From: Proteiniphilum acetatigenes DSM 18083
GTDB lineage: Bacteria; Bacteroidota; Bacteroidia; Bacteroidales; Dysgonomonadaceae
Reading direction: 5' to 3'
Assembly (NCBI RefSeq): GCF_000380985.1
Contig: NZ_KB905693.1
Coordinates: forward strand, 310,001 to 374,000
DNA: 64,000 nt
Shown in pieces: positions 1 to 64,000 of this stretch (within the stretch, counting starts at the first letter, position 1; every line of letters begins with the position of its first letter). The position numbers were made by a program, and so were the translations under genes. Under the pieces are notes generated by a model. It did no database searches. It was not told where the DNA came from and saw only the letters and a list, made by a program, of their open reading frames with translations.

Positions 1-96
1 TATGTGCCTATTCCGGATCCCGATACAGATGTCATTCTTGAAGGACAGTTGGTGGAATGGGATTATAAAGGTGAAAGTACCGTTACGATTGAATGA
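1..96 (+). CDS. C-terminal end of an upstream gene, probably a fimbrillin-family protein
   Basis: The first base of the window is already inside an open frame that stops with TGA at 94-96, giving 31 residues that end in a VEWDYKGESTVTIE-like tail. The stretch around Val-Glu-Trp resembles the last beta strands of Bacteroidales fimbrillin-type proteins, where a conserved Trp lies near the C terminus. The 17-base gap to the next lipoprotein gene on the same strand suggests one operon. The assignment rests mainly on context, because too little of the protein is visible. Confidence 0.55.
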   Translation, partial: YVPIPDPDTDVILEGQLVEWDYKGESTVTIE

Positions 97-113
97 TATA
101 AAGGATAAAGAAT

Positions 114-2288
114 ATGTTGAAACAATTCTATAAATATATGACGGCACTCCTCATTGGTGGAACCATCGTTGGTTGTACTTCCGACCTTCCGGTGGAAAAC
201 CCGCCTGTGGAAGGAGATGTGCCGGTACAACTGAATGGAATGCTGAGGTCGTTGGGTGATGCTGATGACCCAGGTGATGGGGAGTTGATCACTACAGGGT
301 ATCCATTGGAAGCCTATTCCGGGGTGAAGTTTTACCTGTCCGCAAGGACAGTCGACGCGCCGGTATCAAACTACTTGCTAAACCAGGAAATCTTTATTGG
401 TGCGAAAAATACAACAGACCAAGGCCGGAATAAGCTGGATGGTACTGTCTATTATCCTCTCGGTAAGAAAGCGATTAATTTGTTTTCTTATACAGGATCG
501 ACGATAAGTGAAAATGGAAATATCACCCTGACTTCCGGTACAGGTATCAATAATGACTATCTGTTGGGCGTAGGGACCGAAGCCGATGGGACTACACTGA
601 AATCCGGCAAGTCGGATGATCCGGTCGAGTACATCACCTACAAGCACCTGATGACCCGGGTGGATGTGAGGATAGAGGTGGCAGGTGATGTGGAAGAAAC
701 GAAACCGCAGAGCGTGACAATGAATTTCTACCGTTCCGGAAATACGGCACCTATTGCTAATAAAGGCACTTACAACATATTTACCGGTGGAAATAGTGAG
801 GGTTATGCAACAAATAGTCCAAATGGGGACTATAGTTTTTCAAATATCACGACAACCCCTACCACTCACTATCTGGTGCCAAACGGCATGAACTTGACCA
901 CATATCCAGGGCAGATATTTTCCTATCTGAAAATTGATGACTATGTGGCCACAACAGAAGACTTGGTGGCATTGAAATTCTCAAAAGCTAAATTAGGGAG
1001 TACGGGAGTCGAAACCGATTTTATTCTTAAACCGGGTCTTGCTTATGACTTGGTGTTTAAAATCAATCGGTTGAAGATTACTTCGATAGAAGTGACCGTG
1101 AAACCTTGGGATGTTAAACCGGGTGATACCGAATGGGGTTACGAACCGAAAATTATCTCACTCTCCACTGATGACTATGATAGTGGTGATATCTCCAAGA
1201 TGTTACTGAAGTACGAACATACGGATGGAAAGGTATATCAATATATCGGTAAGGCAGAGTTGGATGGATCTGGTTACAATGTAGATTTTGTTTCATTACC
1301 CCCAAACCTCTCAACGTTAGGGGGCAAACTCACGGCCGATTTATATACTAAAGACGGACTATTGGCAAAAGATGTCACGATCACTCCTTCCGGTGATACA
1401 GAGCTTGCGGTGGACAATCTGGGCAGATATGGAATGAAGAAAAGGGGTGATATATTGGAAATTTCCACTCCCTTGCAATTTGCACTGATGCTCAACGATG
1501 CCGCTAAACCTGACGGTGCGAAATATGAAGTGATGAGAGACCTTGATATGAATGGTGTTTCAGTGGAGATCGTTCCTCAGGCATTTCCCGAAAATTCAGT
1601 GTTGGACGGTAAAGGATTCGATATTTTAAACCTGTACATCACTGGTAACGGCCTTTTCACCGAAAATAAGGGAATCTTGAAACATTTCCGTATCGCGTCG
1701 GGAGAGATAACAGGAAACGGCTCCGGAGCTATCGGGGCGATCTGTCAATCCAACTCCGGTACGATAGAGGCGGTAGCCAACCAGGCCAACGTGCAGGCTG
1801 CCTCAGGACAAATGGTTGCCGGTGGTATTGCGGGGACAAATGAGGCTGGCGGTACAATCATCGCTTCGGTGAATAGCGGAAACGTATTCGGTGATTCTTC
1901 TGGAGCCGTAGGAGGTATTGTCGGTGAAAATAAGAATTCCAGTGGAGGCGCTGTTACCGCCTGTCTCAATACGGGAATGCTCGATAAGAGTGCCAATGTC
2001 TTGGGTGGAATCATCGGCACTTCGGTAGCCGGTACTTCCCAGCCTGTTGTCGTCACCGGATTTTGGTTGACCGGTACAGCCAGAAAAGACCAGGCTGTCA
2101 GTGCGGAATTGGCCGTAGGCAATAACCCTGAATATGCAGTAGATGGAGAAAGTGCCGATTTGGCTTCTTCGGTAATTCGTAGTAACAATACGATTGATAA
2201 ATTAAATAGCGCATTGGGTTCTTCTGCTTGGAAGTACGAACTGGATGAGAATAGGTTCTCTTGGCCAATAGCAGTACCGAATCCTTAA
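114..2288 (+). CDS. Fimbrillin-family lipoprotein with C-terminal GLUG-like repeats
   Basis: Predicted 724-residue lipoprotein. The N terminus has a short hydrophobic segment ending in the lipobox IVGC with the lipidated Cys at about residue 21, and AAGGA lies upstream of the ATG. Residues about 35-345 look like the beta-sandwich of Bacteroidales fimbrillin-like proteins, ending in a strand with VKPWDVKPGD. Residues about 525-655 hold Gly-rich repeats with AIGAI, AGGIAGTN, VGGIVGEN and LGGIIGT cores, as in the GLUG motif of bacterial surface adhesins. In this family the lipid is removed when a protease trims the precursor and the subunit joins a pilus. It may be a tip or accessory subunit rather than the main shaft. 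The exact role is inferred. Confidence 0.75.
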   Translation: MLKQFYKYMTALLIGGTIVGCTSDLPVENPPVEGDVPVQLNGMLRSLGDADDPGDGELITTGYPLEAYSGVKFYLSARTVDAPVSNYLLNQEIFIGAKNTTDQGRNKLDGTVYYPLGKKAINLFSYTGSTISENGNITLTSGTGINNDYLLGVGTEADGTTLKSGKSDDPVEYITYKHLMTRVDVRIEVAGDVEETKPQSVTMNFYRSGNTAPIANKGTYNIFTGGNSEGYATNSPNGDYSFSNITTTPTTHYLVPNGMNLTTYPGQIFSYLKIDDYVATTEDLVALKFSKAKLGSTGVETDFILKPGLAYDLVFKINRLKITSIEVTVKPWDVKPGDTEWGYEPKIISLSTDDYDSGDISKMLLKYEHTDGKVYQYIGKAELDGSGYNVDFVSLPPNLSTLGGKLTADLYTKDGLLAKDVTITPSGDTELAVDNLGRYGMKKRGDILEISTPLQFALMLNDAAKPDGAKYEVMRDLDMNGVSVEIVPQAFPENSVLDGKGFDILNLYITGNGLFTENKGILKHFRIASGEITGNGSGAIGAICQSNSGTIEAVANQANVQAASGQMVAGGIAGTNEAGGTIIASVNSGNVFGDSSGAVGGIVGENKNSSGGAVTACLNTGMLDKSANVLGGIIGTSVAGTSQPVVVTGFWLTGTARKDQAVSAELAVGNNPEYAVDGESADLASSVIRSNNTIDKLNSALGSSAWKYELDENRFSWPIAVPNP

Positions 2289-2306
2289 TTTAATAACGAA
2301 AGAGAT

Positions 2307-4304
2307 ATGAAGACTATGAAATATATCACGTATGTGTGTGTGGCCCTTTTGTCGGTGATCCTGTATGGCTGTTCGGATGAGGTGGTAAACAATTCCGAAC
2401 CTGCTGCCGAGGGGACCTTGCTAAACCTATACGTGGGAGATATCGTAACGCCCGGAACCCGTCTTGCCGAATTAGGGGGAGCCGGAAGTATCAGCGAGGG
2501 AACGCATCCCACAAATGGTGACGACAAAAAGAATATCGGATTGTATATCTATTATGAAGATGATTATAAAGCTGATATTCTTACGAAACCCTATGTGCGT
2601 AACTTGGAGTGTGAAGTGAAGGACGGTAAAATCGTGCCGGTAGATGGGAGTGATATTTATATTTACGACCGGATGACTATTGTGGCTTTTTATCCTTATA
2701 ATAGTGCGGCTGACGATTATACATTCACTTCGAAAGATGATGAGAAAAGATATCCCATCACCGAGAACGATTATTCTTACCAGTATTATATCCCATACCG
2801 GGCACAAACTAATGTGAATCCTACCAATGCTTATCTTGTAAGATTGCATTTGGTGCCTCAGCAAACAGTGAAAATACAGGTGGTATTGGTGTCTGACGAT
2901 CCGGACCTATTTCCTGATGCTACGACAAAGACAGATGGAGTAGTGAAGATAGTGCCGTCTATAGATCCACAGGATGCCGGCAGCGGTGAGGATAAGAGGG
3001 AGAATTGGGTGGATATCATTGAGCAACCCTACGGCTCTGCGCCGAGTCCCACCTCCAGTGGAATGCATGTGCAACGATTTACCTCCTATATATGGAAAAA
3101 TAATGAGCAAAAGGGAACCGATAATCCCCATCATGGCGACAATCCTAACCACTACGACAATACCTTCAAAAAAGGGGATGTATTGCTTCAAAGTGATAAG
3201 TTGACTTTGTTTTTCCCTGAGGACTTGGAGATACGGGAGGGTAACGTATATCGTTACGGATACAATTTAACAACCGGTGAGATGTTTATTCCCACTTCCG
3301 ATAACCTGATATATGATGCATCCACTTTGGCCGGTGGGAGTGGGGGATACCAAGTGTGTGATATAGATTTGACAGATAAAGGCGACTGGACCCCGGTAAA
3401 TTTTTCCGGTACCTACGATGGTGGAGGCCATGCGGTAAAAAATATGAAAATAACCCAAGTGCCGGTTGACGGGAATGTTGGCTTGTTTGGAAGTGTTACC
3501 GGCAGCAGCGTCATCAAGAACCTGCATTTGGAGAGTCCGGAGATTGAGGTAGAGAATACTGATCCCAATCAGACTCTTAACATAGGGGGACTGGTAGGGC
3601 AGCTGAACAGGGCTTTGACTCCAGAAGAGGAGGCAGCCCGAATACAAGCTATTGAAAATAATTTAAGAGAAAGTCTTCCCCCCGGGCTCCCCGAGTCGGT
3701 GATCCAAGCTCTATTGTCCGAACTCTTGAAAGAAGACACCGGACAAGGAACCAGTAGCGTGCAGGGCTGTAAGGTTTCACAACCCACGATTAAAGTCACG
3801 GGAGAGAACGTGATTGTGGGTGGCCTCGCAGGAATTGTTGGTGATGACCAGAGTTATAAGGGAGAGATAAAAGATTCTTATGTGTCTGAGGGCAGTATTG
3901 AGGTGAATAAAGATGTGGACCCCAACACTTACGAGAAGGTATGGGTTGGAGCCTTTGCCGGCCTGGTCAATGGAGGTTCCATATCGCGTAGTTACACAAC
4001 CTCTTCGGCTGAAGGGTATATGCAACCAACTCCACCCGACACTGATCCCGTGGAGGTGGCACAAGGATTCACCAATGTAGTAGATCCTGTACCGGCAGGA
4101 ACAGGTGTTACCGATAGCTTTACGAAAACCTTGAAAGGTAATACGGTGGATGGGGTAAAAGAATTCGGCCCTTCCGAATGGCCTTCCTGGGGTACCAGTG
4201 ACGAGTGGCCGAAAGCAAATAGCACTTTGGATAACTATTGGGGAAATATGGGAAGTACTCCTTCCAACTATCCTACTTTAGTGTGGGAGTCTCGTTTACA
4301 ATAA
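2307..4304 (+). CDS. Fimbrillin-like lipoprotein with GLUG-like repeats
   Basis: Predicted 665-residue lipoprotein that starts 18 bases after the previous gene. The signal ends in LYGC with Cys at about residue 22. Residues 30-345 are a fimbrillin-like region rich in aromatic beta strands. From about residue 350 come DLTDKGDWTPVNFSGTYDGG, then GLFGSVTGS, IGGLVGQL, VGGLAGIVGD and AFAGLVNGG, a GLUG-type beta-solenoid seen in surface adhesins. A linker near residues 435-475 is rich in Glu, Ala and Leu and probably helical, which is unusual inside such a repeat region. Same size class and layout as its upstream neighbour, so likely a paralogous accessory subunit of one pilus locus. Confidence 0.7.
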   Translation: MKTMKYITYVCVALLSVILYGCSDEVVNNSEPAAEGTLLNLYVGDIVTPGTRLAELGGAGSISEGTHPTNGDDKKNIGLYIYYEDDYKADILTKPYVRNLECEVKDGKIVPVDGSDIYIYDRMTIVAFYPYNSAADDYTFTSKDDEKRYPITENDYSYQYYIPYRAQTNVNPTNAYLVRLHLVPQQTVKIQVVLVSDDPDLFPDATTKTDGVVKIVPSIDPQDAGSGEDKRENWVDIIEQPYGSAPSPTSSGMHVQRFTSYIWKNNEQKGTDNPHHGDNPNHYDNTFKKGDVLLQSDKLTLFFPEDLEIREGNVYRYGYNLTTGEMFIPTSDNLIYDASTLAGGSGGYQVCDIDLTDKGDWTPVNFSGTYDGGGHAVKNMKITQVPVDGNVGLFGSVTGSSVIKNLHLESPEIEVENTDPNQTLNIGGLVGQLNRALTPEEEAARIQAIENNLRESLPPGLPESVIQALLSELLKEDTGQGTSSVQGCKVSQPTIKVTGENVIVGGLAGIVGDDQSYKGEIKDSYVSEGSIEVNKDVDPNTYEKVWVGAFAGLVNGGSISRSYTTSSAEGYMQPTPPDTDPVEVAQGFTNVVDPVPAGTGVTDSFTKTLKGNTVDGVKEFGPSEWPSWGTSDEWPKANSTLDNYWGNMGSTPSNYPTLVWESRLQ

Positions 4305-4317
4305 TAAGAATTTGATT

Positions 4318-5517
4318 ATGAAGATAAAATCATTGATATATTCGCTGTTGATCTTTGGAGGGGTGGTCTCTTTGGGTTCGTGCCAAAACGATGTCAACGA
4401 TCCTCTTCCTGTGGGGGAAGGACAACAATTAACATTGCTTCCTTCCGTGGCAGATAGGAACAAAGTGGAAGTTCGCGCCGCAGGAAATATACCGTTTTTC
4501 GAGAACGGGAACGATATCACTGTCCAGGTCAAGACAAGCAGGACGGGAAGCGATTTTGTTTCGTACCCCTATACTTATAACAACGGTACTTTTGCCGAAA
4601 AGGCTCAAGGTCAGGGTTTCTTTTTTCCTGCAGACCAGACTTTTATTTCTGAGTTGAAAGCCTTTTGGCCGTCGTTTGAGAACAGGGGCGCGGTTATTAC
4701 CGATCAACGCGACTTGGATCAGTTCAAACTTGCCAACCGCCTTACTGCCCATGTCACCGAGGCCAATATCATGCCTACGGCAGATCCCGTTCCATTGGTT
4801 TTCCAACATGAACAAAGTAAGATCACTTTCCGACTTGCAGGGCAAAATGCCAGTGGATTAATCATCAAATCACTCCTTTTTGAGCTTGAAAATGTTGATC
4901 TTGATGATGGACAAGGAGAGCGGCAAGTCGGTTTTTGGGCGTACTGTGAAGGGACGGGAACCCTCAATGCCGAAGTGATTGTGCCGGCCGGAGTTGTCTT
5001 TGGCCCAGGCATAAATGACGGAAAGAGAATGGAAATTGGATTGGTGAAAGTGGGTGCTGAAGGAACTACCGATAATGACTACGAAGGGATTATGTATATC
5101 CCTAATAGCACGCATATTGAGTTACAAAAAAATCACGATTACTTGGTCACCCTTACTCCCGAAGGTTATGATTTGATGGCAACTATCTCTATAGCCGGAT
5201 TCCCTCAACCCGATGGGGATCACGTGGGTGTGCCCTTCCAGCTTCCGGTATTGAATGAAGAAACAGAGCGCTATGAGATAAGTACTATCGCACAATTGGT
5301 AACCGTATCATGGTTGCTGACCGGAGACCTGAATGGGGAGTTGCAATCGGATTGGAGTACTCGTACATTCGACATCGTGAATGATATAGAAGTATCCGAC
5401 AGGATAAAGGCAGAGGGAGATCGTTATCTGAATATTTCTACGTTGAACAATTACAAGAATCAATTTTCCAATGCTGATAAGGTCACTTATTCTGATGGGA
5501 CGAATGTGTTTAACTGA
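4318..5517 (+). CDS. Fimbrillin-family lipoprotein
   Basis: Predicted 399-residue lipoprotein. I place the start at the ATG at 4318 because the frame can only be extended upstream through a TTG at 4312; from 4318 the protein begins with a clean signal ending in LGSC. Typical fimbrillin features follow: an early stretch with VADRNKVEVRAAGNIPFF, a middle with PVPLVFQHEQSKITFRL (the histidine-containing strand common in fimbrillin-like proteins), and a late strand LMATISIAGFPQPDG. The length is near that of classical FimA or Mfa1-type subunits. It follows the GLUG proteins with a 13-base gap and is probably co-transcribed. Confidence 0.72.
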   Translation: MKIKSLIYSLLIFGGVVSLGSCQNDVNDPLPVGEGQQLTLLPSVADRNKVEVRAAGNIPFFENGNDITVQVKTSRTGSDFVSYPYTYNNGTFAEKAQGQGFFFPADQTFISELKAFWPSFENRGAVITDQRDLDQFKLANRLTAHVTEANIMPTADPVPLVFQHEQSKITFRLAGQNASGLIIKSLLFELENVDLDDGQGERQVGFWAYCEGTGTLNAEVIVPAGVVFGPGINDGKRMEIGLVKVGAEGTTDNDYEGIMYIPNSTHIELQKNHDYLVTLTPEGYDLMATISIAGFPQPDGDHVGVPFQLPVLNEETERYEISTIAQLVTVSWLLTGDLNGELQSDWSTRTFDIVNDIEVSDRIKAEGDRYLNISTLNNYKNQFSNADKVTYSDGTNVFN

Positions 5518-5548
5518 TAACGGGATAATCTTATAAACAGGAATAAAA

Positions 5549-6817
5549 ATGAAACATAAAACTTTATATATATACGCAGTTGTCCTTATATTGGGCTTCA
5601 ATGTGGCGGGATGCGACAAGAATGACAATATTGAAGTCAACAGCGATATGGTGGAGATCGATGGTGTCGCATTGCAATTGGGGGGTGTAGACCTTTCATC
5701 AGGAACCGCAGCTACTACCAGGGCAACAGTAGCTGGCATTGATTATGCCGTGAATACGAATGAAGACCCTACTAGTAGTTTTTTTTTCCTTGGCAGTAAT
5801 AATATTCGGGAAGACTGGAAGTTGGACTTTTCCCTGTATAATGGAAACGCATCCGGAAGTGTTGATGGAACACCATATGACGCTGCTTCCTTTACCGCAG
5901 GTGTGTATGATGACACGAACAATACTTGGAAACCATCTCCAGACAAGCAGCTCCTTTTCCCCAACTATTTCAAGCCGCATGTGGAGGCGTGGTTGTATCC
6001 AAGCACAAAAGATGCCGCAGTTGCAACTGATCAATCTACAGAAGAGCAACTGATAGCTCAGGATATATTGCACAGGGCGAAATCGGTGCTTCCGGGAAAT
6101 GCCACAGAATCGTTTGGCAAGAAACTATCTGTCCAATTGAGCCATCAACGGGCGATGCTTAATTTCAAATTCCAAGACATTGTACGCGAGGATATCAATG
6201 AGGTAACGGTTAAGGTAAAGGTAGGAGGAACGGATTATACGCCATATAGTGTAAGAGCCGCGGGCGTACTGGAATATATGCTGATACTTCCCGAAGCTAC
6301 ACCTGCTGCAACAGAGATCATTGTGGAGTATGTGACCGTTGGTAATGATCTTCTACTGCCGATCGAATATAAGCATAAGGTGAACTTGGGTATAACCGGA
6401 GCACTCGGAAGCAATAATTGCTATTGCTTCACCTTATCTCCAAAAGAGATGACAATATCTCCCGTGTCTGTCATTAATTGGGTCACCGGTGAGCCGGTTT
6501 TGGGAGAGTATGTGGCGGTCACGGCTTATCCAACGTTTAAAGGTCCGAAAAATGAGACTTATTATTTCTATTACGATAATCAGTTGACGGAAGACGGCTC
6601 TTTGAATGGCACGCCCAAATTGCAGGAAATCAACTTCAATAATGATGGTGAATGTACTATCAAACCCGACGGACGCATTATTACCCATATTTTTAAAGGG
6701 TCAGATCCCACTATGGAGGATTGGAATCTATACAAGTTGGACAATCCCATAATATTGGGCAATACAGAAAAAATCTATATCGATTTGGAGACAATAATTA
6801 ATACCCTTTATCCTTAG
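5549..6817 (+). CDS. Fimbrillin-family lipoprotein
   Basis: Predicted 422-residue lipoprotein, the last gene of the tandem cluster. The signal MKHKTLYIYAVVLILGFNVAGC ends in a lipobox with Cys at residue 22. The family pattern includes QLSHQRAMLNFKFQDI at about residues 195-210 (the conserved strand after the Ser-His pair), then LNLGITGAL-like and SPVSVINWVTGEPV strands near residues 278-315. Compared with the other members it has an extra C-terminal piece of about 100 residues containing TAYPTFKGPKNETYYFYYD and IITHIFKGSDPTMEDWNLY, which I do not recognise. The 31-base gap to the previous gene supports one operon. Substrate and partner proteins are unknown. Confidence 0.7.
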   Translation: MKHKTLYIYAVVLILGFNVAGCDKNDNIEVNSDMVEIDGVALQLGGVDLSSGTAATTRATVAGIDYAVNTNEDPTSSFFFLGSNNIREDWKLDFSLYNGNASGSVDGTPYDAASFTAGVYDDTNNTWKPSPDKQLLFPNYFKPHVEAWLYPSTKDAAVATDQSTEEQLIAQDILHRAKSVLPGNATESFGKKLSVQLSHQRAMLNFKFQDIVREDINEVTVKVKVGGTDYTPYSVRAAGVLEYMLILPEATPAATEIIVEYVTVGNDLLLPIEYKHKVNLGITGALGSNNCYCFTLSPKEMTISPVSVINWVTGEPVLGEYVAVTAYPTFKGPKNETYYFYYDNQLTEDGSLNGTPKLQEINFNNDGECTIKPDGRIITHIFKGSDPTMEDWNLYKLDNPIILGNTEKIYIDLETIINTLYP

Positions 6818-6862
6818 AGATCTAATCAAAGAATATAAGTGGTTTATTCCGCTCGTTTAGAA

Positions 6863-6957
6863 GGCAGGTCAAGCAAGAGAGGCTGCTTCAAGTATTTTGG
6901 GACAGCTTCTCTTCCTTATTATCCCGGTTTTAGAATAAATGAGCAGAGGAGCCTGCC
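6863..6957. terminator. Nested inverted repeats after the fimbrillin operon
   Basis: An 11-base inverted repeat (6875-6885 with 6903-6913, one G-T pair) lies inside a second one (6863-6869 with 6951-6957). It sits between convergent genes, so it may end transcription of the fimbrillin operon and of the opposite gene. There is no long T run, so the terminator role is a guess; an mRNA-stabilising structure is possible. Confidence 0.4.
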
Positions 6958-7039
6958 AAAACCAATTCATCAATAGAACAATACCAATGGTAGGAATATA
7001 TGATATAAATGTGTTTTTTGCCTTCTTCTAGCAGGGAAA

Positions 7040-8020
7040 TCAGGCCCGGAATTCAATCAAGTGAATTTTTGGATATTCACCTTTGATGTCATTGTCTAAA
7101 TATTCGGAAAGTTGCAGGACATCGTCGAAGTAGCCTGTTCTCTCATTCCTGTGATCCGGACGGCAAGGTTTTGAAGGAAGTTCCGCCGGATGCAACTTCG
7201 AATAACGGGCAGACTTGGATGCCAGGAATTTCCTCACATTTTCAATATACTCCAATGGAATCTCCGCATGGAACTTCTTCCGCAAGCCATTTTGATCGGT
7301 ATTGCCGCTTTCCATGGTAGTGTATCTCAAGGCGCTTTCCCCGGGACGTTTATTCTTTTCTTCCTCAATAGGGAGTTTCAGGGTATGCATCAGATTGATA
7401 ATGTCGCTTGTCAGCAACTGGGACTTGAATTCGAGTACTTCCAGATCCCGTATTTTGGTTTTCTCATCTATATTTTGTTGTTTCAGATGTTCTAATGAAA
7501 CGTCTACTTCAATATTGAAATTCCTGAACTTCAGTTCTAGTTCATGCAGGATATCATAAAAATCAGGAGTATTGTCGAAACGGTCGAAACGCAGGTCTTC
7601 CGGTAGGAGTTTTAACTTTAACAGGTGCTCTTCTGACGGATAATACCTGTCAAATCCTTCTTCCTGAAGCTTCCAGTGTGTTGCACATATACATACCTTA
7701 TTCCGGTACATGTGGCGTATCAGGTCGGACAGGATTTTAGACTGAAATGTACGCTTGATCTGTTGCTGTTTTGATTCCCTGCGAATGGCCTGCCAGGTAA
7801 GCACTGTTCCCAGGGCGGCAAAGGCCGCTAGCAAAAGGTTGGTGATCTCGTCTGCATCCGTTTGCCCCAAACGAGTAGGATTTGTGTTGACTGACGTTTT
7901 CTCGGATGCCTGCGCAATTTTGTCCAGTGTTAAGCTCGGTTCGATTTCAACGCCATAACAACTTACCGACAAGACCACTATCAAGGCTGTCAGTAAAATA
8001 AATCGTTTTGATACTGCCAT
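7040..8020 (-). CDS. Membrane-anchored protein of unknown function
   Basis: Predicted 326 residues; I do not recognise the family. Residues 1-24 form a signal-like hydrophobic segment (FILLTALIVVLSVSCYG). A second hydrophobic helix lies near residues 57-80 (ITNLLLAAFAALGTVLTW), followed by a basic stretch RRESKQQQIKRTF, which puts the remaining 240 residues in the cytoplasm by the positive-inside rule. The soluble part is helical and highly charged, with regularly spaced Leu and Glu between about residues 150 and 215. The first hydrophobic segment contains SCYG, so a lipoprotein signal is also possible. It stands alone, convergent with the fimbrillin operon and about 220 bases downstream of the flavodoxin gene. 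Confidence 0.6.
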   Translation of the reverse strand: MAVSKRFILLTALIVVLSVSCYGVEIEPSLTLDKIAQASEKTSVNTNPTRLGQTDADEITNLLLAAFAALGTVLTWQAIRRESKQQQIKRTFQSKILSDLIRHMYRNKVCICATHWKLQEEGFDRYYPSEEHLLKLKLLPEDLRFDRFDNTPDFYDILHELELKFRNFNIEVDVSLEHLKQQNIDEKTKIRDLEVLEFKSQLLTSDIINLMHTLKLPIEEEKNKRPGESALRYTTMESGNTDQNGLRKKFHAEIPLEYIENVRKFLASKSARYSKLHPAELPSKPCRPDHRNERTGYFDDVLQLSEYLDNDIKGEYPKIHLIEFRA

Positions 8021-8244
8021 TATGATTATTTGTTTTTCACTTCAATTGCATGAATTGTTGTTCAGGACTACCTTGCCCGTCAACTTTCTGACTGTCGTGT
8101 TATTACGCACCACAACCGTTTCCTTAAGAAGGCCGTTCCTCAATCGTCACACAAATATATGCAATTTAATCTCTCAACCAGCTCCTTTCACTGAAAATTT
8201 ATTCAAGGTTATCCAATAATCAATCACGATGGAACATCCACCCA

Positions 8245-8745
8245 CTACACGAATTCTTCTTTCAAAGTTTCGACCCATTTAGCGAGGCGTTCTTCGGTCA
8301 TATCATACTCGTTATCCTCATCAATGGGAAGTCCTACCCACAAACCGTCGATTACGGCGGTAGACTCGTCGTAGGTATACCCTTCATCCGGAACCCGGCC
8401 AACAATTTCGGCTTTATCGCTTAATTCGTCGTAGACCACTTTCATCGATTCTGCAAAACTGGTCGAGTAAGAAGCGCTGTCGCCTAGTGCGAAGATGGCT
8501 ACCTTTTTTCCGGTGAAATCCATTCCGGCAAAACTAGGGAGAAATCCGTCCCAGTCGTCCTGCAGATCTCCTATCCCCGTAGTGGAAGTCCCTACCACAA
8601 AATAAGGATAATCTTTTATTTCATCGATGGAAACATACTCCACATTATATAAGTCGGCATTTCCGTCGAACAGGTCCTGCACCTGCCTTGCCACAGATTC
8701 TGCGTTCCCGCCCGATGAACCGTATAGAATCGCTATTTTATTCAT
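8245..8745 (-). CDS. fldA: Flavodoxin
   Basis: Predicted 166-residue flavodoxin, a small FMN protein that carries single electrons, for instance between pyruvate oxidoreductase and biosynthetic enzymes. I start at the ATG at 8745 because the protein then begins MNKIAILYGSSGGNAESVA, the beta strand plus phosphate-binding loop. The frame stays open 25 codons upstream, but that part is not flavodoxin-like. Other matches are VGTSTTGIGDLQDDWDGF (50s loop that covers the flavin) and KVAIFALGDSASYSTSF (90s loop). The length fits long-chain flavodoxins. It is transcribed away from the adjacent tRNA gene. Confidence 0.93.
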   Translation of the reverse strand: MNKIAILYGSSGGNAESVARQVQDLFDGNADLYNVEYVSIDEIKDYPYFVVGTSTTGIGDLQDDWDGFLPSFAGMDFTGKKVAIFALGDSASYSTSFAESMKVVYDELSDKAEIVGRVPDEGYTYDESTAVIDGLWVGLPIDEDNEYDMTEERLAKWVETLKEEFV

Positions 8746-8844
8746 AATTTTTGTGATATTCAATTTTGATCTATTGAATAACAACTTAAAAAGGAAATTG
8801 TTTGTCGGCGTGAGATGCAAATATTTTTTCTCGTTCCTCTTTCT

Positions 8845-8875
8845 TTTGTAGATAACGGGAAAAATATTATTTTTG
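8845..8875 (+). promoter_or_regulatory. Promoter of the tRNA-Arg gene
   Basis: TTTG at 8845-8848 and TATTTTTG at 8868-8875 are separated by 19 bases, an exact match to the Bacteroidota -33/-7 consensus TTTG-N19-TAnnTTTG. The start of transcription would fall about five bases before the mature tRNA. Confidence 0.75.
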
Positions 8876-8886
8876 CATTTCTATTC

Positions 8887-8958
8887 GGCTCTGTAGTTCA
8901 ATGGATAGAATAGCGGTTTCCTAAACCGTAGATCCGGGTTCGATTCCCGGCGGAGCTA
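8887..8958 (+). tRNA. tRNA-Arg (anticodon CCT)
   Basis: The full cloverleaf can be folded by eye. The acceptor stem is 8887-8893 with 8951-8957 (two G-T pairs). The anticodon stem is 8913-8917 with 8925-8929, around the loop TTCCTAA, with anticodon CCT at 8920-8922. The T stem CCGGG/CCCGG is at 8934-8938 and 8946-8950 with loop TTCGATT. The discriminator base is A at 8958. CCA is not encoded and must be added later. It reads the AGG arginine codon. Confidence 0.95.
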
Positions 8959-8961
8959 CTT

Positions 8962-8993
8962 AAAAGCCTGTCTTTTTTAAGGGCAGGCTTTTT
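8962..8993 (+). terminator. Rho-independent terminator of tRNA-Arg
   Basis: A stem of nine pairs, AAGCCTGTC at 8964-8972 with GGCAGGCTT at 8982-8990 (one T-G pair), ends in a T run. It begins four bases after the tRNA. Confidence 0.85.
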
Positions 8994-9051
8994 CGATAGG
9001 GCTCTTACAGCAAAAAACGTACATTTGCGATACAAAGTTCTACAATAGTTC

Positions 9052-9080
9052 TATAAAAATTGGGGAACGTTCAAAGTTCC
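9052..9080 (-). terminator. Weak terminator after the bactofilin gene
   Basis: On the minus strand a short hairpin (GGAAC/GTTCC, 9064-9068 with 9076-9080) is followed by CCAATTTTTAT. It lies directly after the bactofilin stop codon. The stem is only five pairs. Confidence 0.4.
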
Positions 9081-9086
9081 GGTTTA

Positions 9087-9527
9087 TCACTTTGTTCTTC
9101 CCGCTTCCTGTTGTTCTGTCGCTCCTTTTACTTTGCTCTGTTTGCCGTCGTTGTACACTTCGCGTTGCCCGATTTTCAGGGTTCCATCGTACTTGCTACC
9201 CATTTCTACTTCCAAAAAATCCGAAACGATATCGCCTTGAACCGATCCGGTAGTTTTTAAAATAAGTTCTTTACTTTTTACAGAGCCTTTGATATGTCCG
9301 AAGATAATGATATTATCGCTTTCCAAAAAGCCTTCCACATCTGCTTTTTCCCCCAGGATGATACCTTGTTTCGACGATATGTTTCCTTCCACTTTGCCGT
9401 CGATCCGGACAATGCCGTCTCCGTGAATATCCCCTTTGAAACTCATATCGTTACCTACTACGGTGGTGATAGGCAGGGAATCCAACTTTGAAACCCCGAC
9501 ATCCTTTTTTCTTTCTTCTTTAGCCAT
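9087..9527 (-). CDS. Bactofilin (polymer-forming cytoskeletal protein)
   Basis: Predicted 146 residues. Bactofilins assemble without nucleotide into filaments at the inner membrane and place cell-wall enzymes. The central part, about residues 25-120, has the beta-helix repeat pattern typical of the family: GNDMSFKGDIHGDGIVRIDG, VEGNISS, IILGEKADVEG, IIIFGHIKGSV, LILKTTGSVQGDI. I choose the ATG at 9527 because GAGGAAG lies just upstream; it overlaps the stop of the M23 gene by eight bases. Three ATG codons further up (to 9548) are less likely. The overlap with a peptidoglycan peptidase gene implies translational coupling and a shared job in wall shaping. Confidence 0.9.
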   Translation of the reverse strand: MAKEERKKDVGVSKLDSLPITTVVGNDMSFKGDIHGDGIVRIDGKVEGNISSKQGIILGEKADVEGFLESDNIIIFGHIKGSVKSKELILKTTGSVQGDIVSDFLEVEMGSKYDGTLKIGQREVYNDGKQSKVKGATEQQEAGRTK

Positions 9528-10359
9528 AAATTTCTTCCTCATCATCAATACTTATGTATTTTTTAGGGTTGATTCTCTTCCTGTTATAAATAATTTCATA
9601 ATGTAAATGTGAGCCCGTACTTCTTCCGGAACTGCCCATCAATCCGATAAATTGTCCGCTCTGCACATAATCACCTTTCTTCACATGGATCTGCCAGAGG
9701 TGTGCGTACAGTGTTTGGAGATTTTTATCGTGTTCAATGATCACGCATCTTCCGTATCCGCCTTTATATCCGGCAAAAGTAACTATCCCGCAACCCGTGG
9801 CTTTAATGCTGTCCCCCACCTGGCCTTTAAAATCTATGCCGCCATGAAACTCCGTGTTTCTTCCTGTGAACGGGTTACGGCGATACCCATATTCTGAGGT
9901 TATTTTTCCGTCAAATGGTTTGCCTATCGGTACCGAATTTAATGTTTCCTCCAACCCCAGTACCTGCTTTTGATAAAAATCGGCAAATTCATTGATATTT
10001 GTGATGTCAAATTCAGCGCTTATTCCCCCCATATTGTCCATTTTCAACTTTTCCAACCCCCTGTCCTGGAGGAATGAGTTGATGCGATACATCCCTGAAT
10101 CAATGGACGCAAAAGCGGTGAGGGCTTTGTGTAGATCGATCCGGCTCCGGATATAATTGGCCCTGTCCAGCCTTTCCTGATAAACCCGACTGGTGTTCTG
10201 ATAGATCAGAAAACCGGAAACCAGGATAAAGGAGATGATAAGCAATGAGAGAAATGCCGCGTATTTCCGCCAGTGGACAATGATGTGGGTGGGTACCTGA
10301 CGGACTTTGCTTGTCTTCTCCCTGGAATTAACAATTAGAACTGAGGTCTTATGTTTCAT
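9520..10359 (-). CDS. M23-family peptidoglycan metallopeptidase
   Basis: Predicted 279 residues. A cytoplasmic tail of about 30 residues is followed by one membrane helix (AAFLSLLIISFILVSGFLI, about 34-52), a periplasmic coiled region, and a LytM/M23 domain from about residue 150. The zinc ligands are visible: the His and Asp of FHGGID and the HxH of SHLHYE, within NPFTGRNTEFHGGIDF and MGSSGRSTGSHLHYE. Enzymes with this motif cut peptide cross-links in peptidoglycan. The next gene is a bactofilin overlapping its 3' end; in Helicobacter the bactofilin CcmA works with the M23 enzyme Csd1, so a cell-shape role is a fair inference. Confidence 0.9.
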   Translation of the reverse strand: MKHKTSVLIVNSREKTSKVRQVPTHIIVHWRKYAAFLSLLIISFILVSGFLIYQNTSRVYQERLDRANYIRSRIDLHKALTAFASIDSGMYRINSFLQDRGLEKLKMDNMGGISAEFDITNINEFADFYQKQVLGLEETLNSVPIGKPFDGKITSEYGYRRNPFTGRNTEFHGGIDFKGQVGDSIKATGCGIVTFAGYKGGYGRCVIIEHDKNLQTLYAHLWQIHVKKGDYVQSGQFIGLMGSSGRSTGSHLHYEIIYNRKRINPKKYISIDDEEEIYG

Positions 10360-11123
10360 TGCTAAACTTTACCAGTTTTAAGTAAATTACGGCAAAACAA
10401 TCCGGTAAAAATATTTATCTATATTTAAACGTGTTGATTATAAGCGGATTGTGTTCAGCCTTAATACCGTGATTATTTTATTGCACAGTATTAAGTTTAT
10501 TAAAAAAATTACCTGACAGTCAAACAAAAGTAGCAATAAATATTTGAATAAGATTTTATTTACGATTTTTTAATCGATGTTTTCTATTGATTTTTAAGTT
10601 AAACCGTACGATTATTTCGTAAAATTTTTCGCTCCAACAGGACGCAGAAGAATTGTCATACCTTAGCCTGTTTAGAAAGAAAAAAACTAAATATGCTAAT
10701 AAACAGATATTTATCGTGTATGGTAAGGCGACATATAAAAAAAATCGATAAATGATATTTTGGATAGAGATTTACTTTAACAATGTTGTCAAAATGAAAA
10801 ATAACTTAACTTTCGCATATGAATTTGAAATAGGTGTAACTAAAGAGGAAACCTTGTGAAACTTGAAAAAATAATAAAATAAAACCGATAAAACGATTAA
10901 GAATGGAGCATTAAAACATAATCACCGGCTGAATTGTTTAAATCTGAATGATAGAGTCTCTCAGTTACAGAAAGATATCGGTGAGACCTTCAAAAAGACG
11001 AATAAAACTATTTCGTTAAGTAAGCGTAAAGTGAATTTATTTACTTTGCCGAACGTAGAATTAACAATCGAGGAGCGAAGGCGACTCAAAATGTAATATA
11101 ATTGAACAATCAATATAAACTTT
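10360..11123. other. Long AT-rich intergenic region with a possible degraded frame
   Basis: This 764-base gap separates divergent genes and is very rich in A and T. A minus-strand -7-like box (TACTTTTG, 10525-10532) may serve the M23 gene, but no good -33 box accompanies it. On the plus strand, the frame from about 10900 to 11095 is open for over 60 codons without a start codon and reads like a charged helical peptide; it could be a gene remnant or chance. The end of the region carries a repeat of the palindromic leader family. Confidence 0.5.
11006..11058 (+). repeat. Palindromic leader repeat A (upstream of the DUF4256 gene)
   Basis: The block ACTATTTCGTTAAG (11008-11021) is followed by an inverted repeat of nine pairs with a two-base centre (11028-11036 with 11039-11047, one G-T pair) and then GCCGAACGTAG. 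The 16-base block AACTATTTCGTTAAGT is identical to one in copy D. Confidence 0.65.
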
Positions 11124-11699
11124 ATGGGGAATAAGATGCAAGATAAGAATGTGTTACCGGAAGAACAGGCGAACGCGTTGCTGGCTACCTTGCGGATCCG
11201 GTTTGAGAAGAATATGAATCGGCACGAAGGCCTTGACTTTCGCAAGATACAAAGCCGGTTTGAAGAGTATCCGGAAAAGTTGTGGTCACTCAACGAGATG
11301 GAGGAGACCGGCGGAGAACCCGATGTGATAGGATATGACAAACAGCTTGACAAGTACATCTTTTGTGATTGTTCGCCTGAAAGTCCTAAAGGCCGAAGGA
11401 GTGTATGCTATGATCCCGAGGCGCTGGCATCAAGAAAAGAGCATAAACCCCGGCACAGTGCCATCGGGATGGCTTCCGAGATGGGAATAGCGTTGCTGAC
11501 GGAGGAGCAGTATCATGCCTTGCAGCGGTTAGGTGAGTTCGATACCAAAACCTCAAGCTGGATCGTGGCGCCTCAGGATGTCAGGAAGTTGGGCGGTGGA
11601 TTATTTGGGGACCGACGGTATGGACGGGTCTTTATCTATCATAATGGTGCCGAGTCTTATTATGCAGCCAGAGGATTTCGCGGTATTTTAGAGGTGTAA
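11124..11699 (+). CDS. DUF4256 family protein
   Basis: Predicted 191-residue soluble protein without signal peptide. The sequence matches what I know of the DUF4256 family: the opening helix with LLATLRIRFEKNMNRH, then SLNEMEETGGEPDVIGYD, a Cys pair in YIFCDCSPESPKGRRSVCYD, and DTKTSSWIVAPQDVRKLGGGLFGDRRYGRVFIYHNGAESYYAARGFRG broken over the last 60 residues. Length is normal for the family. No reaction has been assigned to it as far as I know. The ATG at 11124 is chosen; a second ATG four codons later is possible. Confidence 0.85.
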   Translation: MGNKMQDKNVLPEEQANALLATLRIRFEKNMNRHEGLDFRKIQSRFEEYPEKLWSLNEMEETGGEPDVIGYDKQLDKYIFCDCSPESPKGRRSVCYDPEALASRKEHKPRHSAIGMASEMGIALLTEEQYHALQRLGEFDTKTSSWIVAPQDVRKLGGGLFGDRRYGRVFIYHNGAESYYAARGFRGILEV

Positions 11700-11713
11700 A
11701 GTTAAAAAATGAT

Positions 11714-11721
11714 TATCTTTG
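11714..11721 (+). promoter_or_regulatory. -7 promoter box for the DUF1080 lipoprotein gene
   Basis: TATCTTTG fits the Bacteroidota TAnnTTTG box. It lies 15 bases after the previous stop codon and about 140 bases before the next start. No clear TTTG box is seen at the right distance upstream. Confidence 0.45.
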
Positions 11722-11759
11722 CTCCTTATTATTCAATGACATTAAACATTTTTTACGCT

Positions 11760-11826
11760 CGGTAAAACAACTGACGACAAACCGAAGCCAAAAACAAATT
11801 TGTTTGAATTTTGGTGAGGTGCGAAG
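11760..11826 (+). repeat. Palindromic leader repeat B (upstream of the DUF1080 gene)
   Basis: Degenerate member of the family. It contains a perfect 14-base palindrome AAACAAATTTGTTT at 11792-11805, preceded by CCGAAGCC and followed by GAATTTTGGTGAGG, similar to the flanks of copies C and E. It would lie in the leader of the mRNA. Confidence 0.5.
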
Positions 11827-11862
11827 GGAAAAAGAAAATGTTTATTTAAACCGCTCACAATC

Positions 11863-12657
11863 ATGAAGTATAGCAAATTATTCATTTTTTTTAGTGTTAT
11901 TTCAATTGCATTTCTGGTTTCCTGTAACGGGAAAAGGACGGGCGAAGCTGAATGGGTACAGCTCTTTAACGGTAAAGATATGACCGGATGGACTCTGAAA
12001 ATTACCGGATATGAAATGGGAGATAATTTTGGAAATACATTCCGGGTAGAAGATGGGATAATTAAAGTGCGCTACGAGGCGTATGATTCATTTGATAACC
12101 GCTTCGGACATCTGTTCTACAAAGATCAATTCTCACACTACAGACTCCGTGTGGAATACCGTATTGTAGGTGACCAATGCCCCGGTGCGCCCGGCTGGGC
12201 ATATAAGAACAGCGGGATTATGATTCATGGACAGACACCTGAATCGATGGACAAAGATCAGGATTTTCCCACTTCCATCGAGGTGCAGTTACTTGGCAGC
12301 GATTCCCTGGTGGAGCGTACCAACATGAATGTGTGTACTCCCGGAACCAATATCGTGATGGATGGAAAGTTGACCCTGGATCATTGCATCAACTCATCTA
12401 CCGATTATTTTTATGGTGAAGAGTGGTTTACCGCAGAAGTAGAGGTGAGGGGCAATGAAGTGATAAGGCATATCATCAATGGCGATACCGTGCTTCAATA
12501 CTCGCAACCACAATTGGATGAACGGGATGCAACCTATGCCAAATTGGTTGAGCTGAATGGTGGTAACAAAATGCTGAGCGGTGGCACTATCTCCCTGCAG
12601 AGCGAAGGACATCCTATCGATTTTCGTAAAGTAGAGATTATGTTGCTGGAGGAATAA
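11863..12657 (+). CDS. DUF1080 (3-keto-disaccharide hydrolase family) lipoprotein
   Basis: Predicted 264-residue lipoprotein; the signal MKYSKLFIFFSVISIAFLVSC ends in Cys 21. The rest is one DUF1080 domain, a concanavalin-like beta sandwich, recognised by WVQLFNGKDMTGW, FRVEDGIIKVRY, FGHLFYKDQFSHYRLRVEYR, NSGIMIHGQ, SIEVQLLG and GTISLQSEGHPIDFRKVEIM. Some family members hydrolyse 3-keto-glycosides; others have no known activity. The lipid anchor puts it at the cell surface or in the periplasm. It has no carbohydrate-related neighbours here, so the substrate cannot be inferred. Confidence 0.85.
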   Translation: MKYSKLFIFFSVISIAFLVSCNGKRTGEAEWVQLFNGKDMTGWTLKITGYEMGDNFGNTFRVEDGIIKVRYEAYDSFDNRFGHLFYKDQFSHYRLRVEYRIVGDQCPGAPGWAYKNSGIMIHGQTPESMDKDQDFPTSIEVQLLGSDSLVERTNMNVCTPGTNIVMDGKLTLDHCINSSTDYFYGEEWFTAEVEVRGNEVIRHIINGDTVLQYSQPQLDERDATYAKLVELNGGNKMLSGGTISLQSEGHPIDFRKVEIMLLEE

Positions 12658-12706
12658 ATATATACAGCCCTTCCATGGCCTCAACGGTGATGGATTACTG
12701 TAAAAA

Positions 12707-12743
12707 TAAAAACCCGCCTCATATCTGCGAAGCGGGTTTTTTA
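12707..12743. terminator. Bidirectional terminator between the DUF1080 gene and pckA
   Basis: AAAACCCGC at 12709-12717 pairs perfectly with GCGGGTTTT at 12732-12740, with A-rich and T-rich flanks, so it can act in both directions between these convergent genes. Confidence 0.85.
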
Positions 12744-12801
12744 TGGATAATGCTCAACGAATTCGTTGTGAAAACTAACCGTTAAGCAAATTTCTAACTT
12801 A

Positions 12802-14394
12802 TTAGTCTAATTGCGGTCCTGAAGGGATCAATGCTATGGCAGCATCGTTGTCGCAATATTGCTTGAAGTTTTCGATATACATGGCGGCCAGTTTCTTGGC
12901 TTTGGCTTCCCACTCACTCTTGTCGGCGTAAGTATTACGCGGGTCGAGGATGTCAGAAACACCTTCCAGTTTTGCAGGAGCCGTCAGGTTCATGATCGGG
13001 ATGTGTACCTTTTCTGCATTTTCGATTGAACCGTCGATGATAGCATCGATGATGGCACGAGTATCTTTCAGAGAAATACGTTTTCCTGTCCCGTTCCAAC
13101 CGGTATTTACCAGATATGCTTTGGCGTTGTGCTGATTCATCTTTTCAACCAACGTTTTTGCATACATAGTGGGATGCAGCGTGAGGAACGCTTCTCCGAA
13201 AGCAGGAGAGAATGAAGGCTGCGGCTCGGTGATACCACGCTCGGTACCTGCCAGTTTGGAAGTAAATCCGCAGAGGAAGTGGTATTGTGCCTGGTTGTCG
13301 TCGAGGATAGATACCGGAGGCAATACGCCGAACGCGTCAGCCGACAGATAGATGATTTTGTTAGCGTGACCGGCACGTGACGGAAGAACGATCTTGCTGA
13401 TGTGGTAGATAGGATACGAAACGCGGGTGTTCTCAGTAGTAGAACCGTCAGTGAAATCGATATTACCTTCATCATCTACAGTTACGTTTTCCAGGAGTGC
13501 ATCGCGACGGATAGCACGCCAGATGTCCGGTTCGTTTTGCTCGCTCAGGTTGATCACTTTTGCATAACAACCACCTTCGTAGTTGAATACTCCATGTTCA
13601 TCCCATCCGTGCTCGTCGTCACCAATCAGGTAACGTTTCGGGTCGGCAGATAAAGTAGTTTTTCCTGTTCCGGAGAGACCGAAGAAAATAGCTACGTCAC
13701 CATCTTCGCCTACGTTGGCAGAGCAGTGCATCGAAGCAATCCCTTTCAACGGCAGATAGTAGTTCATCAGGGCGAACATACCTTTTTTCATTTCACCGCC
13801 GTACCAGGTACCACCGATCACCTGCATTCTCTGGGTGAGATCAAATAATGTAAAGTTTTCAGAGTTCAAACCTTGCTCCTGCCATTTGTCATTGGTTACT
13901 TTTGAACCGTTGAGGCATACGAAATCGGGCTCACCGTAGTTGGCCAGTTCGTAGTGCGAGGGACGGATAAACATATTGGTTACGAAGTGGGCCTGCCAGG
14001 CAACTTCCATCACGAAACGTACTTTCATACGTGTGTCGGCGTTGGTGCCGCAGAAAGTGTCCACTACATACAGTTTTTTTGCTTTGGAAAGCTGATTGGC
14101 TACCAACCCTTTGCAGTAGTCGAATGCATCCCGGGTACAAGGACGGTTGATAGTACCATCCCACCACAAGGTATCTCTTGTGATGTCATCTTCCACGATG
14201 AATTTATCTTTAGGAGAACGGCCGGTGAATTTACCGGTGTAAACGGCAGTAGCACCGCTCTTTGTTAATTTAGCTCTTTCGAAACCTTCATTCGCGGGAT
14301 TCATCTCATCCTGGTAAAGCGTCTCGTAGGAAGGATTATGAACGATTTCAAAATCGCCCGTAATGCCATACTTGCTTAAATCTAAATTTGCCAT
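12802..14394 (-). CDS. pckA: Phosphoenolpyruvate carboxykinase (ATP)
   Basis: Predicted 530-residue cytoplasmic enzyme that interconverts oxaloacetate plus ATP with phosphoenolpyruvate, CO2 and ADP. In fermentative Bacteroidales it often runs toward oxaloacetate for succinate formation. Visible motifs are [14 protein letters not shown] near residues 52-65, the P-loop [11 protein letters not shown] near 244-254, the metal-binding [11 protein letters not shown] near 260-270, and [17 protein letters not shown] around 380-396. Length is normal for the ATP-dependent family. It stands alone, with a terminator after it and a leader of about 145 bases before it, and a possible promoter at 14545-14552. 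Confidence 0.97.
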
Positions 14395-14451
14395 TTTGAT
14401 AAAATTTGGGTTTAATATTATGAATGAATAAAACTTGCATGTAGACCAACG

Positions 14452-14527
14452 TTTTCGTTAAGCAATATGGGCAGAAGCCAAACTTGTTTGGATTATGCCG
14501 TTGTGAGAAAACGACTAACTTTAGTGA
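14452..14527 (+). repeat. Palindromic leader repeat C (pckA leader)
   Basis: The block TTTTCGTTAAGCAATA is followed by CCAAACTTGTTTGG (14478-14491), then ATTATGCCGTTGTGAG, then a second palindrome ACTAA-CT-TTAGT (14514-14525). The palindrome centres are about 35 bases apart. The pckA gene runs on the opposite strand, so its mRNA would carry the reverse complement. Confidence 0.7.
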
Positions 14528-14544
14528 ACCTAAAAACAGGCATA

Positions 14545-14552
14545 CAAAAATA
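14545..14552 (-). promoter_or_regulatory. Possible -7 promoter box of pckA
   Basis: On the minus strand this reads TATTTTTG, matching TAnnTTTG, with a TTTC at the -33 distance. Transcription from here gives a leader of about 145 bases that contains repeat C. Confidence 0.45.
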
Positions 14553-14653
14553 TACAAATTCTTTCAAATAGGAAAATAATTAAAGAAATTTTTCTTTAAT
14601 TGGCTGTTTTTTTATCCGCACATCTTTTTTTAAACAAAAAATCATATCAAAAG

Positions 14654-14684
14654 TTTAGCTGAGTACAGAAAATCATTACCTTTG
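14654..14684 (+). promoter_or_regulatory. Promoter of upp
   Basis: TTTA at 14654-14657 and TACCTTTG at 14677-14684 are 19 bases apart. The leader to the upp start is about 150 bases and contains repeat D. Confidence 0.65.
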
Positions 14685-14719
14685 TTTTCCGGAAATAATT
14701 ACTTCGTCCAGTCGGTTGC

Positions 14720-14786
14720 GGAACTATTTCGTTAAGTCAACTGAGCAGAGGATAAGCAAGCTTATACTATGCCTTGGCGAGAACTG
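14720..14786 (+). repeat. Palindromic leader repeat D (upp leader)
   Basis: GAACTATTTCGTTAAG (14721-14736), identical over 16 bases to copy F, is followed by a palindrome ATAAGC-AA-GCTTAT (14752-14765) and ACTATGCCTTGGCGAG. Confidence 0.7.
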
Positions 14787-14841
14787 GGAATATTTGTTCT
14801 ACACCGTGATAAGCTGGAAGAGATAAAATTGATTTATAAAA

Positions 14842-15501
14842 ATGGAAGTAAACAACTTTTCGGACAGCAATTCTTTACTTAATTCTTTTATCCGTGAAAT
14901 AAGGGATATCACCATTCAGAACGACCGGCTCCGGTTTCGCCGAAACATAGAACGTATCGGTGAGATTATGGCTTACGAAATCAGTAAAGGTTTTCATTAC
15001 AAGAAGATTGAAGTAAGCACGCCGCTTGATGTGGCTGAGGTGAGTGTTCCGGAAGAGGATATTGTAATCGCTACTATTCTCAGGGCCGGACTTCCGTTCC
15101 ATCATGGTATGTTAAATTATTTCGACGGAGCGGAAAATGCATTCGTCTCTGCATACAGAAAATACAAAGAGACCGGTCATCAGTCGTTCGACATTCATAT
15201 CGAATATATCGCATCGCCCTCGATAGAAGGGAAGACCTTGATCCTGGCCGATCCGATGCTGGCGACAGGAAGTAGTATGGAGTTGACCTACAGGGCACTG
15301 CTTACCAAAGGTACGCCGGCAAATATCCACATAGCCACGATCATTGCCAGCAGACAGGCGATAGACTATTGCAAAGCCAATTTTCCTGAAGAAAAAACAA
15401 CTATCTGGGCTGCCGCCATTGATCCCGGCCTGAATGAATCGTCCTATATCGTGCCGGGTATCGGGGATGCGGGTGATCTTGCTTACGGGGAGAAGATTTA
15501 A
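14842..15501 (+). CDS. upp: Uracil phosphoribosyltransferase
   Basis: Predicted 219-residue salvage enzyme that makes UMP from uracil and PRPP. The PRPP-binding loop is visible as LILADPMLATGSS near residues 133-145, the substrate region as ATILRAGLPFHHGML near 75-89, and the uracil-binding end as YIVPGIGDAGDLAYG near 203-217. The N-terminal region differs from that of the E. coli type but matches Bacteroidales proteins of this size. It has its own promoter and a long leader. The stop codon overlaps that of the convergent glycosyltransferase gene by a few bases. Confidence 0.93.
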   Translation: MEVNNFSDSNSLLNSFIREIRDITIQNDRLRFRRNIERIGEIMAYEISKGFHYKKIEVSTPLDVAEVSVPEEDIVIATILRAGLPFHHGMLNYFDGAENAFVSAYRKYKETGHQSFDIHIEYIASPSIEGKTLILADPMLATGSSMELTYRALLTKGTPANIHIATIIASRQAIDYCKANFPEEKTTIWAAAIDPGLNESSYIVPGIGDAGDLAYGEKI

Positions 15502-16487
15502 TCATAAAATTTTTTTTCGAACGCTTTGAATTCACCTTTTTTCAAAATCAACCGTTTCCATACGGCAGATAAAAACCCTGTACCATATCCTGTCAATTGG
15601 ATCCAGGCTGCTGCTATACTGTAAAGCGCTACGCCGACTGATCCGTTTTTTATGAGGGAGTCGATAAAGACAAGTAGCGAGTAAGACAGAGGAATAAGAA
15701 GAAACAGAGGGTGAATGACAGAGAGGACAAGGATTAATGCCATACCGGCGACAAAAAATGCGGGTAACAAATGTACTATCTTCAGTGATCCGGGGTGAGC
15801 AAGATGCAGGTTGATGCGTGCAATGCCTGAGTTGTATACCTGCTTGAAAAATTGTCCGAAGGTACTTCTTCGTTTGTGGTAGATAAAAGCATCGGAGATA
15901 AGTGCTGTCCTGAAACCGTTCTTCAGTAATCGCAGGCTAAGATCGATATCCTCTCCAAATCGCATAGAACCATATCCTCCTATCGTATCAAATGCTTTTT
16001 TGGAAACTCCAAAATTGAAACTCCGGGGATTGAATTTCTCCATAGACCTTTTACTGCCGCGAATTCCGCCGGTAGTAAAGAAAGAGGTCATGGAGTAGTT
16101 GATTGCTTTTTGTATTGTGGTGAATGTAGGTAGTGCTGCATCGGGTCCTCCATAAGCATCAGCGTACTGCTCACGGAGGGACTGGGAAACAGTCTCTATG
16201 TAACGAGGCGGTATGATGCAATCCGAGTCGAAGAAGATAAGATAATCGTATTTTGCCTGAGCTGCACCCACATTTCTGGTAAGACCCGGCCCGGAATTGG
16301 GTTTCTCGAAGTAAGTAAGATCGAGTTTATCGCGATATTTTGTCACTACGGTATCGCTTTTTCGGGTAGACCCATCCTCAACGATTACTACTTCAAATCG
16401 TTTGTCTGTTTGTTCACAGAGGCTTGCAAGAAGTTCGTCCACTTCATCAGGACGATTATAGAGAGGTATAATAATTGAAAAAAACAT
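15498..16487 (-). CDS. Family 2 glycosyltransferase with C-terminal membrane helices
   Basis: Predicted 329 residues. Residues 1-230 form a GT-A domain: FSIIIPLYNRPDEVDELLAS, EVVIVEDGS, the metal-binding FFDSDC near 90-95, FNFGVSKKAFDTIGGYG and the catalytic-region GEDIDLSLRL. The last 90 residues contain two to three membrane helices (LLPAFFVAGMALILVLSVI and LFLLIPLSYSLLVFIDSL). Such enzymes add sugars to lipid-linked or surface glycans, but donor and acceptor cannot be told from sequence. It stands alone, convergent with upp and divergent from the DUF4369 gene. Confidence 0.88.
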   Translation of the reverse strand: MFFSIIIPLYNRPDEVDELLASLCEQTDKRFEVVIVEDGSTRKSDTVVTKYRDKLDLTYFEKPNSGPGLTRNVGAAQAKYDYLIFFDSDCIIPPRYIETVSQSLREQYADAYGGPDAALPTFTTIQKAINYSMTSFFTTGGIRGSKRSMEKFNPRSFNFGVSKKAFDTIGGYGSMRFGEDIDLSLRLLKNGFRTALISDAFIYHKRRSTFGQFFKQVYNSGIARINLHLAHPGSLKIVHLLPAFFVAGMALILVLSVIHPLFLLIPLSYSLLVFIDSLIKNGSVGVALYSIAAAWIQLTGYGTGFLSAVWKRLILKKGEFKAFEKKFYD

Positions 16488-16675
16488 AATATCTACCCGT
16501 TTATTCAGCGCAAAGCTAATTATTTTATTTTATTTTCCCATTACAGGCCATCTATCTCTTCTTACTCTCTGATTTTTTACAGTCTCAATCTGATCCCTCT
16601 TGTTTTATCCTTTTTCTTCTCAATCCCGGCATTCTCGTTTAAAAACAAAAAACAGTTAAATAAATGTGAAAAATA

Positions 16676-16706
16676 ATTGAATATTTAAAAAAATAGAATA
16701 TCTTTG
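16676..16706 (+). promoter_or_regulatory. Promoter of the DUF4369-yifB operon
   Basis: ATTG at 16676-16679 and TATCTTTG at 16699-16706 lie 19 bases apart, close to the Bacteroidota consensus. The leader is about 80 bases. Confidence 0.6.
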
Positions 16707-16793
16707 TCCTTCCGAATAAATATTGTTTTTTTGATAGGTTGCGAAAAAATTGCAGAATATCAGTAAAGATGGTTAATGAGAAGTTGTTGATAT

Positions 16794-17912
16794 ATGGTAA
16801 GGTTTTGTAAAATAGCTGTTTACTTACTTATTTTATATTCCGTCGTATCATGTAAAAATGGGGAGGGGATGCTGATCAGGGGGGAGATTTCGAATTTGGA
16901 GAATCCCTATATCCTGGTTACCTTTCTTTCTGCCGATACTCTTGCCATCGATACTATCAATGTGGATGTGAAAGGAAAATTCAATTACAAAAATCAGCTC
17001 GATACACTTACCTCCTTTTCGCTCTATCTGAATAATTACGAGAGCGCTGCCGTGGTTTTTGCTGATAAGGGGCAGACCCTGAAAGTGAAAGGAGATGCGT
17101 TATTGCCGGATCTCATTGAAGTGAACGGAAATGAGATTAATAACGATCTCACGCTGTTCAAGACGGAAAACCGTGAACTGCTTGCACAACGCGGTCAGTT
17201 GTTGCTTAACCTGAGTATGGAATCCCAGTCGGACACTATCGGCAATAAGTCAATCACCCGTCATGATGAGATTGCTAAATTGCAATTACTCAATCACGAA
17301 CTGATATCACAAGCTGAAGAATTTATAAAAAAGAATCCCACGAGATTCTCCAGTCTTATCCTTATCAATAATTTTTTTATAAACAGTGATAATCCCCAGG
17401 CTTTGGAACGTGTACTGGCGTATTTACAGGGAAATGTGACCGATACTCAGTTTGCAGCCCGGTTGAGATCCTATTCTGAAAAGATCAACCGTTCGGCTGA
17501 AGGTGCGCATATGCCCTATTTTATGCTTAAAGATAAAGAGGGAGGAAATATTTATTCTCATGAGTTTAACGGAAAATATCTGCTGCTCTCTTTCGTTTCT
17601 ACAGCGGGAATCGAGTCACGCGAAACTATCGATCTGCTGAAAGAAGCTTACCAGGAAGTCAATAGAGACAGCGTGGAGTTCCTGACTGTGTATATTGATT
17701 CGGATATCTATCCGGTGGAATATGTGGAGAATGATTCTATTCCCTGGAGAGTGGTTCCCGAGAAAAGAAGTTGGGGATCGGATATCGTAGATGCGTACAA
17801 TGTGCAATATATACCCTTTAATATTCTGATCGCCCCTGACGGCAATATCAAAGTACGCAATATTCCTGCGCAGGGAGTAGCGAATGCAATCAGAAATTCT
17901 TCCGAAGATTAA
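16794..17912 (+). CDS. DUF4369/thioredoxin-fold lipoprotein without active-site cysteines
   Basis: Predicted 372-residue lipoprotein; the signal MVRFCKIAVYLLILYSVVSC ends in Cys 20. Residues 25-115 match the N-terminal DUF4369 beta domain common in Bacteroidota thiol-disulfide proteins (LIRGEISNLENPYILVTF). A helical middle is followed by a thioredoxin-like domain from about residue 240 (MPYFMLKDKEGGNIYSHEFNG broken here, then LLLSFVSTAGIESRETIDLL). Where relatives have WCGPC there is TAGIES, so it cannot do CXXC redox chemistry. The cis-Pro region IPFNILIAPDG is kept. The yifB gene follows after 22 bases. The role is unknown; a binding or structural function is possible. Confidence 0.8.
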   Translation: MVRFCKIAVYLLILYSVVSCKNGEGMLIRGEISNLENPYILVTFLSADTLAIDTINVDVKGKFNYKNQLDTLTSFSLYLNNYESAAVVFADKGQTLKVKGDALLPDLIEVNGNEINNDLTLFKTENRELLAQRGQLLLNLSMESQSDTIGNKSITRHDEIAKLQLLNHELISQAEEFIKKNPTRFSSLILINNFFINSDNPQALERVLAYLQGNVTDTQFAARLRSYSEKINRSAEGAHMPYFMLKDKEGGNIYSHEFNGKYLLLSFVSTAGIESRETIDLLKEAYQEVNRDSVEFLTVYIDSDIYPVEYVENDSIPWRVVPEKRSWGSDIVDAYNVQYIPFNILIAPDGNIKVRNIPAQGVANAIRNSSED

Positions 17913-17934
17913 GTGCAAAAAAAGACTTGGTAAC

Positions 17935-19473
17935 ATGCTGGTCAAATTGTTTGGAGCGGCTGTACAAGGTATCGATGCAACGCTCATTACCATTGAAGTT
18001 AACTGTTCAAGAGGGATTAGGTTTATGCTGGTAGGCCTGCCCGATACTTCCGTGAAGGAAAGCCATGAACGCATCGTATCAGCCATTGAAGTGAACGGGC
18101 TGAAATTCCCACGTCAACAGATCGTTATCAATATGTCGCCTGCCGATATCCGGAAGGAAGGTTCGGCTTACGACCTGCCGCTCGCTGTCGGTATCCTCGC
18201 CGCCTCCGGCTCCGTTTCTTCCGGCAGGCTTGGTGATTACCTGATGATGGGTGAATTGTCGCTCGACGGAACAATTCTTCCTTTAAAGGGAGCACTCTCT
18301 ATCGCGTTAATGGCGAGGGAGAACGGATTCAAAGGGTTTATCCTGCCTGTGGCAAATGCGAAAGAAGCCGCCGTGGTAGAGGGATTGGAGGTTTATGGAA
18401 TAAACAATATCCGTGAGGTGGTCGCTTTTTTTAACGGTGAACAGAAGTTGCAACCTACAACGGTCGATCTGCAACAAGAGTTTTTGGAAGGGCGCTCTTC
18501 TTTCGAATTCGATTTTTCCGATGTAAAGGGACAGGAGAATGTGAAACGGGCGTTAGAGGTAGCTGCTGCCGGAAGCCATAACGTTATTATGGTAGGTCCG
18601 CCGGGATCCGGCAAGTCGATGATGGCAAAACGAATGCCCTCTATCCTGCCTCCTTTTTCGTTGGAAGAGGCGTTAGAGACGACAAAGATACACAGTGTGG
18701 CAGGAAAGACCGATCTGGACAGTTCGCTCACGACCAACCGTCCCTTTCGTTCACCTCACCATACTATCAGCGATGTGGCGATGGTGGGGGGAGGTTCATA
18801 TCCCCAACCCGGTGAAATAAGCCTGGCACATAATGGTGTACTTTTTCTCGACGAGTTGCCGGAGTTCAGTAGAAATGTGCTTGAAGTGATGCGACAGCCG
18901 TTGGAAGATCGTAAGATCACTATATCACGTGCCAAATTCACGGTAGATTATCCAGCCGGATTTATGCTGGTAGCGGCAATGAATCCCTGCCCCTGCGGCT
19001 ACCATAATCATCCCGACAAAGAGTGTGTATGCCCTCCCGGAGCTGTACAAAAATATCTCAACAGAGTCTCCGGACCACTTCTCGACCGGATTGATATCCA
19101 GATAGAGATAGTACCGGTTCCGTTCGAAAAGATCTCCGATACTACACCGGCGGAACGGAGTGCAGATATCTGCAATAGGGTTGTGAAAGCAAGAGAGATT
19201 CAGTTACACCGCTTCAGAAACAGGAAAGGTGTCTTTTGTAATGCGCAGATGAACGGAAGGATGTTGCGTGAATATGCTTCACCCGACCAAAAAGGAATGA
19301 AATTGCTACAGGCAGCGATGGAAAGACTCAATCTTTCTGCCCGTGCCTACGACCGTATACTGAAAGTATCCCGAACTATTGCTGATCTCGACGGGAGTCA
19401 ACAGGTGCAACCGTCACACCTGGCAGAGGCGATCAACTACCGGAATCTCGACAGGGAGAATTGGGCATTGTAA
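17935..19473 (+). CDS. YifB/ComM-family AAA+ ATPase
   Basis: Predicted 512 residues starting at the ATG at 17935, which gives the family's usual N terminus MLVKLFGAAVQGIDATLI; an earlier in-frame ATG would overlap the previous gene. Residues 1-170 are the S5-like ChlI/Lon-protease-type fold. The Mg-chelatase-like AAA domain follows: Walker A GPPGSGKSMMAKR near 221-233, Walker B VLFLDELPEF near 301-310, then MNPCPCGYHNHPDKECVCPP with a cysteine cluster, and GPLLDRIDIQIE. In Vibrio, ComM is a helicase that speeds branch migration during natural transformation. Cells without competence also have it, so a wider recombination role is likely. Confidence 0.93.
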   Translation: MLVKLFGAAVQGIDATLITIEVNCSRGIRFMLVGLPDTSVKESHERIVSAIEVNGLKFPRQQIVINMSPADIRKEGSAYDLPLAVGILAASGSVSSGRLGDYLMMGELSLDGTILPLKGALSIALMARENGFKGFILPVANAKEAAVVEGLEVYGINNIREVVAFFNGEQKLQPTTVDLQQEFLEGRSSFEFDFSDVKGQENVKRALEVAAAGSHNVIMVGPPGSGKSMMAKRMPSILPPFSLEEALETTKIHSVAGKTDLDSSLTTNRPFRSPHHTISDVAMVGGGSYPQPGEISLAHNGVLFLDELPEFSRNVLEVMRQPLEDRKITISRAKFTVDYPAGFMLVAAMNPCPCGYHNHPDKECVCPPGAVQKYLNRVSGPLLDRIDIQIEIVPVPFEKISDTTPAERSADICNRVVKAREIQLHRFRNRKGVFCNAQMNGRMLREYASPDQKGMKLLQAAMERLNLSARAYDRILKVSRTIADLDGSQQVQPSHLAEAINYRNLDRENWAL

Positions 19474-19490
19474 GGTGGGAAGGTGGGAAG
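19472..19490 (+). repeat. G-rich GGTGGGAA repeat directly after the yifB stop codon
   Basis: AAGGTGGGAAGGTGGGAAGG begins within the yifB stop codon and runs up to the broken end of the four-helix-bundle gene fragment. Related tracts are at 19706, 28283 and 36733. Confidence 0.6.
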
Positions 19491-19691
19491 GCTGAAGGTG
19501 CCTCCAGAAATTCTACAAAAGAATTTATTCAGTTTATTTACATATCCAACGGATCATTGTCAGAAATTGAAATGCAATTAGAGTTAGCAGTAAGATTGGG
19601 ATTTATACAGGAGCAGAAAATTCCGGTTGAGAGTATAAAGCATATCAGATCAATGCTTTTAGGGCTTATCAGATCCCTGAAAGATAAATAA
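19491..19691 (+). pseudogene. C-terminal fragment of a four-helix-bundle (S23-type) protein gene
   Basis: The frame encodes AEGASRNSTKEFIQFIYIS, then GSLSEIEMQLELAVRLGFI and a last helix with IRSMLLGLIRSLKDK. This matches the second half of the small four-helix-bundle proteins related to those encoded in 23S rRNA intervening sequences, from the conserved IAEG turn onward. The first half, normally about 50 residues, is missing and the G-rich repeat sits at the break. No start codon belongs to it, so I call it a remnant. Function of the intact family is unclear. Confidence 0.75.
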
Positions 19692-19705
19692 TAACCCAAA
19701 TCCTT

Positions 19706-19734
19706 TCCACTCTTCCACCTTTTCACCTTTTCTC
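19706..19734 (-). repeat. G-rich repeat at the stop codon of the M15 peptidase gene
   Basis: On the minus strand the gene ends AAAAGGTGA and continues AAAGGTGGAAGAGTGGAAAGG. The stop TGA is itself part of the first repeat unit, as at yifB and at the methyltransferase-like gene. Confidence 0.55.
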
Positions 19735-20454
19735 AAAATGATGATCGTCGTAGAATTTTGTAAAGGAGTGTCCCCATCGGAAACCGAGTCTACGGAACTC
19801 TTCCACTACCGGATGACCGGGATAGAGGGTGCCGTTTACCGTGGTGTCCAATACCGCTCCTTCGGGTTTGTTGGGACGATTTTCTGTTTTCCAGCGTAAA
19901 GGATTGAACCGTGGATTGATATCAATGGCCATCCCCGTCGCATGTTTGGAATAAGTAATGTCGCGGTAGCAGAAGCTATAACTGTTATTATCGTCCATTG
20001 ACAGGCTGTCGTTCCAACCGTATTTTACAATAGGGATTGCCTTTTCAATGACGAAACCCTTGTCAAACATAAACCTGAAAATCTTCTTGATATCATTTGC
20101 TATTGTTTTGTTGGAAAGGATCTGCCCGCGATGGATCTTTCCGTCGGTGGAGAGATACACTACCCCGAAAAGTGTTAATTGATCGATAATGCTTTGAGGT
20201 GCTTTGGTGCCGGCAATTGCTTCTTCAAAACTATAATCGGCATCGATGATGGTATCATTCCCTACCGATGTCGTCTCAGCGACTTCCGGAGTATCGTGAA
20301 ACCAGTAGTTTACAGTTGTGTCGGCAATTTCGATTGGTTGTCCGGACTCTGCCGTTGTATCTCCGTTCCCTGTTAGCGGTCGTTTGTCTCTTTTGTATTC
20401 AGTGCATGAATAAAAAAAGCAGAGGATGGAAAAAAGGAAAAGAATGATTTTCAT
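19723..20454 (-). CDS. M15-family peptidase lipoprotein (D-Ala-D-Ala carboxypeptidase-like)
   Basis: Predicted 243-residue lipoprotein; the signal MKIILFLFSILCFFYSC ends in Cys 17. A low-complexity acidic linker runs to about residue 75. The catalytic domain shows the M15 zinc motif SKHATGMAIDINPRFNP near residues 168-184 (His and Asp ligands) and WGHSFTKFYDDHHFE at the end (third His ligand). Enzymes with this pattern cut D-Ala-D-Ala or L-Ala-D-Glu bonds in peptidoglycan peptides. It lies 68 bases downstream of dnaX on the same strand. The exact bond cut is not known. Confidence 0.88.
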   Translation of the reverse strand: MKIILFLFSILCFFYSCTEYKRDKRPLTGNGDTTAESGQPIEIADTTVNYWFHDTPEVAETTSVGNDTIIDADYSFEEAIAGTKAPQSIIDQLTLFGVVYLSTDGKIHRGQILSNKTIANDIKKIFRFMFDKGFVIEKAIPIVKYGWNDSLSMDDNNSYSFCYRDITYSKHATGMAIDINPRFNPLRWKTENRPNKPEGAVLDTTVNGTLYPGHPVVEEFRRLGFRWGHSFTKFYDDHHFEKR

Positions 20455-20522
20455 CGAGAACGATCTTTATGGCGTTTCCTGTTTGACTCTTTCCTGAAGA
20501 GGCGACCGGATGAAACGGACTA

Positions 20523-22355
20523 TTAACTCAGTTCCAGTCCGAACTCATCGGAAAGTTTTTGGAGCGAAGGGTTTTGTTGTACCATCTCGTCGAATATCTC
20601 ACGGGAAGTCAGGGGTTTTTTAATGACATTCACCTCTGAGATCCTGATGGTCATAGTAATATCGCCATTTTTTAATTTTTCCCTTAGGAAAGAGAGAAGT
20701 GTGATACTGTGATCGGTGAGGTATTGCTTGTTAAGCTCCGTATTTACTTCCACTTCGAACAGCGTGTCGCTTAGCATCCTGGGATGATAGAGCGTCATGG
20801 TATTCTTGAGAAGTTTCTCTTCATTCAGGTTATTTGCATATTCCTTCCAGGCGTTTATCAGCTCATTCTCAGTGAAGAGATTGTTTCCATTGTGCTGTTG
20901 CATGTCCGTACCGGAGGAGGAAGTCTCTTCTTCTTTCTTATTTGAGATAGAGGAAAGTGATACGCCCATCCCCGCAAGGGAAACCGTTCTCTTTTTCAGT
21001 GTTGCAGCTGCTTCAGCAGGCTTACGTATACTGCTTGCTGCCGGTTTCTGCACATCGGGTTCAGTTCCGGAAACATCTTTTTTTCTGGAGTCATCCTCTT
21101 TTTCGGAGTCTGTCTTTCTTTGAGTGATGTCTTCTCTTTCAGAGACTTTTTCCCTTTCGGGAGCCCTCTCTTGTCGGATATCTGTTTGTGTCGGTTTTTC
21201 TTTCGAGGCTATCGGTTCAATGGCTCTTTTTTTTTCCGTTTTTACGGCGGAAGCACCATCCGGAGTAGATAGTTGGCATAGCCGTATGAGTGCCAGTTCT
21301 AACAGAAGTCGTTTGTTCTTGCTAAGCCGATAGCTCAGGTCGCATTCATTCGATATTTCAATGGCCTGATACAGAAATTGGTTGCTGCACCTTTGGGCCA
21401 TCGCGATATATCGCTCACGGATGGAGGCCCCTACCTGGAAGAGCTGTGCGGTCAAAGGATCCCTGCATACCAGCAGGTCACGGAAATGATTGGAAATACC
21501 GCTGATAATGTATTGTCCTTCAAAGCCCCTGTTGAGGATATCGTTCAATATCAGCAGGCAGTCCACCACGTTACCGTCAAGGATAGCGTCGGACAACCTG
21601 AAATAATATTCATAGTCGAGTACATTCAGGTTTTCAATCACAGCCTGATAAGTGATGTTTCCTCCGGTATAGCTCACTGTCTGGTCGAAGATGGAGAGCG
21701 CGTCACGCATCCCTCCGTCTGCTTTTTGAGCGATGATATTCAATGCTTCCGGTTCGGTCTTTACTCCTTCCTGATCGGCCACATATTGCAGATGTGCGAC
21801 CGTATCGGCAATGGTGATACGGTTGAAATCATATACTTGGCAACGCGACAGGATAGTAGGGATAATCTTCTGTTTCTCTGTAGTGGCAAGAATAAAGATG
21901 GCATGTGCCGGCGGCTCTTCCAGCGTTTTCAGGAAAGAGTTAAAAGCCGCCTGGGAAAGCATGTGCACCTCGTCGATGATGTATACCTTATATCTCCCTA
22001 TCTGTGGTGGGACACGCACCTGGTCGATCAGGCTGCGGATATCATCTACACCATTATTGGAGGCGGCATCCAATTCGTGGATGTTATAGGAGCGCTGTTC
22101 GTTGAATGCCACACACGATTCGCATTGGTTACATGCCTCATGGTCCGCAGCGGGATTGAGGCAATTGATGGTTTTCGCGAAAATGCGGGCACAGGTGGTT
22201 TTCCCCACACCCCGCGGCCCGCTGAACAGGTATGCGTGTGCCAGCTTATTACCGGCAATCGCATTTTTCAGCGTGGTGGTAAGGGCTTCCTGTCCCACTA
22301 CTGACTTGAATGTAGAGGGTCTGTATTTTCGTGCGGAAACAACAAATGTATCCAT
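20523..22355 (-). CDS. dnaX: DNA polymerase III gamma/tau subunit
   Basis: Predicted 610 residues from the ATG at 22355 (the frame can be extended five codons to a TTG). The clamp-loader ATPase reads SARKYRPSTFKSVVGQE, Walker A GPRGVGKTT near 40-48, a zinc-binding Cys cluster CLNPAADHEACNQCESC near 60-76, the DEVHM box near 124, and the SRC arginine finger near 165-167. Residues 375-480 are a charged, low-complexity linker rich in Glu, Lys and Arg, and a tau-type tail follows. It loads the sliding clamp and bridges polymerase and helicase. I see no slippery A-run that would signal a shorter gamma form. Confidence 0.95.
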   Translation of the reverse strand: MDTFVVSARKYRPSTFKSVVGQEALTTTLKNAIAGNKLAHAYLFSGPRGVGKTTCARIFAKTINCLNPAADHEACNQCESCVAFNEQRSYNIHELDAASNNGVDDIRSLIDQVRVPPQIGRYKVYIIDEVHMLSQAAFNSFLKTLEEPPAHAIFILATTEKQKIIPTILSRCQVYDFNRITIADTVAHLQYVADQEGVKTEPEALNIIAQKADGGMRDALSIFDQTVSYTGGNITYQAVIENLNVLDYEYYFRLSDAILDGNVVDCLLILNDILNRGFEGQYIISGISNHFRDLLVCRDPLTAQLFQVGASIRERYIAMAQRCSNQFLYQAIEISNECDLSYRLSKNKRLLLELALIRLCQLSTPDGASAVKTEKKRAIEPIASKEKPTQTDIRQERAPEREKVSEREDITQRKTDSEKEDDSRKKDVSGTEPDVQKPAASSIRKPAEAAATLKKRTVSLAGMGVSLSSISNKKEEETSSSGTDMQQHNGNNLFTENELINAWKEYANNLNEEKLLKNTMTLYHPRMLSDTLFEVEVNTELNKQYLTDHSITLLSFLREKLKNGDITMTIRISEVNVIKKPLTSREIFDEMVQQNPSLQKLSDEFGLELS

Positions 22356-22404
22356 AGCTCTATTGGACAATTATTCTTTAAATAATATAGTGAAAGCCGG
22401 GAGA

Positions 22405-22510
22405 AAAGCCAAACTTGTTTGAATTATTCCGTTAAGAGGGTGCAAAACGAGTTTACTCGTTTGCCGAACACAGGAATAATCTAACTCGTTGGACTTATCC
22501 GAGGCGTATC
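22405..22510 (+). repeat. Palindromic leader repeat E (between dnaX and the DUF5106 gene)
   Basis: Three palindromes in a row: CAAAC-TT-GTTTG (22410-22421), AAACGAGT-TT-ACTCGTTT (22445-22462) and CTAAC-TC-GTTGG (22481-22492, one T-G pair). Centres are 38 and 33 bases apart. Between the first two is AATTATTCCGTTAAGAG. A -7-like box for dnaX (CAAATATA on the plus strand at 22518-22525) would place the element in the dnaX leader. Apart from this the 22356-22689 gap shows nothing clear. Confidence 0.7.
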
Positions 22511-22689
22511 CATTCTACAAATATACGAAAAATATTCTGAACTTGTCTGCCGGTCATTTCTCATCTTCTTTTATAAGAAAATGGTATTTTTACCCGTATG
22601 TGTGGTTTTAAAAAGAAAATCATGTAATTTTGAGGTGTAATCAAACTACTTCTGGAAGAAATAGTCTGTTATAGTTGAACATATAGAAA

Positions 22690-23661
22690 ATGAAACATAT
22701 TCTTTCAATCATAATTTTGGCGGGGACGATGCTGATAGTTGGCTTTTCCTGTCTCTCGAGTAAAAAAGCGCGGACGGAAGCTCCTGACGAAAAAAACCCA
22801 CAGGTACAAACCATCGTGCCTGATACGTTTATACTGCCGCGGATACCTGAAATTATGAAAGATCCCGAGGAGAGAGCTAAATATTTAGTAATGCACTACT
22901 GGGACAGGTTTGATTTTGCCGATCGTAATCTTATCCAGCGGCCGGAAATTACGGAGCAGGCTTTTGTAGACTATATCAATATCCTTGGTTATGTGCCCAA
23001 AGAAAATGTAGATGTTTCAGTTGTATATACGTTACAGAAGGCAGAGATCGATACAATGATGTATGTGCATTTTACGGAATTATTCGAAAAATATCTCTAC
23101 GATCCAAATTCCCCTTTTCGTAACGAGGAGTATTATTTGCCCGTATTGCAGGAAGTGGTAAGCTCACCGTTGCTGACGGAAGAGAGACGGTCACGCTATG
23201 GATTCCAACAGGAAATGTCCAGACAGAACCGTGTTGGGGAGAGTGCCAATGATTTTACATATACGGTCTCTGCGGGACAATCATTCCGGTTGTATGATCT
23301 GAAGAGCGAATACACGCTGCTGATGTTTACCAATCCCGGCTGTTCCACTTGTGCTGCAGTAACGGAACGCCTCAGGGAGTCGAAAGAATTGAAGGATGCG
23401 TTGGCTCTGAACAGCCCGACACGTACCATGCTCACCATTCTCGCCCTTTCTCCCGATAGTGATCCGGAAGAGTGGAAGGCACCTCTTTCTGAGATACCTG
23501 CCCAATGGGTATATGCATATGATAAAAGCGGAGAAATTACGAAAAAGAGATTGTACGATATTAAAGCGTTTCCCACCCTTTATCTGTTGAATAAGGATAA
23601 AAAAGTGATCCTGAAAGATACATCCATAGAGGCGATTGAGTCATTTTTCTCTGTTCGTTAG
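22690..23661 (+). CDS. DUF5106/thioredoxin-like lipoprotein with a CSTC motif
   Basis: Predicted 323-residue lipoprotein; the signal ends in FSC with Cys near residue 21. Residues 45-190 fit the helical DUF5106 domain (YLVMHYWDRFDFADRNLI). The C-terminal thioredoxin-like domain has YTLLMFTNPGCSTCAAV, so a CXXC pair (Cys-Ser-Thr-Cys) is present, and a cis-Pro loop FPTLYLL. It likely handles thiols in the periplasm or at the outer membrane. It stands alone with a leader of unknown start. Compare with the two thioredoxin-fold proteins in this window that have lost these cysteines. Confidence 0.82.
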   Translation: MKHILSIIILAGTMLIVGFSCLSSKKARTEAPDEKNPQVQTIVPDTFILPRIPEIMKDPEERAKYLVMHYWDRFDFADRNLIQRPEITEQAFVDYINILGYVPKENVDVSVVYTLQKAEIDTMMYVHFTELFEKYLYDPNSPFRNEEYYLPVLQEVVSSPLLTEERRSRYGFQQEMSRQNRVGESANDFTYTVSAGQSFRLYDLKSEYTLLMFTNPGCSTCAAVTERLRESKELKDALALNSPTRTMLTILALSPDSDPEEWKAPLSEIPAQWVYAYDKSGEITKKRLYDIKAFPTLYLLNKDKKVILKDTSIEAIESFFSVR

Positions 23662-23785
23662 GTTATGCATAAGCTGTCGTCTTCCTAAAGCTTTCTGTTG
23701 ATTGTGTAATTAATTTATAATCAGATTTTTATTTTTAATTAGACATTAATATTAACATTTAGAAGTATTTTTTTTGGCAAAATAG

Positions 23786-23849
23786 TTTCCCGATAGGAAA
23801 AAGTGACGTACTTTTGCCGGCTTAAGAATGAGACTTTTAGCGAAAAGTC
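23786..23849 (+). promoter_or_regulatory. Promoter and leader hairpin of the TlpA-like gene
   Basis: TTTC at 23786-23789 and TACTTTTG at 23809-23816 are 19 bases apart. Ten to thirty bases into the transcript lies a perfect hairpin GACTTTT-AGCG-AAAAGTC (23832-23849), followed by about 70 bases of leader before the start codon. Confidence 0.6.
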
Positions 23850-23920
23850 GTATAGTTAATGGATTTAGTCTACTGCGTGAAGCAATGGCTTTATCTGAGT
23901 ATTAACCTAACTAAATTTTT

Positions 23921-24412
23921 ATGAAGTACTTGAGCTTTTGCCTTGTATCGGTGGTTGCATTCGTATTATCATCCGGTTCGGTAAAAACAGAGTTGCCTTC
24001 CACAGGTTATCATCCAGGAGAGATGATCCCTGATATTGTTTTAACGGATTCGGAAGGTAATTACCGTAACCTGCACGATTATAAAGGCAAAAAAGTGGTG
24101 GTCAATTTTTGGGCCACTTACCATGCCCAATCCAGAGCGAACAATGTTCAACTCTATAACTATCTGCAAAATAGCAATAGTGATGTTGAATTTGTTTCAG
24201 TTGCTTTCGATGAAAACAGGAATGTTGTGGAAAGAACATTGATTGTGGATAGGCTGGAGAGTATATCTCAATTCTATGAGATAAGTGGGACCGGTTCAGA
24301 GACCTATAAAGATTTCAAACTGAACGGGGAGTTCCGTAACTACTTAATAGATGAGAACGGAGTAATCATCGCGATGAATGTCACTCCCGAAGATTTGAAA
24401 ACAATCCTTTAA
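23921..24412 (+). CDS. TlpA-like thioredoxin-fold protein lacking the CXXC motif
   Basis: Predicted 163 residues with an N-terminal signal (about 1-20). The fold is clear: GEMIPDIVLTDSEGNYRNL, DYKGKKVVVNFWATYHAQSR split here, and FRNYLIDENGVIIAMNVTPEDL. In TlpA and ResA relatives the helix after the second strand starts WATWCGPCR; here it is WATYHAQSR, so both cysteines are replaced while the flanks are kept. The cis-Pro equivalent is also altered (GEFRNYLID). It cannot be a standard thiol-disulfide enzyme. It has its own promoter and terminator, so it is an independent gene rather than decay within an operon. Confidence 0.8.
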   Translation: MKYLSFCLVSVVAFVLSSGSVKTELPSTGYHPGEMIPDIVLTDSEGNYRNLHDYKGKKVVVNFWATYHAQSRANNVQLYNYLQNSNSDVEFVSVAFDENRNVVERTLIVDRLESISQFYEISGTGSETYKDFKLNGEFRNYLIDENGVIIAMNVTPEDLKTIL

Positions 24413-24428
24413 GTTTTGATAATGAATT

Positions 24429-24468
24429 AAAAACGGGCATCGAAATATAATTCGGTACCCGTTTTTTT
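24429..24468 (+). terminator. Rho-independent terminator after the TlpA-like gene
   Basis: AAAAACGGG pairs with CCCGTTTTT, with an inner ATCGAA/TTCGGT arm, and a run of seven Ts follows the stem. Confidence 0.8.
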
Positions 24469-24555
24469 AATTTTCGGCAATTAATTTTGTATCCGCAACT
24501 TTTCTGTTTCCGGTTTGTTCCGGCTTACAACTTTTTCCGGCTTAATTCCGTTTAT

Positions 24556-25302
24556 TTACTTGGCTTTTCCCTGGTTAGCCACGGCATCCATCAGTTTTTT
24601 GATCTCTTCCGGATCACCTAAGAAATAATCCTTTTGCAGATTCATTTCATCGTCGAATTCGAAAACATAGGGAACAGCTGTCGGTAAATTCAGGCTTACG
24701 ATATCTTCGTCGGAGATATTTTTCAGGTGCTTGATAATACCGCGGAGGCTGTTTCCGTGAGCAGCTACGATCACCTGGTCGAGCTTTTTCATTTCCGGTA
24801 CGATAGTATTGTTCCAGTAGGGAAGGATGCGTTCTACGGTGTCTTTCAACGCTTCGGTGAGAGGAAGATCTTTTTCGTCAACTCCTTTGTAGCGAGGATC
24901 CTGGAATGGTGAACGTTTGTCTTCCTTGTCAAGTGGTGTGGGGGGAACGTCATAACTACGACGCCAGATAAGTACCTGGTCATCACCATATTTCTCTGCT
25001 GTCTCCGCCTTGTTCAGTCCTTGCAACATGCCGTAATGCTTTTCATTCAGCCGCCAGGTCTTTTCTACCGGGATCCAGTCCAGGTCCATCTCATCGAGTA
25101 CCACATTCAAAGTCTTTACTGCCCTTTTCAGATAGGAAGTATATGCTTTTTCGAATTGGAAACCCTCCTCTTTCAGCAGTTTACCAGCTTTGTGCGCTTC
25201 TGCGATACCCTTTTCGGAGAGATCCACATCAGTCCATCCTGTAAAGCGGTTCTCTTTATTCCATACGCTTTCGCCGTGGCGAATTAAGACTACTTTCTTC
25301 AT
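24556..25302 (-). CDS. gpmA: 2,3-bisphosphoglycerate-dependent phosphoglycerate mutase
   Basis: Predicted 248-residue glycolytic enzyme that converts 3-phosphoglycerate to 2-phosphoglycerate through a phosphohistidine. The catalytic His is in [18 protein letters not shown] at residues 6-23; the partner residues are in YLKRAVKTL near 58-66, [14 protein letters not shown] near 88-101 and [14 protein letters not shown] near 182-195. Length is typical of the cofactor-dependent type. Single gene on the minus strand. Confidence 0.97.
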
Positions 25303-25398
25303 ACAACTATTTTATTTATAATTACTAATTACTAATGAGTTTATGGGGCGAAAATCCGAGATTTTGAATTGCAACAATGTTCGGAGGAGCCAAAATAG

Positions 25399-25441
25399 AC
25401 ATGCTCAAATCTTGAATTTGAAATCTGAAATCTTGAATCTA
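25399..25441. repeat. AT-rich AATCTTGAAT-type repeat
   Basis: Imperfect repeats of AAATCTTGAATTTGAAATCT lie about 95 bases upstream of gpmA. A related stretch (AAATTCCAAATC then TTTTGAATCTGGAATTTT) is found at 36860-36910 just before the adenosyltransferase gene. Confidence 0.5.
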
Positions 25442-25503
25442 ATTTATTCTCTGCAAAACTACATAAAATTGGCCTAATTGCAGGCGATCGGGATGTAAAT
25501 TTA

Positions 25504-26886
25504 TCAAAAAGGCATACTCTGCAACCTCTGTTTATCTTCCTCTTCCATTCTGTTCAGCAGGCGAAGCTGGATAATCAACAGATAGATCGATAAGATAGCC
25601 GACAGCGTATCGGCTACCGGCATGGCGATCCAGATACCGTCCAAACCCCATAGACGGGGAAAGACAATGATGAAGGGAACCAGGAATATTAACTGGCGGC
25701 TCAGGCTCTGTATGATCGATTTGGCGGCATAGCCCAAACTCTGAAAAAAGCTGGAGGCTACTATCTGTATACCCACGAGCGGGAAGGCGGCAATAGTGAT
25801 CCGGATCCCTTTTTCGGTGATCGAGAGCAGTTCCGGGTCGGTGGTAAAAGCCGAGGCAAACAGGCGCGGGAAGAACTGCCCGACAATGAATGTAAAGGTG
25901 GTGATTACCGTAGCCACTTTCAGTGAATAGTAAAGGGTTTCCTTTACCCTGGTAAAATTACGGGCACCGTAGTTGTATCCAATGATAGGTTGCGTACCCT
26001 GGTTAAGTCCCATGATGATCATCACGAAAGTCATGATTACGGTATTGATGATGCCGTATGCACCGACTGCCAGGTCGCCCCCGTGGCGCAAGAGGGAGGT
26101 ATTCAACAACACCGCTACACCGGAGGCTGCTACCTGCATACTGAACGGTGAGATCCCTATAGAGAGAATGGCGGCGACGATTTTCTTGTCGAGGCGTACG
26201 TTCTTCCACCGGAGACGGATCAGGCTGCTTTCCCTGGTAAAATGATCCATGACGAAGAGCATGCCGATAAACATGGAGATCACCGTAGCCCACGCTACCC
26301 CTTTTATTCCAAGGTTGAACAGATAGAGGAAGAGTGGTGTAAGGATAATATTAAAGACAGCACCTATAAGCATGGTGATCATTGCTTTTTTGGGATAACC
26401 GGAAGAGCGCATCATCGCGTTAAAGTTGTAACAGAGGCTCACGAACACATTACCCAGCAGGACGATTTGCAGATAGTCGCGCGCATAAGGGAGAGTGAGG
26501 TCGCTGGCACCGAACGCCCTTAGAATAGGATCGAGGTAGATCAGGATAAGGGTGATGAAGACGGCGTTGAGTATTACCGTGATCAATAGTGAATTGCCGA
26601 GTATCTTCTCCGCTGTTAACCTGTCCTGTTTTCCTAAACTAATGGAAATACGGGCAGCCCCGCCTGCTCCTACCAGCATTCCCAGCGAAGCGGTGAGATT
26701 CATCACAGGGAATGTGATGGCAAGACCGGAAATGGCCAATGCGCCCACTCCCTGCCCGATAAAAATACGCCCAATTACGTTGTACATCGCTGTGACCAAT
26801 GTTCCTACAATGCCGGGGAGGGCGTAATCCCATACTAATTTACTGATTTTCTTCGTCTGAAAATCCTGTTCTCTTTTTGATTGCAA
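25504..26886 (-). CDS. MATE-family multidrug/sodium antiporter
   Basis: Predicted 460-residue inner-membrane protein with about 12 hydrophobic helices in two related halves, as expected for MATE transporters that expel drugs or metabolites against Na+ or H+. The first helix region reads WDYALPGIVGTLVTAMYNVIG and a second-half match is IMGLNQGTQPIIGYNYGAR. The start is a TTG at 26886, because the next in-frame Met falls inside the first membrane helix; AAGAAAG lies upstream. The desulfidase-like gene upstream is only 42 bases away on the same strand, so both are probably co-transcribed. The substrate is unknown. Confidence 0.88.
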   Translation of the reverse strand: MQSKREQDFQTKKISKLVWDYALPGIVGTLVTAMYNVIGRIFIGQGVGALAISGLAITFPVMNLTASLGMLVGAGGAARISISLGKQDRLTAEKILGNSLLITVILNAVFITLILIYLDPILRAFGASDLTLPYARDYLQIVLLGNVFVSLCYNFNAMMRSSGYPKKAMITMLIGAVFNIILTPLFLYLFNLGIKGVAWATVISMFIGMLFVMDHFTRESSLIRLRWKNVRLDKKIVAAILSIGISPFSMQVAASGVAVLLNTSLLRHGGDLAVGAYGIINTVIMTFVMIIMGLNQGTQPIIGYNYGARNFTRVKETLYYSLKVATVITTFTFIVGQFFPRLFASAFTTDPELLSITEKGIRITIAAFPLVGIQIVASSFFQSLGYAAKSIIQSLSRQLIFLVPFIIVFPRLWGLDGIWIAMPVADTLSAILSIYLLIIQLRLLNRMEEEDKQRLQSMPF

Positions 26887-26928
26887 AATTTCTTTCTTGT
26901 AATAACCCGGACGATCTATTACTTCGTC

Positions 26929-28215
26929 CTATTTCTTTGTCATAATATCCAGCACCAACTGATCGGTCTCCTGCATGCCACTGTTACCAATGCGTGCCAG
27001 ATTCTCTATAGTCCGGTCGATATCTTCATCGACGATCCCTTCCTGAGAAGTTACCACCTCATTCTCCATAGCCATCACTGCCGACAAGGCTGCGGTTGAT
27101 ACTCCGCTGGCAATCTTCAGTGCACAGCCGGGTTTAGCCCCGTCGCAGATCATGCCTGTGATATTCGCGATCATATTTTTGGCCGCATATACGATCTGAT
27201 CATAAGTGCCCCCCATCAAATAAGTTATTCCACAGCTTGAGCCGGTAGAGGCCACCACGCACCCGCAAAGGGCCGAAAGCCGGCCTAATTGCTGTTTGAT
27301 ATAGATGATCAGCAGGCTACTCAGCGTTAACGCGCGGATCAGTTGCTCCTCACTGCACGATTCGCTTTCGGCATAGGTAAGGATAGGCATGGTAGCTGCT
27401 ATCCCCTGATTACCGCTGCCGGAATTGCTCATTACCGGTATCAATCCTCCGTCCATTCTCATATCGCAGGCTCCTGCCGTAGAAATCACCATGCGGGTAT
27501 GCAGGTTATCTCCGAAGACATGAAGTCCGTTCCTGTTCTTCAGGCTACCCGCTACATTATGTCCGTAGCTGTGAAGCATTGCTTCGCCTGATGCTTTCCT
27601 GTTCATACGGGCAGCTTCCAGTATGAAGGAGAGCTCTTCGACAGGTGAATCTACGGCATATTCGTAAACGGTACGGAAGTTAAGCGGTACATCATTTTCT
27701 GTTTTATCCTCTTTGCTTGCGATAATCGGGTCGTCAAGCAGCACTTCTCCGTTTTTCTCTATATAAGTAAAATGGTTATGGTTGCCGGAAATGACGGAAA
27801 CCGCCGATTCCCCGCCCCCGCTACACCGGATCCTGATATAAAGCTTATCGGTAATACCGGTCTGCTGGCAGATCTCTATCCTTCCTTCCTCAATAAAACG
27901 CGTCCCTTGTTCTACTTCTTCGGGAGTCACAAGTTTTAGTAACTCAAGCCCTTCTTCCGGTTTACCGGTCAATGCTCCCAACGCAATGGCGATGGGAAGG
28001 CCGGTCATGCCAGTCCCCGGAATCCCTACGCCCAATGCATTTTTCAGTACGTTGGCACTCAGGAAAGCCTCAACCTTTTCGACTTTTCTTCCAAGGACGC
28101 TGCACGCTTTGGCGGTACAAAGAGCCACAGCAACCGGTTCAGTGCATCCGATGGAGGGAATTATTTCCTGCTGCATAAGTAGATGAATACGGGTTCTTTT
28201 GTCGGTTGATAACAT
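26929..28215 (-). CDS. CyuA/UPF0597-family L-cysteine desulfidase-like protein
   Basis: Predicted 428 residues of the serine-dehydratase-alpha-like UPF0597 family, to which the archaeal L-cysteine desulfidase and E. coli CyuA (YhaM) belong. They break cysteine into pyruvate, ammonia and sulfide with an iron-sulfur cluster. Visible marks: IIPSIGCTEPVAVALCTAKA at the N terminus (conserved Cys and Glu), GVGIPGTGMTGLPIAIALGAL, VMSNSGSGNQGIAATMPIL near 265-283, and GMICDGAKPGCALKIASGV with the cluster Cys residues. No catalytic residue appears lost. The MATE gene follows after 42 bases. Confidence 0.88.
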   Translation of the reverse strand: MLSTDKRTRIHLLMQQEIIPSIGCTEPVAVALCTAKACSVLGRKVEKVEAFLSANVLKNALGVGIPGTGMTGLPIAIALGALTGKPEEGLELLKLVTPEEVEQGTRFIEEGRIEICQQTGITDKLYIRIRCSGGGESAVSVISGNHNHFTYIEKNGEVLLDDPIIASKEDKTENDVPLNFRTVYEYAVDSPVEELSFILEAARMNRKASGEAMLHSYGHNVAGSLKNRNGLHVFGDNLHTRMVISTAGACDMRMDGGLIPVMSNSGSGNQGIAATMPILTYAESESCSEEQLIRALTLSSLLIIYIKQQLGRLSALCGCVVASTGSSCGITYLMGGTYDQIVYAAKNMIANITGMICDGAKPGCALKIASGVSTAALSAVMAMENEVVTSQEGIVDEDIDRTIENLARIGNSGMQETDQLVLDIMTKK

Positions 28216-28282
28216 AACAAAGTACAGGGAATGAGCAATGCGGGAACAAAATTAATCAAAATTCCCCACATTCCCAATGATT

Positions 28283-28352
28283 AAGGTGGAAAGGTGGGAA
28301 GGTGGGGAGGTGGAAAGGTGGAAAGGTGTGGGAAGGGAAAAAGTAAAAAGGT
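28283..28352 (+). repeat. G-rich GGTGGAAA repeat tract
   Basis: About eight units of AAGGTGGAAAGGTGGG type lie between the divergent cysteine desulfidase-like and DUF2851 genes. Unlike the other tracts it does not touch a stop codon. It is directly upstream of the DUF2851 promoter. Confidence 0.65.
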
Positions 28353-28381
28353 GTAAAGTAGGTGAATTTGTCGGAAGTCGG

Positions 28382-28413
28382 TTTGGATTTTTAGATAATT
28401 GATTGTATATTTG
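28382..28413 (+). promoter_or_regulatory. Promoter of the DUF2851 gene
   Basis: TTTG at 28382-28385 and TATATTTG at 28406-28413 are 20 bases apart, close to the Bacteroidota consensus. The leader is about 15 bases only. Confidence 0.65.
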
Positions 28414-28432
28414 AGGTTTAAATCTGACTGCT

Positions 28433-29803
28433 ATGCCTTACAAAGAAGAACTGCTGCACTATATATGGAAGTTCGGGCTTTATCCTTCTGACTCGCTTAA
28501 GACGACGGATGGGCAGAGGGTAGAGGTGATTGACCCGGGAATGCATAATCTGCATGCCGGGCCTGATTTCTTTAATGCCAAGATAAGGATCGGCGACAAG
28601 CTATGGGCCGGAGATGTAGAGATACATCGTTCTTCGGATGAATGGGAACGGCATGGCCATCATACCGATAAAGCATACAACTCGGTGATCCTGCATCTTT
28701 CGGAACATGTGAACATGGCTATAAAGAGCGAGAAGGGACAACAGATACCACAGTGCGAGTTGTTAGTTCCCGACGAAGTGCGTAAAAATGCTGATTATCT
28801 GATCTATAGCCATAGCTCTCTTCCCTGCAAGGATCATTTTTCTTCCCTTCCGGAGATGTTTATACGTTCTTTCCTTGGTCGGTTAGCCATTGAGCGGCTG
28901 GAAAGAAAAACCAATGATATCTTTACTCATCTCGATCGTTTTCACCAATCCTGGGATGAAGTGTTCTATGTGTTGCTCACACGTAATTTCGGATTTGGAC
29001 TGAATAGCGATGCATTTGAGAGACTTGCCCTTTCACTGCCATTTAAATGTATCCGGCGGCACGGTGACAGCCTGTTTCAGGTGGAAGCATTACTCTTCGG
29101 ACAGGCAGGGCTGTTGGAAGAGTCTATAGACTGGGAAGCTAGGGAGACTGGAAGACTGGGGAGAACCCGTAAAACGGAAGTAACGCCGGAGATGCAAAAA
29201 AAGAGGGAATCGGGAGATAGGAAGGATGATTACTTCCTGCAGCTACATAACGAGTACCGTTTCCTGAAAAACAAATATTCACTGACGCCTCTGGAGAGTT
29301 ACTTATTCAAACGAATGAGAGTCCGTCCCCGTTCATTCCCTGAAATGCGTATCGCACAACTGGCAGCATTACTGCAATCGTCCGGTAGACTCTTCTCTTT
29401 GGTGCTTGAGCAAGAGGAAGTTGATGACTGGATGTTACTATTCATGGCATCTCCTTCCAACTATTGGCGCCGGCATTACTCTTTCGGAAAACAATCACCC
29501 GAGTCAGTCGGACAGTTGGGCAGTGCGTCCCGGCAGGTATTGCTAATCAATACTGTGGCGCCAATACTATTTGCCTATGGTAAAAAAACTGCGACTGAGA
29601 GCTATTGCGAAAGAGCTATTCACCTGCTGGAGTCACTGAAACCCGAGAGAAACGTTATCGTATCCGAATTTAATGAAGCGGGAATAATTCCACAGAACGC
29701 ATTTGATACACAGGCGCTCATCCAGTTGAGAAGAGCTTATTGTGATCCACGGAAATGCCTTTTCTGCCGGATAGGACATAGGCTGCTGAGTTGTAAAAAA
29801 TGA
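28433..29803 (+). CDS. DUF2851 family protein
   Basis: Predicted 456-residue cytoplasmic protein of the Bacteroidota-wide DUF2851 family, known to me only as conserved and uncharacterised. Family marks are EELLHYIWKFGLYP at the start, GPDFFNAKIRIGDKLWAGDVEIH near residues 44-66 (a nuclease-like Asp/Glu pattern), DKAYNSVILHLSEHVN, and CDPRKCLFCRIGHRLL at the end with Cys residues that could bind a metal. Residues about 238-263 (ARETGRLGRTRKTEV and following) look like translated simple repeat: the DNA at 29142-29220 is built of GGGAGACTGG-like units also seen near 36760. A DNA or RNA role is a guess. Confidence 0.85.
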   Translation: MPYKEELLHYIWKFGLYPSDSLKTTDGQRVEVIDPGMHNLHAGPDFFNAKIRIGDKLWAGDVEIHRSSDEWERHGHHTDKAYNSVILHLSEHVNMAIKSEKGQQIPQCELLVPDEVRKNADYLIYSHSSLPCKDHFSSLPEMFIRSFLGRLAIERLERKTNDIFTHLDRFHQSWDEVFYVLLTRNFGFGLNSDAFERLALSLPFKCIRRHGDSLFQVEALLFGQAGLLEESIDWEARETGRLGRTRKTEVTPEMQKKRESGDRKDDYFLQLHNEYRFLKNKYSLTPLESYLFKRMRVRPRSFPEMRIAQLAALLQSSGRLFSLVLEQEEVDDWMLLFMASPSNYWRRHYSFGKQSPESVGQLGSASRQVLLINTVAPILFAYGKKTATESYCERAIHLLESLKPERNVIVSEFNEAGIIPQNAFDTQALIQLRRAYCDPRKCLFCRIGHRLLSCKK

Positions 29804-29833
29804 AAAAATTGTATGAGACTGCATAAAACATTG

Positions 29834-29841
29834 TACATTTG
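29834..29841 (+). promoter_or_regulatory. -7 promoter box of the Ig-like lipoprotein gene
   Basis: TACATTTG matches TAnnTTTG. An ATTG about 21 bases upstream (29809-29812) could be the -33 box. Distance to the start codon is about 33 bases. Confidence 0.45.
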
Positions 29842-29874
29842 TGTCGAAAATAGCATTATACACACAAAGAAATA

Positions 29875-31818
29875 ATGTTACATAAAATATCCACATTCTT
29901 CTCCTGGCTTTTTCTTCTGACTGTATTGGCTGTCTTGAGTCACTCCTGTGCCAATATGGCTGCACCCACCGGAGGGGCCTATGATATAGATCCGCCGGTA
30001 GTAAGAAGAGCTACGCCCGCTTTTAATTCGGTTAACGTTTCCCCCTCGAGGATCGAGATCGAATTTGATGAGAATATCAAAATTGAGAAACCCAATGAGA
30101 AGGTAATTGTAACCCCTCCCCAGAAGAATATGCCGGTAATCCGTTCGGCAGGTAGAAGAGCTATTGTAGAATTGAATGACACGTTACTCCCCAATACGAC
30201 CTATACGATCGACTTTACCGATGCTATCGTGGATAATAACGAGGGTAATCCGTTGGAGAATTTTGTCTATTCCTTTTCTACCGGCGACCGGATCGATACA
30301 TTGTCTATTGCCGGAAAAGTGCTTAATGCGCAGGATCTGGAACCTGTTACGGGGATATATGTAGGTATCCACTCCAATCACCACGATACGGCGTTTACCC
30401 GTATTCCGTTCGAGCGGATCTCCAGAACAGATTCCCGTGGCAATTTCACGGTGAGGGGGATGGCGCCCGGAAAATACAGGGTGTTTGCACTGAATGACCT
30501 GAATAGGGATTATAAATACGATAATCCGCAGGAAAATATTGCCTTTCTGGATTCTATCGTTATACCCTCTACCGTGCCGGCGGTACGACAAGATACTATT
30601 TTTCAGGATAGTCTTACTATCGATACAATACATACTGTCTCTTATACCCGCTTTTTGCCGGACGACCTAGTGTTGCGTTCTTTCCTGTCCGATTTCCAGC
30701 GACAATATCTGCAGAAGCATGAGCGTCCCGAAGCACATAAGCTCAATCTCTTTTTCGCTGCGCCGACCGACAAGCCGACTTTCTTTTTGATCAATCCGGA
30801 AGTAAGGAGTAATGATTGGTATGTAGCCGAGCGGAGTGCTAAAAATGATACCCTTATGCTTTGGATTACCGATTCATTGATCTATCAACAGGATTCACTG
30901 CGTATGCAGATTAATTATCTCCGAACAGATTCGCTCAACAAAAATTATATTGCGACGGATACACTCAATTTCAATATGAGGCGCACGGGCCGGGACCGTG
31001 GTAATACGGAAAAGAAAGAAGAGGAAGAAGAACCGATCAGATTCCTGGGTGTTAATACTAATGTCCAATCGACATTTGAGTTATACAACCCTATCAGGAT
31101 AGAATTTGAACAGCCTGTTACAGCATTCGATTCTACCTATGTGCAATTGCTGGCCGAGGTGGATTCTTTATTCGAAGCGGTTCCTTTCCGTCTGGAATCC
31201 GACTCGCTGAACCCACGCAAGTTTACCTTGCGTCCCCATTGGGAACCTGGAGGAAAATACAAGATACTCATCGACTCGGCGGTGATCACCAGTCATTATG
31301 GACTTTGGAACAATAAGTACGAGCAATCCTTCACTGTAAAGCCTTTGGATCAGTATGGAAACCTGGAGATATCCATCACCGGACTTCCTGAAGAGAAACC
31401 GGCTTTCGTGGAGTTACTCGATAAATCGGATAAACCTTTTCGGAAAAGTTACGTCAAAGCGAACAGGGCAAGATTTCAGGATCTGCCTCCCGGTGAGATC
31501 TATGCACGCATTGTAATAGATGAAAATGAGGATGGTGTATGGACTACCGGAAATTATGAGGAGGGGCGACAACCGGAAGAGGTGTTCTATTATCCCGGTA
31601 AATTTGTAATAAGGGCTTTTTCAGATCATTCGGAGGATTGGAATGTTCATGCAAGGCCTGTTATCAGCCAGAAACCATTGGAGATAACCATAAATAAACC
31701 GGAAGAGAAAAAGCGGCGTAATCCGAATCTGGAGAGAGAGCAACAACAGCGGCAAAATCAGCAGGGTTCTCCCTTCTCCGGAGGAGGCAGTGCAGGAACT
31801 CCTTCTAACATGAGATAG
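29875..31818 (+). CDS. Ig-like domain (Big_5) lipoprotein
   Basis: Predicted 647-residue lipoprotein; the signal ends in SHSC with Cys near residue 25, followed by ANMAAPTGGAYDIDPP, a start common in this Bacteroidota family. Residues 35-135 form a bacterial Ig-like domain (Big_5 type: PVVRRATPAFNSVNV, IEIEFDENIKIEK, ANTTYTIDF-like, NFVYSFSTGD). Residues 140-210 look like a carboxypeptidase-regulatory-like fold (GNFTVRGMAPGKYRVFALND). The tail from about 610 is rich in Arg, Gln and Gly. It is widely conserved in the phylum and probably acts in the cell envelope; the function is unknown to me. The DUF3108 gene follows 55 bases later. Confidence 0.8.
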   Translation: MLHKISTFFSWLFLLTVLAVLSHSCANMAAPTGGAYDIDPPVVRRATPAFNSVNVSPSRIEIEFDENIKIEKPNEKVIVTPPQKNMPVIRSAGRRAIVELNDTLLPNTTYTIDFTDAIVDNNEGNPLENFVYSFSTGDRIDTLSIAGKVLNAQDLEPVTGIYVGIHSNHHDTAFTRIPFERISRTDSRGNFTVRGMAPGKYRVFALNDLNRDYKYDNPQENIAFLDSIVIPSTVPAVRQDTIFQDSLTIDTIHTVSYTRFLPDDLVLRSFLSDFQRQYLQKHERPEAHKLNLFFAAPTDKPTFFLINPEVRSNDWYVAERSAKNDTLMLWITDSLIYQQDSLRMQINYLRTDSLNKNYIATDTLNFNMRRTGRDRGNTEKKEEEEEPIRFLGVNTNVQSTFELYNPIRIEFEQPVTAFDSTYVQLLAEVDSLFEAVPFRLESDSLNPRKFTLRPHWEPGGKYKILIDSAVITSHYGLWNNKYEQSFTVKPLDQYGNLEISITGLPEEKPAFVELLDKSDKPFRKSYVKANRARFQDLPPGEIYARIVIDENEDGVWTTGNYEEGRQPEEVFYYPGKFVIRAFSDHSEDWNVHARPVISQKPLEITINKPEEKKRRNPNLEREQQQRQNQQGSPFSGGGSAGTPSNMR

Positions 31819-31873
31819 CAACCGGGAGGTATGCGGTAGTTACTGCAGTTCTAAATCCCGTAAAATTAAAATT

Positions 31874-32680
31874 ATGATCAATCAAAAAGTTACATCGATC
31901 CTTGTTTCACTGTTTTTATTTTTAGGTGTAATGCGGGTAGATGCACAATGTAAACTGACCAACACTGCTTTTGCGAGCGGCGAGGATATACGGTATGATC
32001 TCTATTTGAATTTAGGTTTTTTCAATGCGCGTGCCGGGAGAGGATCGCTCACGGTGACCGAAGCGAATTACCGCGGCGAAAATGCTTATAAGATGGTGAT
32101 GTTGTTCAATACCTCCGGGCTGGCAGGTAATCTGTACACTGTAAACGATACGCTCACCTCTTTTATTGATAAGGATCTTCGTCCTTTGTTATTTACCAAA
32201 GAGGCATTTGAGGGAAAAGACTATTCTGTGGAGAGGCAGTCCTATACCTACGAGGGAGGTAAAGTGAAAATACGTGCTTTCCGTACCTGGAATGGGGAAG
32301 AACAATTTGATGAGGTGGTAACTACCGATCATTGTACGTATGATTACCTCTCTGTATTGCCATACATCCGGAATCTCGATTATACCGGCATGAAGCCTGG
32401 TGACAGCCATCATATTCGTTTCATTGCCGGAAGAAAACCTGTGAATATGTATGTCAACTACCAGGGTGTTTCATCGGTAAAAGCAGGAAATGGAAAAAAA
32501 TATGAAGTGATTAACCTCACAATGACTATTCTCGACGATGCTTTCACCAATCAGAAAGAAGCTTTAAAGGCTTCGCTTACCAATGATAAAAACCGTATCC
32601 CGGTAATTATAGACACTTCTCTAAGAATCGGTTCAATCAGAGCTGTCTTGCGGGATGTCTCGGGAACCAGGCATCCGTAA
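31874..32680 (+). CDS. DUF3108 family periplasmic protein
   Basis: Predicted 268 residues with a cleavable signal (MINQKVTSILVSLFLFLGVMRVDAQC). The DUF3108 pattern covers most of the protein: FASGEDIRYDLYLNLGFFNARAGRGSL broken at residue ~60, then LYTVNDTLTSFIDKDLRPLLF, FDEVVTTDHCTYDYLSVLPYIRNL and KPVNMYVNYQG. DUF3108 proteins are beta-barrel-like envelope proteins of unknown role. It follows the Ig-like lipoprotein on the same strand, and both may form one envelope-related unit. Confidence 0.82.
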   Translation: MINQKVTSILVSLFLFLGVMRVDAQCKLTNTAFASGEDIRYDLYLNLGFFNARAGRGSLTVTEANYRGENAYKMVMLFNTSGLAGNLYTVNDTLTSFIDKDLRPLLFTKEAFEGKDYSVERQSYTYEGGKVKIRAFRTWNGEEQFDEVVTTDHCTYDYLSVLPYIRNLDYTGMKPGDSHHIRFIAGRKPVNMYVNYQGVSSVKAGNGKKYEVINLTMTILDDAFTNQKEALKASLTNDKNRIPVIIDTSLRIGSIRAVLRDVSGTRHP

Positions 32681-33090
32681 TATTCGGTAGTTATTCAATT
32701 GATATTCAATGCCTATTCGATAATAATACGAACGAATTGAAGCGAAAATCCCGCAAGATGGAAAATAACAGCGTAGTGGAACAACGGGCGGGAGGCGAAC
32801 GAATAACGATAGAGCCGAATAACACGTGTAAAGATAGTAAATAAAAGAGAATAAATAAATAGGGATTAAAATTCTGAAATTTCTCCAAAAAGAACGTATC
32901 TTTGTAAACTGCTAAAGATTACGAACTATTTCGTTAAGCAATACGAACAGAAGACAAGCTTGCCTGGAATGTTTTCGATAAGCGAGCACATAGGCAAAAC
33001 TTGTTTTGACTATGTCGAGTGTAGAAAAAAACTAAGTTTACTTGAATATGTCGTTGCAAGAAATAGTCTAATTTTAATGAAAATAAAGGT
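32681..33090 (+). promoter_or_regulatory. Leader and promoter region of rex
   Basis: A -7 box TATCTTTG lies at 32897-32904 with a weak -33 match TCTG about 20 bases upstream; transcription would start near 32910 and give a leader of about 180 bases. Most of that leader is repeat F. The first part of the gap (32700-32840) has two CGAACGAAT direct repeats and no recognisable gene. Confidence 0.55.
32923..33062 (+). repeat. Palindromic leader repeat F (rex leader)
   Basis: Longest member of the family. GAACTATTTCGTTAAGCAATA is followed by palindromes CAAGCTTG (32955-32962), CAAAAC-TT-GTTTTG (32995-33008) and AAGT-TT-ACTT (33034-33043), spaced 43 and 37 bases. Each of the last two is followed by an ATGTCGNNTG-type block (ACTATGTCGAGTGTAG, AATATGTCGTTGCAAG). 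Confidence 0.7.
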
Positions 33091-33726
33091 ATGTCAGATC
33101 TGATATATTCCGCAAAAATACCCGAACCGGCGCTCAGGAGACTCCCCTGGTATTTGTCGTACGTGAAACTCCTTAAAAGCCAGGGAGAGACCATTGTTTC
33201 CTCTACACGGATTGCGAAAAAGATAGATGTCTCCGCTTCCCAGATAGCCAAAGATCTTTCCTACGTCGATATAAGCGGTAAGACGAGGGTGGGATACGAT
33301 ATAGATGACCTGATCAATGTGCTGGAGTCGTTCCTTGGATTTACAAACACTCATACGGCAGTGGTCTTTGGAGTGGGGAGTCTGGGAGCTGCCTTGTTAT
33401 CGGACTCCGGTCTCGAACAATTCGGGTTGAAGATTATTGCCGGCTATGATGTGAACCCGGATGTTATTAATCACACAATACATGATATTCCAGTGTTTCA
33501 TTCCAATGAATTTATAGCACGGAACAAAGAGATGAAGGCGGAGATAGGGATTCTCACCGTACCACCAGGTGCAGCCCAGGAAGTGTCGGATTACATGATC
33601 CGGGGTGGGGTGAAGGCTATCTGGAATTTTACACCTTTCCGGATACGTGTACCGGAAGGAACAGTCCTGCAAAATACCTCACTTTACGCCCACCTTGCCG
33701 TGATGTTTAACCGGTTGAACGGATAA
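33091..33726 (+). CDS. rex: Redox-sensing transcriptional repressor Rex
   Basis: Predicted 211 residues. The N-terminal winged helix (residues 1-75) has RLPWYLSYVKLLKSQGETIVSSTRIAKKI broken near 35 and SQIAKDLSYV for DNA recognition. The Rossmann domain binds NAD(H): AVVFGVGSLGAALL near residues 92-105, GLKIIAGYDVNPDV, and AEIGILTVPPGAAQEVSD. Rex leaves DNA when the NADH/NAD+ ratio rises and so controls fermentation and respiration genes. The FAH-family gene follows after 10 bases. I did not find a convincing Rex operator in this window. Confidence 0.95.
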   Translation: MSDLIYSAKIPEPALRRLPWYLSYVKLLKSQGETIVSSTRIAKKIDVSASQIAKDLSYVDISGKTRVGYDIDDLINVLESFLGFTNTHTAVVFGVGSLGAALLSDSGLEQFGLKIIAGYDVNPDVINHTIHDIPVFHSNEFIARNKEMKAEIGILTVPPGAAQEVSDYMIRGGVKAIWNFTPFRIRVPEGTVLQNTSLYAHLAVMFNRLNG

Positions 33727-33736
33727 TTTTTAGGGA

Positions 33737-34351
33737 ATGAAGATTTTTGCTGTCGGATTGAATTACGCATCTCACAATAAAGAGATGGAACGTACGTTTC
33801 AGAGTAAGGACCCGGTCATTTTTATGAAGCCGGACACCGCTTTACTGAAAGGGGATAAGCCGTTTTTCCTTCCTGATTTCTCCGATGAGGTACATTACGA
33901 AACGGAGTTGGTGGTGAAGATAAGCCGCCTGGGGAAAAATATAGGTGAGCGTTTTGCTCACCGCTATTACGATGAAATTACGGTAGGTATAGATTTCACC
34001 GCACGCGATCTGCAAAGAAAGCAGAAAGAGTTGGGCTTACCGTGGGAGATCGCAAAAGGTTTTGATAATTCTGCGGCTATCGGAAAGTTTATCTCCAGAA
34101 ATGAGGTCTCTGATATTCAGAATATGGATTTCCGGCTCGATATCAATCATCAGACGGTGCAGCGAGGCAATACGAAGGAGATGATCTATTCTGTTGATAA
34201 AATTATTGCCTATATCAGTCGATTCTTTACATTGAAGATTGGCGATCTTATCTTTACCGGGACCCCGGCAGGTATTGGTCCGGTGGCAATCAACGATCAT
34301 CTGCAGGGCTATCTCGAAGACCGGAAACTGTTGGATTTCCGGGTTAAATGA
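33737..34351 (+). CDS. Fumarylacetoacetate hydrolase (FAH) family protein
   Basis: Predicted 204 residues, a compact FAH-fold enzyme. Metal and substrate residues are visible: FAVGLNYASHNKEM, DPVIFMKPDTALL, the metal-binding HYETELVVKISR near residues 53-64, GIDFTARDLQ near 85-94 and the closing FTGTPAGIGPV near 171-181. Small FAH members include acylpyruvases and oxaloacetate tautomerases or decarboxylases. Position between rex and porV does not fix the substrate. The start is 10 bases after rex, and the stop overlaps the upstream part of the porV frame. Confidence 0.88.
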   Translation: MKIFAVGLNYASHNKEMERTFQSKDPVIFMKPDTALLKGDKPFFLPDFSDEVHYETELVVKISRLGKNIGERFAHRYYDEITVGIDFTARDLQRKQKELGLPWEIAKGFDNSAAIGKFISRNEVSDIQNMDFRLDINHQTVQRGNTKEMIYSVDKIIAYISRFFTLKIGDLIFTGTPAGIGPVAINDHLQGYLEDRKLLDFRVK

Positions 34352-34380
34352 TATTCACGCAACCACCATATCGATACAAC

Positions 34381-35541
34381 ATGAACAAAGCAATTCTTAC
34401 TATATTTTGCAGCATACTCTGTGCGACGATCAATTATTCTGCTATCGCCCAGGAGTATAATCCGATTCCGGTTGCCTTACCTTCCTTGCAGATTGCACCT
34501 GACGCCAGAGGTGGAGGGATGGGAGATATAGGAGCGGCTACTATGCCCGATGTCTATTCCCACCACTGGAATGCGGCCAAGTATCCGTTTGTTTCGGGTG
34601 ATGCGGGAATTGCGTTCTCTTATACACCGTGGCTCAGCAAACTGGTAAGTGATATTCACCTGCTTTATACGTCGGGTTACTGGAAGTTCGGAAACGACAA
34701 CCTGAATGCCATCAGCGCCTCATTACGCTATTTCTCCCTGGGAGATATAGAGGTCGGCAGCCTGAATGATGAATTCTGGCAGACTGTATCACCTCATGAG
34801 TTCGCACTTGATGTGGGTTATTCAAGAAAACTCACCGAAACATTCTCCGGAGCAGTCACCCTGCGGTATATCCGTGCCGATTATTCCACCGGTGACGATG
34901 AAACGACACCTGGCAACGCATTTTCGGCCGATATCGCCGGTTATAATGAATCCTATTTCTATATGGGACGCTCAGAAGCGCTTCTCGGATTAGGATTTAA
35001 TATCTCCAATATCGGAACAAAAATCTCTTACGATGGAGGAAACAGTTCCATGTTTCTTCCCGCGAATTTACGTATGGGCGCCTCTTTAGGATATCCTCTG
35101 GATCCGAAAAATACCGTTTCCGTCAGTTTCGATGTCAATAAGTTGCTGGTACCTACTCCGCAACTGCCGTCGGAGAACGAGACCGAAGAAGAGGCACAGC
35201 ACCGGATTGATAAATATCAGAATATATCTTCCATCGGAGGGATTTTCAAGTCGTTGGGCGATGCTCCCGGTGGATTCAAAGAGGAGATGCAGGAGGTTAT
35301 GTGGTCGCTCGGAGCGGAATACAGGTACGATAATCGATTTTCCGTCAGGGCTGGCTATTACCACGAGAGCGAGTACAAGGGCAATCGTCGTTATTTTGCT
35401 TTTGGAGCCGGTTTCAGAAGTGATATTTTTCAGATAGATGCCGCTTACCTGGTGTCGACCGCCCAGTCAAATCCGTTGGATCAGACGTTGCGTCTTTCCC
35501 TCGGCTTCGATATGGAAGGAATTAGAAATTTAATGCGATAA
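34381..35541 (+). CDS. porV: PorV-like outer-membrane protein of type IX secretion
   Basis: Predicted 386 residues from the ATG at 34381, which gives a clean signal MNKAILTIFCSILCATINYSAIAQ; the upstream extension would lack one. The family pattern is APDARGGGMGDIGAATMPDVYSHHWNAAKYPF broken near residue 50, then SYTPWLSKLVSDIHLLY and the barrel-like end with FSVRAGYYHESEYKGNRRYFAFGAGF. PorV (LptO) is a FadL-like 14-strand barrel that shuttles cargo with C-terminal signals to the attachment complex in the type IX secretion system. PorU, often adjacent in relatives, is not next to it here. ispF follows after four bases. Confidence 0.85.
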   Translation: MNKAILTIFCSILCATINYSAIAQEYNPIPVALPSLQIAPDARGGGMGDIGAATMPDVYSHHWNAAKYPFVSGDAGIAFSYTPWLSKLVSDIHLLYTSGYWKFGNDNLNAISASLRYFSLGDIEVGSLNDEFWQTVSPHEFALDVGYSRKLTETFSGAVTLRYIRADYSTGDDETTPGNAFSADIAGYNESYFYMGRSEALLGLGFNISNIGTKISYDGGNSSMFLPANLRMGASLGYPLDPKNTVSVSFDVNKLLVPTPQLPSENETEEEAQHRIDKYQNISSIGGIFKSLGDAPGGFKEEMQEVMWSLGAEYRYDNRFSVRAGYYHESEYKGNRRYFAFGAGFRSDIFQIDAAYLVSTAQSNPLDQTLRLSLGFDMEGIRNLMR

Positions 35542-35545
35542 AATT

Positions 35546-36025
35546 ATGCAGATACGGGTTGGTTTTGGTTATGATATGCATCGCCTTCAGGAAGGAAGAG
35601 ACCTCTGGATGGGAGGTGTAAAGCTGGATTATGAAAAAGGTTTATTGGGACATTCCGATGCCGATGTACTTATCCATGCTATTTGTGATGCGTTATTGGG
35701 TGCTGCCAACCTGCGTGATATCGGCTATCATTTTCCTGACAATTCTCTGGAATACCACAATGTAGACAGCAAATTGCTTCTGAGAGATACGATGAACTTA
35801 TTAAGAGATAAAGGGTATAGCCTCGGCAATATCGATGCTACCGTCTGTGCGGAGCAACCAAAGCTCAACCCCCATATTCCTGCTATGCAACGAAAACTGG
35901 CAGAAGTGATGGAGGTAAGTGAGGAACTTATCTCTATCAAAGCTACTACATCCGAGAAAATGGGGTTTGTGGGCCGGGAAGAAGGTATTACAGCCTACGC
36001 GGTAGTACTTATACAGAAATCGTAA
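35546..36025 (+). CDS. ispF: 2-C-methyl-D-erythritol 2,4-cyclodiphosphate synthase
   Basis: Predicted 159-residue enzyme of the non-mevalonate isoprenoid pathway. The zinc ligands are in VGFGYDMHRL at residues 4-13 (Asp and His) and the second His in LGHSDADVLIHAICDALLG near 35-53; DIGYHFPD near 58-65 and TTSEKMGFVGREEGI near the C terminus are also family marks. Length is normal. It lies four bases after porV and ten before the next gene, so it is in an operon. Confidence 0.96.
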   Translation: MQIRVGFGYDMHRLQEGRDLWMGGVKLDYEKGLLGHSDADVLIHAICDALLGAANLRDIGYHFPDNSLEYHNVDSKLLLRDTMNLLRDKGYSLGNIDATVCAEQPKLNPHIPAMQRKLAEVMEVSEELISIKATTSEKMGFVGREEGITAYAVVLIQKS

Positions 36026-36035
36026 CGTTGAAAAT

Positions 36036-36731
36036 ATGCCGGGCTTTAATAAGCTTGCGAGACTTGTAGACTTTTGTGAAAAGAAATTTTATGGCCGTTT
36101 CCGGTGGTTCTTGCGCAAAAAACAATCGAAAGGTTATGGGATACATTCGCCGTTTGCCTTTGATCTGATCACCAGTGTAATCTATTCTCCCTATAGTTTT
36201 TATCCCTTTTCGGATTTTCGTGAAATACTGTCACAAAATGACATCAATCCGGACTCTATTACCCCATTCAATCATCTCTCTTTCCGGTTAGTACATTATC
36301 TTCAAGCCAGAGATATATTAGAGATCAATTCGGGGATCGGAATAAATACCCTGTTCCTTATGGCACCTTCGTCGCATATCCATTGCACGTGTGTGGAGGA
36401 AGGTGGAGAGAAAGTTAATGTGGCAGAATATCTTCAGAAACAAACAGGACGAAAAAGTGAGATCATCTCTTCATTATCTGCCTGCGAAGGTAAACGTTGT
36501 GATGCAATCTTTATTAACCAAGACGGAAGCTATATTCCCGATATACACACATTGACAGAATTGAGCCATTCCGGTACTTTCTGGGTACTTCATCCCATAA
36601 AAAAAGGAAGGGCTAAACAATTTTGGGATGAAATCGTTCATGATGTGAGAGCCCGGATAACATTCGACCTGAAAGATACGGGGATTGTTTTTCTGAGGCC
36701 CGATTTTAGTAAGGAACACTATCTGGTGTGA
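36036..36731 (+). CDS. SAM-dependent methyltransferase-like protein (degenerate motif I)
   Basis: Predicted 231 residues, cytoplasmic. Residues 25-50 read LRKKQSKGYGIHSPFAFDLITSVIYS, an N-terminal pattern I know from Bacteroidota methyltransferase-like proteins. Motif I, normally E-G-G/S-x-G, reads ILEINSGIGINTLFLM near 95-110, and the strand 4 equivalent is CDAIFINQDGSYIPD near 155-170. The SAM loop is therefore plausible but not typical. It has no known substrate. Its stop codon TGA directly abuts a G-rich repeat. Confidence 0.65.
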   Translation: MPGFNKLARLVDFCEKKFYGRFRWFLRKKQSKGYGIHSPFAFDLITSVIYSPYSFYPFSDFREILSQNDINPDSITPFNHLSFRLVHYLQARDILEINSGIGINTLFLMAPSSHIHCTCVEEGGEKVNVAEYLQKQTGRKSEIISSLSACEGKRCDAIFINQDGSYIPDIHTLTELSHSGTFWVLHPIKKGRAKQFWDEIVHDVRARITFDLKDTGIVFLRPDFSKEHYLV

Positions 36732-36732
36732 T

Positions 36733-36784
36733 AAGGTGGAAGGGTGAAAAGGTGGAAAGGCAGGGAGAGTGGGAGACTAGGGAT
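36733..36784 (+). repeat. G-rich repeat directly after the methyltransferase-like gene
   Basis: AAGGTGGAAGGGTGAAAAGGTGG-like units begin two bases after the stop codon, then change to GGGAGAGTGGGAGACTAGGG. The first part matches the tracts at 19472, 19706 and 28283; the second matches the insertion inside the DUF2851 gene. Confidence 0.65.
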
Positions 36785-36785
36785 G

Positions 36786-36855
36786 AGAATTGACAATGGA
36801 CAATTGACAATTGACAATTGACAATGGACAATTGACAATGGAAAGTTGACAATAT
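36786..36855 (+). repeat. Tandem heptanucleotide array (ACAATTG/ACAATGG)
   Basis: Ten contiguous 7-base units can be laid out: a diverged first unit AGAATTG, then ACAATGG and ACAATTG in mixed order (seven exact units from 36793 to 36841), then AAAGTTG and ACAATAT. It ends 59 bases before the adenosyltransferase start codon. Confidence 0.85.
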
Positions 36856-36914
36856 CCAACATCTCAAATTCCAAATCCGACATCTTAAATTTTGAATCTG
36901 GAATTTTAAACAGT
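36856..36914 (+). repeat. AT-rich repeat between the heptamer array and the adenosyltransferase gene
   Basis: CATCTCAAATTCCAAATC followed by CATCTTAAATTTTGAATC and GGAATTTTAAA: imperfect units of about 20 bases, related to the stretch at 25399-25441. This sequence forms the entire spacer up to the start codon, so it probably holds the translation start region. Confidence 0.5.
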
Positions 36915-37475
36915 ATGAAAAAAAGTATGGTATATACGAAAACCGGCGACAAGGGAACTACCTCGTTGGTGAGAGGAATGCGGGTGAGTAAAACGCATAT
37001 CCGCCTTGATGCGTACGGTACGGTGGATGAATTGAACAGTTATATCGGCTGGCTGAGTTGCGAAATAAAAGAAAGCGCCCATCGCGATTTTCTCCGTTAC
37101 ATTCAACATAAACTATTTACCGTAGGTTCCTACCTGGCAACAGAGACAGAAAGTAAAGAGCCAAAACCTGCCAGTATCATCTCCGAAAAAGATATATCCC
37201 GCGTTGAGGAGCAGATCGATATTATCGATGGGACCCTGCCGCGGCTGAACCGCTTTGTGCTGCCCGGAGGCAATGAAGCGGCCGCACGGGCCCATATTTG
37301 TCGTACCGTTGCACGCCGGGCAGAGAGGTATGTATACCGTGTAGCTGAAAAATTTCCGGTTGCGGATGAAGTCCTGATTTTCCTGAATCGGCTTTCAGAC
37401 TACTTTTTCGTATTTGCCAGGTATGAAAGTAATAAAACCTCGGAAGAAATATTTTGGGAACAAGGCGATATATAA
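36915..37475 (+). CDS. Cob(I)alamin adenosyltransferase, PduO type
   Basis: Predicted 186 residues from the ATG at 36915; the frame is open 69 bases further up, but only through simple repeat. The enzyme moves the adenosyl group of ATP to cob(I)alamin to make coenzyme B12. PduO-type marks: YTKTGDKGTTSLVRGMRVSK near residues 7-26 (ATP loop), LDAYGTVDELNSYIGWL near 31-47, LNRFVLPGGNEAAARAHICRTVARRAER near 115-142 split over the catalytic Arg region, and LNRLSDYFFVFARYE near the end. Upstream DNA is all repeats, so its promoter is not obvious. Confidence 0.93.
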   Translation: MKKSMVYTKTGDKGTTSLVRGMRVSKTHIRLDAYGTVDELNSYIGWLSCEIKESAHRDFLRYIQHKLFTVGSYLATETESKEPKPASIISEKDISRVEEQIDIIDGTLPRLNRFVLPGGNEAAARAHICRTVARRAERYVYRVAEKFPVADEVLIFLNRLSDYFFVFARYESNKTSEEIFWEQGDI

Positions 37476-37532
37476 AAACTTTTTATACATTTGCGAAAAA
37501 ATTGCACTAACAACAAATTAAATAGATTATCA

Positions 37533-37754
37533 ATGTATTGGACACTTGAACTGGCATCGAAACTAGAAGATGCTCCCTGGCCCGCTACAAAAGATGAGTT
37601 AATTGATTATGCCCAGCGTTCGGGCGCTCCGCTGGAGGTGATTGAAAATCTGCAGGAGATTGAAGAGGATGGCGAAATATTCGAATCTATAGAGGATATT
37701 TGGCCTGACTATCCGAGTAAAGAGGACTTCTTCTTCAACGAAGATGAATATTAA
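37533..37754 (+). CDS. DUF2795 family small acidic protein
   Basis: Predicted 73 residues starting at the ATG at 37533, which gives the conserved beginning MYWTLELASKLEDAPWPATK. It then reads LIDYAQRSGAPLEVIENLQE and ends with an acidic aromatic tail DIWPDYPSKEDFFFNEDEY. The family is common and highly conserved in Bacteroidota but has no known role. A TACATTTG box at 37486-37493 may be its own promoter. A strong terminator follows. Confidence 0.85.
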   Translation: MYWTLELASKLEDAPWPATKDELIDYAQRSGAPLEVIENLQEIEEDGEIFESIEDIWPDYPSKEDFFFNEDEY

Positions 37755-37782
37755 GACTATACAGAGTGAAAGGGACATCTAA

Positions 37783-37820
37783 AAAATACATCCCGACAGG
37801 TTTATGTCGGGATGTATTTT
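37783..37820 (+). terminator. Strong rho-independent terminator
   Basis: A perfect 15-pair stem (37783-37797 with 37806-37820) with an eight-base loop ends in Ts on the plus strand and, being symmetrical, in Ts on the minus strand too. It can serve both the DUF2795 gene and the convergent NTF2-like gene. Confidence 0.92.
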
Positions 37821-37900
37821 TTTGTTCCTTGTTTATTTCACTATTCGCACTTAAACGGGGATCCATATTTCATCACACTAAGGGTTTGTATATTACATCC

Positions 37901-38350
37901 TTATTTGGTATCCGGCTGGATATTGGACCAATGTGTGTGCACGATTTTCCATTGTCCGTCGCATTCAAGCCGATACACTTCGGTACAATTCCACTTAGAT
38001 ACATCGTTCCCTATATATGAAAACAGGTTGAACGTCAGCACTGCCATTTCATTTACGGCGGTTACGTTCGGATTCACCATCTCGTACCTGTCCACAGAGA
38101 TATTCCCCTTTGCCGGTTCATAATAGCTTCTCAGGTTTTCAAGCCCGTCCATCCGCTGTTCAAGGGATGGGTCAAAATAGGTAACATCATCGGCCGAAAG
38201 GTCGAGGTAGCCACTCGGATCACCCTGATTCCATTTTTCCAGAGCTGCTTTTTCCAACGCAATAATGGTTGCGGACAGCTCTTCCGTGTTCGTTTGCGCA
38301 TAAATTGTTCCTGCCATAAATACCGATAAAATTAAAATTATTTTTCTCAT
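37901..38350 (-). CDS. NTF2-like (SnoaL/DUF4440-type) secreted protein
   Basis: Predicted 149 residues with a cleavable signal MRKIILILSVFMAGTIYAQ. The rest is a small cone-shaped NTF2-like domain: AALEKWNQGDPSGYLDLSADDVTYFDP, YYEPAKGNISVDRYEM and VYRLECDGQWKIVHTHWS. The fold is used for binding or isomerising small molecules and the function differs widely. It lies 79 bases downstream of the AraC gene on the same strand, so they may be co-transcribed. Confidence 0.8.
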   Translation of the reverse strand: MRKIILILSVFMAGTIYAQTNTEELSATIIALEKAALEKWNQGDPSGYLDLSADDVTYFDPSLEQRMDGLENLRSYYEPAKGNISVDRYEMVNPNVTAVNEMAVLTFNLFSYIGNDVSKWNCTEVYRLECDGQWKIVHTHWSNIQPDTK

Positions 38351-38429
38351 AATGCAATTATTTTATTCTGCAAAGGTAGATACTTTGATTCTGTATCCGG
38401 AGAAACAATTACGGAAGAAATGATACTTT

Positions 38430-39293
38430 TCAGGGATTTCTCTGTTTTCTGAAATTCAGAGGCGTCACCCCAACATGTTCTCTGAATACCCGTACGAAGT
38501 AGGTCGTGTTTTCGTAATTCAGACAACCGGCTATTTCATCGATGCTCATATCGGTATATTGCACCATTCGTTTGGCTTCCAGCAGATTTCTGCCGAGGAT
38601 GTATCTCTTCGCGCTTACTCCGAAATAATCCTTTACGAGACTGTTCAGGTGCCCGCCTGTGATAGCCAATTGCTGTGCATAATGTTCTACGGTCCTATAC
38701 CGGCGGTATTCTATGTCCACCAACCGGATAAATTCTTTGATATACCGGTTCATCGGTTTCTTTTCCGCCGAAGGATATACCGAAATAAATTTCCTGTTCA
38801 GGAAGATCAATATCTGGTAAAGCAATGCCCTAAGGATATGTTTGTCATTCTGCTTAAAGGATGCGATTTCATTTTTCACGTCCTGAAACAGGAGAACCAG
38901 TTTATGATAATCGTCAGGCGTCAATCGCAGAACAGGCGGATTTTCATGCGTATGGAAGAAGGAAAGACGTTGTACGAACTGTGTATCATTAAAGAATGCA
39001 CACAGGAACTCATCTTCGAAAATCAGAGCATAACCTTTGGGTGGATTATCGGTGTTCCATTTGCGAATCTGCCCCGGAGAGGAGAAAAAGATGGTCCCTT
39101 GTTCAAGAGGCTGCTCACAATAGTGGTCAACAGAAAAAGTCCCCCCTCCGTCGGTAATAACGGTAATATCATAATAAGACAACCGTTGAACGGGCGATAC
39201 TCTTATATATTTTTCCAGGTCTTCCAACCGGATAAGATCAATCAATAATTCCTGGCCGTATTTTGTCCTGAAAAAATCGTATTGTGCAATCAT
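38430..39293 (-). CDS. AraC-family transcriptional regulator
   Basis: Predicted 287 residues. The N-terminal part (1-165) is a cupin-like sensor as in AraC proteins that bind small ligands (TVITDGGGTFSVDHYCEQPLE and GTIFFSSPGQIRKW). The C-terminal 100 residues form two helix-turn-helix units: VEHYAQQLAITGGHLNSLVKDYFGVS and MSIDEIAGCLNYENTTYFVRVFREHVGVTPLNFR. It may control the NTF2-like gene downstream or the carbohydrate locus nearby. An AAGTAAC-N7-GTTACTT inverted repeat at 39352-39372, with a minus-strand TAACTTTG box at 39407-39414, may be its own control region. Confidence 0.9.
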   Translation of the reverse strand: MIAQYDFFRTKYGQELLIDLIRLEDLEKYIRVSPVQRLSYYDITVITDGGGTFSVDHYCEQPLEQGTIFFSSPGQIRKWNTDNPPKGYALIFEDEFLCAFFNDTQFVQRLSFFHTHENPPVLRLTPDDYHKLVLLFQDVKNEIASFKQNDKHILRALLYQILIFLNRKFISVYPSAEKKPMNRYIKEFIRLVDIEYRRYRTVEHYAQQLAITGGHLNSLVKDYFGVSAKRYILGRNLLEAKRMVQYTDMSIDEIAGCLNYENTTYFVRVFREHVGVTPLNFRKQRNP

Positions 39294-39351
39294 CCCATAC
39301 GTTGTTATCCGGTTTCCAAATTATTCCTGTTCAATATCATTTTGTATCGTA

Positions 39352-39372
39352 AAGTAACAGCTTAAGTTACTT
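39352..39372 (-). promoter_or_regulatory. Inverted repeat in the AraC gene leader
   Basis: AAGTAAC-AGCTTAA-GTTACTT is a perfect seven-base inverted repeat about 60 bases before the AraC start codon, downstream of a possible -7 box (39407-39414, minus strand). It could be an operator for self-control or a leader hairpin. Confidence 0.4.
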
Positions 39373-39382
39373 ACTATAAGAA

Positions 39383-39613
39383 CTACGACAATATACAATC
39401 ATACTGCAAAGTTAGAAATTTTATACAAAGTAGGAATGTACGTACTTCTTTCATTGCTGCTTCATAAACTTCTTTTTTATTCATCGCCAATTCATTCATA
39501 CGATCCAAATAAGGATTAAATCGGGAATTTTTAAGTACTACAGTAAAGATATTATCTTTGCGTATCTCAGAAGCCTTACTCTTTATGGCAAGTGCTTGAA
39601 ATTCCGAATATTT
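39383..39613 (-). pseudogene. Possible gene remnant in the gap upstream of the GH43 gene
   Basis: The gap 39294-39784 is 491 bases. On the minus strand, a frame open from 39613 to 39385 without a good start reads KYSEFQALAIKSKASEI, later RFNPYLDRMNELAMNKKE and YEAAMKEVRTFL, with codon use like a real helical protein. I do not recognise it. The rest of the gap is AT-rich with a possible plus-strand box TATCTTTG at 39553-39560. It may be chance. Confidence 0.35.
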
Positions 39614-39784
39614 TCATCTATATTTGTTAAGATTTTACTTGTAAAACAGGAACAATCTTATTATTGATTGAATATGTCTTTTTGAACTGAGTGTTATTGT
39701 TGTCTTCTATCAAATATCAGGAGACCATTAGTTTTATAACTATTAAACCGTTATCTGAAAATTAATAATTAAAAATAGATACAG

Positions 39785-41512
39785 ATGAGGAACTTATCTT
39801 TTATTCTTGGCCTTTCTCTAATGATGAGTAACTGTCAGGTTACAACTGAATCTGTCGAAAATAAGGAGAAGACATTTTGTAATCCTATAGATATCAACTA
39901 TCGTTTTAGTGTAGAGGATCCTTCCAGAAGAGAAGCGGCCGATCCTACCGTGATGTGGTTCAGGGACAGGTATTTTTTATTTGCTTCAAAATCGGGCGGA
40001 TACTGGCATTCCAAAGATTTACTTTCCTGGACATTTGTTGAGACAAACGGTATCCCAACCGAAGAATATGCGCCAACGACCATTGTATTGAATGATACGA
40101 TTTATTTTCTGGCTTCATCCAATGATCAGAGCACTATTTACAAAAGTGGTGACCCGTTAAGCGGAGAATGGGACATTGCTGTCGAAAAACTGGGGATTCC
40201 TGTTTGGGATCCGGCTTTCTTTTTAGATGATGATAACCGCTTATATCTTTATTGGGGATGTTCTGATTCTAATCCTTTGTATGGCGTTGAAGTTGATCAC
40301 AACAATAATTTTTCGTTCATTGGCGGGCCGAAAGAATTGGTGCATGCAAATCCCGGGGAGCATGGATGGGAAGTTCCCGGTGATTATAACCGATTAACCG
40401 ATAGGAATCCCTGGATAGAAGGAGCGTGGGTAACAAAGAGAAACGGAAAGTATTACCTTCAGTATGCCGGTCCGGGAACCGAATTCAAGAGCTATGCCGA
40501 TGGAATGTATGTTTCGGATAATCCTCTCGGTCCGTTTACTGTGCAGAGTCACAACCCGTTTGTCTATAAACCGGAAGGTTTTGCATCGGGTGCGGGGCAT
40601 GGAAGTTTGTTTGCCGATCAATATGGGAATGTCTGGCATACAGGTACCATTACCATTTCCCAAAAACATATGTTTGAACGCCGCCTTGGATTCTATCCGG
40701 CTTTTTATGATGCCGACGGAACATTGTATTCCATAACCAAGTATGCCGATTACCCGTTGATTATGCCGACACGGAGGGTAAACGGGTTCGATGATATCTT
40801 TCCCGGATGGATGCTCCTTTCCTACCGCAAAACGGTGGAGGTGTCCTCTTCAGTGGATTCTTTATCGGCCGATAACATCGCAGATGAAGATATCCGTACC
40901 TATTGGGCTGCCCAGACCGGAAATACGGGTGAATATGCCATGATTGACCTGGGTGATAATTACGATGTTTATGCCCTGCAAGTGAACTTTGCAGAGCATG
41001 GCACCCGGATTCTCGGGAGACAGGCAGACCTCAGATACAGATATACCATTGAAGAATCTGTGGATGGAATCAATTGGAAGGTGTTGATCGATCAGTCGGA
41101 AAATGATAACGATAATACGCATCCCTATTTCCAATTAGAGAAAAAAACATCTTGCCGTTATCTGAAAATAACCAATATTGAGGTGCCGGACGGTAGCTTT
41201 GCTATAAGCGGTTTCCGGGTTTTTGGCAAGGGACAGGACGAAAAACCCGGACAGGTCGAACAATTGACGGCCAAAAGGAATGCTGATGACCGGCGAAGTG
41301 TAACCCTGTCCTGGGCTAAAGCCGATAGCGCTACCGGTTATACTGTTAGTTTTGGCAGCCACCCGGACAAGCTTTATCACAGCTATATGGTGTATGCCGA
41401 TACAACGGTTACCATAAACATACTTGATATAAATCAGAAATATTACTTTACCATTGAATCGTTTAACGAGAATGGAATAACTCAAAACGAAAAAGTGGTG
41501 GTTGCGGAATGA
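39785..41512 (+). CDS. GH43 glycosidase lipoprotein with F5/8-type C and FN3 domains
   Basis: Predicted 575-residue lipoprotein; the signal ends in SNC with Cys 17. Residues 45-345 form a five-bladed GH43 propeller with all three acidic residues: Asp 53 in AADPTVMW (base), Asp near 142 in VWDPAFF (pKa modulator) and Glu near 212 in WIEGAWV (acid). Residues 350-490 resemble a discoidin-like sugar-binding domain (DNIADEDIRTYWAAQTGN, CRYLKITNIEVPDG), and the last 85 an FN3 domain. GH43 enzymes remove arabinose or xylose side chains. It faces the GH5 gene of the utilization locus and probably belongs to it. Confidence 0.88.
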   Translation: MRNLSFILGLSLMMSNCQVTTESVENKEKTFCNPIDINYRFSVEDPSRREAADPTVMWFRDRYFLFASKSGGYWHSKDLLSWTFVETNGIPTEEYAPTTIVLNDTIYFLASSNDQSTIYKSGDPLSGEWDIAVEKLGIPVWDPAFFLDDDNRLYLYWGCSDSNPLYGVEVDHNNNFSFIGGPKELVHANPGEHGWEVPGDYNRLTDRNPWIEGAWVTKRNGKYYLQYAGPGTEFKSYADGMYVSDNPLGPFTVQSHNPFVYKPEGFASGAGHGSLFADQYGNVWHTGTITISQKHMFERRLGFYPAFYDADGTLYSITKYADYPLIMPTRRVNGFDDIFPGWMLLSYRKTVEVSSSVDSLSADNIADEDIRTYWAAQTGNTGEYAMIDLGDNYDVYALQVNFAEHGTRILGRQADLRYRYTIEESVDGINWKVLIDQSENDNDNTHPYFQLEKKTSCRYLKITNIEVPDGSFAISGFRVFGKGQDEKPGQVEQLTAKRNADDRRSVTLSWAKADSATGYTVSFGSHPDKLYHSYMVYADTTVTINILDINQKYYFTIESFNENGITQNEKVVVAE

Positions 41513-41528
41513 TCCGTCACCACCACTT
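41485..41528 (-). terminator. Terminator of the polysaccharide locus, overlapping the GH43 3' end
   Basis: AAGTGGTGGT (41493-41502) pairs perfectly with ACCACCACTT (41519-41528), with an inner CGGA/TCCG arm. Read on the minus strand the stem is followed by TTTTTCGTTTT, so it would stop transcripts coming from the GH5 gene. The GH43 stop codon lies in the loop. Confidence 0.7.
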
Positions 41529-41551
41529 ATAATAGCTATCATTGCATTCTA

Positions 41552-43255
41552 TTAGAAAGGATATTTTCCCTCTTTTGCTCCTTTCAAGATACCGTCCATC
41601 GCATAACTGTCTTTTATTTCACCCGTGTTGCGATTTACTACTCCACCGGTTTCCCAATAGAAAGGAACCATTCCGTGCTTCTTGGCCTCGCGTGTCACGG
41701 TTTCGTCGTAGAGATTGCGGGACTTGTTGTGTGCTCCCTGATGTTCTCCCAATCCGGTACGCATCGTGATAGCACCATACTCACCCAGAATGACAGGGAT
41801 ACCTTTATCCACAAACTTCGTCTTCATTTTGGCAAACAATAACTTCATTTCTGCTTCGTCACCGGAAGTGGCATTACGATCCGATCCGATTACAGAGTGA
41901 GCTCCCCAGAAGTAAGCCATCCTACCCCAGCTCTCATCCTGCGTCAGACCGCAGAATGTCCACGGATTGTAGTAATGCACTTCGAGCATCAACCGGTTAG
42001 GTACAACATCCGTCGGCATATCGCCAAACAGATTATTGGTCATGTCGATATCGGTATTAGGGCCTTGTACAATCAGGTTGCGTACAGCATTGTTTCCGCC
42101 TGTGGCTCGCACCGCATCGATGAACGTCTGCAGGTATGATTTCAATACGACCATCTTCTGGGCGTTATCCACGTTCGGTTCGTTGGTGCCGGCAAAGAGC
42201 AGATGTTCGTCATAATGCTTGAGCTTATTGGCGATCTGCGTCCATAAAGCGTGTTGTTTCTTATTGTTTTCCTCCTGCTTGTCGGGCGTACAGTTGTTTT
42301 CCAACCATCCTCCGTCCCAATGGATATTAACGATGGCATACATGCCGTTGGCAACACAATAGCCCACTGCCTCGTTTACGCGATCCAGCCAGCTATCCTT
42401 AATTTTATAGGTTTCTATATTTTCAATATACTGATCCCATGCACACGGAATACGTATAGCGTTAAAGCCGAGTTCTTTTATTTTCTTTATATAGTCTTCG
42501 GTTACTTTGGGATTACCCCAGGCCGTCTCGCCACCAATGGCTTCGAGTGTATTTCCTATATTCCAGCCCGCATACATTTTAGCCGCCAATACCAGGGCGT
42601 CGCTCTCCATTCCTGCGTTCGGGATATTGCCTGCAAGCTGGTTTACGGTTACGGTTTCCGTAAGGTCTCCCAAAGAGAAGGTGATACTTCCCGTGCGAGG
42701 ATCGCCATAATTGGCTGCCACATTGAAAGTCAGGGTTCGTTCCGTCATCGCGGCACGACTGCTTATTTCAGTAATCCAGCTATCGTTGCAGGTAATGATA
42801 ACCGCGCCATTTGTCGTCAACCTGACTTCAATCTGAGTGCCCTCTCCGGTTACATCATTAAATGTAGTTGGCGTTACCATCAATCCATCGGCTGCGGTTT
42901 GAGCTACTTTTATGGTTTGGGTAATATTACCCCCTTTTACCGTTATCGTAGTGGAGCGGTCATCGGTATCCGGATTGGCATCTACCGTAACAGTGTATTT
43001 ATAAACGGCACCCGAAGCAGATGAAGCCGGTGCCACCCGGCACCAGCTTTCGTCGTTACTTTTTACCTCCAATGCTACATTTGATTTTACAGACAGTGTC
43101 TCGGTTCCTCCTGTTTTGGAGAAAGTCATCTCCGATTTGGCCGGTATGATTTCCGGCGCTACTGGCTCATCATTGCCGGAACAGGCTGTCGCGTAAAAGA
43201 AAATCGCCAGGAGCAAAGAAACTCCCATAAAATATTGCCTAATAAGATCCATCAT
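41552..43255 (-). CDS. BACON-domain GH5 endo-glucanase lipoprotein
   Basis: Predicted 567-residue lipoprotein with signal ending in ATAC (Cys near 25). Two BACON-type Ig-like domains lie at about 35-125 and 130-215; they hold the enzyme away from the membrane. The GH5 barrel reads GWNIGNTLEAIGGETAWGNP, NIHWDGGWLENN, the acid/base Glu near 357 in FAGTNEPN and the nucleophile Glu near 492 in VILGEYGA. The NTLEA...WGNP and HWDGGW features recall subfamily GH5_4, which includes BoGH5A, the surface xyloglucanase of the B. ovatus locus that also has a BACON domain. Cellulose or mixed-linkage glucan remain alternatives. Last gene of the minus-strand locus. Confidence 0.88.
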   Translation of the reverse strand: MMDLIRQYFMGVSLLLAIFFYATACSGNDEPVAPEIIPAKSEMTFSKTGGTETLSVKSNVALEVKSNDESWCRVAPASSASGAVYKYTVTVDANPDTDDRSTTITVKGGNITQTIKVAQTAADGLMVTPTTFNDVTGEGTQIEVRLTTNGAVIITCNDSWITEISSRAAMTERTLTFNVAANYGDPRTGSITFSLGDLTETVTVNQLAGNIPNAGMESDALVLAAKMYAGWNIGNTLEAIGGETAWGNPKVTEDYIKKIKELGFNAIRIPCAWDQYIENIETYKIKDSWLDRVNEAVGYCVANGMYAIVNIHWDGGWLENNCTPDKQEENNKKQHALWTQIANKLKHYDEHLLFAGTNEPNVDNAQKMVVLKSYLQTFIDAVRATGGNNAVRNLIVQGPNTDIDMTNNLFGDMPTDVVPNRLMLEVHYYNPWTFCGLTQDESWGRMAYFWGAHSVIGSDRNATSGDEAEMKLLFAKMKTKFVDKGIPVILGEYGAITMRTGLGEHQGAHNKSRNLYDETVTREAKKHGMVPFYWETGGVVNRNTGEIKDSYAMDGILKGAKEGKYPF

Positions 43256-43356
43256 TCTATTTTTACAGAAATGTTAGTGATTCAAGTTTCGTAAGTCGTA
43301 TGATTGCAACTAAAGCATTCGTCTGACGATATTTTGTGACCCATTAGTTACCCTCT

Positions 43357-45318
43357 TTATTCAGCTAACACGTAATGGAAGATCAAAACTTCATCATTTT
43401 CATCTCCTGCGGCAATAGAAGAGGTATAGCGTCCTAACCAGAAGCCCTGGGTATCTATATTCGATAAATTAGATCCTCCATGAGAAACAAAAAACCAGTC
43501 GGAAGAGTTTCCCGTGGGAGATTTATCATTCACAGTTCCCAGCCATGAGGCTGCTGTCCCCGCATAGTCTACTAAGGGTATACTTATATTCAATATATTC
43601 TCGGCAGCATTGATTGTCACATCACCTGTCGCAGAATAATCAACTCCCTCTTTTAATTGATTCAATGTTACTTTCAGCTTATCACCCTCTAAGCCGAACT
43701 TAAGAGTGGCACTCTCAGCAACTGCTCTCACATTGGCATCCCATACCCAACCGTTGGACGTATAATCATCTCCGAAAGTGGAAGAACTTGTCCATCCTCC
43801 TGAGAAACCGGGTGCGCCACCTACCCAGTCGACAAACCAGTGAACATCGGGTTTGAAGGTCTTTCCTGCAAAGGCATTTTTCCATGCTTTTAAGGGATCG
43901 GTAGGCGTACTGCCGCCAGCAGATGGGATCAGGTGATAGGCCATATATTCCGGTTTTTCCGGATCGCGGGCTCCCAGCCATATCCCCGAAACGCTTCCAG
44001 AGGCATCTTTTTCGATACTCATGATACGCAATTGACGGTTGGCATCGAGATGGAAAGATGCCCAACTGATAATCGAAAAATCAGGAACAGTCTCATCAAA
44101 AGTATAGATCCCTTTATCGTTCAATGAATAGCCCATTGTCAGTTCCGTTCCGTCAGGCAGCTTGAAAGTTGCCTCCATATCCTCGGAGTTGAGTGCCAGG
44201 CTGAAATCTCCATAAACGGTAGGATCAGGGGTTCCCAACCAATCCGGATAATCTTCGGGTTTATTCCATCCGTTCATTCTTGCTCCGTCCAAACCACACC
44301 AATCCAGCGGATTGGCTTCCGATAATTTCCATACAATGGTTTTCTGAACGGTCTGTGACACATCATCCATCCAGTTATCGGGAAGCGATGGTTCGGGTTC
44401 TTCCTGCTCACCCGGAGTCCAGTTGTCATAATATTCCTTACTAATGAAATTATAAACCAGCAAACAGGCTCCCTCTCCCGACAGTTCGGGATCGCGTAAT
44501 ACAGCCAATTGCAATGTATTTTCGGTAAGCGACATGATCTTGATGTCTCCCCAATCTATTACTACCCCGTCACGGTTGATATCGTGCAAGGGCGAGGCAT
44601 CTGTCATCCTTAAAGTATGGTCATCCACATCGAGCATATAGGTGCCCCTTTCTATTCCTCTCGACGGGATCGTTTTATGTTCTACCACCACATTTGCACC
44701 GTCTCTCAAATCGAAAGTCATTGAGCCAAAGTCGGCTGCATCCATCAACCAGCTATTGCCCGGCCAGTCGGGGTTCCAGTTCCATGAGTCACTCCCTTCA
44801 GGCAGTGTAACGCCATTGGTCACTGTTTCCCAGCTATCATCGGTTCCATAAAAATACAATGGTCCAATGAAGTAACGGCTCACTCCATCTGCATCGAGAT
44901 CGAGATACCATGTTTTAGCATTGCCTACACCGCCTGAAAGCAATGTCCATAATTCATCGCTTACAAACTCAGCATAGAAGTCATCAATCGTAAAAGTAAC
45001 AGGATTTCCATATACTATCCCTCCCCGTGTTTCTACTCCGAATTTTACTTCGTATGTGCCGGGGAACGCTATTTTTAATGTTATTTTCTGCTTTTGGCTG
45101 CGTCCCTGAGGGTGATTCCACAGGGGGGTATATCTGCTATCCATCAGACTGGAAAGATAGACGATATTGGGGTTTGATGCATCATGTTCTATTTTGAATG
45201 CAATTCCTTCCACCAGATCGTCCGGTGTTACATCCTTTACACCCAAATCATATTGTTCGGGCGTACAAGCGGAAAAAAGTATAATTACGCTTGCTATAAA
45301 TATGTATATAGATTTCAT
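43357..45318 (-). CDS. Putative surface glycan-binding lipoprotein (SusE/SGBP position)
   Basis: Predicted 653-residue lipoprotein; the signal MKSIYIFIASVIILFSAC ends in Cys 18. It takes the place after susD where surface glycan-binding proteins are encoded. Residues 30-115 look Ig- or PKD-like (FPGTYEVKFGVETRGG). Then come three stretches of about 150-200 residues that seem related: each starts with a Trp- or Lys-Thr-rich strand (KTWYLDLD, KTIVWKLS, KTFKPDVHW), is rich in Trp, and ends with a strand like LLVYNFI, MAYHLIP or LIFHYVL. Known SGBPs use exposed Trp platforms to hold glycan. I know no named family for this protein. Confidence 0.72.
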   Translation of the reverse strand: MKSIYIFIASVIILFSACTPEQYDLGVKDVTPDDLVEGIAFKIEHDASNPNIVYLSSLMDSRYTPLWNHPQGRSQKQKITLKIAFPGTYEVKFGVETRGGIVYGNPVTFTIDDFYAEFVSDELWTLLSGGVGNAKTWYLDLDADGVSRYFIGPLYFYGTDDSWETVTNGVTLPEGSDSWNWNPDWPGNSWLMDAADFGSMTFDLRDGANVVVEHKTIPSRGIERGTYMLDVDDHTLRMTDASPLHDINRDGVVIDWGDIKIMSLTENTLQLAVLRDPELSGEGACLLVYNFISKEYYDNWTPGEQEEPEPSLPDNWMDDVSQTVQKTIVWKLSEANPLDWCGLDGARMNGWNKPEDYPDWLGTPDPTVYGDFSLALNSEDMEATFKLPDGTELTMGYSLNDKGIYTFDETVPDFSIISWASFHLDANRQLRIMSIEKDASGSVSGIWLGARDPEKPEYMAYHLIPSAGGSTPTDPLKAWKNAFAGKTFKPDVHWFVDWVGGAPGFSGGWTSSSTFGDDYTSNGWVWDANVRAVAESATLKFGLEGDKLKVTLNQLKEGVDYSATGDVTINAAENILNISIPLVDYAGTAASWLGTVNDKSPTGNSSDWFFVSHGGSNLSNIDTQGFWLGRYTSSIAAGDENDEVLIFHYVLAE

Positions 45319-45346
45319 ACGATTATTTTATTTTTTATATTTCGGT

Positions 45347-45405
45347 GTATGGAACTCGCGATAATCATGAACTTGGGTGAAATCATTTTCATGCTCGTTT
45401 CATAC
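45347..45405 (-). repeat. Leader module copy 1: mini-ORF plus hairpin
   Basis: On the minus strand it opens with ATGAAACGAGCATGA (45403-45389), a complete ORF of four codons (MKRA). GTATGAAAC and GAGTTCCATAC at its ends, and CATGAA with TTCATG inside, can pair into an imperfect hairpin. It lies 29 bases before the start codon of the surface lipoprotein gene, whose start context CGTATGAAA it copies. Confidence 0.65.
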
Positions 45406-45434
45406 GATTAAAATTATTTATTTTCAATGGTGTC

Positions 45435-45495
45435 GTATGGAACTCGCATTTAGTCATGAACTCGGGTGAGAACAGTTATCATGCTCGTTTCATAT
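45435..45495 (-). repeat. Leader module copy 2: mini-ORF plus hairpin
   Basis: Second copy 88 bases away, with the same ATGAAACGAGCATGA ORF (45493-45479). The inner loop differs (AACTGTTCTCACCCGAG against AATGATTTCACCCAAG), but the outer strands and the CATGA elements are kept. Confidence 0.65.
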
Positions 45496-45526
45496 TCATT
45501 CCTGTATTAATTGTTAATGATGGCGA

Positions 45527-47212
45527 TTACCATCCCGGGTTTTGAACCAGCATACCGTTTGCCAGCGTTATTTGATTATACGGGATCTGACTAAGACCTT
45601 TCGTCGCACGGATCCGGTCAGCCCTGATAGAGACTACATCCTGGGAACCCCCACTATACACGGGGATCTCAGCCGCAAGTTTATTGGCTGCGTAGTCTAT
45701 TCCCTGGCGGAGCAAATCCCAATAATTGATACTTTCGAACGCAAATTCCAGACGGCGCTCCTGTATAATATTCTCTTTGGTTACAGGAAGTGCCGCGTAA
45801 TTAGAAGAAAGCACGCCGTCGGAAGTATAAGCACGCTTACGAACAGCGTCAAAGTAAGCCTGTGCGTTCGGGCTTCCCAGCTCGGCCGCCATCAGTAATA
45901 CATCGGCATACCGAATAATTACATAATCCTGATGGTTGGAAATCTGGAAATCGCCCGATCCATCTGCTTTCGATGCGGAAGTCCCGTCGGCAAAGCAGAG
46001 CGGTGCATATTTTTTCACGGCATAGCCGGTATATTCACGTTGGTCTTTGTAGCTGGCTTCATAATCAGCAAGCCCGGTAATACCTTCGCCGACCACGTCG
46101 ATGATGGAAGCACTACGGCGAGTATCACCGGTTTGGAATTCGCTTACGAATGCCGGATTCACAGTCAACCCTCCCCAGCCTTTTCCGTAAGGGGGCGCAT
46201 TCAGACTTCGCATACCGACCATTACCTGCCAACGGTTGCCGTCGTTATTCCCATTGTAATCTTGCGAACTGGTAAATTTCATGGCAAGAATGGTTTCGCT
46301 GTTACCATCACCGGCATACGTTCCGAGCAGGGTTTCCATATCACCGATTTCAGCCACACCGGCCGATGCGGCAGGCCATAAGTTCTTGAATTCGCCTACG
46401 AGGTTGTATTCATTGGAAGAAATGATCTCTTCCAGTGCAGCCAGGGCTTCCGCTTTTGTGGCGCCTGCTGGCTCGGTACCGTAGTATCCTGTATAATAAA
46501 GATATGCGCGTGCAAAAAGCGCTGCAGCAGCATATTTAGTAATATGGCCGTCGTTGCTCAAAGCATTTGCCTTGGGATAAGCATCTGCGGGGATGTTTTG
46601 CATGGCATACTTCAGATCTTCAAAGATAAGTGTAAACACATCCGAAGGATCAGCTTGCGGACGGTTCTCATTCACCGGTTCGTCAAACAGGGGGATATTT
46701 TCCCAAAGGCGAACCATGTCAAAATAAAGCAGGGCCCGGATGGTGCGGCATTCACCCATATAGGTGCCACGTTTACTGTCTGTCTCATTCCAGCTAATTT
46801 GTTCTTCGCGGGATATCAATTCATTACAGCGATAAACCGCGGCATAATAGTTCCTCCAATCATTTTCGTAGATATTCAGGTCGGCGGGCGATTGAGAGAT
46901 GTCGAAACGGTCAATGGCCTGATAGTTACGTCCGTCGGCATTGCCGGTTCCACCGAAGCATTCATAGCCCATAGTTTCAGCACCCAGATAGAAACCCACC
47001 TGTATAGCCGAGGAGGTCTGACGCCATCCGTCGTAACAACCGATCAAAGCGCGCCAGGCATCTTTCTCGTTTTTATAGGATGTACCGGTAGTAGATTCCG
47101 TTTTGGACTCTACGTCCAGGAAGCTTTCGGTACAGGAGGCTATTCCCAGCATCAGGGAGAGTATGACTGCTACTACTATATTGTATTTCATCTTGTTCAT
47201 TTTATTATCCAT
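45527..47212 (-). CDS. SusD/RagB-family outer-membrane lipoprotein
   Basis: Predicted 561 residues; the signal ends in IASC with Cys near 27, followed by TESFLDVES, the usual SusD start. Tetratricopeptide-type helices follow (YNEKDAWRALIGCYDGW-like region, AVYRCNELISREEQ, GECRTIRALLYFDMVRLWENIPL), and the C terminus has the typical ENIIQERRLEFAFESINYWDLLRQG. SusD proteins sit as a lid on the SusC barrel and bind the glycan. It starts eight bases after the susC stop codon. Several Met codons near the start leave the exact first residue open. Confidence 0.95.
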   Translation of the reverse strand: MDNKMNKMKYNIVVAVILSLMLGIASCTESFLDVESKTESTTGTSYKNEKDAWRALIGCYDGWRQTSSAIQVGFYLGAETMGYECFGGTGNADGRNYQAIDRFDISQSPADLNIYENDWRNYYAAVYRCNELISREEQISWNETDSKRGTYMGECRTIRALLYFDMVRLWENIPLFDEPVNENRPQADPSDVFTLIFEDLKYAMQNIPADAYPKANALSNDGHITKYAAAALFARAYLYYTGYYGTEPAGATKAEALAALEEIISSNEYNLVGEFKNLWPAASAGVAEIGDMETLLGTYAGDGNSETILAMKFTSSQDYNGNNDGNRWQVMVGMRSLNAPPYGKGWGGLTVNPAFVSEFQTGDTRRSASIIDVVGEGITGLADYEASYKDQREYTGYAVKKYAPLCFADGTSASKADGSGDFQISNHQDYVIIRYADVLLMAAELGSPNAQAYFDAVRKRAYTSDGVLSSNYAALPVTKENIIQERRLEFAFESINYWDLLRQGIDYAANKLAAEIPVYSGGSQDVVSIRADRIRATKGLSQIPYNQITLANGMLVQNPGW

Positions 47213-47219
47213 TAGTTAA

Positions 47220-50200
47220 TTAGAATTTAAGACTTACACCGAAAAGGATTGTTCTTGGACGAGGATAGTATCCTACATCAATACCTGTTACCCAACCGTC
47301 GACACCATAGCCGATTTCCGGGTCCATACCTTCGTACTTTGTAAATGTAAAGGCATTTTGCACCTGGGTATAAATACGCGCCTGGCTGATGAACTTCTGT
47401 TTGATAAATCTGGAAAAGTCATAACCAAGGGTGATATTACTGATACGTAAATAGTCTGCGTCGTGCACAAAGAGGTCGGAGAACTGCCAGTTGATATTCT
47501 GTTCTGTTACGCGGGGAATTTTATTGCTTGTGCCTTCACCTGTCCAACGGTTAAGAATTGCCGTTGTATAGTTGGCATACTTATTTGTGTGTGACCGGTA
47601 AGACTGTACAATCTGTTGACCTACAGCACCACTGGTGAAAACAGAAAAGTCAAAACCTTTGTACTCGAAACTGAGATTGAAACCGAATGTGAAGTCGGGC
47701 ATTCCTTTACCCAGATTTACCTTGTCGTTATCGTCGATTACACCGTCATGATTCACGTCGGTATATTTCACATCACCGGGTTTTACATCATTCTGGAGTA
47801 CACCGTTACCGGCAGCGATCCAATCTGTGATTTCCTGTTCGTTCTGGAACAGGCCATTTGTTTTGTATCCCCAGAAATACCCAATGGGTTTACCATTTTC
47901 CGCACGATAAAATTCGGGAGTATTATCATATAACTGGTTGGTTTGTCCGTGAATGATACCGTCTTCGGTAGGGATCTCTCCTACTGTGTTTTTATTATAG
48001 GCACCATTCAGCCCAATATTATAACTGAAGTCTTTGTTTATACGATCGTTCCAGGTCAATGCCAGTTCAATCCCGCTATTCTTTACACTACCACCGTTGA
48101 TATAAGGAGCTCCCGCGCCTACTGTCGCCAGGATAGGTGCCTGAACCAGCCAGTCTTTGGTATTTTTCGTATAGAGATCGAGATTTACTCCAAGGCGGGT
48201 GTTGAGCAAGTAGGCATCCAACCCGATATTAGCTTGTTCGGAGGTTTCCCACGTTACATTTTCATTGGCTAAGCGATTGGGATATGCACCCCAATTGGTG
48301 GCCAGTTCTTTCGCAGCATTCTCATCGTTATATCCGCCTGTCCCGAACAGATAGTGGGTATTGCTGTTTTTCATCGGAGCCAGATACTGGTAGTTGGCTA
48401 TGTTTTGGTTACCCACTTGTCCCCAACTGACCCGTAGCTTGAGGAAATTGAGCCACGATGGGGCGTTCTCCATAAACGGTTCATTGGTAAGTGTCCAACC
48501 GGCAGAGATAGAAGGGAAGTATCCGAAACGGTTACCTCTGGCAAACCGGGAAGAACCGTCGGCACGTAACGTAGCATTCACCATATAGGTCTCTTTCCAG
48601 TTCCAACCCAAACGACCGAAATAAGAAACACTGCGCGATTCATCATGAGGGTTGCCTGACGCACTTAACCCATCCGTACTGGAAGAAGCCGTTCCATTAT
48701 CGATATAGGCATATTTCCATGTGTCGAAACCTTCTTTCAATATGCCATTTCCCGCTCCCAGGTAAGTGCCTTCATAACGATAGGCTTCCATACCCAGCAA
48801 TGTATTGAAAGCATGGTTATTCATTGTCCAATCGTAAGTCGCCGTATTTGTCCAGGTCATGCCGAGTCCACGGTTCATATTCTGTGAAACACTGGTACGG
48901 GTATCGTTATAGCTATAAATACTGAAATGATAGAGAGGGGTAAAGCTGCGGTATTCACTTGCATTGTAGACAGCACCAAATACAGTACGCAATTTCAACC
49001 GCTTTATCGGTTCAATTTCGGCATACAGGTTACCGTTAAATGTACCTGACTTGTCTTCGTTGTTCGTATTGGTCATCATAAGACCATACGGGTTACCGTC
49101 TCCGTTATACCAGTCGCTGTTGCTTGTGTCATTGTATGGTGAATCATACATATTATTGTCACTATAAACCGGGGTCAGCGGTGATACACCAAAAGCGCCT
49201 CTTAACGTATTGTTATACTGGTTACCTACGTTGATACCATTATTTATCCTGTATATGAAACTCACCTGTTCGCCGACTTTCACGAAGCCGTTAAACAGTT
49301 TATGTTCGGAGTTGACCCGGAAATTATAGCGTTCATAGTTGGAGACATCGGCACCACCAACTATCCCTTCCTGATTCAAGTAACCCAATGAGATGGCGTA
49401 TGTGGAAGTGACCGATCCTCCGGTAATGCCTAATGAATAACTTTCAGTTTTTGCATTCTTTTTAAACATCGTATCCACCCAGTCGATATCATAGAGATTG
49501 CCGCCTGGATCATAAATAGATTGGAAACTATTCCAATCATAAGCCGCATTACCACTGTTCAATGCCTGTTCGTCCATGATAGTCATATACTGGGTCGCAT
49601 TCAACATATCTGCTTTACGGGCTACATTTTGCACTCCATAATAGGCATCGAAGTTGACTTGCGCTTTCCCTTCCCTCCCGCTTTTTGTGGTGATGAGGAT
49701 TACACCATTGGCAGCCTGTGCACCATAAATAGCGGCAGATGCTGCATCTTTCAAAACGTCGATGCTCTCGATGTCGGCAGGATTCAGGGTTGATATATCT
49801 CCACCAATTCCGTCGATCAGGTAGAGAGGGCTGTGGTTTCCGACTGTACCCAAACCGCGGATTACCACCTTCATATTCGAACCGGGTTGTCCGGAGGTAG
49901 AGGTGATATTTACCCCGGGAGTTTTTCCCTGCAGGGCCTGCAAGGGACTGATAGTATTCATTTTATTCAGTTCGTCGCCTTTTACCTGAATGGTTGCCCC
50001 GGTAGATAATTTCTTTGCCTGTACGCCATAACCGATTACAATTAATTCGTCGAGGACTTCAGTATCTTCTGCCAGGCTTACATTGATTACATTTTCACGT
50101 ACGACCACTTCCTGGGAAATAAATCCGATGTAAGAAAAGACAAGTGTTTGCCCTGTATTTACGTTGATCGAATAGTTCCCATCGATATCGGTTACCGTAC

Positions 50201-50402
50201 CGTTATTTGTCCCCTTCACAAAAATGCTTACCCCGATCAACGGCTCCCCGTCGGTTACCGAGACCACCGTACCTGTAATGGTATTATTTTGCAAAGGTTC
50301 CGCATGCAGCGTCACCGGTTTTAGTAAGATCAGTGACACACCGATTAAAAAACAGTATAAATAACGATTATTTATACTTCGTTTGCAATTCATGTTTATC
50401 AT
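47220..50402 (-). CDS. SusC/RagA-family TonB-dependent outer-membrane transporter
   Basis: Predicted 1060 residues. A signal (about 1-34) precedes a carboxypeptidase-regulatory-like domain near 38-115 (ITGTVVSVTDGEPLIGVSIF, GNYSINVNTGQTLVFSYIGF) and a TonB-box-like ELIVIGYGVQ. The plug domain covers about 130-240 (SPLQALQGKTPGVNI, PLYLIDGIGG, IDVLKDAASAAIYGAQAANGVILITTK). The rest is a 22-strand barrel ending in RTILFGVSLKF with a terminal Phe. It imports oligosaccharides with TonB energy. In the locus it stands between the GH2 gene and susD. Confidence 0.97.
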   Translation of the reverse strand: MINMNCKRSINNRYLYCFLIGVSLILLKPVTLHAEPLQNNTITGTVVSVTDGEPLIGVSIFVKGTNNGTVTDIDGNYSINVNTGQTLVFSYIGFISQEVVVRENVINVSLAEDTEVLDELIVIGYGVQAKKLSTGATIQVKGDELNKMNTISPLQALQGKTPGVNITSTSGQPGSNMKVVIRGLGTVGNHSPLYLIDGIGGDISTLNPADIESIDVLKDAASAAIYGAQAANGVILITTKSGREGKAQVNFDAYYGVQNVARKADMLNATQYMTIMDEQALNSGNAAYDWNSFQSIYDPGGNLYDIDWVDTMFKKNAKTESYSLGITGGSVTSTYAISLGYLNQEGIVGGADVSNYERYNFRVNSEHKLFNGFVKVGEQVSFIYRINNGINVGNQYNNTLRGAFGVSPLTPVYSDNNMYDSPYNDTSNSDWYNGDGNPYGLMMTNTNNEDKSGTFNGNLYAEIEPIKRLKLRTVFGAVYNASEYRSFTPLYHFSIYSYNDTRTSVSQNMNRGLGMTWTNTATYDWTMNNHAFNTLLGMEAYRYEGTYLGAGNGILKEGFDTWKYAYIDNGTASSSTDGLSASGNPHDESRSVSYFGRLGWNWKETYMVNATLRADGSSRFARGNRFGYFPSISAGWTLTNEPFMENAPSWLNFLKLRVSWGQVGNQNIANYQYLAPMKNSNTHYLFGTGGYNDENAAKELATNWGAYPNRLANENVTWETSEQANIGLDAYLLNTRLGVNLDLYTKNTKDWLVQAPILATVGAGAPYINGGSVKNSGIELALTWNDRINKDFSYNIGLNGAYNKNTVGEIPTEDGIIHGQTNQLYDNTPEFYRAENGKPIGYFWGYKTNGLFQNEQEITDWIAAGNGVLQNDVKPGDVKYTDVNHDGVIDDNDKVNLGKGMPDFTFGFNLSFEYKGFDFSVFTSGAVGQQIVQSYRSHTNKYANYTTAILNRWTGEGTSNKIPRVTEQNINWQFSDLFVHDADYLRISNITLGYDFSRFIKQKFISQARIYTQVQNAFTFTKYEGMDPEIGYGVDGWVTGIDVGYYPRPRTILFGVSLKF

Positions 50403-50476
50403 ACTTTAATAATTAATTAGTTTAATAGTAAGCGTATTAGTCGTCATTTCCTTTGACTTGACAACTCAATAAAAAA

Positions 50477-50488
50477 TAATACGTATTA
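50477..50488 (-). promoter_or_regulatory. Palindrome upstream of susC, possible regulator site
   Basis: TAATACGTATTA is a perfect 12-base palindrome 75 bases before the susC start codon, and CGTATTAG occurs again at 50433-50440. The spacer between the GH2 and susC genes is 111 bases. It might be a target of the HTCS regulator; no binding site is known to me for it. Confidence 0.35.
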
Positions 50489-50513
50489 GATTACGAATAG
50501 CCGGTCTCCGACA

Positions 50514-53033
50514 TTATTTCGTCACCTTTATTTCAATGGCATCTTTCATTAATCCATCCGACTCTGCCGCCAGATGAATAACTCCTTCTCTCTTTTCACT
50601 TTTCACAACAACCAGGCATTTTCCATAAAATGCTTTCCGTTCCGATGCTTTGAACCGTTCCATACTTGTCGGGTTCCCATTGTCCACACCGACGACCTTT
50701 CCGTTACCCGACAGGTTGAAACGGATCAGGTTCTCTGCATTAGGGCAGACAGCGCCCTCTTCGTCCAAAACTTCCACTGTAATAAAACTAAGATCTTGCC
50801 CGTCTGCCCTGATCACACGCCTGTCCGGCGTTAAACGGATCTGCGACGGTTCTCCGGCTGTTTTTATTTCTTTTGATAATACTTCTTCTCCGTTTTTACA
50901 GGAAATCACTTTTATTGTACCGGGCTCATAGGCCAATCGCCAAAAGACATGGTGCTTGTCGCCTTCTTTTCTTTTGATGCCCCGGGAGACGCCGTTCAAA
51001 AATAACTCCACTTCATCGGCCTTGTTGTAATAGGCCCAGACATCCACAATCTCTCCCGATTGCCAGTTCCAGTGCGGGAAAACATGCAATACCTCTTTAT
51101 CGGTCCACTCCGACTGATACATGTAATAGACATCTTTCGGGAAACCGGCCAGATCTACAATGCCAAAATAGGAACTTCGTGCGGGAAACCAGAAGGGGGT
51201 CGGTTCGCCGAGATAATCAAATCCTGTCCAGATATACATTCCACTGATGAAATCGCTGTTTTTCACGTCATTCCATGCCTGCTCGTGCGTGCAGCCCCAG
51301 GGGACGTGGCAATTATCGTAGGAAGAACAGGCGTACGACGGATCGGTAAACGGGATATCCCAACGCACAGGCCAGATATACATGGAGTCACTCGGCATCC
51401 GGTAATAACCGCGGGTCATCAGTCCCGAAGTGGTTTCCGCTGCAATAAATGGCTTGCCGGGGAAGTTCTCCGGTACGTTCTTATAGTCATAACCATGATA
51501 ATTGAATCCGATCAGGTCGAGTGCTCCTGATCTGAAAAGGTGATTGGCCGGATTGGTTTCATTATTTCCGGCTGTCACGGGTCGGGTCGGATCCAAACTT
51601 TTTACGATATCAGCCAGTTTTTTTGTCAACAGCGCATTCACACTCATCTTCTCCCCGTCCACCCCGGCAAGCGCCGTCTCGTCACGTTTGAGATTCAACA
51701 ATAGGTTTGCCTGCTGAATATCGAGTGTATCGGCTTCGGCATGGGTCCATTGCTCAAGCACTTCGTTGCCGATACTCCACATAAATACCGAAGGATGGTT
51801 GCGGTCGCGGAGAATATGGTCTGTGAGGTCTCTTTCGTGCCATTCGTTAAAATAGCGCGAGTAATCGTAGGTGGTTTTTTGTTTACGCCACATGTCGAAC
51901 GTCTCGTTCATCACGATAAATCCCATCTGGTCGCATAACCGTAGTAGTTCCGGTGCAGGAGGATTATGCGCAGTACGAATACCGTTCACACCCATCTCCC
52001 TGAGTATCTTGAGCTGCCGTTCAATGGCCCTTGTGTTGACGGCCGCACCGAGGCAACCCAGATCGTGATGCAGGCAGACTCCTTTTATCTTCGTCGATTC
52101 ACCGTTAAGGAAGAAGCCTTTTTGCGCATCGAACGTGAAATAGCGGATTCCGAGCGGGGTCACATATTCATCGGTCTGTTTGTCGTCCACGAAAATACGG
52201 GTGACTACCTCATACAAACAGGGATTTTCAATTGTCCACAATACCGGCTCCCGCACGGAGAGATTCTGTTTGATCTCTTTGGAAGAGCCGGCAGCCAGTG
52301 TGCCGGAGACCGAAGCCGAAGCGACCTGTTTGCCCGAACCGTCTACAATAGATGTCTCAGTTTTTAGATTCACTTCTTGTGGCATTTCGTTTTTGACGGT
52401 TGTTTTTATATTCACAACGGCATTACCTTCTGTAATCTCCGGCGTCGTTACATATACTCCCCACAGATCAACATACACCGGATCGACGCTGGTCAGCCAT
52501 ACATTCCTGTAAATACCGCATCCCGAATACCACCGGGAATTGGGTTGCTCACTGTTGTCCACCCGTACCGATATGACATTTTCCGTATCAAATTTCAAAT
52601 GGGGAGTAAGGTCATACCGGAACGATATGTAGCCGAACGGCCGGTGTCCGAGATGGATGCCGTTGATCCACACATCGGAATTCATATAGACGCCGTCGAA
52701 ATCAATGAATACCTTTTTCCCTTCATAGGATTTATCAAGTGAGAACGATTTCCGGTACCAACCGATCCCGCCGGGCAGGGCTCCACCACCGCTTCCCGAG
52801 GGATGATCCTCGTTGAAATCACCCTCAATCGCCCAATCGTGGGGCAGCTCCAGTTCCCTCCAACCGTTATCATCAAATGCCGCACTGCCTGCTTCAGGAA
52901 TATCTCCCAGGTAAAAATGCCACCCATCGTTGAAATTCTCGGTTTTGCGAGGGTTCCGGGTGCTCTCCCGACAGGCATTGAATCCGGTAACAACAACGCC
53001 GAGCAATAGTATTATGGCAATAGTGTTTTTCAT
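50514..53033 (-). CDS. GH2-family beta-galactosidase-type lipoprotein
   Basis: Predicted 839 residues; the signal ends in FNAC with Cys near 21. Order of domains: sugar-binding jelly roll (30-200, GIGWYRKSFSLDK, VWINGIHLGHRPFGY, SGCGIYRNVWLT), Ig-like domain, TIM barrel (290-600) with acid/base Glu near 421 in MWSIGNEVLEQW and nucleophile Glu near 532 in FIAAETTSG, then DUF4982-like and C-terminal Ig-like domains. In the B. ovatus xyloglucan locus a GH2 beta-galactosidase removes galactose from side chains. Its ATG overlaps the GH31 stop codon by four bases (ATGA), so translation is coupled. Beta-mannosidase or beta-glucuronidase activity cannot be excluded. Confidence 0.9.
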   Translation of the reverse strand: MKNTIAIILLLGVVVTGFNACRESTRNPRKTENFNDGWHFYLGDIPEAGSAAFDDNGWRELELPHDWAIEGDFNEDHPSGSGGGALPGGIGWYRKSFSLDKSYEGKKVFIDFDGVYMNSDVWINGIHLGHRPFGYISFRYDLTPHLKFDTENVISVRVDNSEQPNSRWYSGCGIYRNVWLTSVDPVYVDLWGVYVTTPEITEGNAVVNIKTTVKNEMPQEVNLKTETSIVDGSGKQVASASVSGTLAAGSSKEIKQNLSVREPVLWTIENPCLYEVVTRIFVDDKQTDEYVTPLGIRYFTFDAQKGFFLNGESTKIKGVCLHHDLGCLGAAVNTRAIERQLKILREMGVNGIRTAHNPPAPELLRLCDQMGFIVMNETFDMWRKQKTTYDYSRYFNEWHERDLTDHILRDRNHPSVFMWSIGNEVLEQWTHAEADTLDIQQANLLLNLKRDETALAGVDGEKMSVNALLTKKLADIVKSLDPTRPVTAGNNETNPANHLFRSGALDLIGFNYHGYDYKNVPENFPGKPFIAAETTSGLMTRGYYRMPSDSMYIWPVRWDIPFTDPSYACSSYDNCHVPWGCTHEQAWNDVKNSDFISGMYIWTGFDYLGEPTPFWFPARSSYFGIVDLAGFPKDVYYMYQSEWTDKEVLHVFPHWNWQSGEIVDVWAYYNKADEVELFLNGVSRGIKRKEGDKHHVFWRLAYEPGTIKVISCKNGEEVLSKEIKTAGEPSQIRLTPDRRVIRADGQDLSFITVEVLDEEGAVCPNAENLIRFNLSGNGKVVGVDNGNPTSMERFKASERKAFYGKCLVVVKSEKREGVIHLAAESDGLMKDAIEIKVTK

Positions 53034-55894
53034 TTTCCTAAAGGTATCTTTTGTGCCGCACCTGTATAAACGACTTCAATTCCTTTTATATCGGGGTTTA
53101 CGCCCTGCGGTACATTTTTATCGACATAGACTACATTGAACCTGCGTTCCTGCAACATCCCTTCGAACGATCCTTCCCTGTCACCTATTACAAGGGTCTT
53201 GGTCGCATCGTCATAGTTAAATCGGATAGTAGCATACGCTCCTTTTTCATAATTGTAATTCACGCCTTCGTCTTCATAGAGAGAGAAGGTTCCGTTTTTA
53301 CCTGCAAAAACATATAATGTGATATTTTCAGCCTTTTTCTCATCGGAATACTGAATTTCAGGGCCGAACGGGATAATAGCCCCTTCTCTCACGAACAGCG
53401 GCATACGGCTATACGGGGCATCTACCCGTTGTTTTTGTCCCCCTTCAATGAATTTTCCGGTATAGAAATCGTACCAACCGGTGGTGACAGGGAAGTAAAC
53501 TTCACGGTCGGTTGCCTTATATTCATACACGGGGCAAACCATCAACATATCCCCGAACATATACTGGTCGCCGATATCATTCACTTTCGTATCTTTGCCG
53601 TGATTCATGACCAATGCGCGCATGATGGTGTAATCGTTGAAATAAGTCATTCCGGCCAATGAATAGATGTAGGGCATCAAACGATATCGGAGTTTATTGT
53701 AATAGACCATGGATTGATAGGCCGGATGGTCCTCAGGAGCGATATTGAACACCTCTCTGTAGGGGAACTGTCCATGGGAACGGAACAACGGCACAAACGC
53801 CCCGAATTGCGCCCACCTTGTGTTTAATTCGCGCCATTCTTTCAAATCCTCATTTTCAATTCCTGTAGCATCGAAGTAATGCTGTGCCTGCTCATATCTT
53901 TTTTCCACACAAAATCCACCGATGTCCATTGTCCAGTATGGTATGCCGGATAAAGCAAAATTGAGCCCGGCCGAGATCTGCGCTTTCATGTCTTCCCAGC
54001 GGGTACCGATATCCCCGCTCCAGACCGCGGTTGAATAGCGCTGGATACCGGTAAAACCGGAGCGTGTCAATAAAAATACACGGTCATCCGGGTTTACACT
54101 CCGTTGTCCGTCATAAATGGCTTCGGCGTTTACCAGCGAATAGGCGTTGAAGTATTTTGTGGAAGAACCAAGTGCAGTGGGGCCGCACAGCTTCTTCCGG
54201 TAATCCATGTCGGTATTATCCTGGATATTTGGTTCGGAAGCATCCATCCACCAGGCATCGATACCCAATGAATATAAGTTTTCTTCGAGCTGTTTCCAGA
54301 ATAGTTTGCGTGCACCTTCGGCATATGCGTCATAGAATGAGCCGATATACCCTTGTCCGATCCAATCACGGATACTGTCTTTTACTGCCTGTTGATACAT
54401 CCACCCGTTTTTGTCGAATTCTTTATAATGGTCGGTATTCATATAAAATTTGGGCCATACCGAGATCATGATCCGTGCGTTCATCTCATGTATTTTATCA
54501 ACCATCCCTTTTGGATCAGGGAATCGTTCCTTATCGAACTTGTGGCTTCCCCATTCCGCTTCCGGCCAATAGCTCCAATCCTGTACGATATTATCAATGG
54601 GGATTTCTCGTTTTCTGAATTCAGCAAGGGTTTCCAGCAGTTCATCCTGGGTTTTGTAACGTTCCCGGCTTTGCCAGAACCCCATCGCCCATTTGGGCAT
54701 GATCTGCGATTTTCCGGTCAGGGTCCTGTAGCCGCTGATGACGTCATCCATACTGTTCCCCGCCACAAAATAGTAATCGATGCCGTTTCCCATCTCGCTC
54801 CAAAGCGAGAGTTTATTCTGCTCTTCATCGGGAACCGGACTCAACACTTTTAAGGCAATATAGGATACCCCGCCATCGGGTTCCCATTCTATCCGTATAG
54901 GCACTCTCTCACCTTCCCGGAAGTTATATTCGAATTTATAGCTGTTCGGATTCCATGCGGTGCGCCAACGCTCTTCCACCACCGGTTCATTGTTTATATA
55001 TACCTTGGTGTAACCGGCATAATGGAGGAAAAACCGGTATAATCCGCTTTCGGGAGCTTCTATTTCTCCGCTCCAGACAATGTTGGAGTGATTCAGGTCA
55101 AAATTCTCGGGGAAATTTTTCAGTAAAGGCAAAAACTGGTAATCGAGCCTGTTTTCTTTACGTACAATTGTCTTTGAAGGATCGTTTTTTTTCGAGTATA
55201 CCGCTGTGAGTCCTCCTTCCGACCCGTCAGCTCCATAAAGTCTGAACCGGTCCAGGTCTGCATAATCACGCACGTCGCCGAATTTACTCAGGGAATAATT
55301 ATCCCATACTATTCCATAATTTTTATTGGAGATGACAAAAGGCACAGACACTTTGGTGTTATATTGGAACAGCGATTCGTTTTTTCCTTTATAATTAAAG
55401 TCGTCGGACTGATGCTGTCCCAGGCCGTAAAAAGCTTCGTCATCAGGTGATTCAAACAACTGATGCACAGTGTATCCTTTTGTTTTCTCTACTTCTATAG
55501 GTGTAAATGTTTTTCCTCCACCGCTGTTTTCCCGAAGAATGTATTCTCCTTTTTTATTCAGAAATGCTATTTCACCGGTAGACTTGTGGATAGTTACATC
55601 CAAGGAATCGGTGGAAAGGATGATAATATCCTCTTTCTCCTCCACGCTGAACTTATCCGACATGTTTAATCCGGATTGGATAATCAGACTTCTCTCGTTA
55701 GGGAAATTTTTTTCAGGAGTTGCCGATACATGAATAATCTTGTCATTGACCACATTTAACCGGATTGTTTTCACGCCGGAACTGTTTTCCTGATTAATAC
55801 GGATAATGACTCCGTTTTGTGTCTTTTCCAAACCGGCTGATGTGCAGGAGAGAAAAAAGAGGATACTGAATACTATACAAAAAATGCGCTCCAT
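53030..55894 (-). CDS. GH31 glycosidase with PA14 insert, probably alpha-xylosidase
   Basis: Predicted 954-residue lipoprotein; the signal ends in FLSC with Cys near 17. The N-terminal beta domain and the barrel are split by a PA14-like insert near 255-365 (NIVWSGEIEAPESGLYRFFL, YTKVYINNEPVVEERW). The barrel has the nucleophile Asp near 549 in WWMDASEPNI and the acid/base Asp near 626 in WSGDIGTRWEDM; MPKWAMGFWQSRERY and NRPFFLLTRSGF-like strands complete the site. A PA14 insert of this kind is found in the alpha-xylosidases BoGH31A and CjXyl31A, where it helps bind long xyloglucan pieces. Alpha-glucosidase is the alternative. Confidence 0.88.
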   Translation of the reverse strand: MERIFCIVFSILFFLSCTSAGLEKTQNGVIIRINQENSSGVKTIRLNVVNDKIIHVSATPEKNFPNERSLIIQSGLNMSDKFSVEEKEDIIILSTDSLDVTIHKSTGEIAFLNKKGEYILRENSGGGKTFTPIEVEKTKGYTVHQLFESPDDEAFYGLGQHQSDDFNYKGKNESLFQYNTKVSVPFVISNKNYGIVWDNYSLSKFGDVRDYADLDRFRLYGADGSEGGLTAVYSKKNDPSKTIVRKENRLDYQFLPLLKNFPENFDLNHSNIVWSGEIEAPESGLYRFFLHYAGYTKVYINNEPVVEERWRTAWNPNSYKFEYNFREGERVPIRIEWEPDGGVSYIALKVLSPVPDEEQNKLSLWSEMGNGIDYYFVAGNSMDDVISGYRTLTGKSQIMPKWAMGFWQSRERYKTQDELLETLAEFRKREIPIDNIVQDWSYWPEAEWGSHKFDKERFPDPKGMVDKIHEMNARIMISVWPKFYMNTDHYKEFDKNGWMYQQAVKDSIRDWIGQGYIGSFYDAYAEGARKLFWKQLEENLYSLGIDAWWMDASEPNIQDNTDMDYRKKLCGPTALGSSTKYFNAYSLVNAEAIYDGQRSVNPDDRVFLLTRSGFTGIQRYSTAVWSGDIGTRWEDMKAQISAGLNFALSGIPYWTMDIGGFCVEKRYEQAQHYFDATGIENEDLKEWRELNTRWAQFGAFVPLFRSHGQFPYREVFNIAPEDHPAYQSMVYYNKLRYRLMPYIYSLAGMTYFNDYTIMRALVMNHGKDTKVNDIGDQYMFGDMLMVCPVYEYKATDREVYFPVTTGWYDFYTGKFIEGGQKQRVDAPYSRMPLFVREGAIIPFGPEIQYSDEKKAENITLYVFAGKNGTFSLYEDEGVNYNYEKGAYATIRFNYDDATKTLVIGDREGSFEGMLQERRFNVVYVDKNVPQGVNPDIKGIEVVYTGAAQKIPLGK

Positions 55895-56019
55895 GTATTA
55901 TAATTATTTTTTGTAAAATTAATCATGATTTACATGCCGGCATTTTCTCTATGTTAGCGGTTGCTCTTGCATTTGATAACACAGGGGAGTGTTTTGTTTC
56001 CGTAAGGGATGTTAAATGT

Positions 56020-59000
56020 TTACAAAGATGTTTCGGGTTTATTATTGGGGGATAAAGATGCGTTATTTTGGTATTGGGAGGGTAAAATATCAAACTCTTC
56101 TTTGAAGTATTTACTGAAACTTTTGGGATTGTTAAAACCCACCTGATAGGCTATTTCGGAGATATTTAGCTGGCTTTCCCTTAATAATTGGGCCGCCCGT
56201 TTAAGACGGATAATGCGGATAAACTCAATGGGGCTTTTTCCGGTGATGGACATCATCTTCTTGTAAAGATGTACTCTGCTTATCCCCAGATCTTTACTTA
56301 ATCTCTCAACCGAAAACTCACTGTCGTCAATATTATCCTCTACCAATTTTATGGCATTCTTAATTAATTTTTCATCCAACGGAGTGATGGTTATTTCAGC
56401 GGGTTCAATTTCTATTTGATTTTTAAATCTGTTCTGACGATAGGATCTTAACTCCAGTATTTTATTAATCCTCAGCAATAAAATATCAAAATTAAACGGT
56501 TTTGTAATATAATCGTCGGCACCTGTCTCAAGTCCCCGAAGTTCCTGTTCCTGGGCTGTATGTGCCGTGAGTAAAATGAGGGGAATATGGGATGTGCGTA
56601 CGTCGTTTTTTACTTTTTCACACAGTTCGTATCCATCCATTTCGGGCATCATCACATCGCTGATAATGATGTCGGGAGAAGATTCAAGAATTTTTTCCCA
56701 TGCTTCTTTTCCGTTGGATGCCTCCAGTAATGAAAATTCTTTTTTCAACGTATCTTTCATAAAATAGCGGAAATCATCGTTATCGTCCACTAAAAGGATT
56801 CGCGTTTCATTCCTTCCCGGGGCTTCGTCGTTTTCCCCGTTACTTACCACATCTCCCGGGTTCTCTATCTGTTCCTCTTTAGTTACTTCGGATTGTGAAA
56901 CAATATATTTCAGCCTGTCAACCGGGAATTGAAGAATAAACATACTTCCTTTGGGTGCGTTGTCGTATACATGAATGGTTCCTTTACAAATAGAAACAAA
57001 TTCTTTTACGATGTGTAATCCGATACCGCTTCCGGGAAAATCTTCGTTTTTTGTTTTTCCCTGATAAAAACGTTCAAAAATCCACTTTTTCTCGTCGTCT
57101 TTTATCCCAATGCCAGTGTCTATTATTCTTATCTCTATTTGTTCAGGATCGGTCTCTTCGTTTTTAGGTAAAAGTTTTACCAACACATCCACAGTTCCGT
57201 TTTTTTCGGTAAATTTTATTGCATTGGAGAGAAGATTCATCATTATCTTCCTCATTTTGTCTTCATCGAATACCATTCTCAATTCATCTACCGATGAGAA
57301 AAAGGTCAACCGGATATTCTTCTTTTCCGCATATTCGGTGAAATAGGTGAAAGAATTTTTCAAAAACGAGATAATGTCTCCATAGGATAAATTCAGGGAA
57401 TGTTCATTCACATCACTTTTTCTGAAATCCAGTAACTGGTTCACCATATTCAACAGCCGTATGGCATTTTTGTGTATCAAAGAAAGCTGGTGTTTTTGAT
57501 GGTCATCGGCAACGGACTTCATCATATTTTCCAACGGAGATATGATCAATGTCAGAGGTGTGCGCAATTCGTGACTGACATTGGTAAAGAAACGAAGTTT
57601 CATTTCATCCATTTCATGTTTCCGTTGTGCTTCCAGTTCTATTTGCTTCATTTTAAACTTCTGTTGTTCGTTTCTTATGATCATATACCGGGCCAGTAAC
57701 AGGATAGAGATCAGAAGAAAAGCATAGAAGATATAGGCGCCGGCAGACAACCAGAATGGAGGTTTTATACGGATTTGCAGCGCTGTGGATTCTTCACTCC
57801 AAAAGCCGTCACTGTTTGCGGCCTTTACCCTAAGAGTGTATTTTCCCGGAGCGAGATTGGTGTAAGTAACACTGTGGACGCCATGGTCGGTTAATAACCA
57901 ATCCGTATTAAATCCTTCCAACATATAGGCATAGGTTGTTTTTTCAGGGAGCACATAATTCATGGCGGAGAATTCGACCGAAAAAACATTTTGCCCGTAT
58001 TTGAAGGTGACTTCTTTTACCCGATTCAGCTCCGATGACAGGATCTTATTCCCGTTGTATTCAATTCCGACCTCAACGTCTTCATTGAACAGTCTCAGTC
58101 CGGTAAAAAGGACTTTGGGTTGTGAAGTATTATAGCGGATATTTTCCGGATTAAATATATTGAATCCGTTGGTCCCTCCAAGCAGAATTTCTCCATCGGA
58201 AGATTTGAATACTGAACGTAAATTAAATTCGTGGCTTTGCAGGCCATCCACTTCACTGTAATTCACAAAAGAAAGATGATATTCATTGGTTTTTGAATCG
58301 GTATGGATAATGATATTGGATACGCCGTTAGAAGTAGTGATCCACATATTATGCTGGTTATCTTCAATAATTCCTGAAATCACATTATCGGTAAGCCCGT
58401 CGCTTTTGTACAATTGGGTGATTTTATCCTGTTTGGGATCCCAGATATTCAACCCTTCCCGGGTTCCCACCCAAATAAGTCCGCGGCTGTCTTCATACAC
58501 CTGATTCACGTTCAGATTGGTAAAGGACTGATCCCCTTTGCGGTTGCCCATTAAGATCTCTGAATGTCCGGTTTGTATATCGAAGATTGTAATTCCGATG
58601 GCTGTTCCGAGAATTAATTTATCATTTGTACCCAAAAAAAGCGAGGATATATATTCCGAAGATAGTTGTTGTTGTGTACTATTATTGAATGTGGTGAATT
58701 GCCTGTTATCCGGATTGAGTTTTTGCAGTCCGCTTCCCAATGTCCCGATCCAGATCATTCCGGATCTGTCCTCAACAATTGACCAGACATTATCGTTGGC
58801 AAGACTGTTCGGGTCGTTTGGATCATGGCGATAGTGAATAAACTCTTTTCCGTCGAAGCAATCCATCCCCGACAGGTAGGTGCCGATCCATAACTTTCCG
58901 TTTTTGGCAGCACACAGGCTGACGATCACGTTATCGGTCAAAGAAGAGTTCCCGGATGAATAATGGTTATAAATAGGATACGATTCGTCCCTGGTATCTA

Positions 59001-60183
59001 AACGGACCAATCCGCTTCCGTTTGTGCCGACCCAGATAATTCCTTTGTCATCTTTAATAATGGAATTTACATCGGGTTTGAAGTTATCTACCTTTTTGAA
59101 ATAATTGAGATGTTCAATGCCGAATTTGTAAATACTTTCGCTGTAGTAAGATATTCCGTTTTTATAGGTGCCGATCCAGATGATACCTGTATTGTCGGGA
59201 TAAATACAATTAATGCTGTTGTGCGCAATGCTTCGTTTGTCGTAAGGCAGGTTCCGCAAATTTGTCAACGTGTTGGTTTTTTTATCGATAATATCTATTC
59301 CCCCATGGTCGGTTGCCATCCAGATCAGCCCGTTGGGATCCTGGATAATATCCTGGATCATGTCACTTGACAATAAAAATGGAAAGTCACTGTGTTTTGA
59401 TCCCAGATGCTTCCATTCTTTTTGCCGGGAATGGTATAACCAGGTTCCAAGCGGTATATCGGAATAGATCCATACGTTGTTGTCTGCGTCGACAAAGGCC
59501 TGATAATTATGGGCATTGCCTTTCTGTTGTTGTTGAATGTAGTTGTCGGTATAAGTGATCCGTAAACTGCTTTTGTCCATATATTGAATAAGGCCGGATT
59601 GAAAAACAAACAGATAACTCTCTTCCGCTTCTTTTATATCGGTAATAATCCCGCTGCTTAATTGTCCCGTTTGCCCGTTTTGAGGGAAGAATACCGATTT
59701 GCCTGTATCCGGCTGGTACTTGTAAAATCCGAATGAATTTGCATAACACCACATATTTTTATCTTTATCGATAAAGATAAGATCGACCGGGTTTGTTATG
59801 CCCATTTCATTTAACAGAATCTGACTCCTTTCGAATTTTTCTTTGTCGGGATTGAACACTACGTATCCATCAGCCGTATGGATCCAAAGCTGTCCGCTTA
59901 TATCTTCCTGTACATTGCTGACCCAATTATCCGGTAATGAATAATTGTCACTCGGATTGTGAAAAAACACTTTAAATTTATATCCGTCATACCTGTTTAA
60001 GCCCGATGCGGTGGAGAACCACATAAAACCCTTACTGTCTTTGAAAATATGATTAATTTGATTGTGGGAAAGTCCGTCACGAACCTCCAGTTGTTTAAAG
60101 AGAAATGAAGATTGTCCCAAAAGAGATGGGTAACACCAGAGAAAAATGGGAAAAAGTAAAATAAGACGGAATAATCTCTTCAT
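56020..60183 (-). CDS. Hybrid two-component system regulator (HTCS)
   Basis: Predicted 1387 residues that combine sensor, kinase, receiver and DNA-binding domains. A signal (1-23) precedes a periplasmic region with about a dozen two-component propeller repeats (GLIWMATDHGGIDIID, GIIWVGTNGSGLVRLD, GMIWIGTLGSGLQKLN) and a Y_Y_Y domain near 750-785. One membrane helix lies near 810-830. The kinase has NVSHELRTPLTLIISPLE (phospho-His near 867) and an ATPase domain with DEDKMRKIMMNLLSNAIKFTE and GSGIGLHIVK. The receiver reads RILLVDDNDDF near 1128 with its Asp near 1174 in IIISDVMMPEMDG. An AraC-type domain ends the protein. It most likely turns on the adjacent genes when an oligosaccharide binds the propellers. 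Confidence 0.96.
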   Translation of the reverse strand: MKRLFRLILLFPIFLWCYPSLLGQSSFLFKQLEVRDGLSHNQINHIFKDSKGFMWFSTASGLNRYDGYKFKVFFHNPSDNYSLPDNWVSNVQEDISGQLWIHTADGYVVFNPDKEKFERSQILLNEMGITNPVDLIFIDKDKNMWCYANSFGFYKYQPDTGKSVFFPQNGQTGQLSSGIITDIKEAEESYLFVFQSGLIQYMDKSSLRITYTDNYIQQQQKGNAHNYQAFVDADNNVWIYSDIPLGTWLYHSRQKEWKHLGSKHSDFPFLLSSDMIQDIIQDPNGLIWMATDHGGIDIIDKKTNTLTNLRNLPYDKRSIAHNSINCIYPDNTGIIWIGTYKNGISYYSESIYKFGIEHLNYFKKVDNFKPDVNSIIKDDKGIIWVGTNGSGLVRLDTRDESYPIYNHYSSGNSSLTDNVIVSLCAAKNGKLWIGTYLSGMDCFDGKEFIHYRHDPNDPNSLANDNVWSIVEDRSGMIWIGTLGSGLQKLNPDNRQFTTFNNSTQQQLSSEYISSLFLGTNDKLILGTAIGITIFDIQTGHSEILMGNRKGDQSFTNLNVNQVYEDSRGLIWVGTREGLNIWDPKQDKITQLYKSDGLTDNVISGIIEDNQHNMWITTSNGVSNIIIHTDSKTNEYHLSFVNYSEVDGLQSHEFNLRSVFKSSDGEILLGGTNGFNIFNPENIRYNTSQPKVLFTGLRLFNEDVEVGIEYNGNKILSSELNRVKEVTFKYGQNVFSVEFSAMNYVLPEKTTYAYMLEGFNTDWLLTDHGVHSVTYTNLAPGKYTLRVKAANSDGFWSEESTALQIRIKPPFWLSAGAYIFYAFLLISILLLARYMIIRNEQQKFKMKQIELEAQRKHEMDEMKLRFFTNVSHELRTPLTLIISPLENMMKSVADDHQKHQLSLIHKNAIRLLNMVNQLLDFRKSDVNEHSLNLSYGDIISFLKNSFTYFTEYAEKKNIRLTFFSSVDELRMVFDEDKMRKIMMNLLSNAIKFTEKNGTVDVLVKLLPKNEETDPEQIEIRIIDTGIGIKDDEKKWIFERFYQGKTKNEDFPGSGIGLHIVKEFVSICKGTIHVYDNAPKGSMFILQFPVDRLKYIVSQSEVTKEEQIENPGDVVSNGENDEAPGRNETRILLVDDNDDFRYFMKDTLKKEFSLLEASNGKEAWEKILESSPDIIISDVMMPEMDGYELCEKVKNDVRTSHIPLILLTAHTAQEQELRGLETGADDYITKPFNFDILLLRINKILELRSYRQNRFKNQIEIEPAEITITPLDEKLIKNAIKLVEDNIDDSEFSVERLSKDLGISRVHLYKKMMSITGKSPIEFIRIIRLKRAAQLLRESQLNISEIAYQVGFNNPKSFSKYFKEEFDILPSQYQNNASLSPNNKPETSL

Positions 60184-60304
60184 TGGTTCAATCTTTATAC
60201 CGAACAGTTTTCCTCAACTCACAGATTGTTTATCTCACAAACATAATAAAAATTATTTGTTCTTTATACAATTATTTAAAATTTTGATACAGACTCTGTT
60301 ATTA

Positions 60305-60338
60305 ACAAAAAAATCCCGACAATTTATGCCGGGATATT
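60305..60338 (-). terminator. Terminator of trxA
   Basis: On the minus strand ATCCCGGC pairs with GTCGGGAT (60328-60335 and 60313-60320, one G-T pair), and a run of Ts follows. Confidence 0.8.
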
Positions 60339-60362
60339 TTGTTAATAATATAAATAGGTTAT

Positions 60363-60677
60363 TTATACTAACTTATCGATTTTCTCAGTAAAAAGTGTTT
60401 TGGGGCCTGCACCTACCAGTTTGTCTACCACTTTACCGTTTTTAATGAAAAGCACGGTAGGGATATTGCGGATTCCGTATTTGCCGGTAGTTTCGTCATT
60501 CTCATCCACATTGAGTTTGCCTACTACCACTTTATCCTTGTACTCTTCTCCGATCTCTTCGATGATGGGTCCGATCATTTTGCAGGGGCCACACCATTCA
60601 GCCCAGAAATCTATGACCACCAGCTTGTCTGTATCCAATACTGAGTCAAGGGTTGCATCTGTAATTTGAAGCGCCAT
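60363..60677 (-). CDS. trxA: Thioredoxin
   Basis: Predicted 104 residues. The active site is WCGPC in VIDFWAEWCGPCKMIGPIIEE near residues 23-43; the cis-Pro loop is IRNIPTVLFIKNGK near 72-85. It reduces disulfides in the cytoplasm with electrons from thioredoxin reductase. It lies 25 bases after dnaE on the same strand and is probably co-transcribed. This pairing is common in Bacteroidales. It is the only intact cytoplasmic thioredoxin in the window. Confidence 0.97.
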   Translation of the reverse strand: MALQITDATLDSVLDTDKLVVIDFWAEWCGPCKMIGPIIEEIGEEYKDKVVVGKLNVDENDETTGKYGIRNIPTVLFIKNGKVVDKLVGAGPKTLFTEKIDKLV

Positions 60678-60702
60678 AATTTGTCTTTTTTGTTATTATT
60701 TA

Positions 60703-63700
60703 TTAGTTGATTTTAAAGTCGATAGATAAGTTATTCTTTAAGTAATCGATGAACCTTTTATTTACTTGAATTTTGGCTGGCCGTGAAAACAGCTGAATTC
60801 TCATGTGCGGTTCTTCACCAATAATTTGGAAATATAACAATGAATTTCCGGAATTGTTTTTTACAAGTGCCGATAATTCAGCTACGGAGGTGTCATCTAT
60901 TTCTGAAAGAGGAATTTGCAGAGTGATCTTTGACACCAGCTTGTCTTTCACTTCGGATAACAGGGAAATGGAGGATATTTTTACTTCCATCTCTCCCTCC
61001 CGGTAACGTCTGGGCTGTACTTTTCCCTCAATATAGATAGAGAGTCCGATACGTGCGTATCTGCCGAAGTTCACACTGTCTTCGCTGAAAAGTGCGATCT
61101 CATACTTACCGGCGTAATCTTCCAGTTTGAAGATAGTGTAAGGAGAACCTCTTTTGGTTTGTCCCTCACGTACAGCTGTGACAATGCCTCCAAAGGTGAT
61201 ATCTTTCCCATTGAGAGAATCAAGATCTTGTAATTGCTGCGTATCTGCATTGCAGACATATTTGAGAATAAACTCATATTCATCTAACGGGTGTGCCGAT
61301 AAATAGATACCAATCAGTTCCCGTTCTTTGTTCAGCCTTTCCAGATCCGACCAGCGGGCGGCCTGGGGAATTTCGGGACGGGCTATCTGGAAAGAGGTAT
61401 CGTCACCGAACAACGAATTCATTGCTTCTATCTTGTCTTGCTGATACTTATTACCGTAACGGATGAGTGTCTCTAAAAATTCTTCGCCTTTACTGTTCTG
61501 GGCAGCAAACTGCTCCCTCTGTATACCGGGAAAGGAGTCGAAAGCTCCTGCCAGTGCCAAAGCCTCAATATTCTTTTTGTTGCAGGAAGAAAGGTTTACA
61601 CGTTCCACAAAATCGAAAATATCTTTATAACGGCCGTTTTGTATACGCTCTGCGATGATATCGTTTACCGCATTTTGTCCCACGCTCTTGATGGCCGCCA
61701 GTCCGAAGCGGACATCACCTGCGTCATTCACGGAAAATTTCAGCATCGACTCATTCACGTCCGGAGGAAGCACGTTGATACCCATCGCCATGCACTCATC
61801 CATGAATTTGGTGATTTCAGTGATGTTGTTCAGGTTATTGGAGAGTACCGCCGCCATGTATTCCGACGGGTAGTTGGCCTTGAGCCACGCTGTCTGGTAA
61901 GCTACCCAAGAATAACAGGTCGCGTGCGATTTATTGAAAGCGTAAGAGGCAAACTTTTCCCAGTCGTTCCATATCTTATTGAGCACTTTTGCGTCATATC
62001 CGTTCTTTGTACCGCCTGCGATGAATTTTTCCTTTAGCGCCGTCATCTTGTCGATCAGTTTTTTTCCCATCGCCTTACGCAACTCATCCGATTGTCCACG
62101 TGTGAAATTGGCGAGCAAACGGGACAGAAGCATCACCTGCTCCTGATAGACGGTGATCCCATAGGTCTCATCCAGGTATTTCTCCATGATGGGAATGTCG
62201 TATGCGATCTCCTCCCTGCCGTGCTTACGGGCCACAAAAGAAGGGATATAGTCCATGGGCCCCGGACGGTAGAGGGCATTCATCGCTATCAGGTCTTCAA
62301 ACTTACTTGGTTGCAACTCTTTGAGGTATTTCTGCATACCTGCCGATTCAAACTGGAAGGTCCCGGTGGTCTGTCCGTTACAATAGAGCCTGTAAGTAGC
62401 CTCATCGTTCATGTCGATGGCGTCGATGTTTATCTTTATTCCCCGGTTTTGTTCGATGATGGATAGCGCATCTTTGATAATGGAAAGCGTTTTGAGCCCG
62501 AGGAAATCCATCTTGATCAACCCTGTCTCCTCGATCACTGACCCTTCATATTGTGTGACCAGCAGCTTCTCTTTGGTCTCTTTATCTTCTGCCGTGCTGA
62601 TGGGAACTACATCTGAAATATCGGTCTGGCCGATAATTACGCCGCAGGCATGGACTCCTGTGCTTCGTACGTTCCCTTCGAGCATTGCGGCATACTTCAA
62701 CGTGCTTTTCACCAGCGGGTCGTTGCTCTGGGCAGCCTCCTGCAACTCGGGCACATTCTCTATCGCTGCTTTCAGATTGATTTTTTTGACGTTGGGTATC
62801 CTGTCGGGCACGAGCTTGGCGAGCCTGTTCGATTCGGACAGAGGCAGCTTGTGTACACGTGCCACATCGCGGATCGACGATTTTGTAGCCATCGTGCCAT
62901 AGGTGATGATATGCGCTACCTTCTCACTGCCGTATTTTTCCGTCACCCAGCGTAATACCTTTCCGCGACCCTCATCATCGAAATCGATATCGATATCGGG
63001 CATCGAGATACGGTCGGGGTTCAGGAAACGCTCGAACAGCAGATCATATTTCAATGGGTCGATATCGGTGATCCTCAGGCAATATGCTACAGCAGAACCT
63101 GCAGCCGATCCACGCCCCGGGCCGACAGCCACATCCATTTCCCGGGCCGCATTGATAAAGTCCTGTACAATCAAAAAGTAGCCGGGAAAACCCATAGTCT
63201 TGATGGTCTCCAATTCGAATTCGAGTCGCTCCTCAACTTCCGGAGAGAGCGTATCTCCATATCTTTTTTGAGCACCTTTTTTAGTGAGATATGCAAGATA
63301 GTCGGCTTCCAACTTGATACGGATAACTTTGTCATAGCCTCCCAGGCGATGGAAATTGGCTGTGCCGAATTCTTCGACCAGTTCCTTTTCTGAATATTTT
63401 TGCTTATAAATCTCTTCGGTACCGAAAGCAGGATCGATAGGATAGAAGGGCATCAGGGCTGCATGATCTACCGAATACCATTCGACTTTGTCGGCGACTT
63501 CCAGTGTGTTGATCAACGCCTCGGGAATATCGGCAAAGATACGGTTCATTTCAGCAGTAGTTTTCAGCCACTCCTGCTTGGTATATCGCATCCGGTTGGG
63601 GTCATCGAAATCCTTTCCGGTGCTCAGGCAGATCAACCGGTCGTGCGCGTCGGCGTCCTCTTCGTTCACGAAATGAACGTCATTGCTCGCGATTATCTTC

Positions 63701-64000
63701 ACATCATATTTTCTGGCGATACGGATCAGCTCCTGATTTACTCTTTCCTGTTTGGGGTAGGTGGTCTGGTCGGCATCAACCCTGTCGGTCTTATGTCGTT
63801 GGAGTTCGATATAGTAATCTTCACCGAAAATGCCTTTGAACCACTGTACCGCCTCTTCGGCTTCCTGTATCTGTCCGCTGTCGATTTTCCGGGAGATTTC
63901 ACCGCCAAGGCAGGCTGAGGAGACGATCAGTCCTTCGTGGTATTGTTCGAGTAGTTCCTTATCGATACGTGGGCGATAGTAAAAGCCTTCGGTCCAGCTC
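60703..64000 (-). CDS. dnaE: DNA polymerase III alpha subunit, 5' end beyond the window
   Basis: The frame is open from the stop at 60703 to the window edge, giving about 1098 codons; the N terminus, about 100-150 residues, is outside. The first visible part SWTEGFYYRPRIDKELLEQY belongs to the PHP domain. Next come the polymerase core with the catalytic aspartates in SMPDIDIDFDDEGRGKV and GPGRGSAAGSAVAY, the helix-hairpin-helix tail (EALALAGAFDSFPGIQREQF) and an OB domain (DITFGGIVTAVREGQTKRG). A GTG inside the PHP domain could be misread as a start. It is the main replicative polymerase. Confidence 0.96.
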   Translation of the reverse strand, partial: SWTEGFYYRPRIDKELLEQYHEGLIVSSACLGGEISRKIDSGQIQEAEEAVQWFKGIFGEDYYIELQRHKTDRVDADQTTYPKQERVNQELIRIARKYDVKIIASNDVHFVNEEDADAHDRLICLSTGKDFDDPNRMRYTKQEWLKTTAEMNRIFADIPEALINTLEVADKVEWYSVDHAALMPFYPIDPAFGTEEIYKQKYSEKELVEEFGTANFHRLGGYDKVIRIKLEADYLAYLTKKGAQKRYGDTLSPEVEERLEFELETIKTMGFPGYFLIVQDFINAAREMDVAVGPGRGSAAGSAVAYCLRITDIDPLKYDLLFERFLNPDRISMPDIDIDFDDEGRGKVLRWVTEKYGSEKVAHIITYGTMATKSSIRDVARVHKLPLSESNRLAKLVPDRIPNVKKINLKAAIENVPELQEAAQSNDPLVKSTLKYAAMLEGNVRSTGVHACGVIIGQTDISDVVPISTAEDKETKEKLLVTQYEGSVIEETGLIKMDFLGLKTLSIIKDALSIIEQNRGIKINIDAIDMNDEATYRLYCNGQTTGTFQFESAGMQKYLKELQPSKFEDLIAMNALYRPGPMDYIPSFVARKHGREEIAYDIPIMEKYLDETYGITVYQEQVMLLSRLLANFTRGQSDELRKAMGKKLIDKMTALKEKFIAGGTKNGYDAKVLNKIWNDWEKFASYAFNKSHATCYSWVAYQTAWLKANYPSEYMAAVLSNNLNNITEITKFMDECMAMGINVLPPDVNESMLKFSVNDAGDVRFGLAAIKSVGQNAVNDIIAERIQNGRYKDIFDFVERVNLSSCNKKNIEALALAGAFDSFPGIQREQFAAQNSKGEEFLETLIRYGNKYQQDKIEAMNSLFGDDTSFQIARPEIPQAARWSDLERLNKERELIGIYLSAHPLDEYEFILKYVCNADTQQLQDLDSLNGKDITFGGIVTAVREGQTKRGSPYTIFKLEDYAGKYEIALFSEDSVNFGRYARIGLSIYIEGKVQPRRYREGEMEVKISSISLLSEVKDKLVSKITLQIPLSEIDDTSVAELSALVKNNSGNSLLYFQIIGEEPHMRIQLFSRPAKIQVNKRFIDYLKNNLSIDFKIN

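Follow-up and report, generated by a model that had tools for sequence, protein, structure and literature searches.

Sequence comparison of a family of small hairpins in Proteiniphilum acetatigenes DSM 18083 and other genomes of its family indicates that they are probably non-autonomous mobile elements, with a fold selected for mobility. By this comparison, the units occupy positions for which an uninterrupted counterpart exists elsewhere, and AA (mostly GAA) almost always precedes them. The preliminary description of the window (the whole stretch of 64,000 nucleotides analysed here) had regarded six copies, A to F, as one family proper to the leaders of housekeeping genes. Copies A, C, D, E and F can indeed be assigned to one unit of 70–80 nt, but copy B, which has a core of its own and no match to the covariance model described below (position 11760), belongs to a second family.

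The folded unit and its copies in the window

The repeat unit, of approximately 70–80 nt, is made up of one long imperfect hairpin and a small 3′ palindrome. Following the AA at the insertion point, its 5′ part consists of C or T, a closing stem of 7–8 pairs, an unpaired GTTAA(G) and a short weak helix, and its 3′ part of an inner hairpin, an unpaired TAG or GAG, the 3′ strand of the closing stem, CT, the small palindrome and a final GAA. The closing stem is found as CTATTTC/GAAATAG, GTTTTC/GAAAAC, CTTTTCC/GGAAAAG, CATTTTC/GAAAATG, TATTTGC/GCAAATA and CTATTCGC/GCGAATA, among others. The inner hairpin has a 2-nt loop, mostly with a TT centre, and arms that vary between units and, as previously described, change together; GTAG is present only in some units, 3′ of this hairpin. 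On checking the sequence, the blocks and palindromes were found where they had been placed, as were the 16-nt identities between copies D and F (GAACTATTTCGTTAAG) and between A and D (AACTATTTCGTTAAGT). The block given as TTTCGTTAAG corresponds to the left side of the unit, and the 33–43-nt rhythm of the palindromes can be read as the distance between the apical and the 3′ terminal palindromes inside units.

The covariance model, R1, was built from an alignment (A1) of 30 uninterrupted units of the P. acetatigenes genome, 32 having been found and two with odd 3′ ends left out. In A1, 87.1% of the cells are paired and the covariation score is 0.351, to be compared with 0.167 for shuffles and 0.045–0.112 for slid registers, with two of five measures, namely the number of pairs with double changes and that of further pair types, not exceeding the shuffles. 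A second alignment (A3), made of 68 distinct units taken from loci in other genomes, which was fitted to the model and hence is biased towards it, yielded a score of 0.417 (slid registers, 0.018–0.090) and exceeded nearly every shuffle on all five measures. Its closing stem is paired in 95.2% of cells, with double changes at six of the eight pairs, the short second helix in 56.5% only, and a G-A mismatch is common in the inner stem (48 of 65). The paired changes that had been taken to suggest a selected structure are, thus, beyond chance, with scores far above those of shuffled and slid controls on most measures.

With RNA parameters, the top strand was calculated to exceed its complement in stability by approximately 3 kcal/mol in each of the two sets of units considered (94 and 65), and G-U pairs outnumber A-C at paired columns (76:25 and 152:74, some columns being poorly aligned). 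Strand specificity is, however, weak, because both strands fold almost equally well when compared with shuffles (mean z for top/bottom strand, −2.24/−2.08 and −2.29/−1.98 in two sets). A folded single strand, be it RNA or DNA, is weakly favoured over a symmetrical cruciform.

Within the window, copy A (11008–11106, + strand; R1, 35.8 bits at 11006) is preceded by AA, ends with GAA and is split by a 29-nt GA-hairpin mini-element (11061–11089, + strand) inserted after GTAGAA. This mini-element, identified from pattern hits, obeys the same GAA insertion rule as the units, with GAA preceding 29 of the 32 hits in the stretches of its own genome that were scanned. Copy B (11734–11840, + strand), the member of the different family, has the core AACTGACGACAAACCGAA, with four pattern hits in own-genome stretches, and corresponds to a 107-nt gap in comparison with genome G007. 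Copy C (14450–14528, + strand) is a complete 79-nt unit between ACCAA and CCT, located between pckA (− strand) and upp (+ strand), nearer to pckA and antisense to it. It is followed, upstream of upp, by copy D (14724–14799, + strand; R1, 39.2 bits), a decayed unit that no longer has the 3′ strand of its closing stem and is present, in diverged form, in G010 and G015 and absent from G007 and G012.

Copy E (22424–22493, + strand; R1, 62.8 bits) is a 70-nt unit with the stem TTATTCC/GGAATAA and a paralogous empty site, contained in an outer repeat (22390–22516, with approximate ends) that starts with GTGAAAGCCGGGAG and ends with CCGAGGCGTATCC; the stretch is missing in G015, and the start of the outer repeat has 12 pattern hits in own-genome stretches. 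Like copy C, copy E lies in a divergent gap and is antisense to the nearer gene. A lone 3′ unit tail (GAAATAGTCT...TTGAA) was found by the pattern scan at 22658–22679 (+ strand). Copy F, upstream of rex, consists of two nested units: the outer one (32926–33081, + strand), of 79 nt once the insert is subtracted, is found elsewhere without the insert, and the inner one (32970–33046, + strand; R1, 90.0 bits), of 77 nt, sits at the base of the apical hairpin of the outer unit.

Empty sites, copy number and amplification

The site of copy C is empty in G010, G015 and G007, and G012 shares the insertion in diverged form. G015 reads ACC AAC CTAAAAAC where the window has ACCAA, the 79 nt ending with GAA, and then CCTAAAAAC. 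Since the left side is CAA (own genome and G015) or TAA (G010) and the right end is GAA, the G is part of the element. Orthologous empty sites were also found for copy E in G015, for F in G012 and for B in G007; at the F locus G015 has a different unit in the same place, and the site of one G010 unit is empty in G015.

Paralogous empty sites were sought for 76 own-genome units with recognisable ends by joining the 30 bases that end in the left AA to the 30 that follow the right GAA. The flanks joined without duplication matched fetched sequence for 44 of the 76 units, and 36 remained after removal of same-unit flanks and tandem junctions; approximately 6 of these 36 are less clean, with a unit or unit fragment on the right. 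The sites can be read as approximately 12 contexts, including two places in a repeat of approximately 100 nt (GTATGAA...TATGAA), the B family (CCGAA followed by ACC), the outer repeat of copy E and the unit itself; because many share one host repeat, they are not independent, and the number of events is smaller than that of sites. On the left, the units are preceded by the trinucleotide GAA in 64 of 76 cases, by CAA in 6 and by another in 6; the right-hand G is no evidence, as it was used to locate the unit end. A target-site duplication would amount at most to AA, and a duplication of these 2 bases cannot be distinguished from none. Targets include intergenic DNA, other units and other repeats, and nested composites recur as larger units. 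In G105, from another genus of the family, a unit with the stem CTATTGC/GCAATAG is found in a similar host repeat. Units lodged in the outer repeat of copy E have stems similar to the repeat sequence that comes next; a stem copied from the target was nevertheless discarded, given that the copy C stem is not in its empty site and that composites spreading together explain the likeness.

As had been proposed, further copies were sought with the covariance model, and at least 141 matches at E ≤ 1 were found in the own genome, this being a minimum, as the scoring covered 150 of 3169 candidates. They form at least 123 clusters, at least 17 of which contain more than one match. At E ≤ 10⁻⁴, R1 matches 35 of the 39 genus genomes, no copies being found in G005, G008, G033 and G036; in other genera of the family it matches 30 of 62 genomes, mostly with few and weaker matches. 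Beyond the family, the order gave weak matches (E ≤ 0.01) in 3 of 24 genomes. Scanning named genomes for the pattern returned eight records, six of them from Proteiniphilum, and copy F used as a query gave no match in plasmid and phage collections. Rfam gave no match for the window (gathering threshold) nor for three loci (E ≤ 0.5), and no description of these hairpins was found among open-licence papers. By taking into account that short matches are not rare at such base composition (60 hits in the genome for the reversed control of TATTTCGTTAAG), a chance resemblance of AT-rich palindromes might be considered; with 112 hits for TATTTCGTTAAG itself, up to one mismatch being allowed in both cases, with this number of model matches, with covariation in other genomes and with exact empty sites, its probability is practically negligible.

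Genome G020, with 101 R1 matches at E ≤ 0.001, looks, from its copies, to have amplified the element recently. It contains 21 abutting same-strand pairs in 16 arrays, with a period of 79 nt in 13 of the 21. A single G020 unit used as the query gave at least 60 matches (40 of 50 candidates scored), of which at least 52 cover at least 70 of its 83 bases and at least 5 are at 100%; a long autonomous version was looked for among the same scored candidates, and only short copies were found. Identity between sites has a mean of 0.85 and a median of 0.92. Of nine adjacent pairs examined, six are at 0.92–0.99 identity without gaps and three at 0.52–0.58, suggesting that local duplication and the entry of different units both contribute to array growth. 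Truncated neighbouring units are also present.

The unit multimers and fragments and the growth in copy number, along with the hints of a strand-specific fold, would be consistent with a spread through RNA copies, in which a host reverse transcriptase would copy the transcribed unit into GAA sites. Target-primed reverse transcription, however, usually truncates one end, and most copies keep both, as seen from the coverage of the G020 matches. Although this route has been proposed for the GC42 clusters of yeast mitochondria, according to the portion of that work considered here (PMC4478555), for the Proteiniphilum units it appears rather unlikely.

Gene context

The position of the copies with respect to genes was analysed with a home-made gene caller and a length-weighted gap null, for which 584 kb were taken from G015, G010 and the window; 88% of these are coding. 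An ORF was overlapped by more than 30 nt in only 1 of the 123 clusters found; three lie at stretch ends and 119 have both neighbours predicted. These 119 are distributed among codirectional, divergent and convergent gaps as 81/34/4 (expected, 76/32/11), so that convergent gaps are depleted (4 versus 11, p = 0.018). A sense orientation is observed in 53 of 81 clusters in codirectional gaps (p = 0.007) and in 13 of the 27 in divergent gaps that are clearly nearer to one gene. When the distance to start codons was counted, as had been suggested, 115 of the 119 clusters were found upstream of a predicted start, with a median of 73 nt.

These values bear on the idea that the hairpins are cis-acting RNA leaders, with a fold selected to regulate or protect the downstream transcripts. 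The start codons downstream of nearly all clusters, the sense bias in codirectional gaps and the few convergent copies leave room for a role in transcripts, as does the position ahead of rex, occupied by units of different sequence in the own genome and in G015. On the other hand, the gap classes are otherwise close to expectation and divergent gaps are unbiased, orthologous sites are empty in relatives, copies C and E are antisense to the nearer gene, D is decayed, and copies are nested and in tandem. The gap pattern is mostly that expected for tolerated insertions, with a possible mild benefit, or lower cost, of the sense orientation. Thus, the proposal that the repeats are a property of housekeeping-gene leaders was not borne out, a gene-leader role is weakly supported, and selection of the fold for such a role seems improbable. 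Mobility explains the conserved fold more simply, in view of the exact empty sites, the nesting and the seemingly recent amplification.

Candidate movers and related repeats

If the units are mobile, a trans-acting enzyme would recognise the folded single strand, perhaps that bearing GTTAAG, through the shape of the stem and the conserved unpaired bases, so that the stem sequence would be free to change as long as pairing is kept. The enzyme would cut beside GAA and join the unit after the AA of the target, and the inserted copies would then decay in place, most of them without a function for the adjacent gene. A structure-recognising enzyme is the likely mover. The absence of a replication-strand bias over 75 hits in G015 rules against lagging-strand targeting and counts against mobility to the extent that such targeting would predict a bias.

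A special case of this explanation, with odds that overlap with it, is that of REPIN-like or IS200/IS605-like elements moved by a sporadic or lost Y1 (RAYT/TnpA) or Y2 transposase. It would account for an insertion that takes place next to a short target and leaves no visible duplication (a 2-base AA duplication being possible), as for IS200/IS605 or IS91, for an end that resembles the target and for a hairpin substrate. IS91-type elements target GAAC, which looked promising; yet Y2 (PF04986), found in 7 of 39 genus genomes, is in none of the seven with the highest copy numbers (G000, G007, G010, G015, G020, G030 and G061), and an IS91-type mover was discarded. Y1 (PF01797) has no match in the own genome and is found in 6 of the 39 genus genomes; the copies in G012 and G032 are uninterrupted, and those in G006, G018, G061 and G010 are fragments or bear stops. 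Among the high-copy genomes, it is missing from G000, G007, G015, G020 and G030, and the remnants in G010 and G061 are in keeping with a lost transposase. At 12 loci around Y1 and Y2 genes (8 Y1, and 4 of the 12 Y2 matches), R1 gave one match, with E = 0.46; this match falls among the 8 Y1 loci, and no RAYT flanked by repeat copies was found there. Neither the lack of strand bias nor the abutting of units head to tail, instead of in inverted pairs, is what would be expected. By taking into account also Bacteroidetes genes of subclass 2.6, which lie beside atypical secondary structures that recur elsewhere in the genome, as described in the sections of that study used here (PMC6006769), a Y1 or Y2 mover is conceivable but somewhat doubtful: both types fit poorly, and a Y1/RAYT mover was set aside, albeit not firmly in view of the remnants in G010 and G061. 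The subclass 2.6 genes are the nearest published lead, to which the gene test gave no support (PMC6006769).

Classical MITEs have conserved terminal inverted repeats, which were not found in the units, where the terminal complement of 7–8 nt varies by paired changes. GTTAAGC and GTCTAAC fit the core boxes of integron attC sites; an attC origin was discarded, as no complementary arms were seen across GTTAAGC/GTCTAAC on the strand. Cyanobacterial small dispersed repeats (SDRs), reportedly described by Elhai et al. in 2008, are 21–27 nt long, intergenic and inserted into other repeats, and are not known to have a dedicated mover. The Proteiniphilum units are likewise very small, intergenic and found inside other repeats, and differ in their length of 70–80 nt, covarying closing stem, tandem arrays and GAA rule.

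From the parts of the reports considered, REP/REPIN sequences include a GTAG type with RAYT transposases and a CGTC type without (PMC3116915, PMC3733652, PMC6006769), the latter reported also from Bacteroidetes and without a dedicated transposase (PMC3733652). Intergenic hairpins in many copies, with a likely single-strand recognition, are common to them and to the present family, in which, however, stem sequences vary freely, units are head to tail rather than in inverted pairs, no intact RAYT was found in the high-copy genomes searched, and units start with AAY and the closing stem, with no GTAG, GGAG or CGTC at the foot of the 5′ hairpin. Pneumococcal BOX, RUP and SPRITE, in the portion of their description used here, are also intergenic and modular, form tandem modules and can occupy transcribed regions; BOX has a boxA-boxB-boxC order, and Proteiniphilum units instead enter the GAA sites of one another (PMC3049150). 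As far as the corresponding account extends, the GC clusters of yeast mitochondria, which are akin to double-hairpin elements, are small palindromic mobile units with a short target (AG in that case) that merge into new elements, and their mover is unsettled, DNA and RNA routes being both discussed; they are GC-rich and belong to an organelle, and the covarying closing stem and the 79-nt arrays are features of Proteiniphilum (PMC4478555). On the basis of these partial accounts, the family works like small hairpin repeats without a known mover, namely SDRs, CGTC-type REPs and mitochondrial GC clusters, and it fails the tested features of REP/RAYT and of classical MITEs. Tentatively, it might represent a new, minimal class of mobile elements of approximately 80 nt, recognisable by their fold together with a few unpaired bases and not by a terminal sequence, with a mover outside the known transposase families, that insert into themselves at GAA and thereby build larger composites moving as units.

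The movement of the smallest bacterial repeats is a long-standing question. In the present family, the insertion point is legible to nearly single-base precision, and the genus offers many filled and empty sites, so that, also given the seemingly recent amplification in G020, the mover can be sought by comparing high-copy with zero-copy genomes. More generally, strong covariation in a bacterial leader need not indicate a regulatory RNA, as a mobile element selected for its fold can give the same signal, and the hairpins of Proteiniphilum look more like passengers than like switches for the adjacent genes.

Apical centres of the units

When the 105 own-genome units of alignment A2 were considered, the two-nucleotide centre of the apical hairpin was found to be TT in 67 and AA in 16 of the 88 that were scored. 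Both centres were found on identical apical arms, with few intermediates, as if the hairpin tips had been flipped. The AA centre was found in none of the 61 units scored among 67 from other genomes.

Other repeats in the window

Tracts of GGTGGGAAGGTGGAAAGG that show a rhythm of 8 nt (D1) are scattered over 19467-19499, 28278-28334 and 36728-36768, and the regions 19477-19715 and 28275-28379, which overlap the first two, are shortened or absent in relatives. A direct tandem repeat with a 14-nt period, TTGACAATTGACAATGGACAA-like (D3), is present at 36784-36853. At 45325-45447 a GTATGGAACTCGC block occurs twice, with 88 nt between the copies (D10); the pair resembles the termini of a host repeat, roughly 100 nt long, into which units have inserted at other places in the genome.

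Units at and before genes

Only one of the 123 clusters, at 1498-1573 of the fetched stretch L022, overlaps an ORF predicted by our home-made gene caller, namely at its 3' end, with the stop falling within the unit. At the same place before rex, differing units are found in the own genome (copy F, window 32926-33081) and in the relative G015 (265-341 of stretch L131), and the relative G012 carries none; either this site was entered more than once or one unit replaced another.
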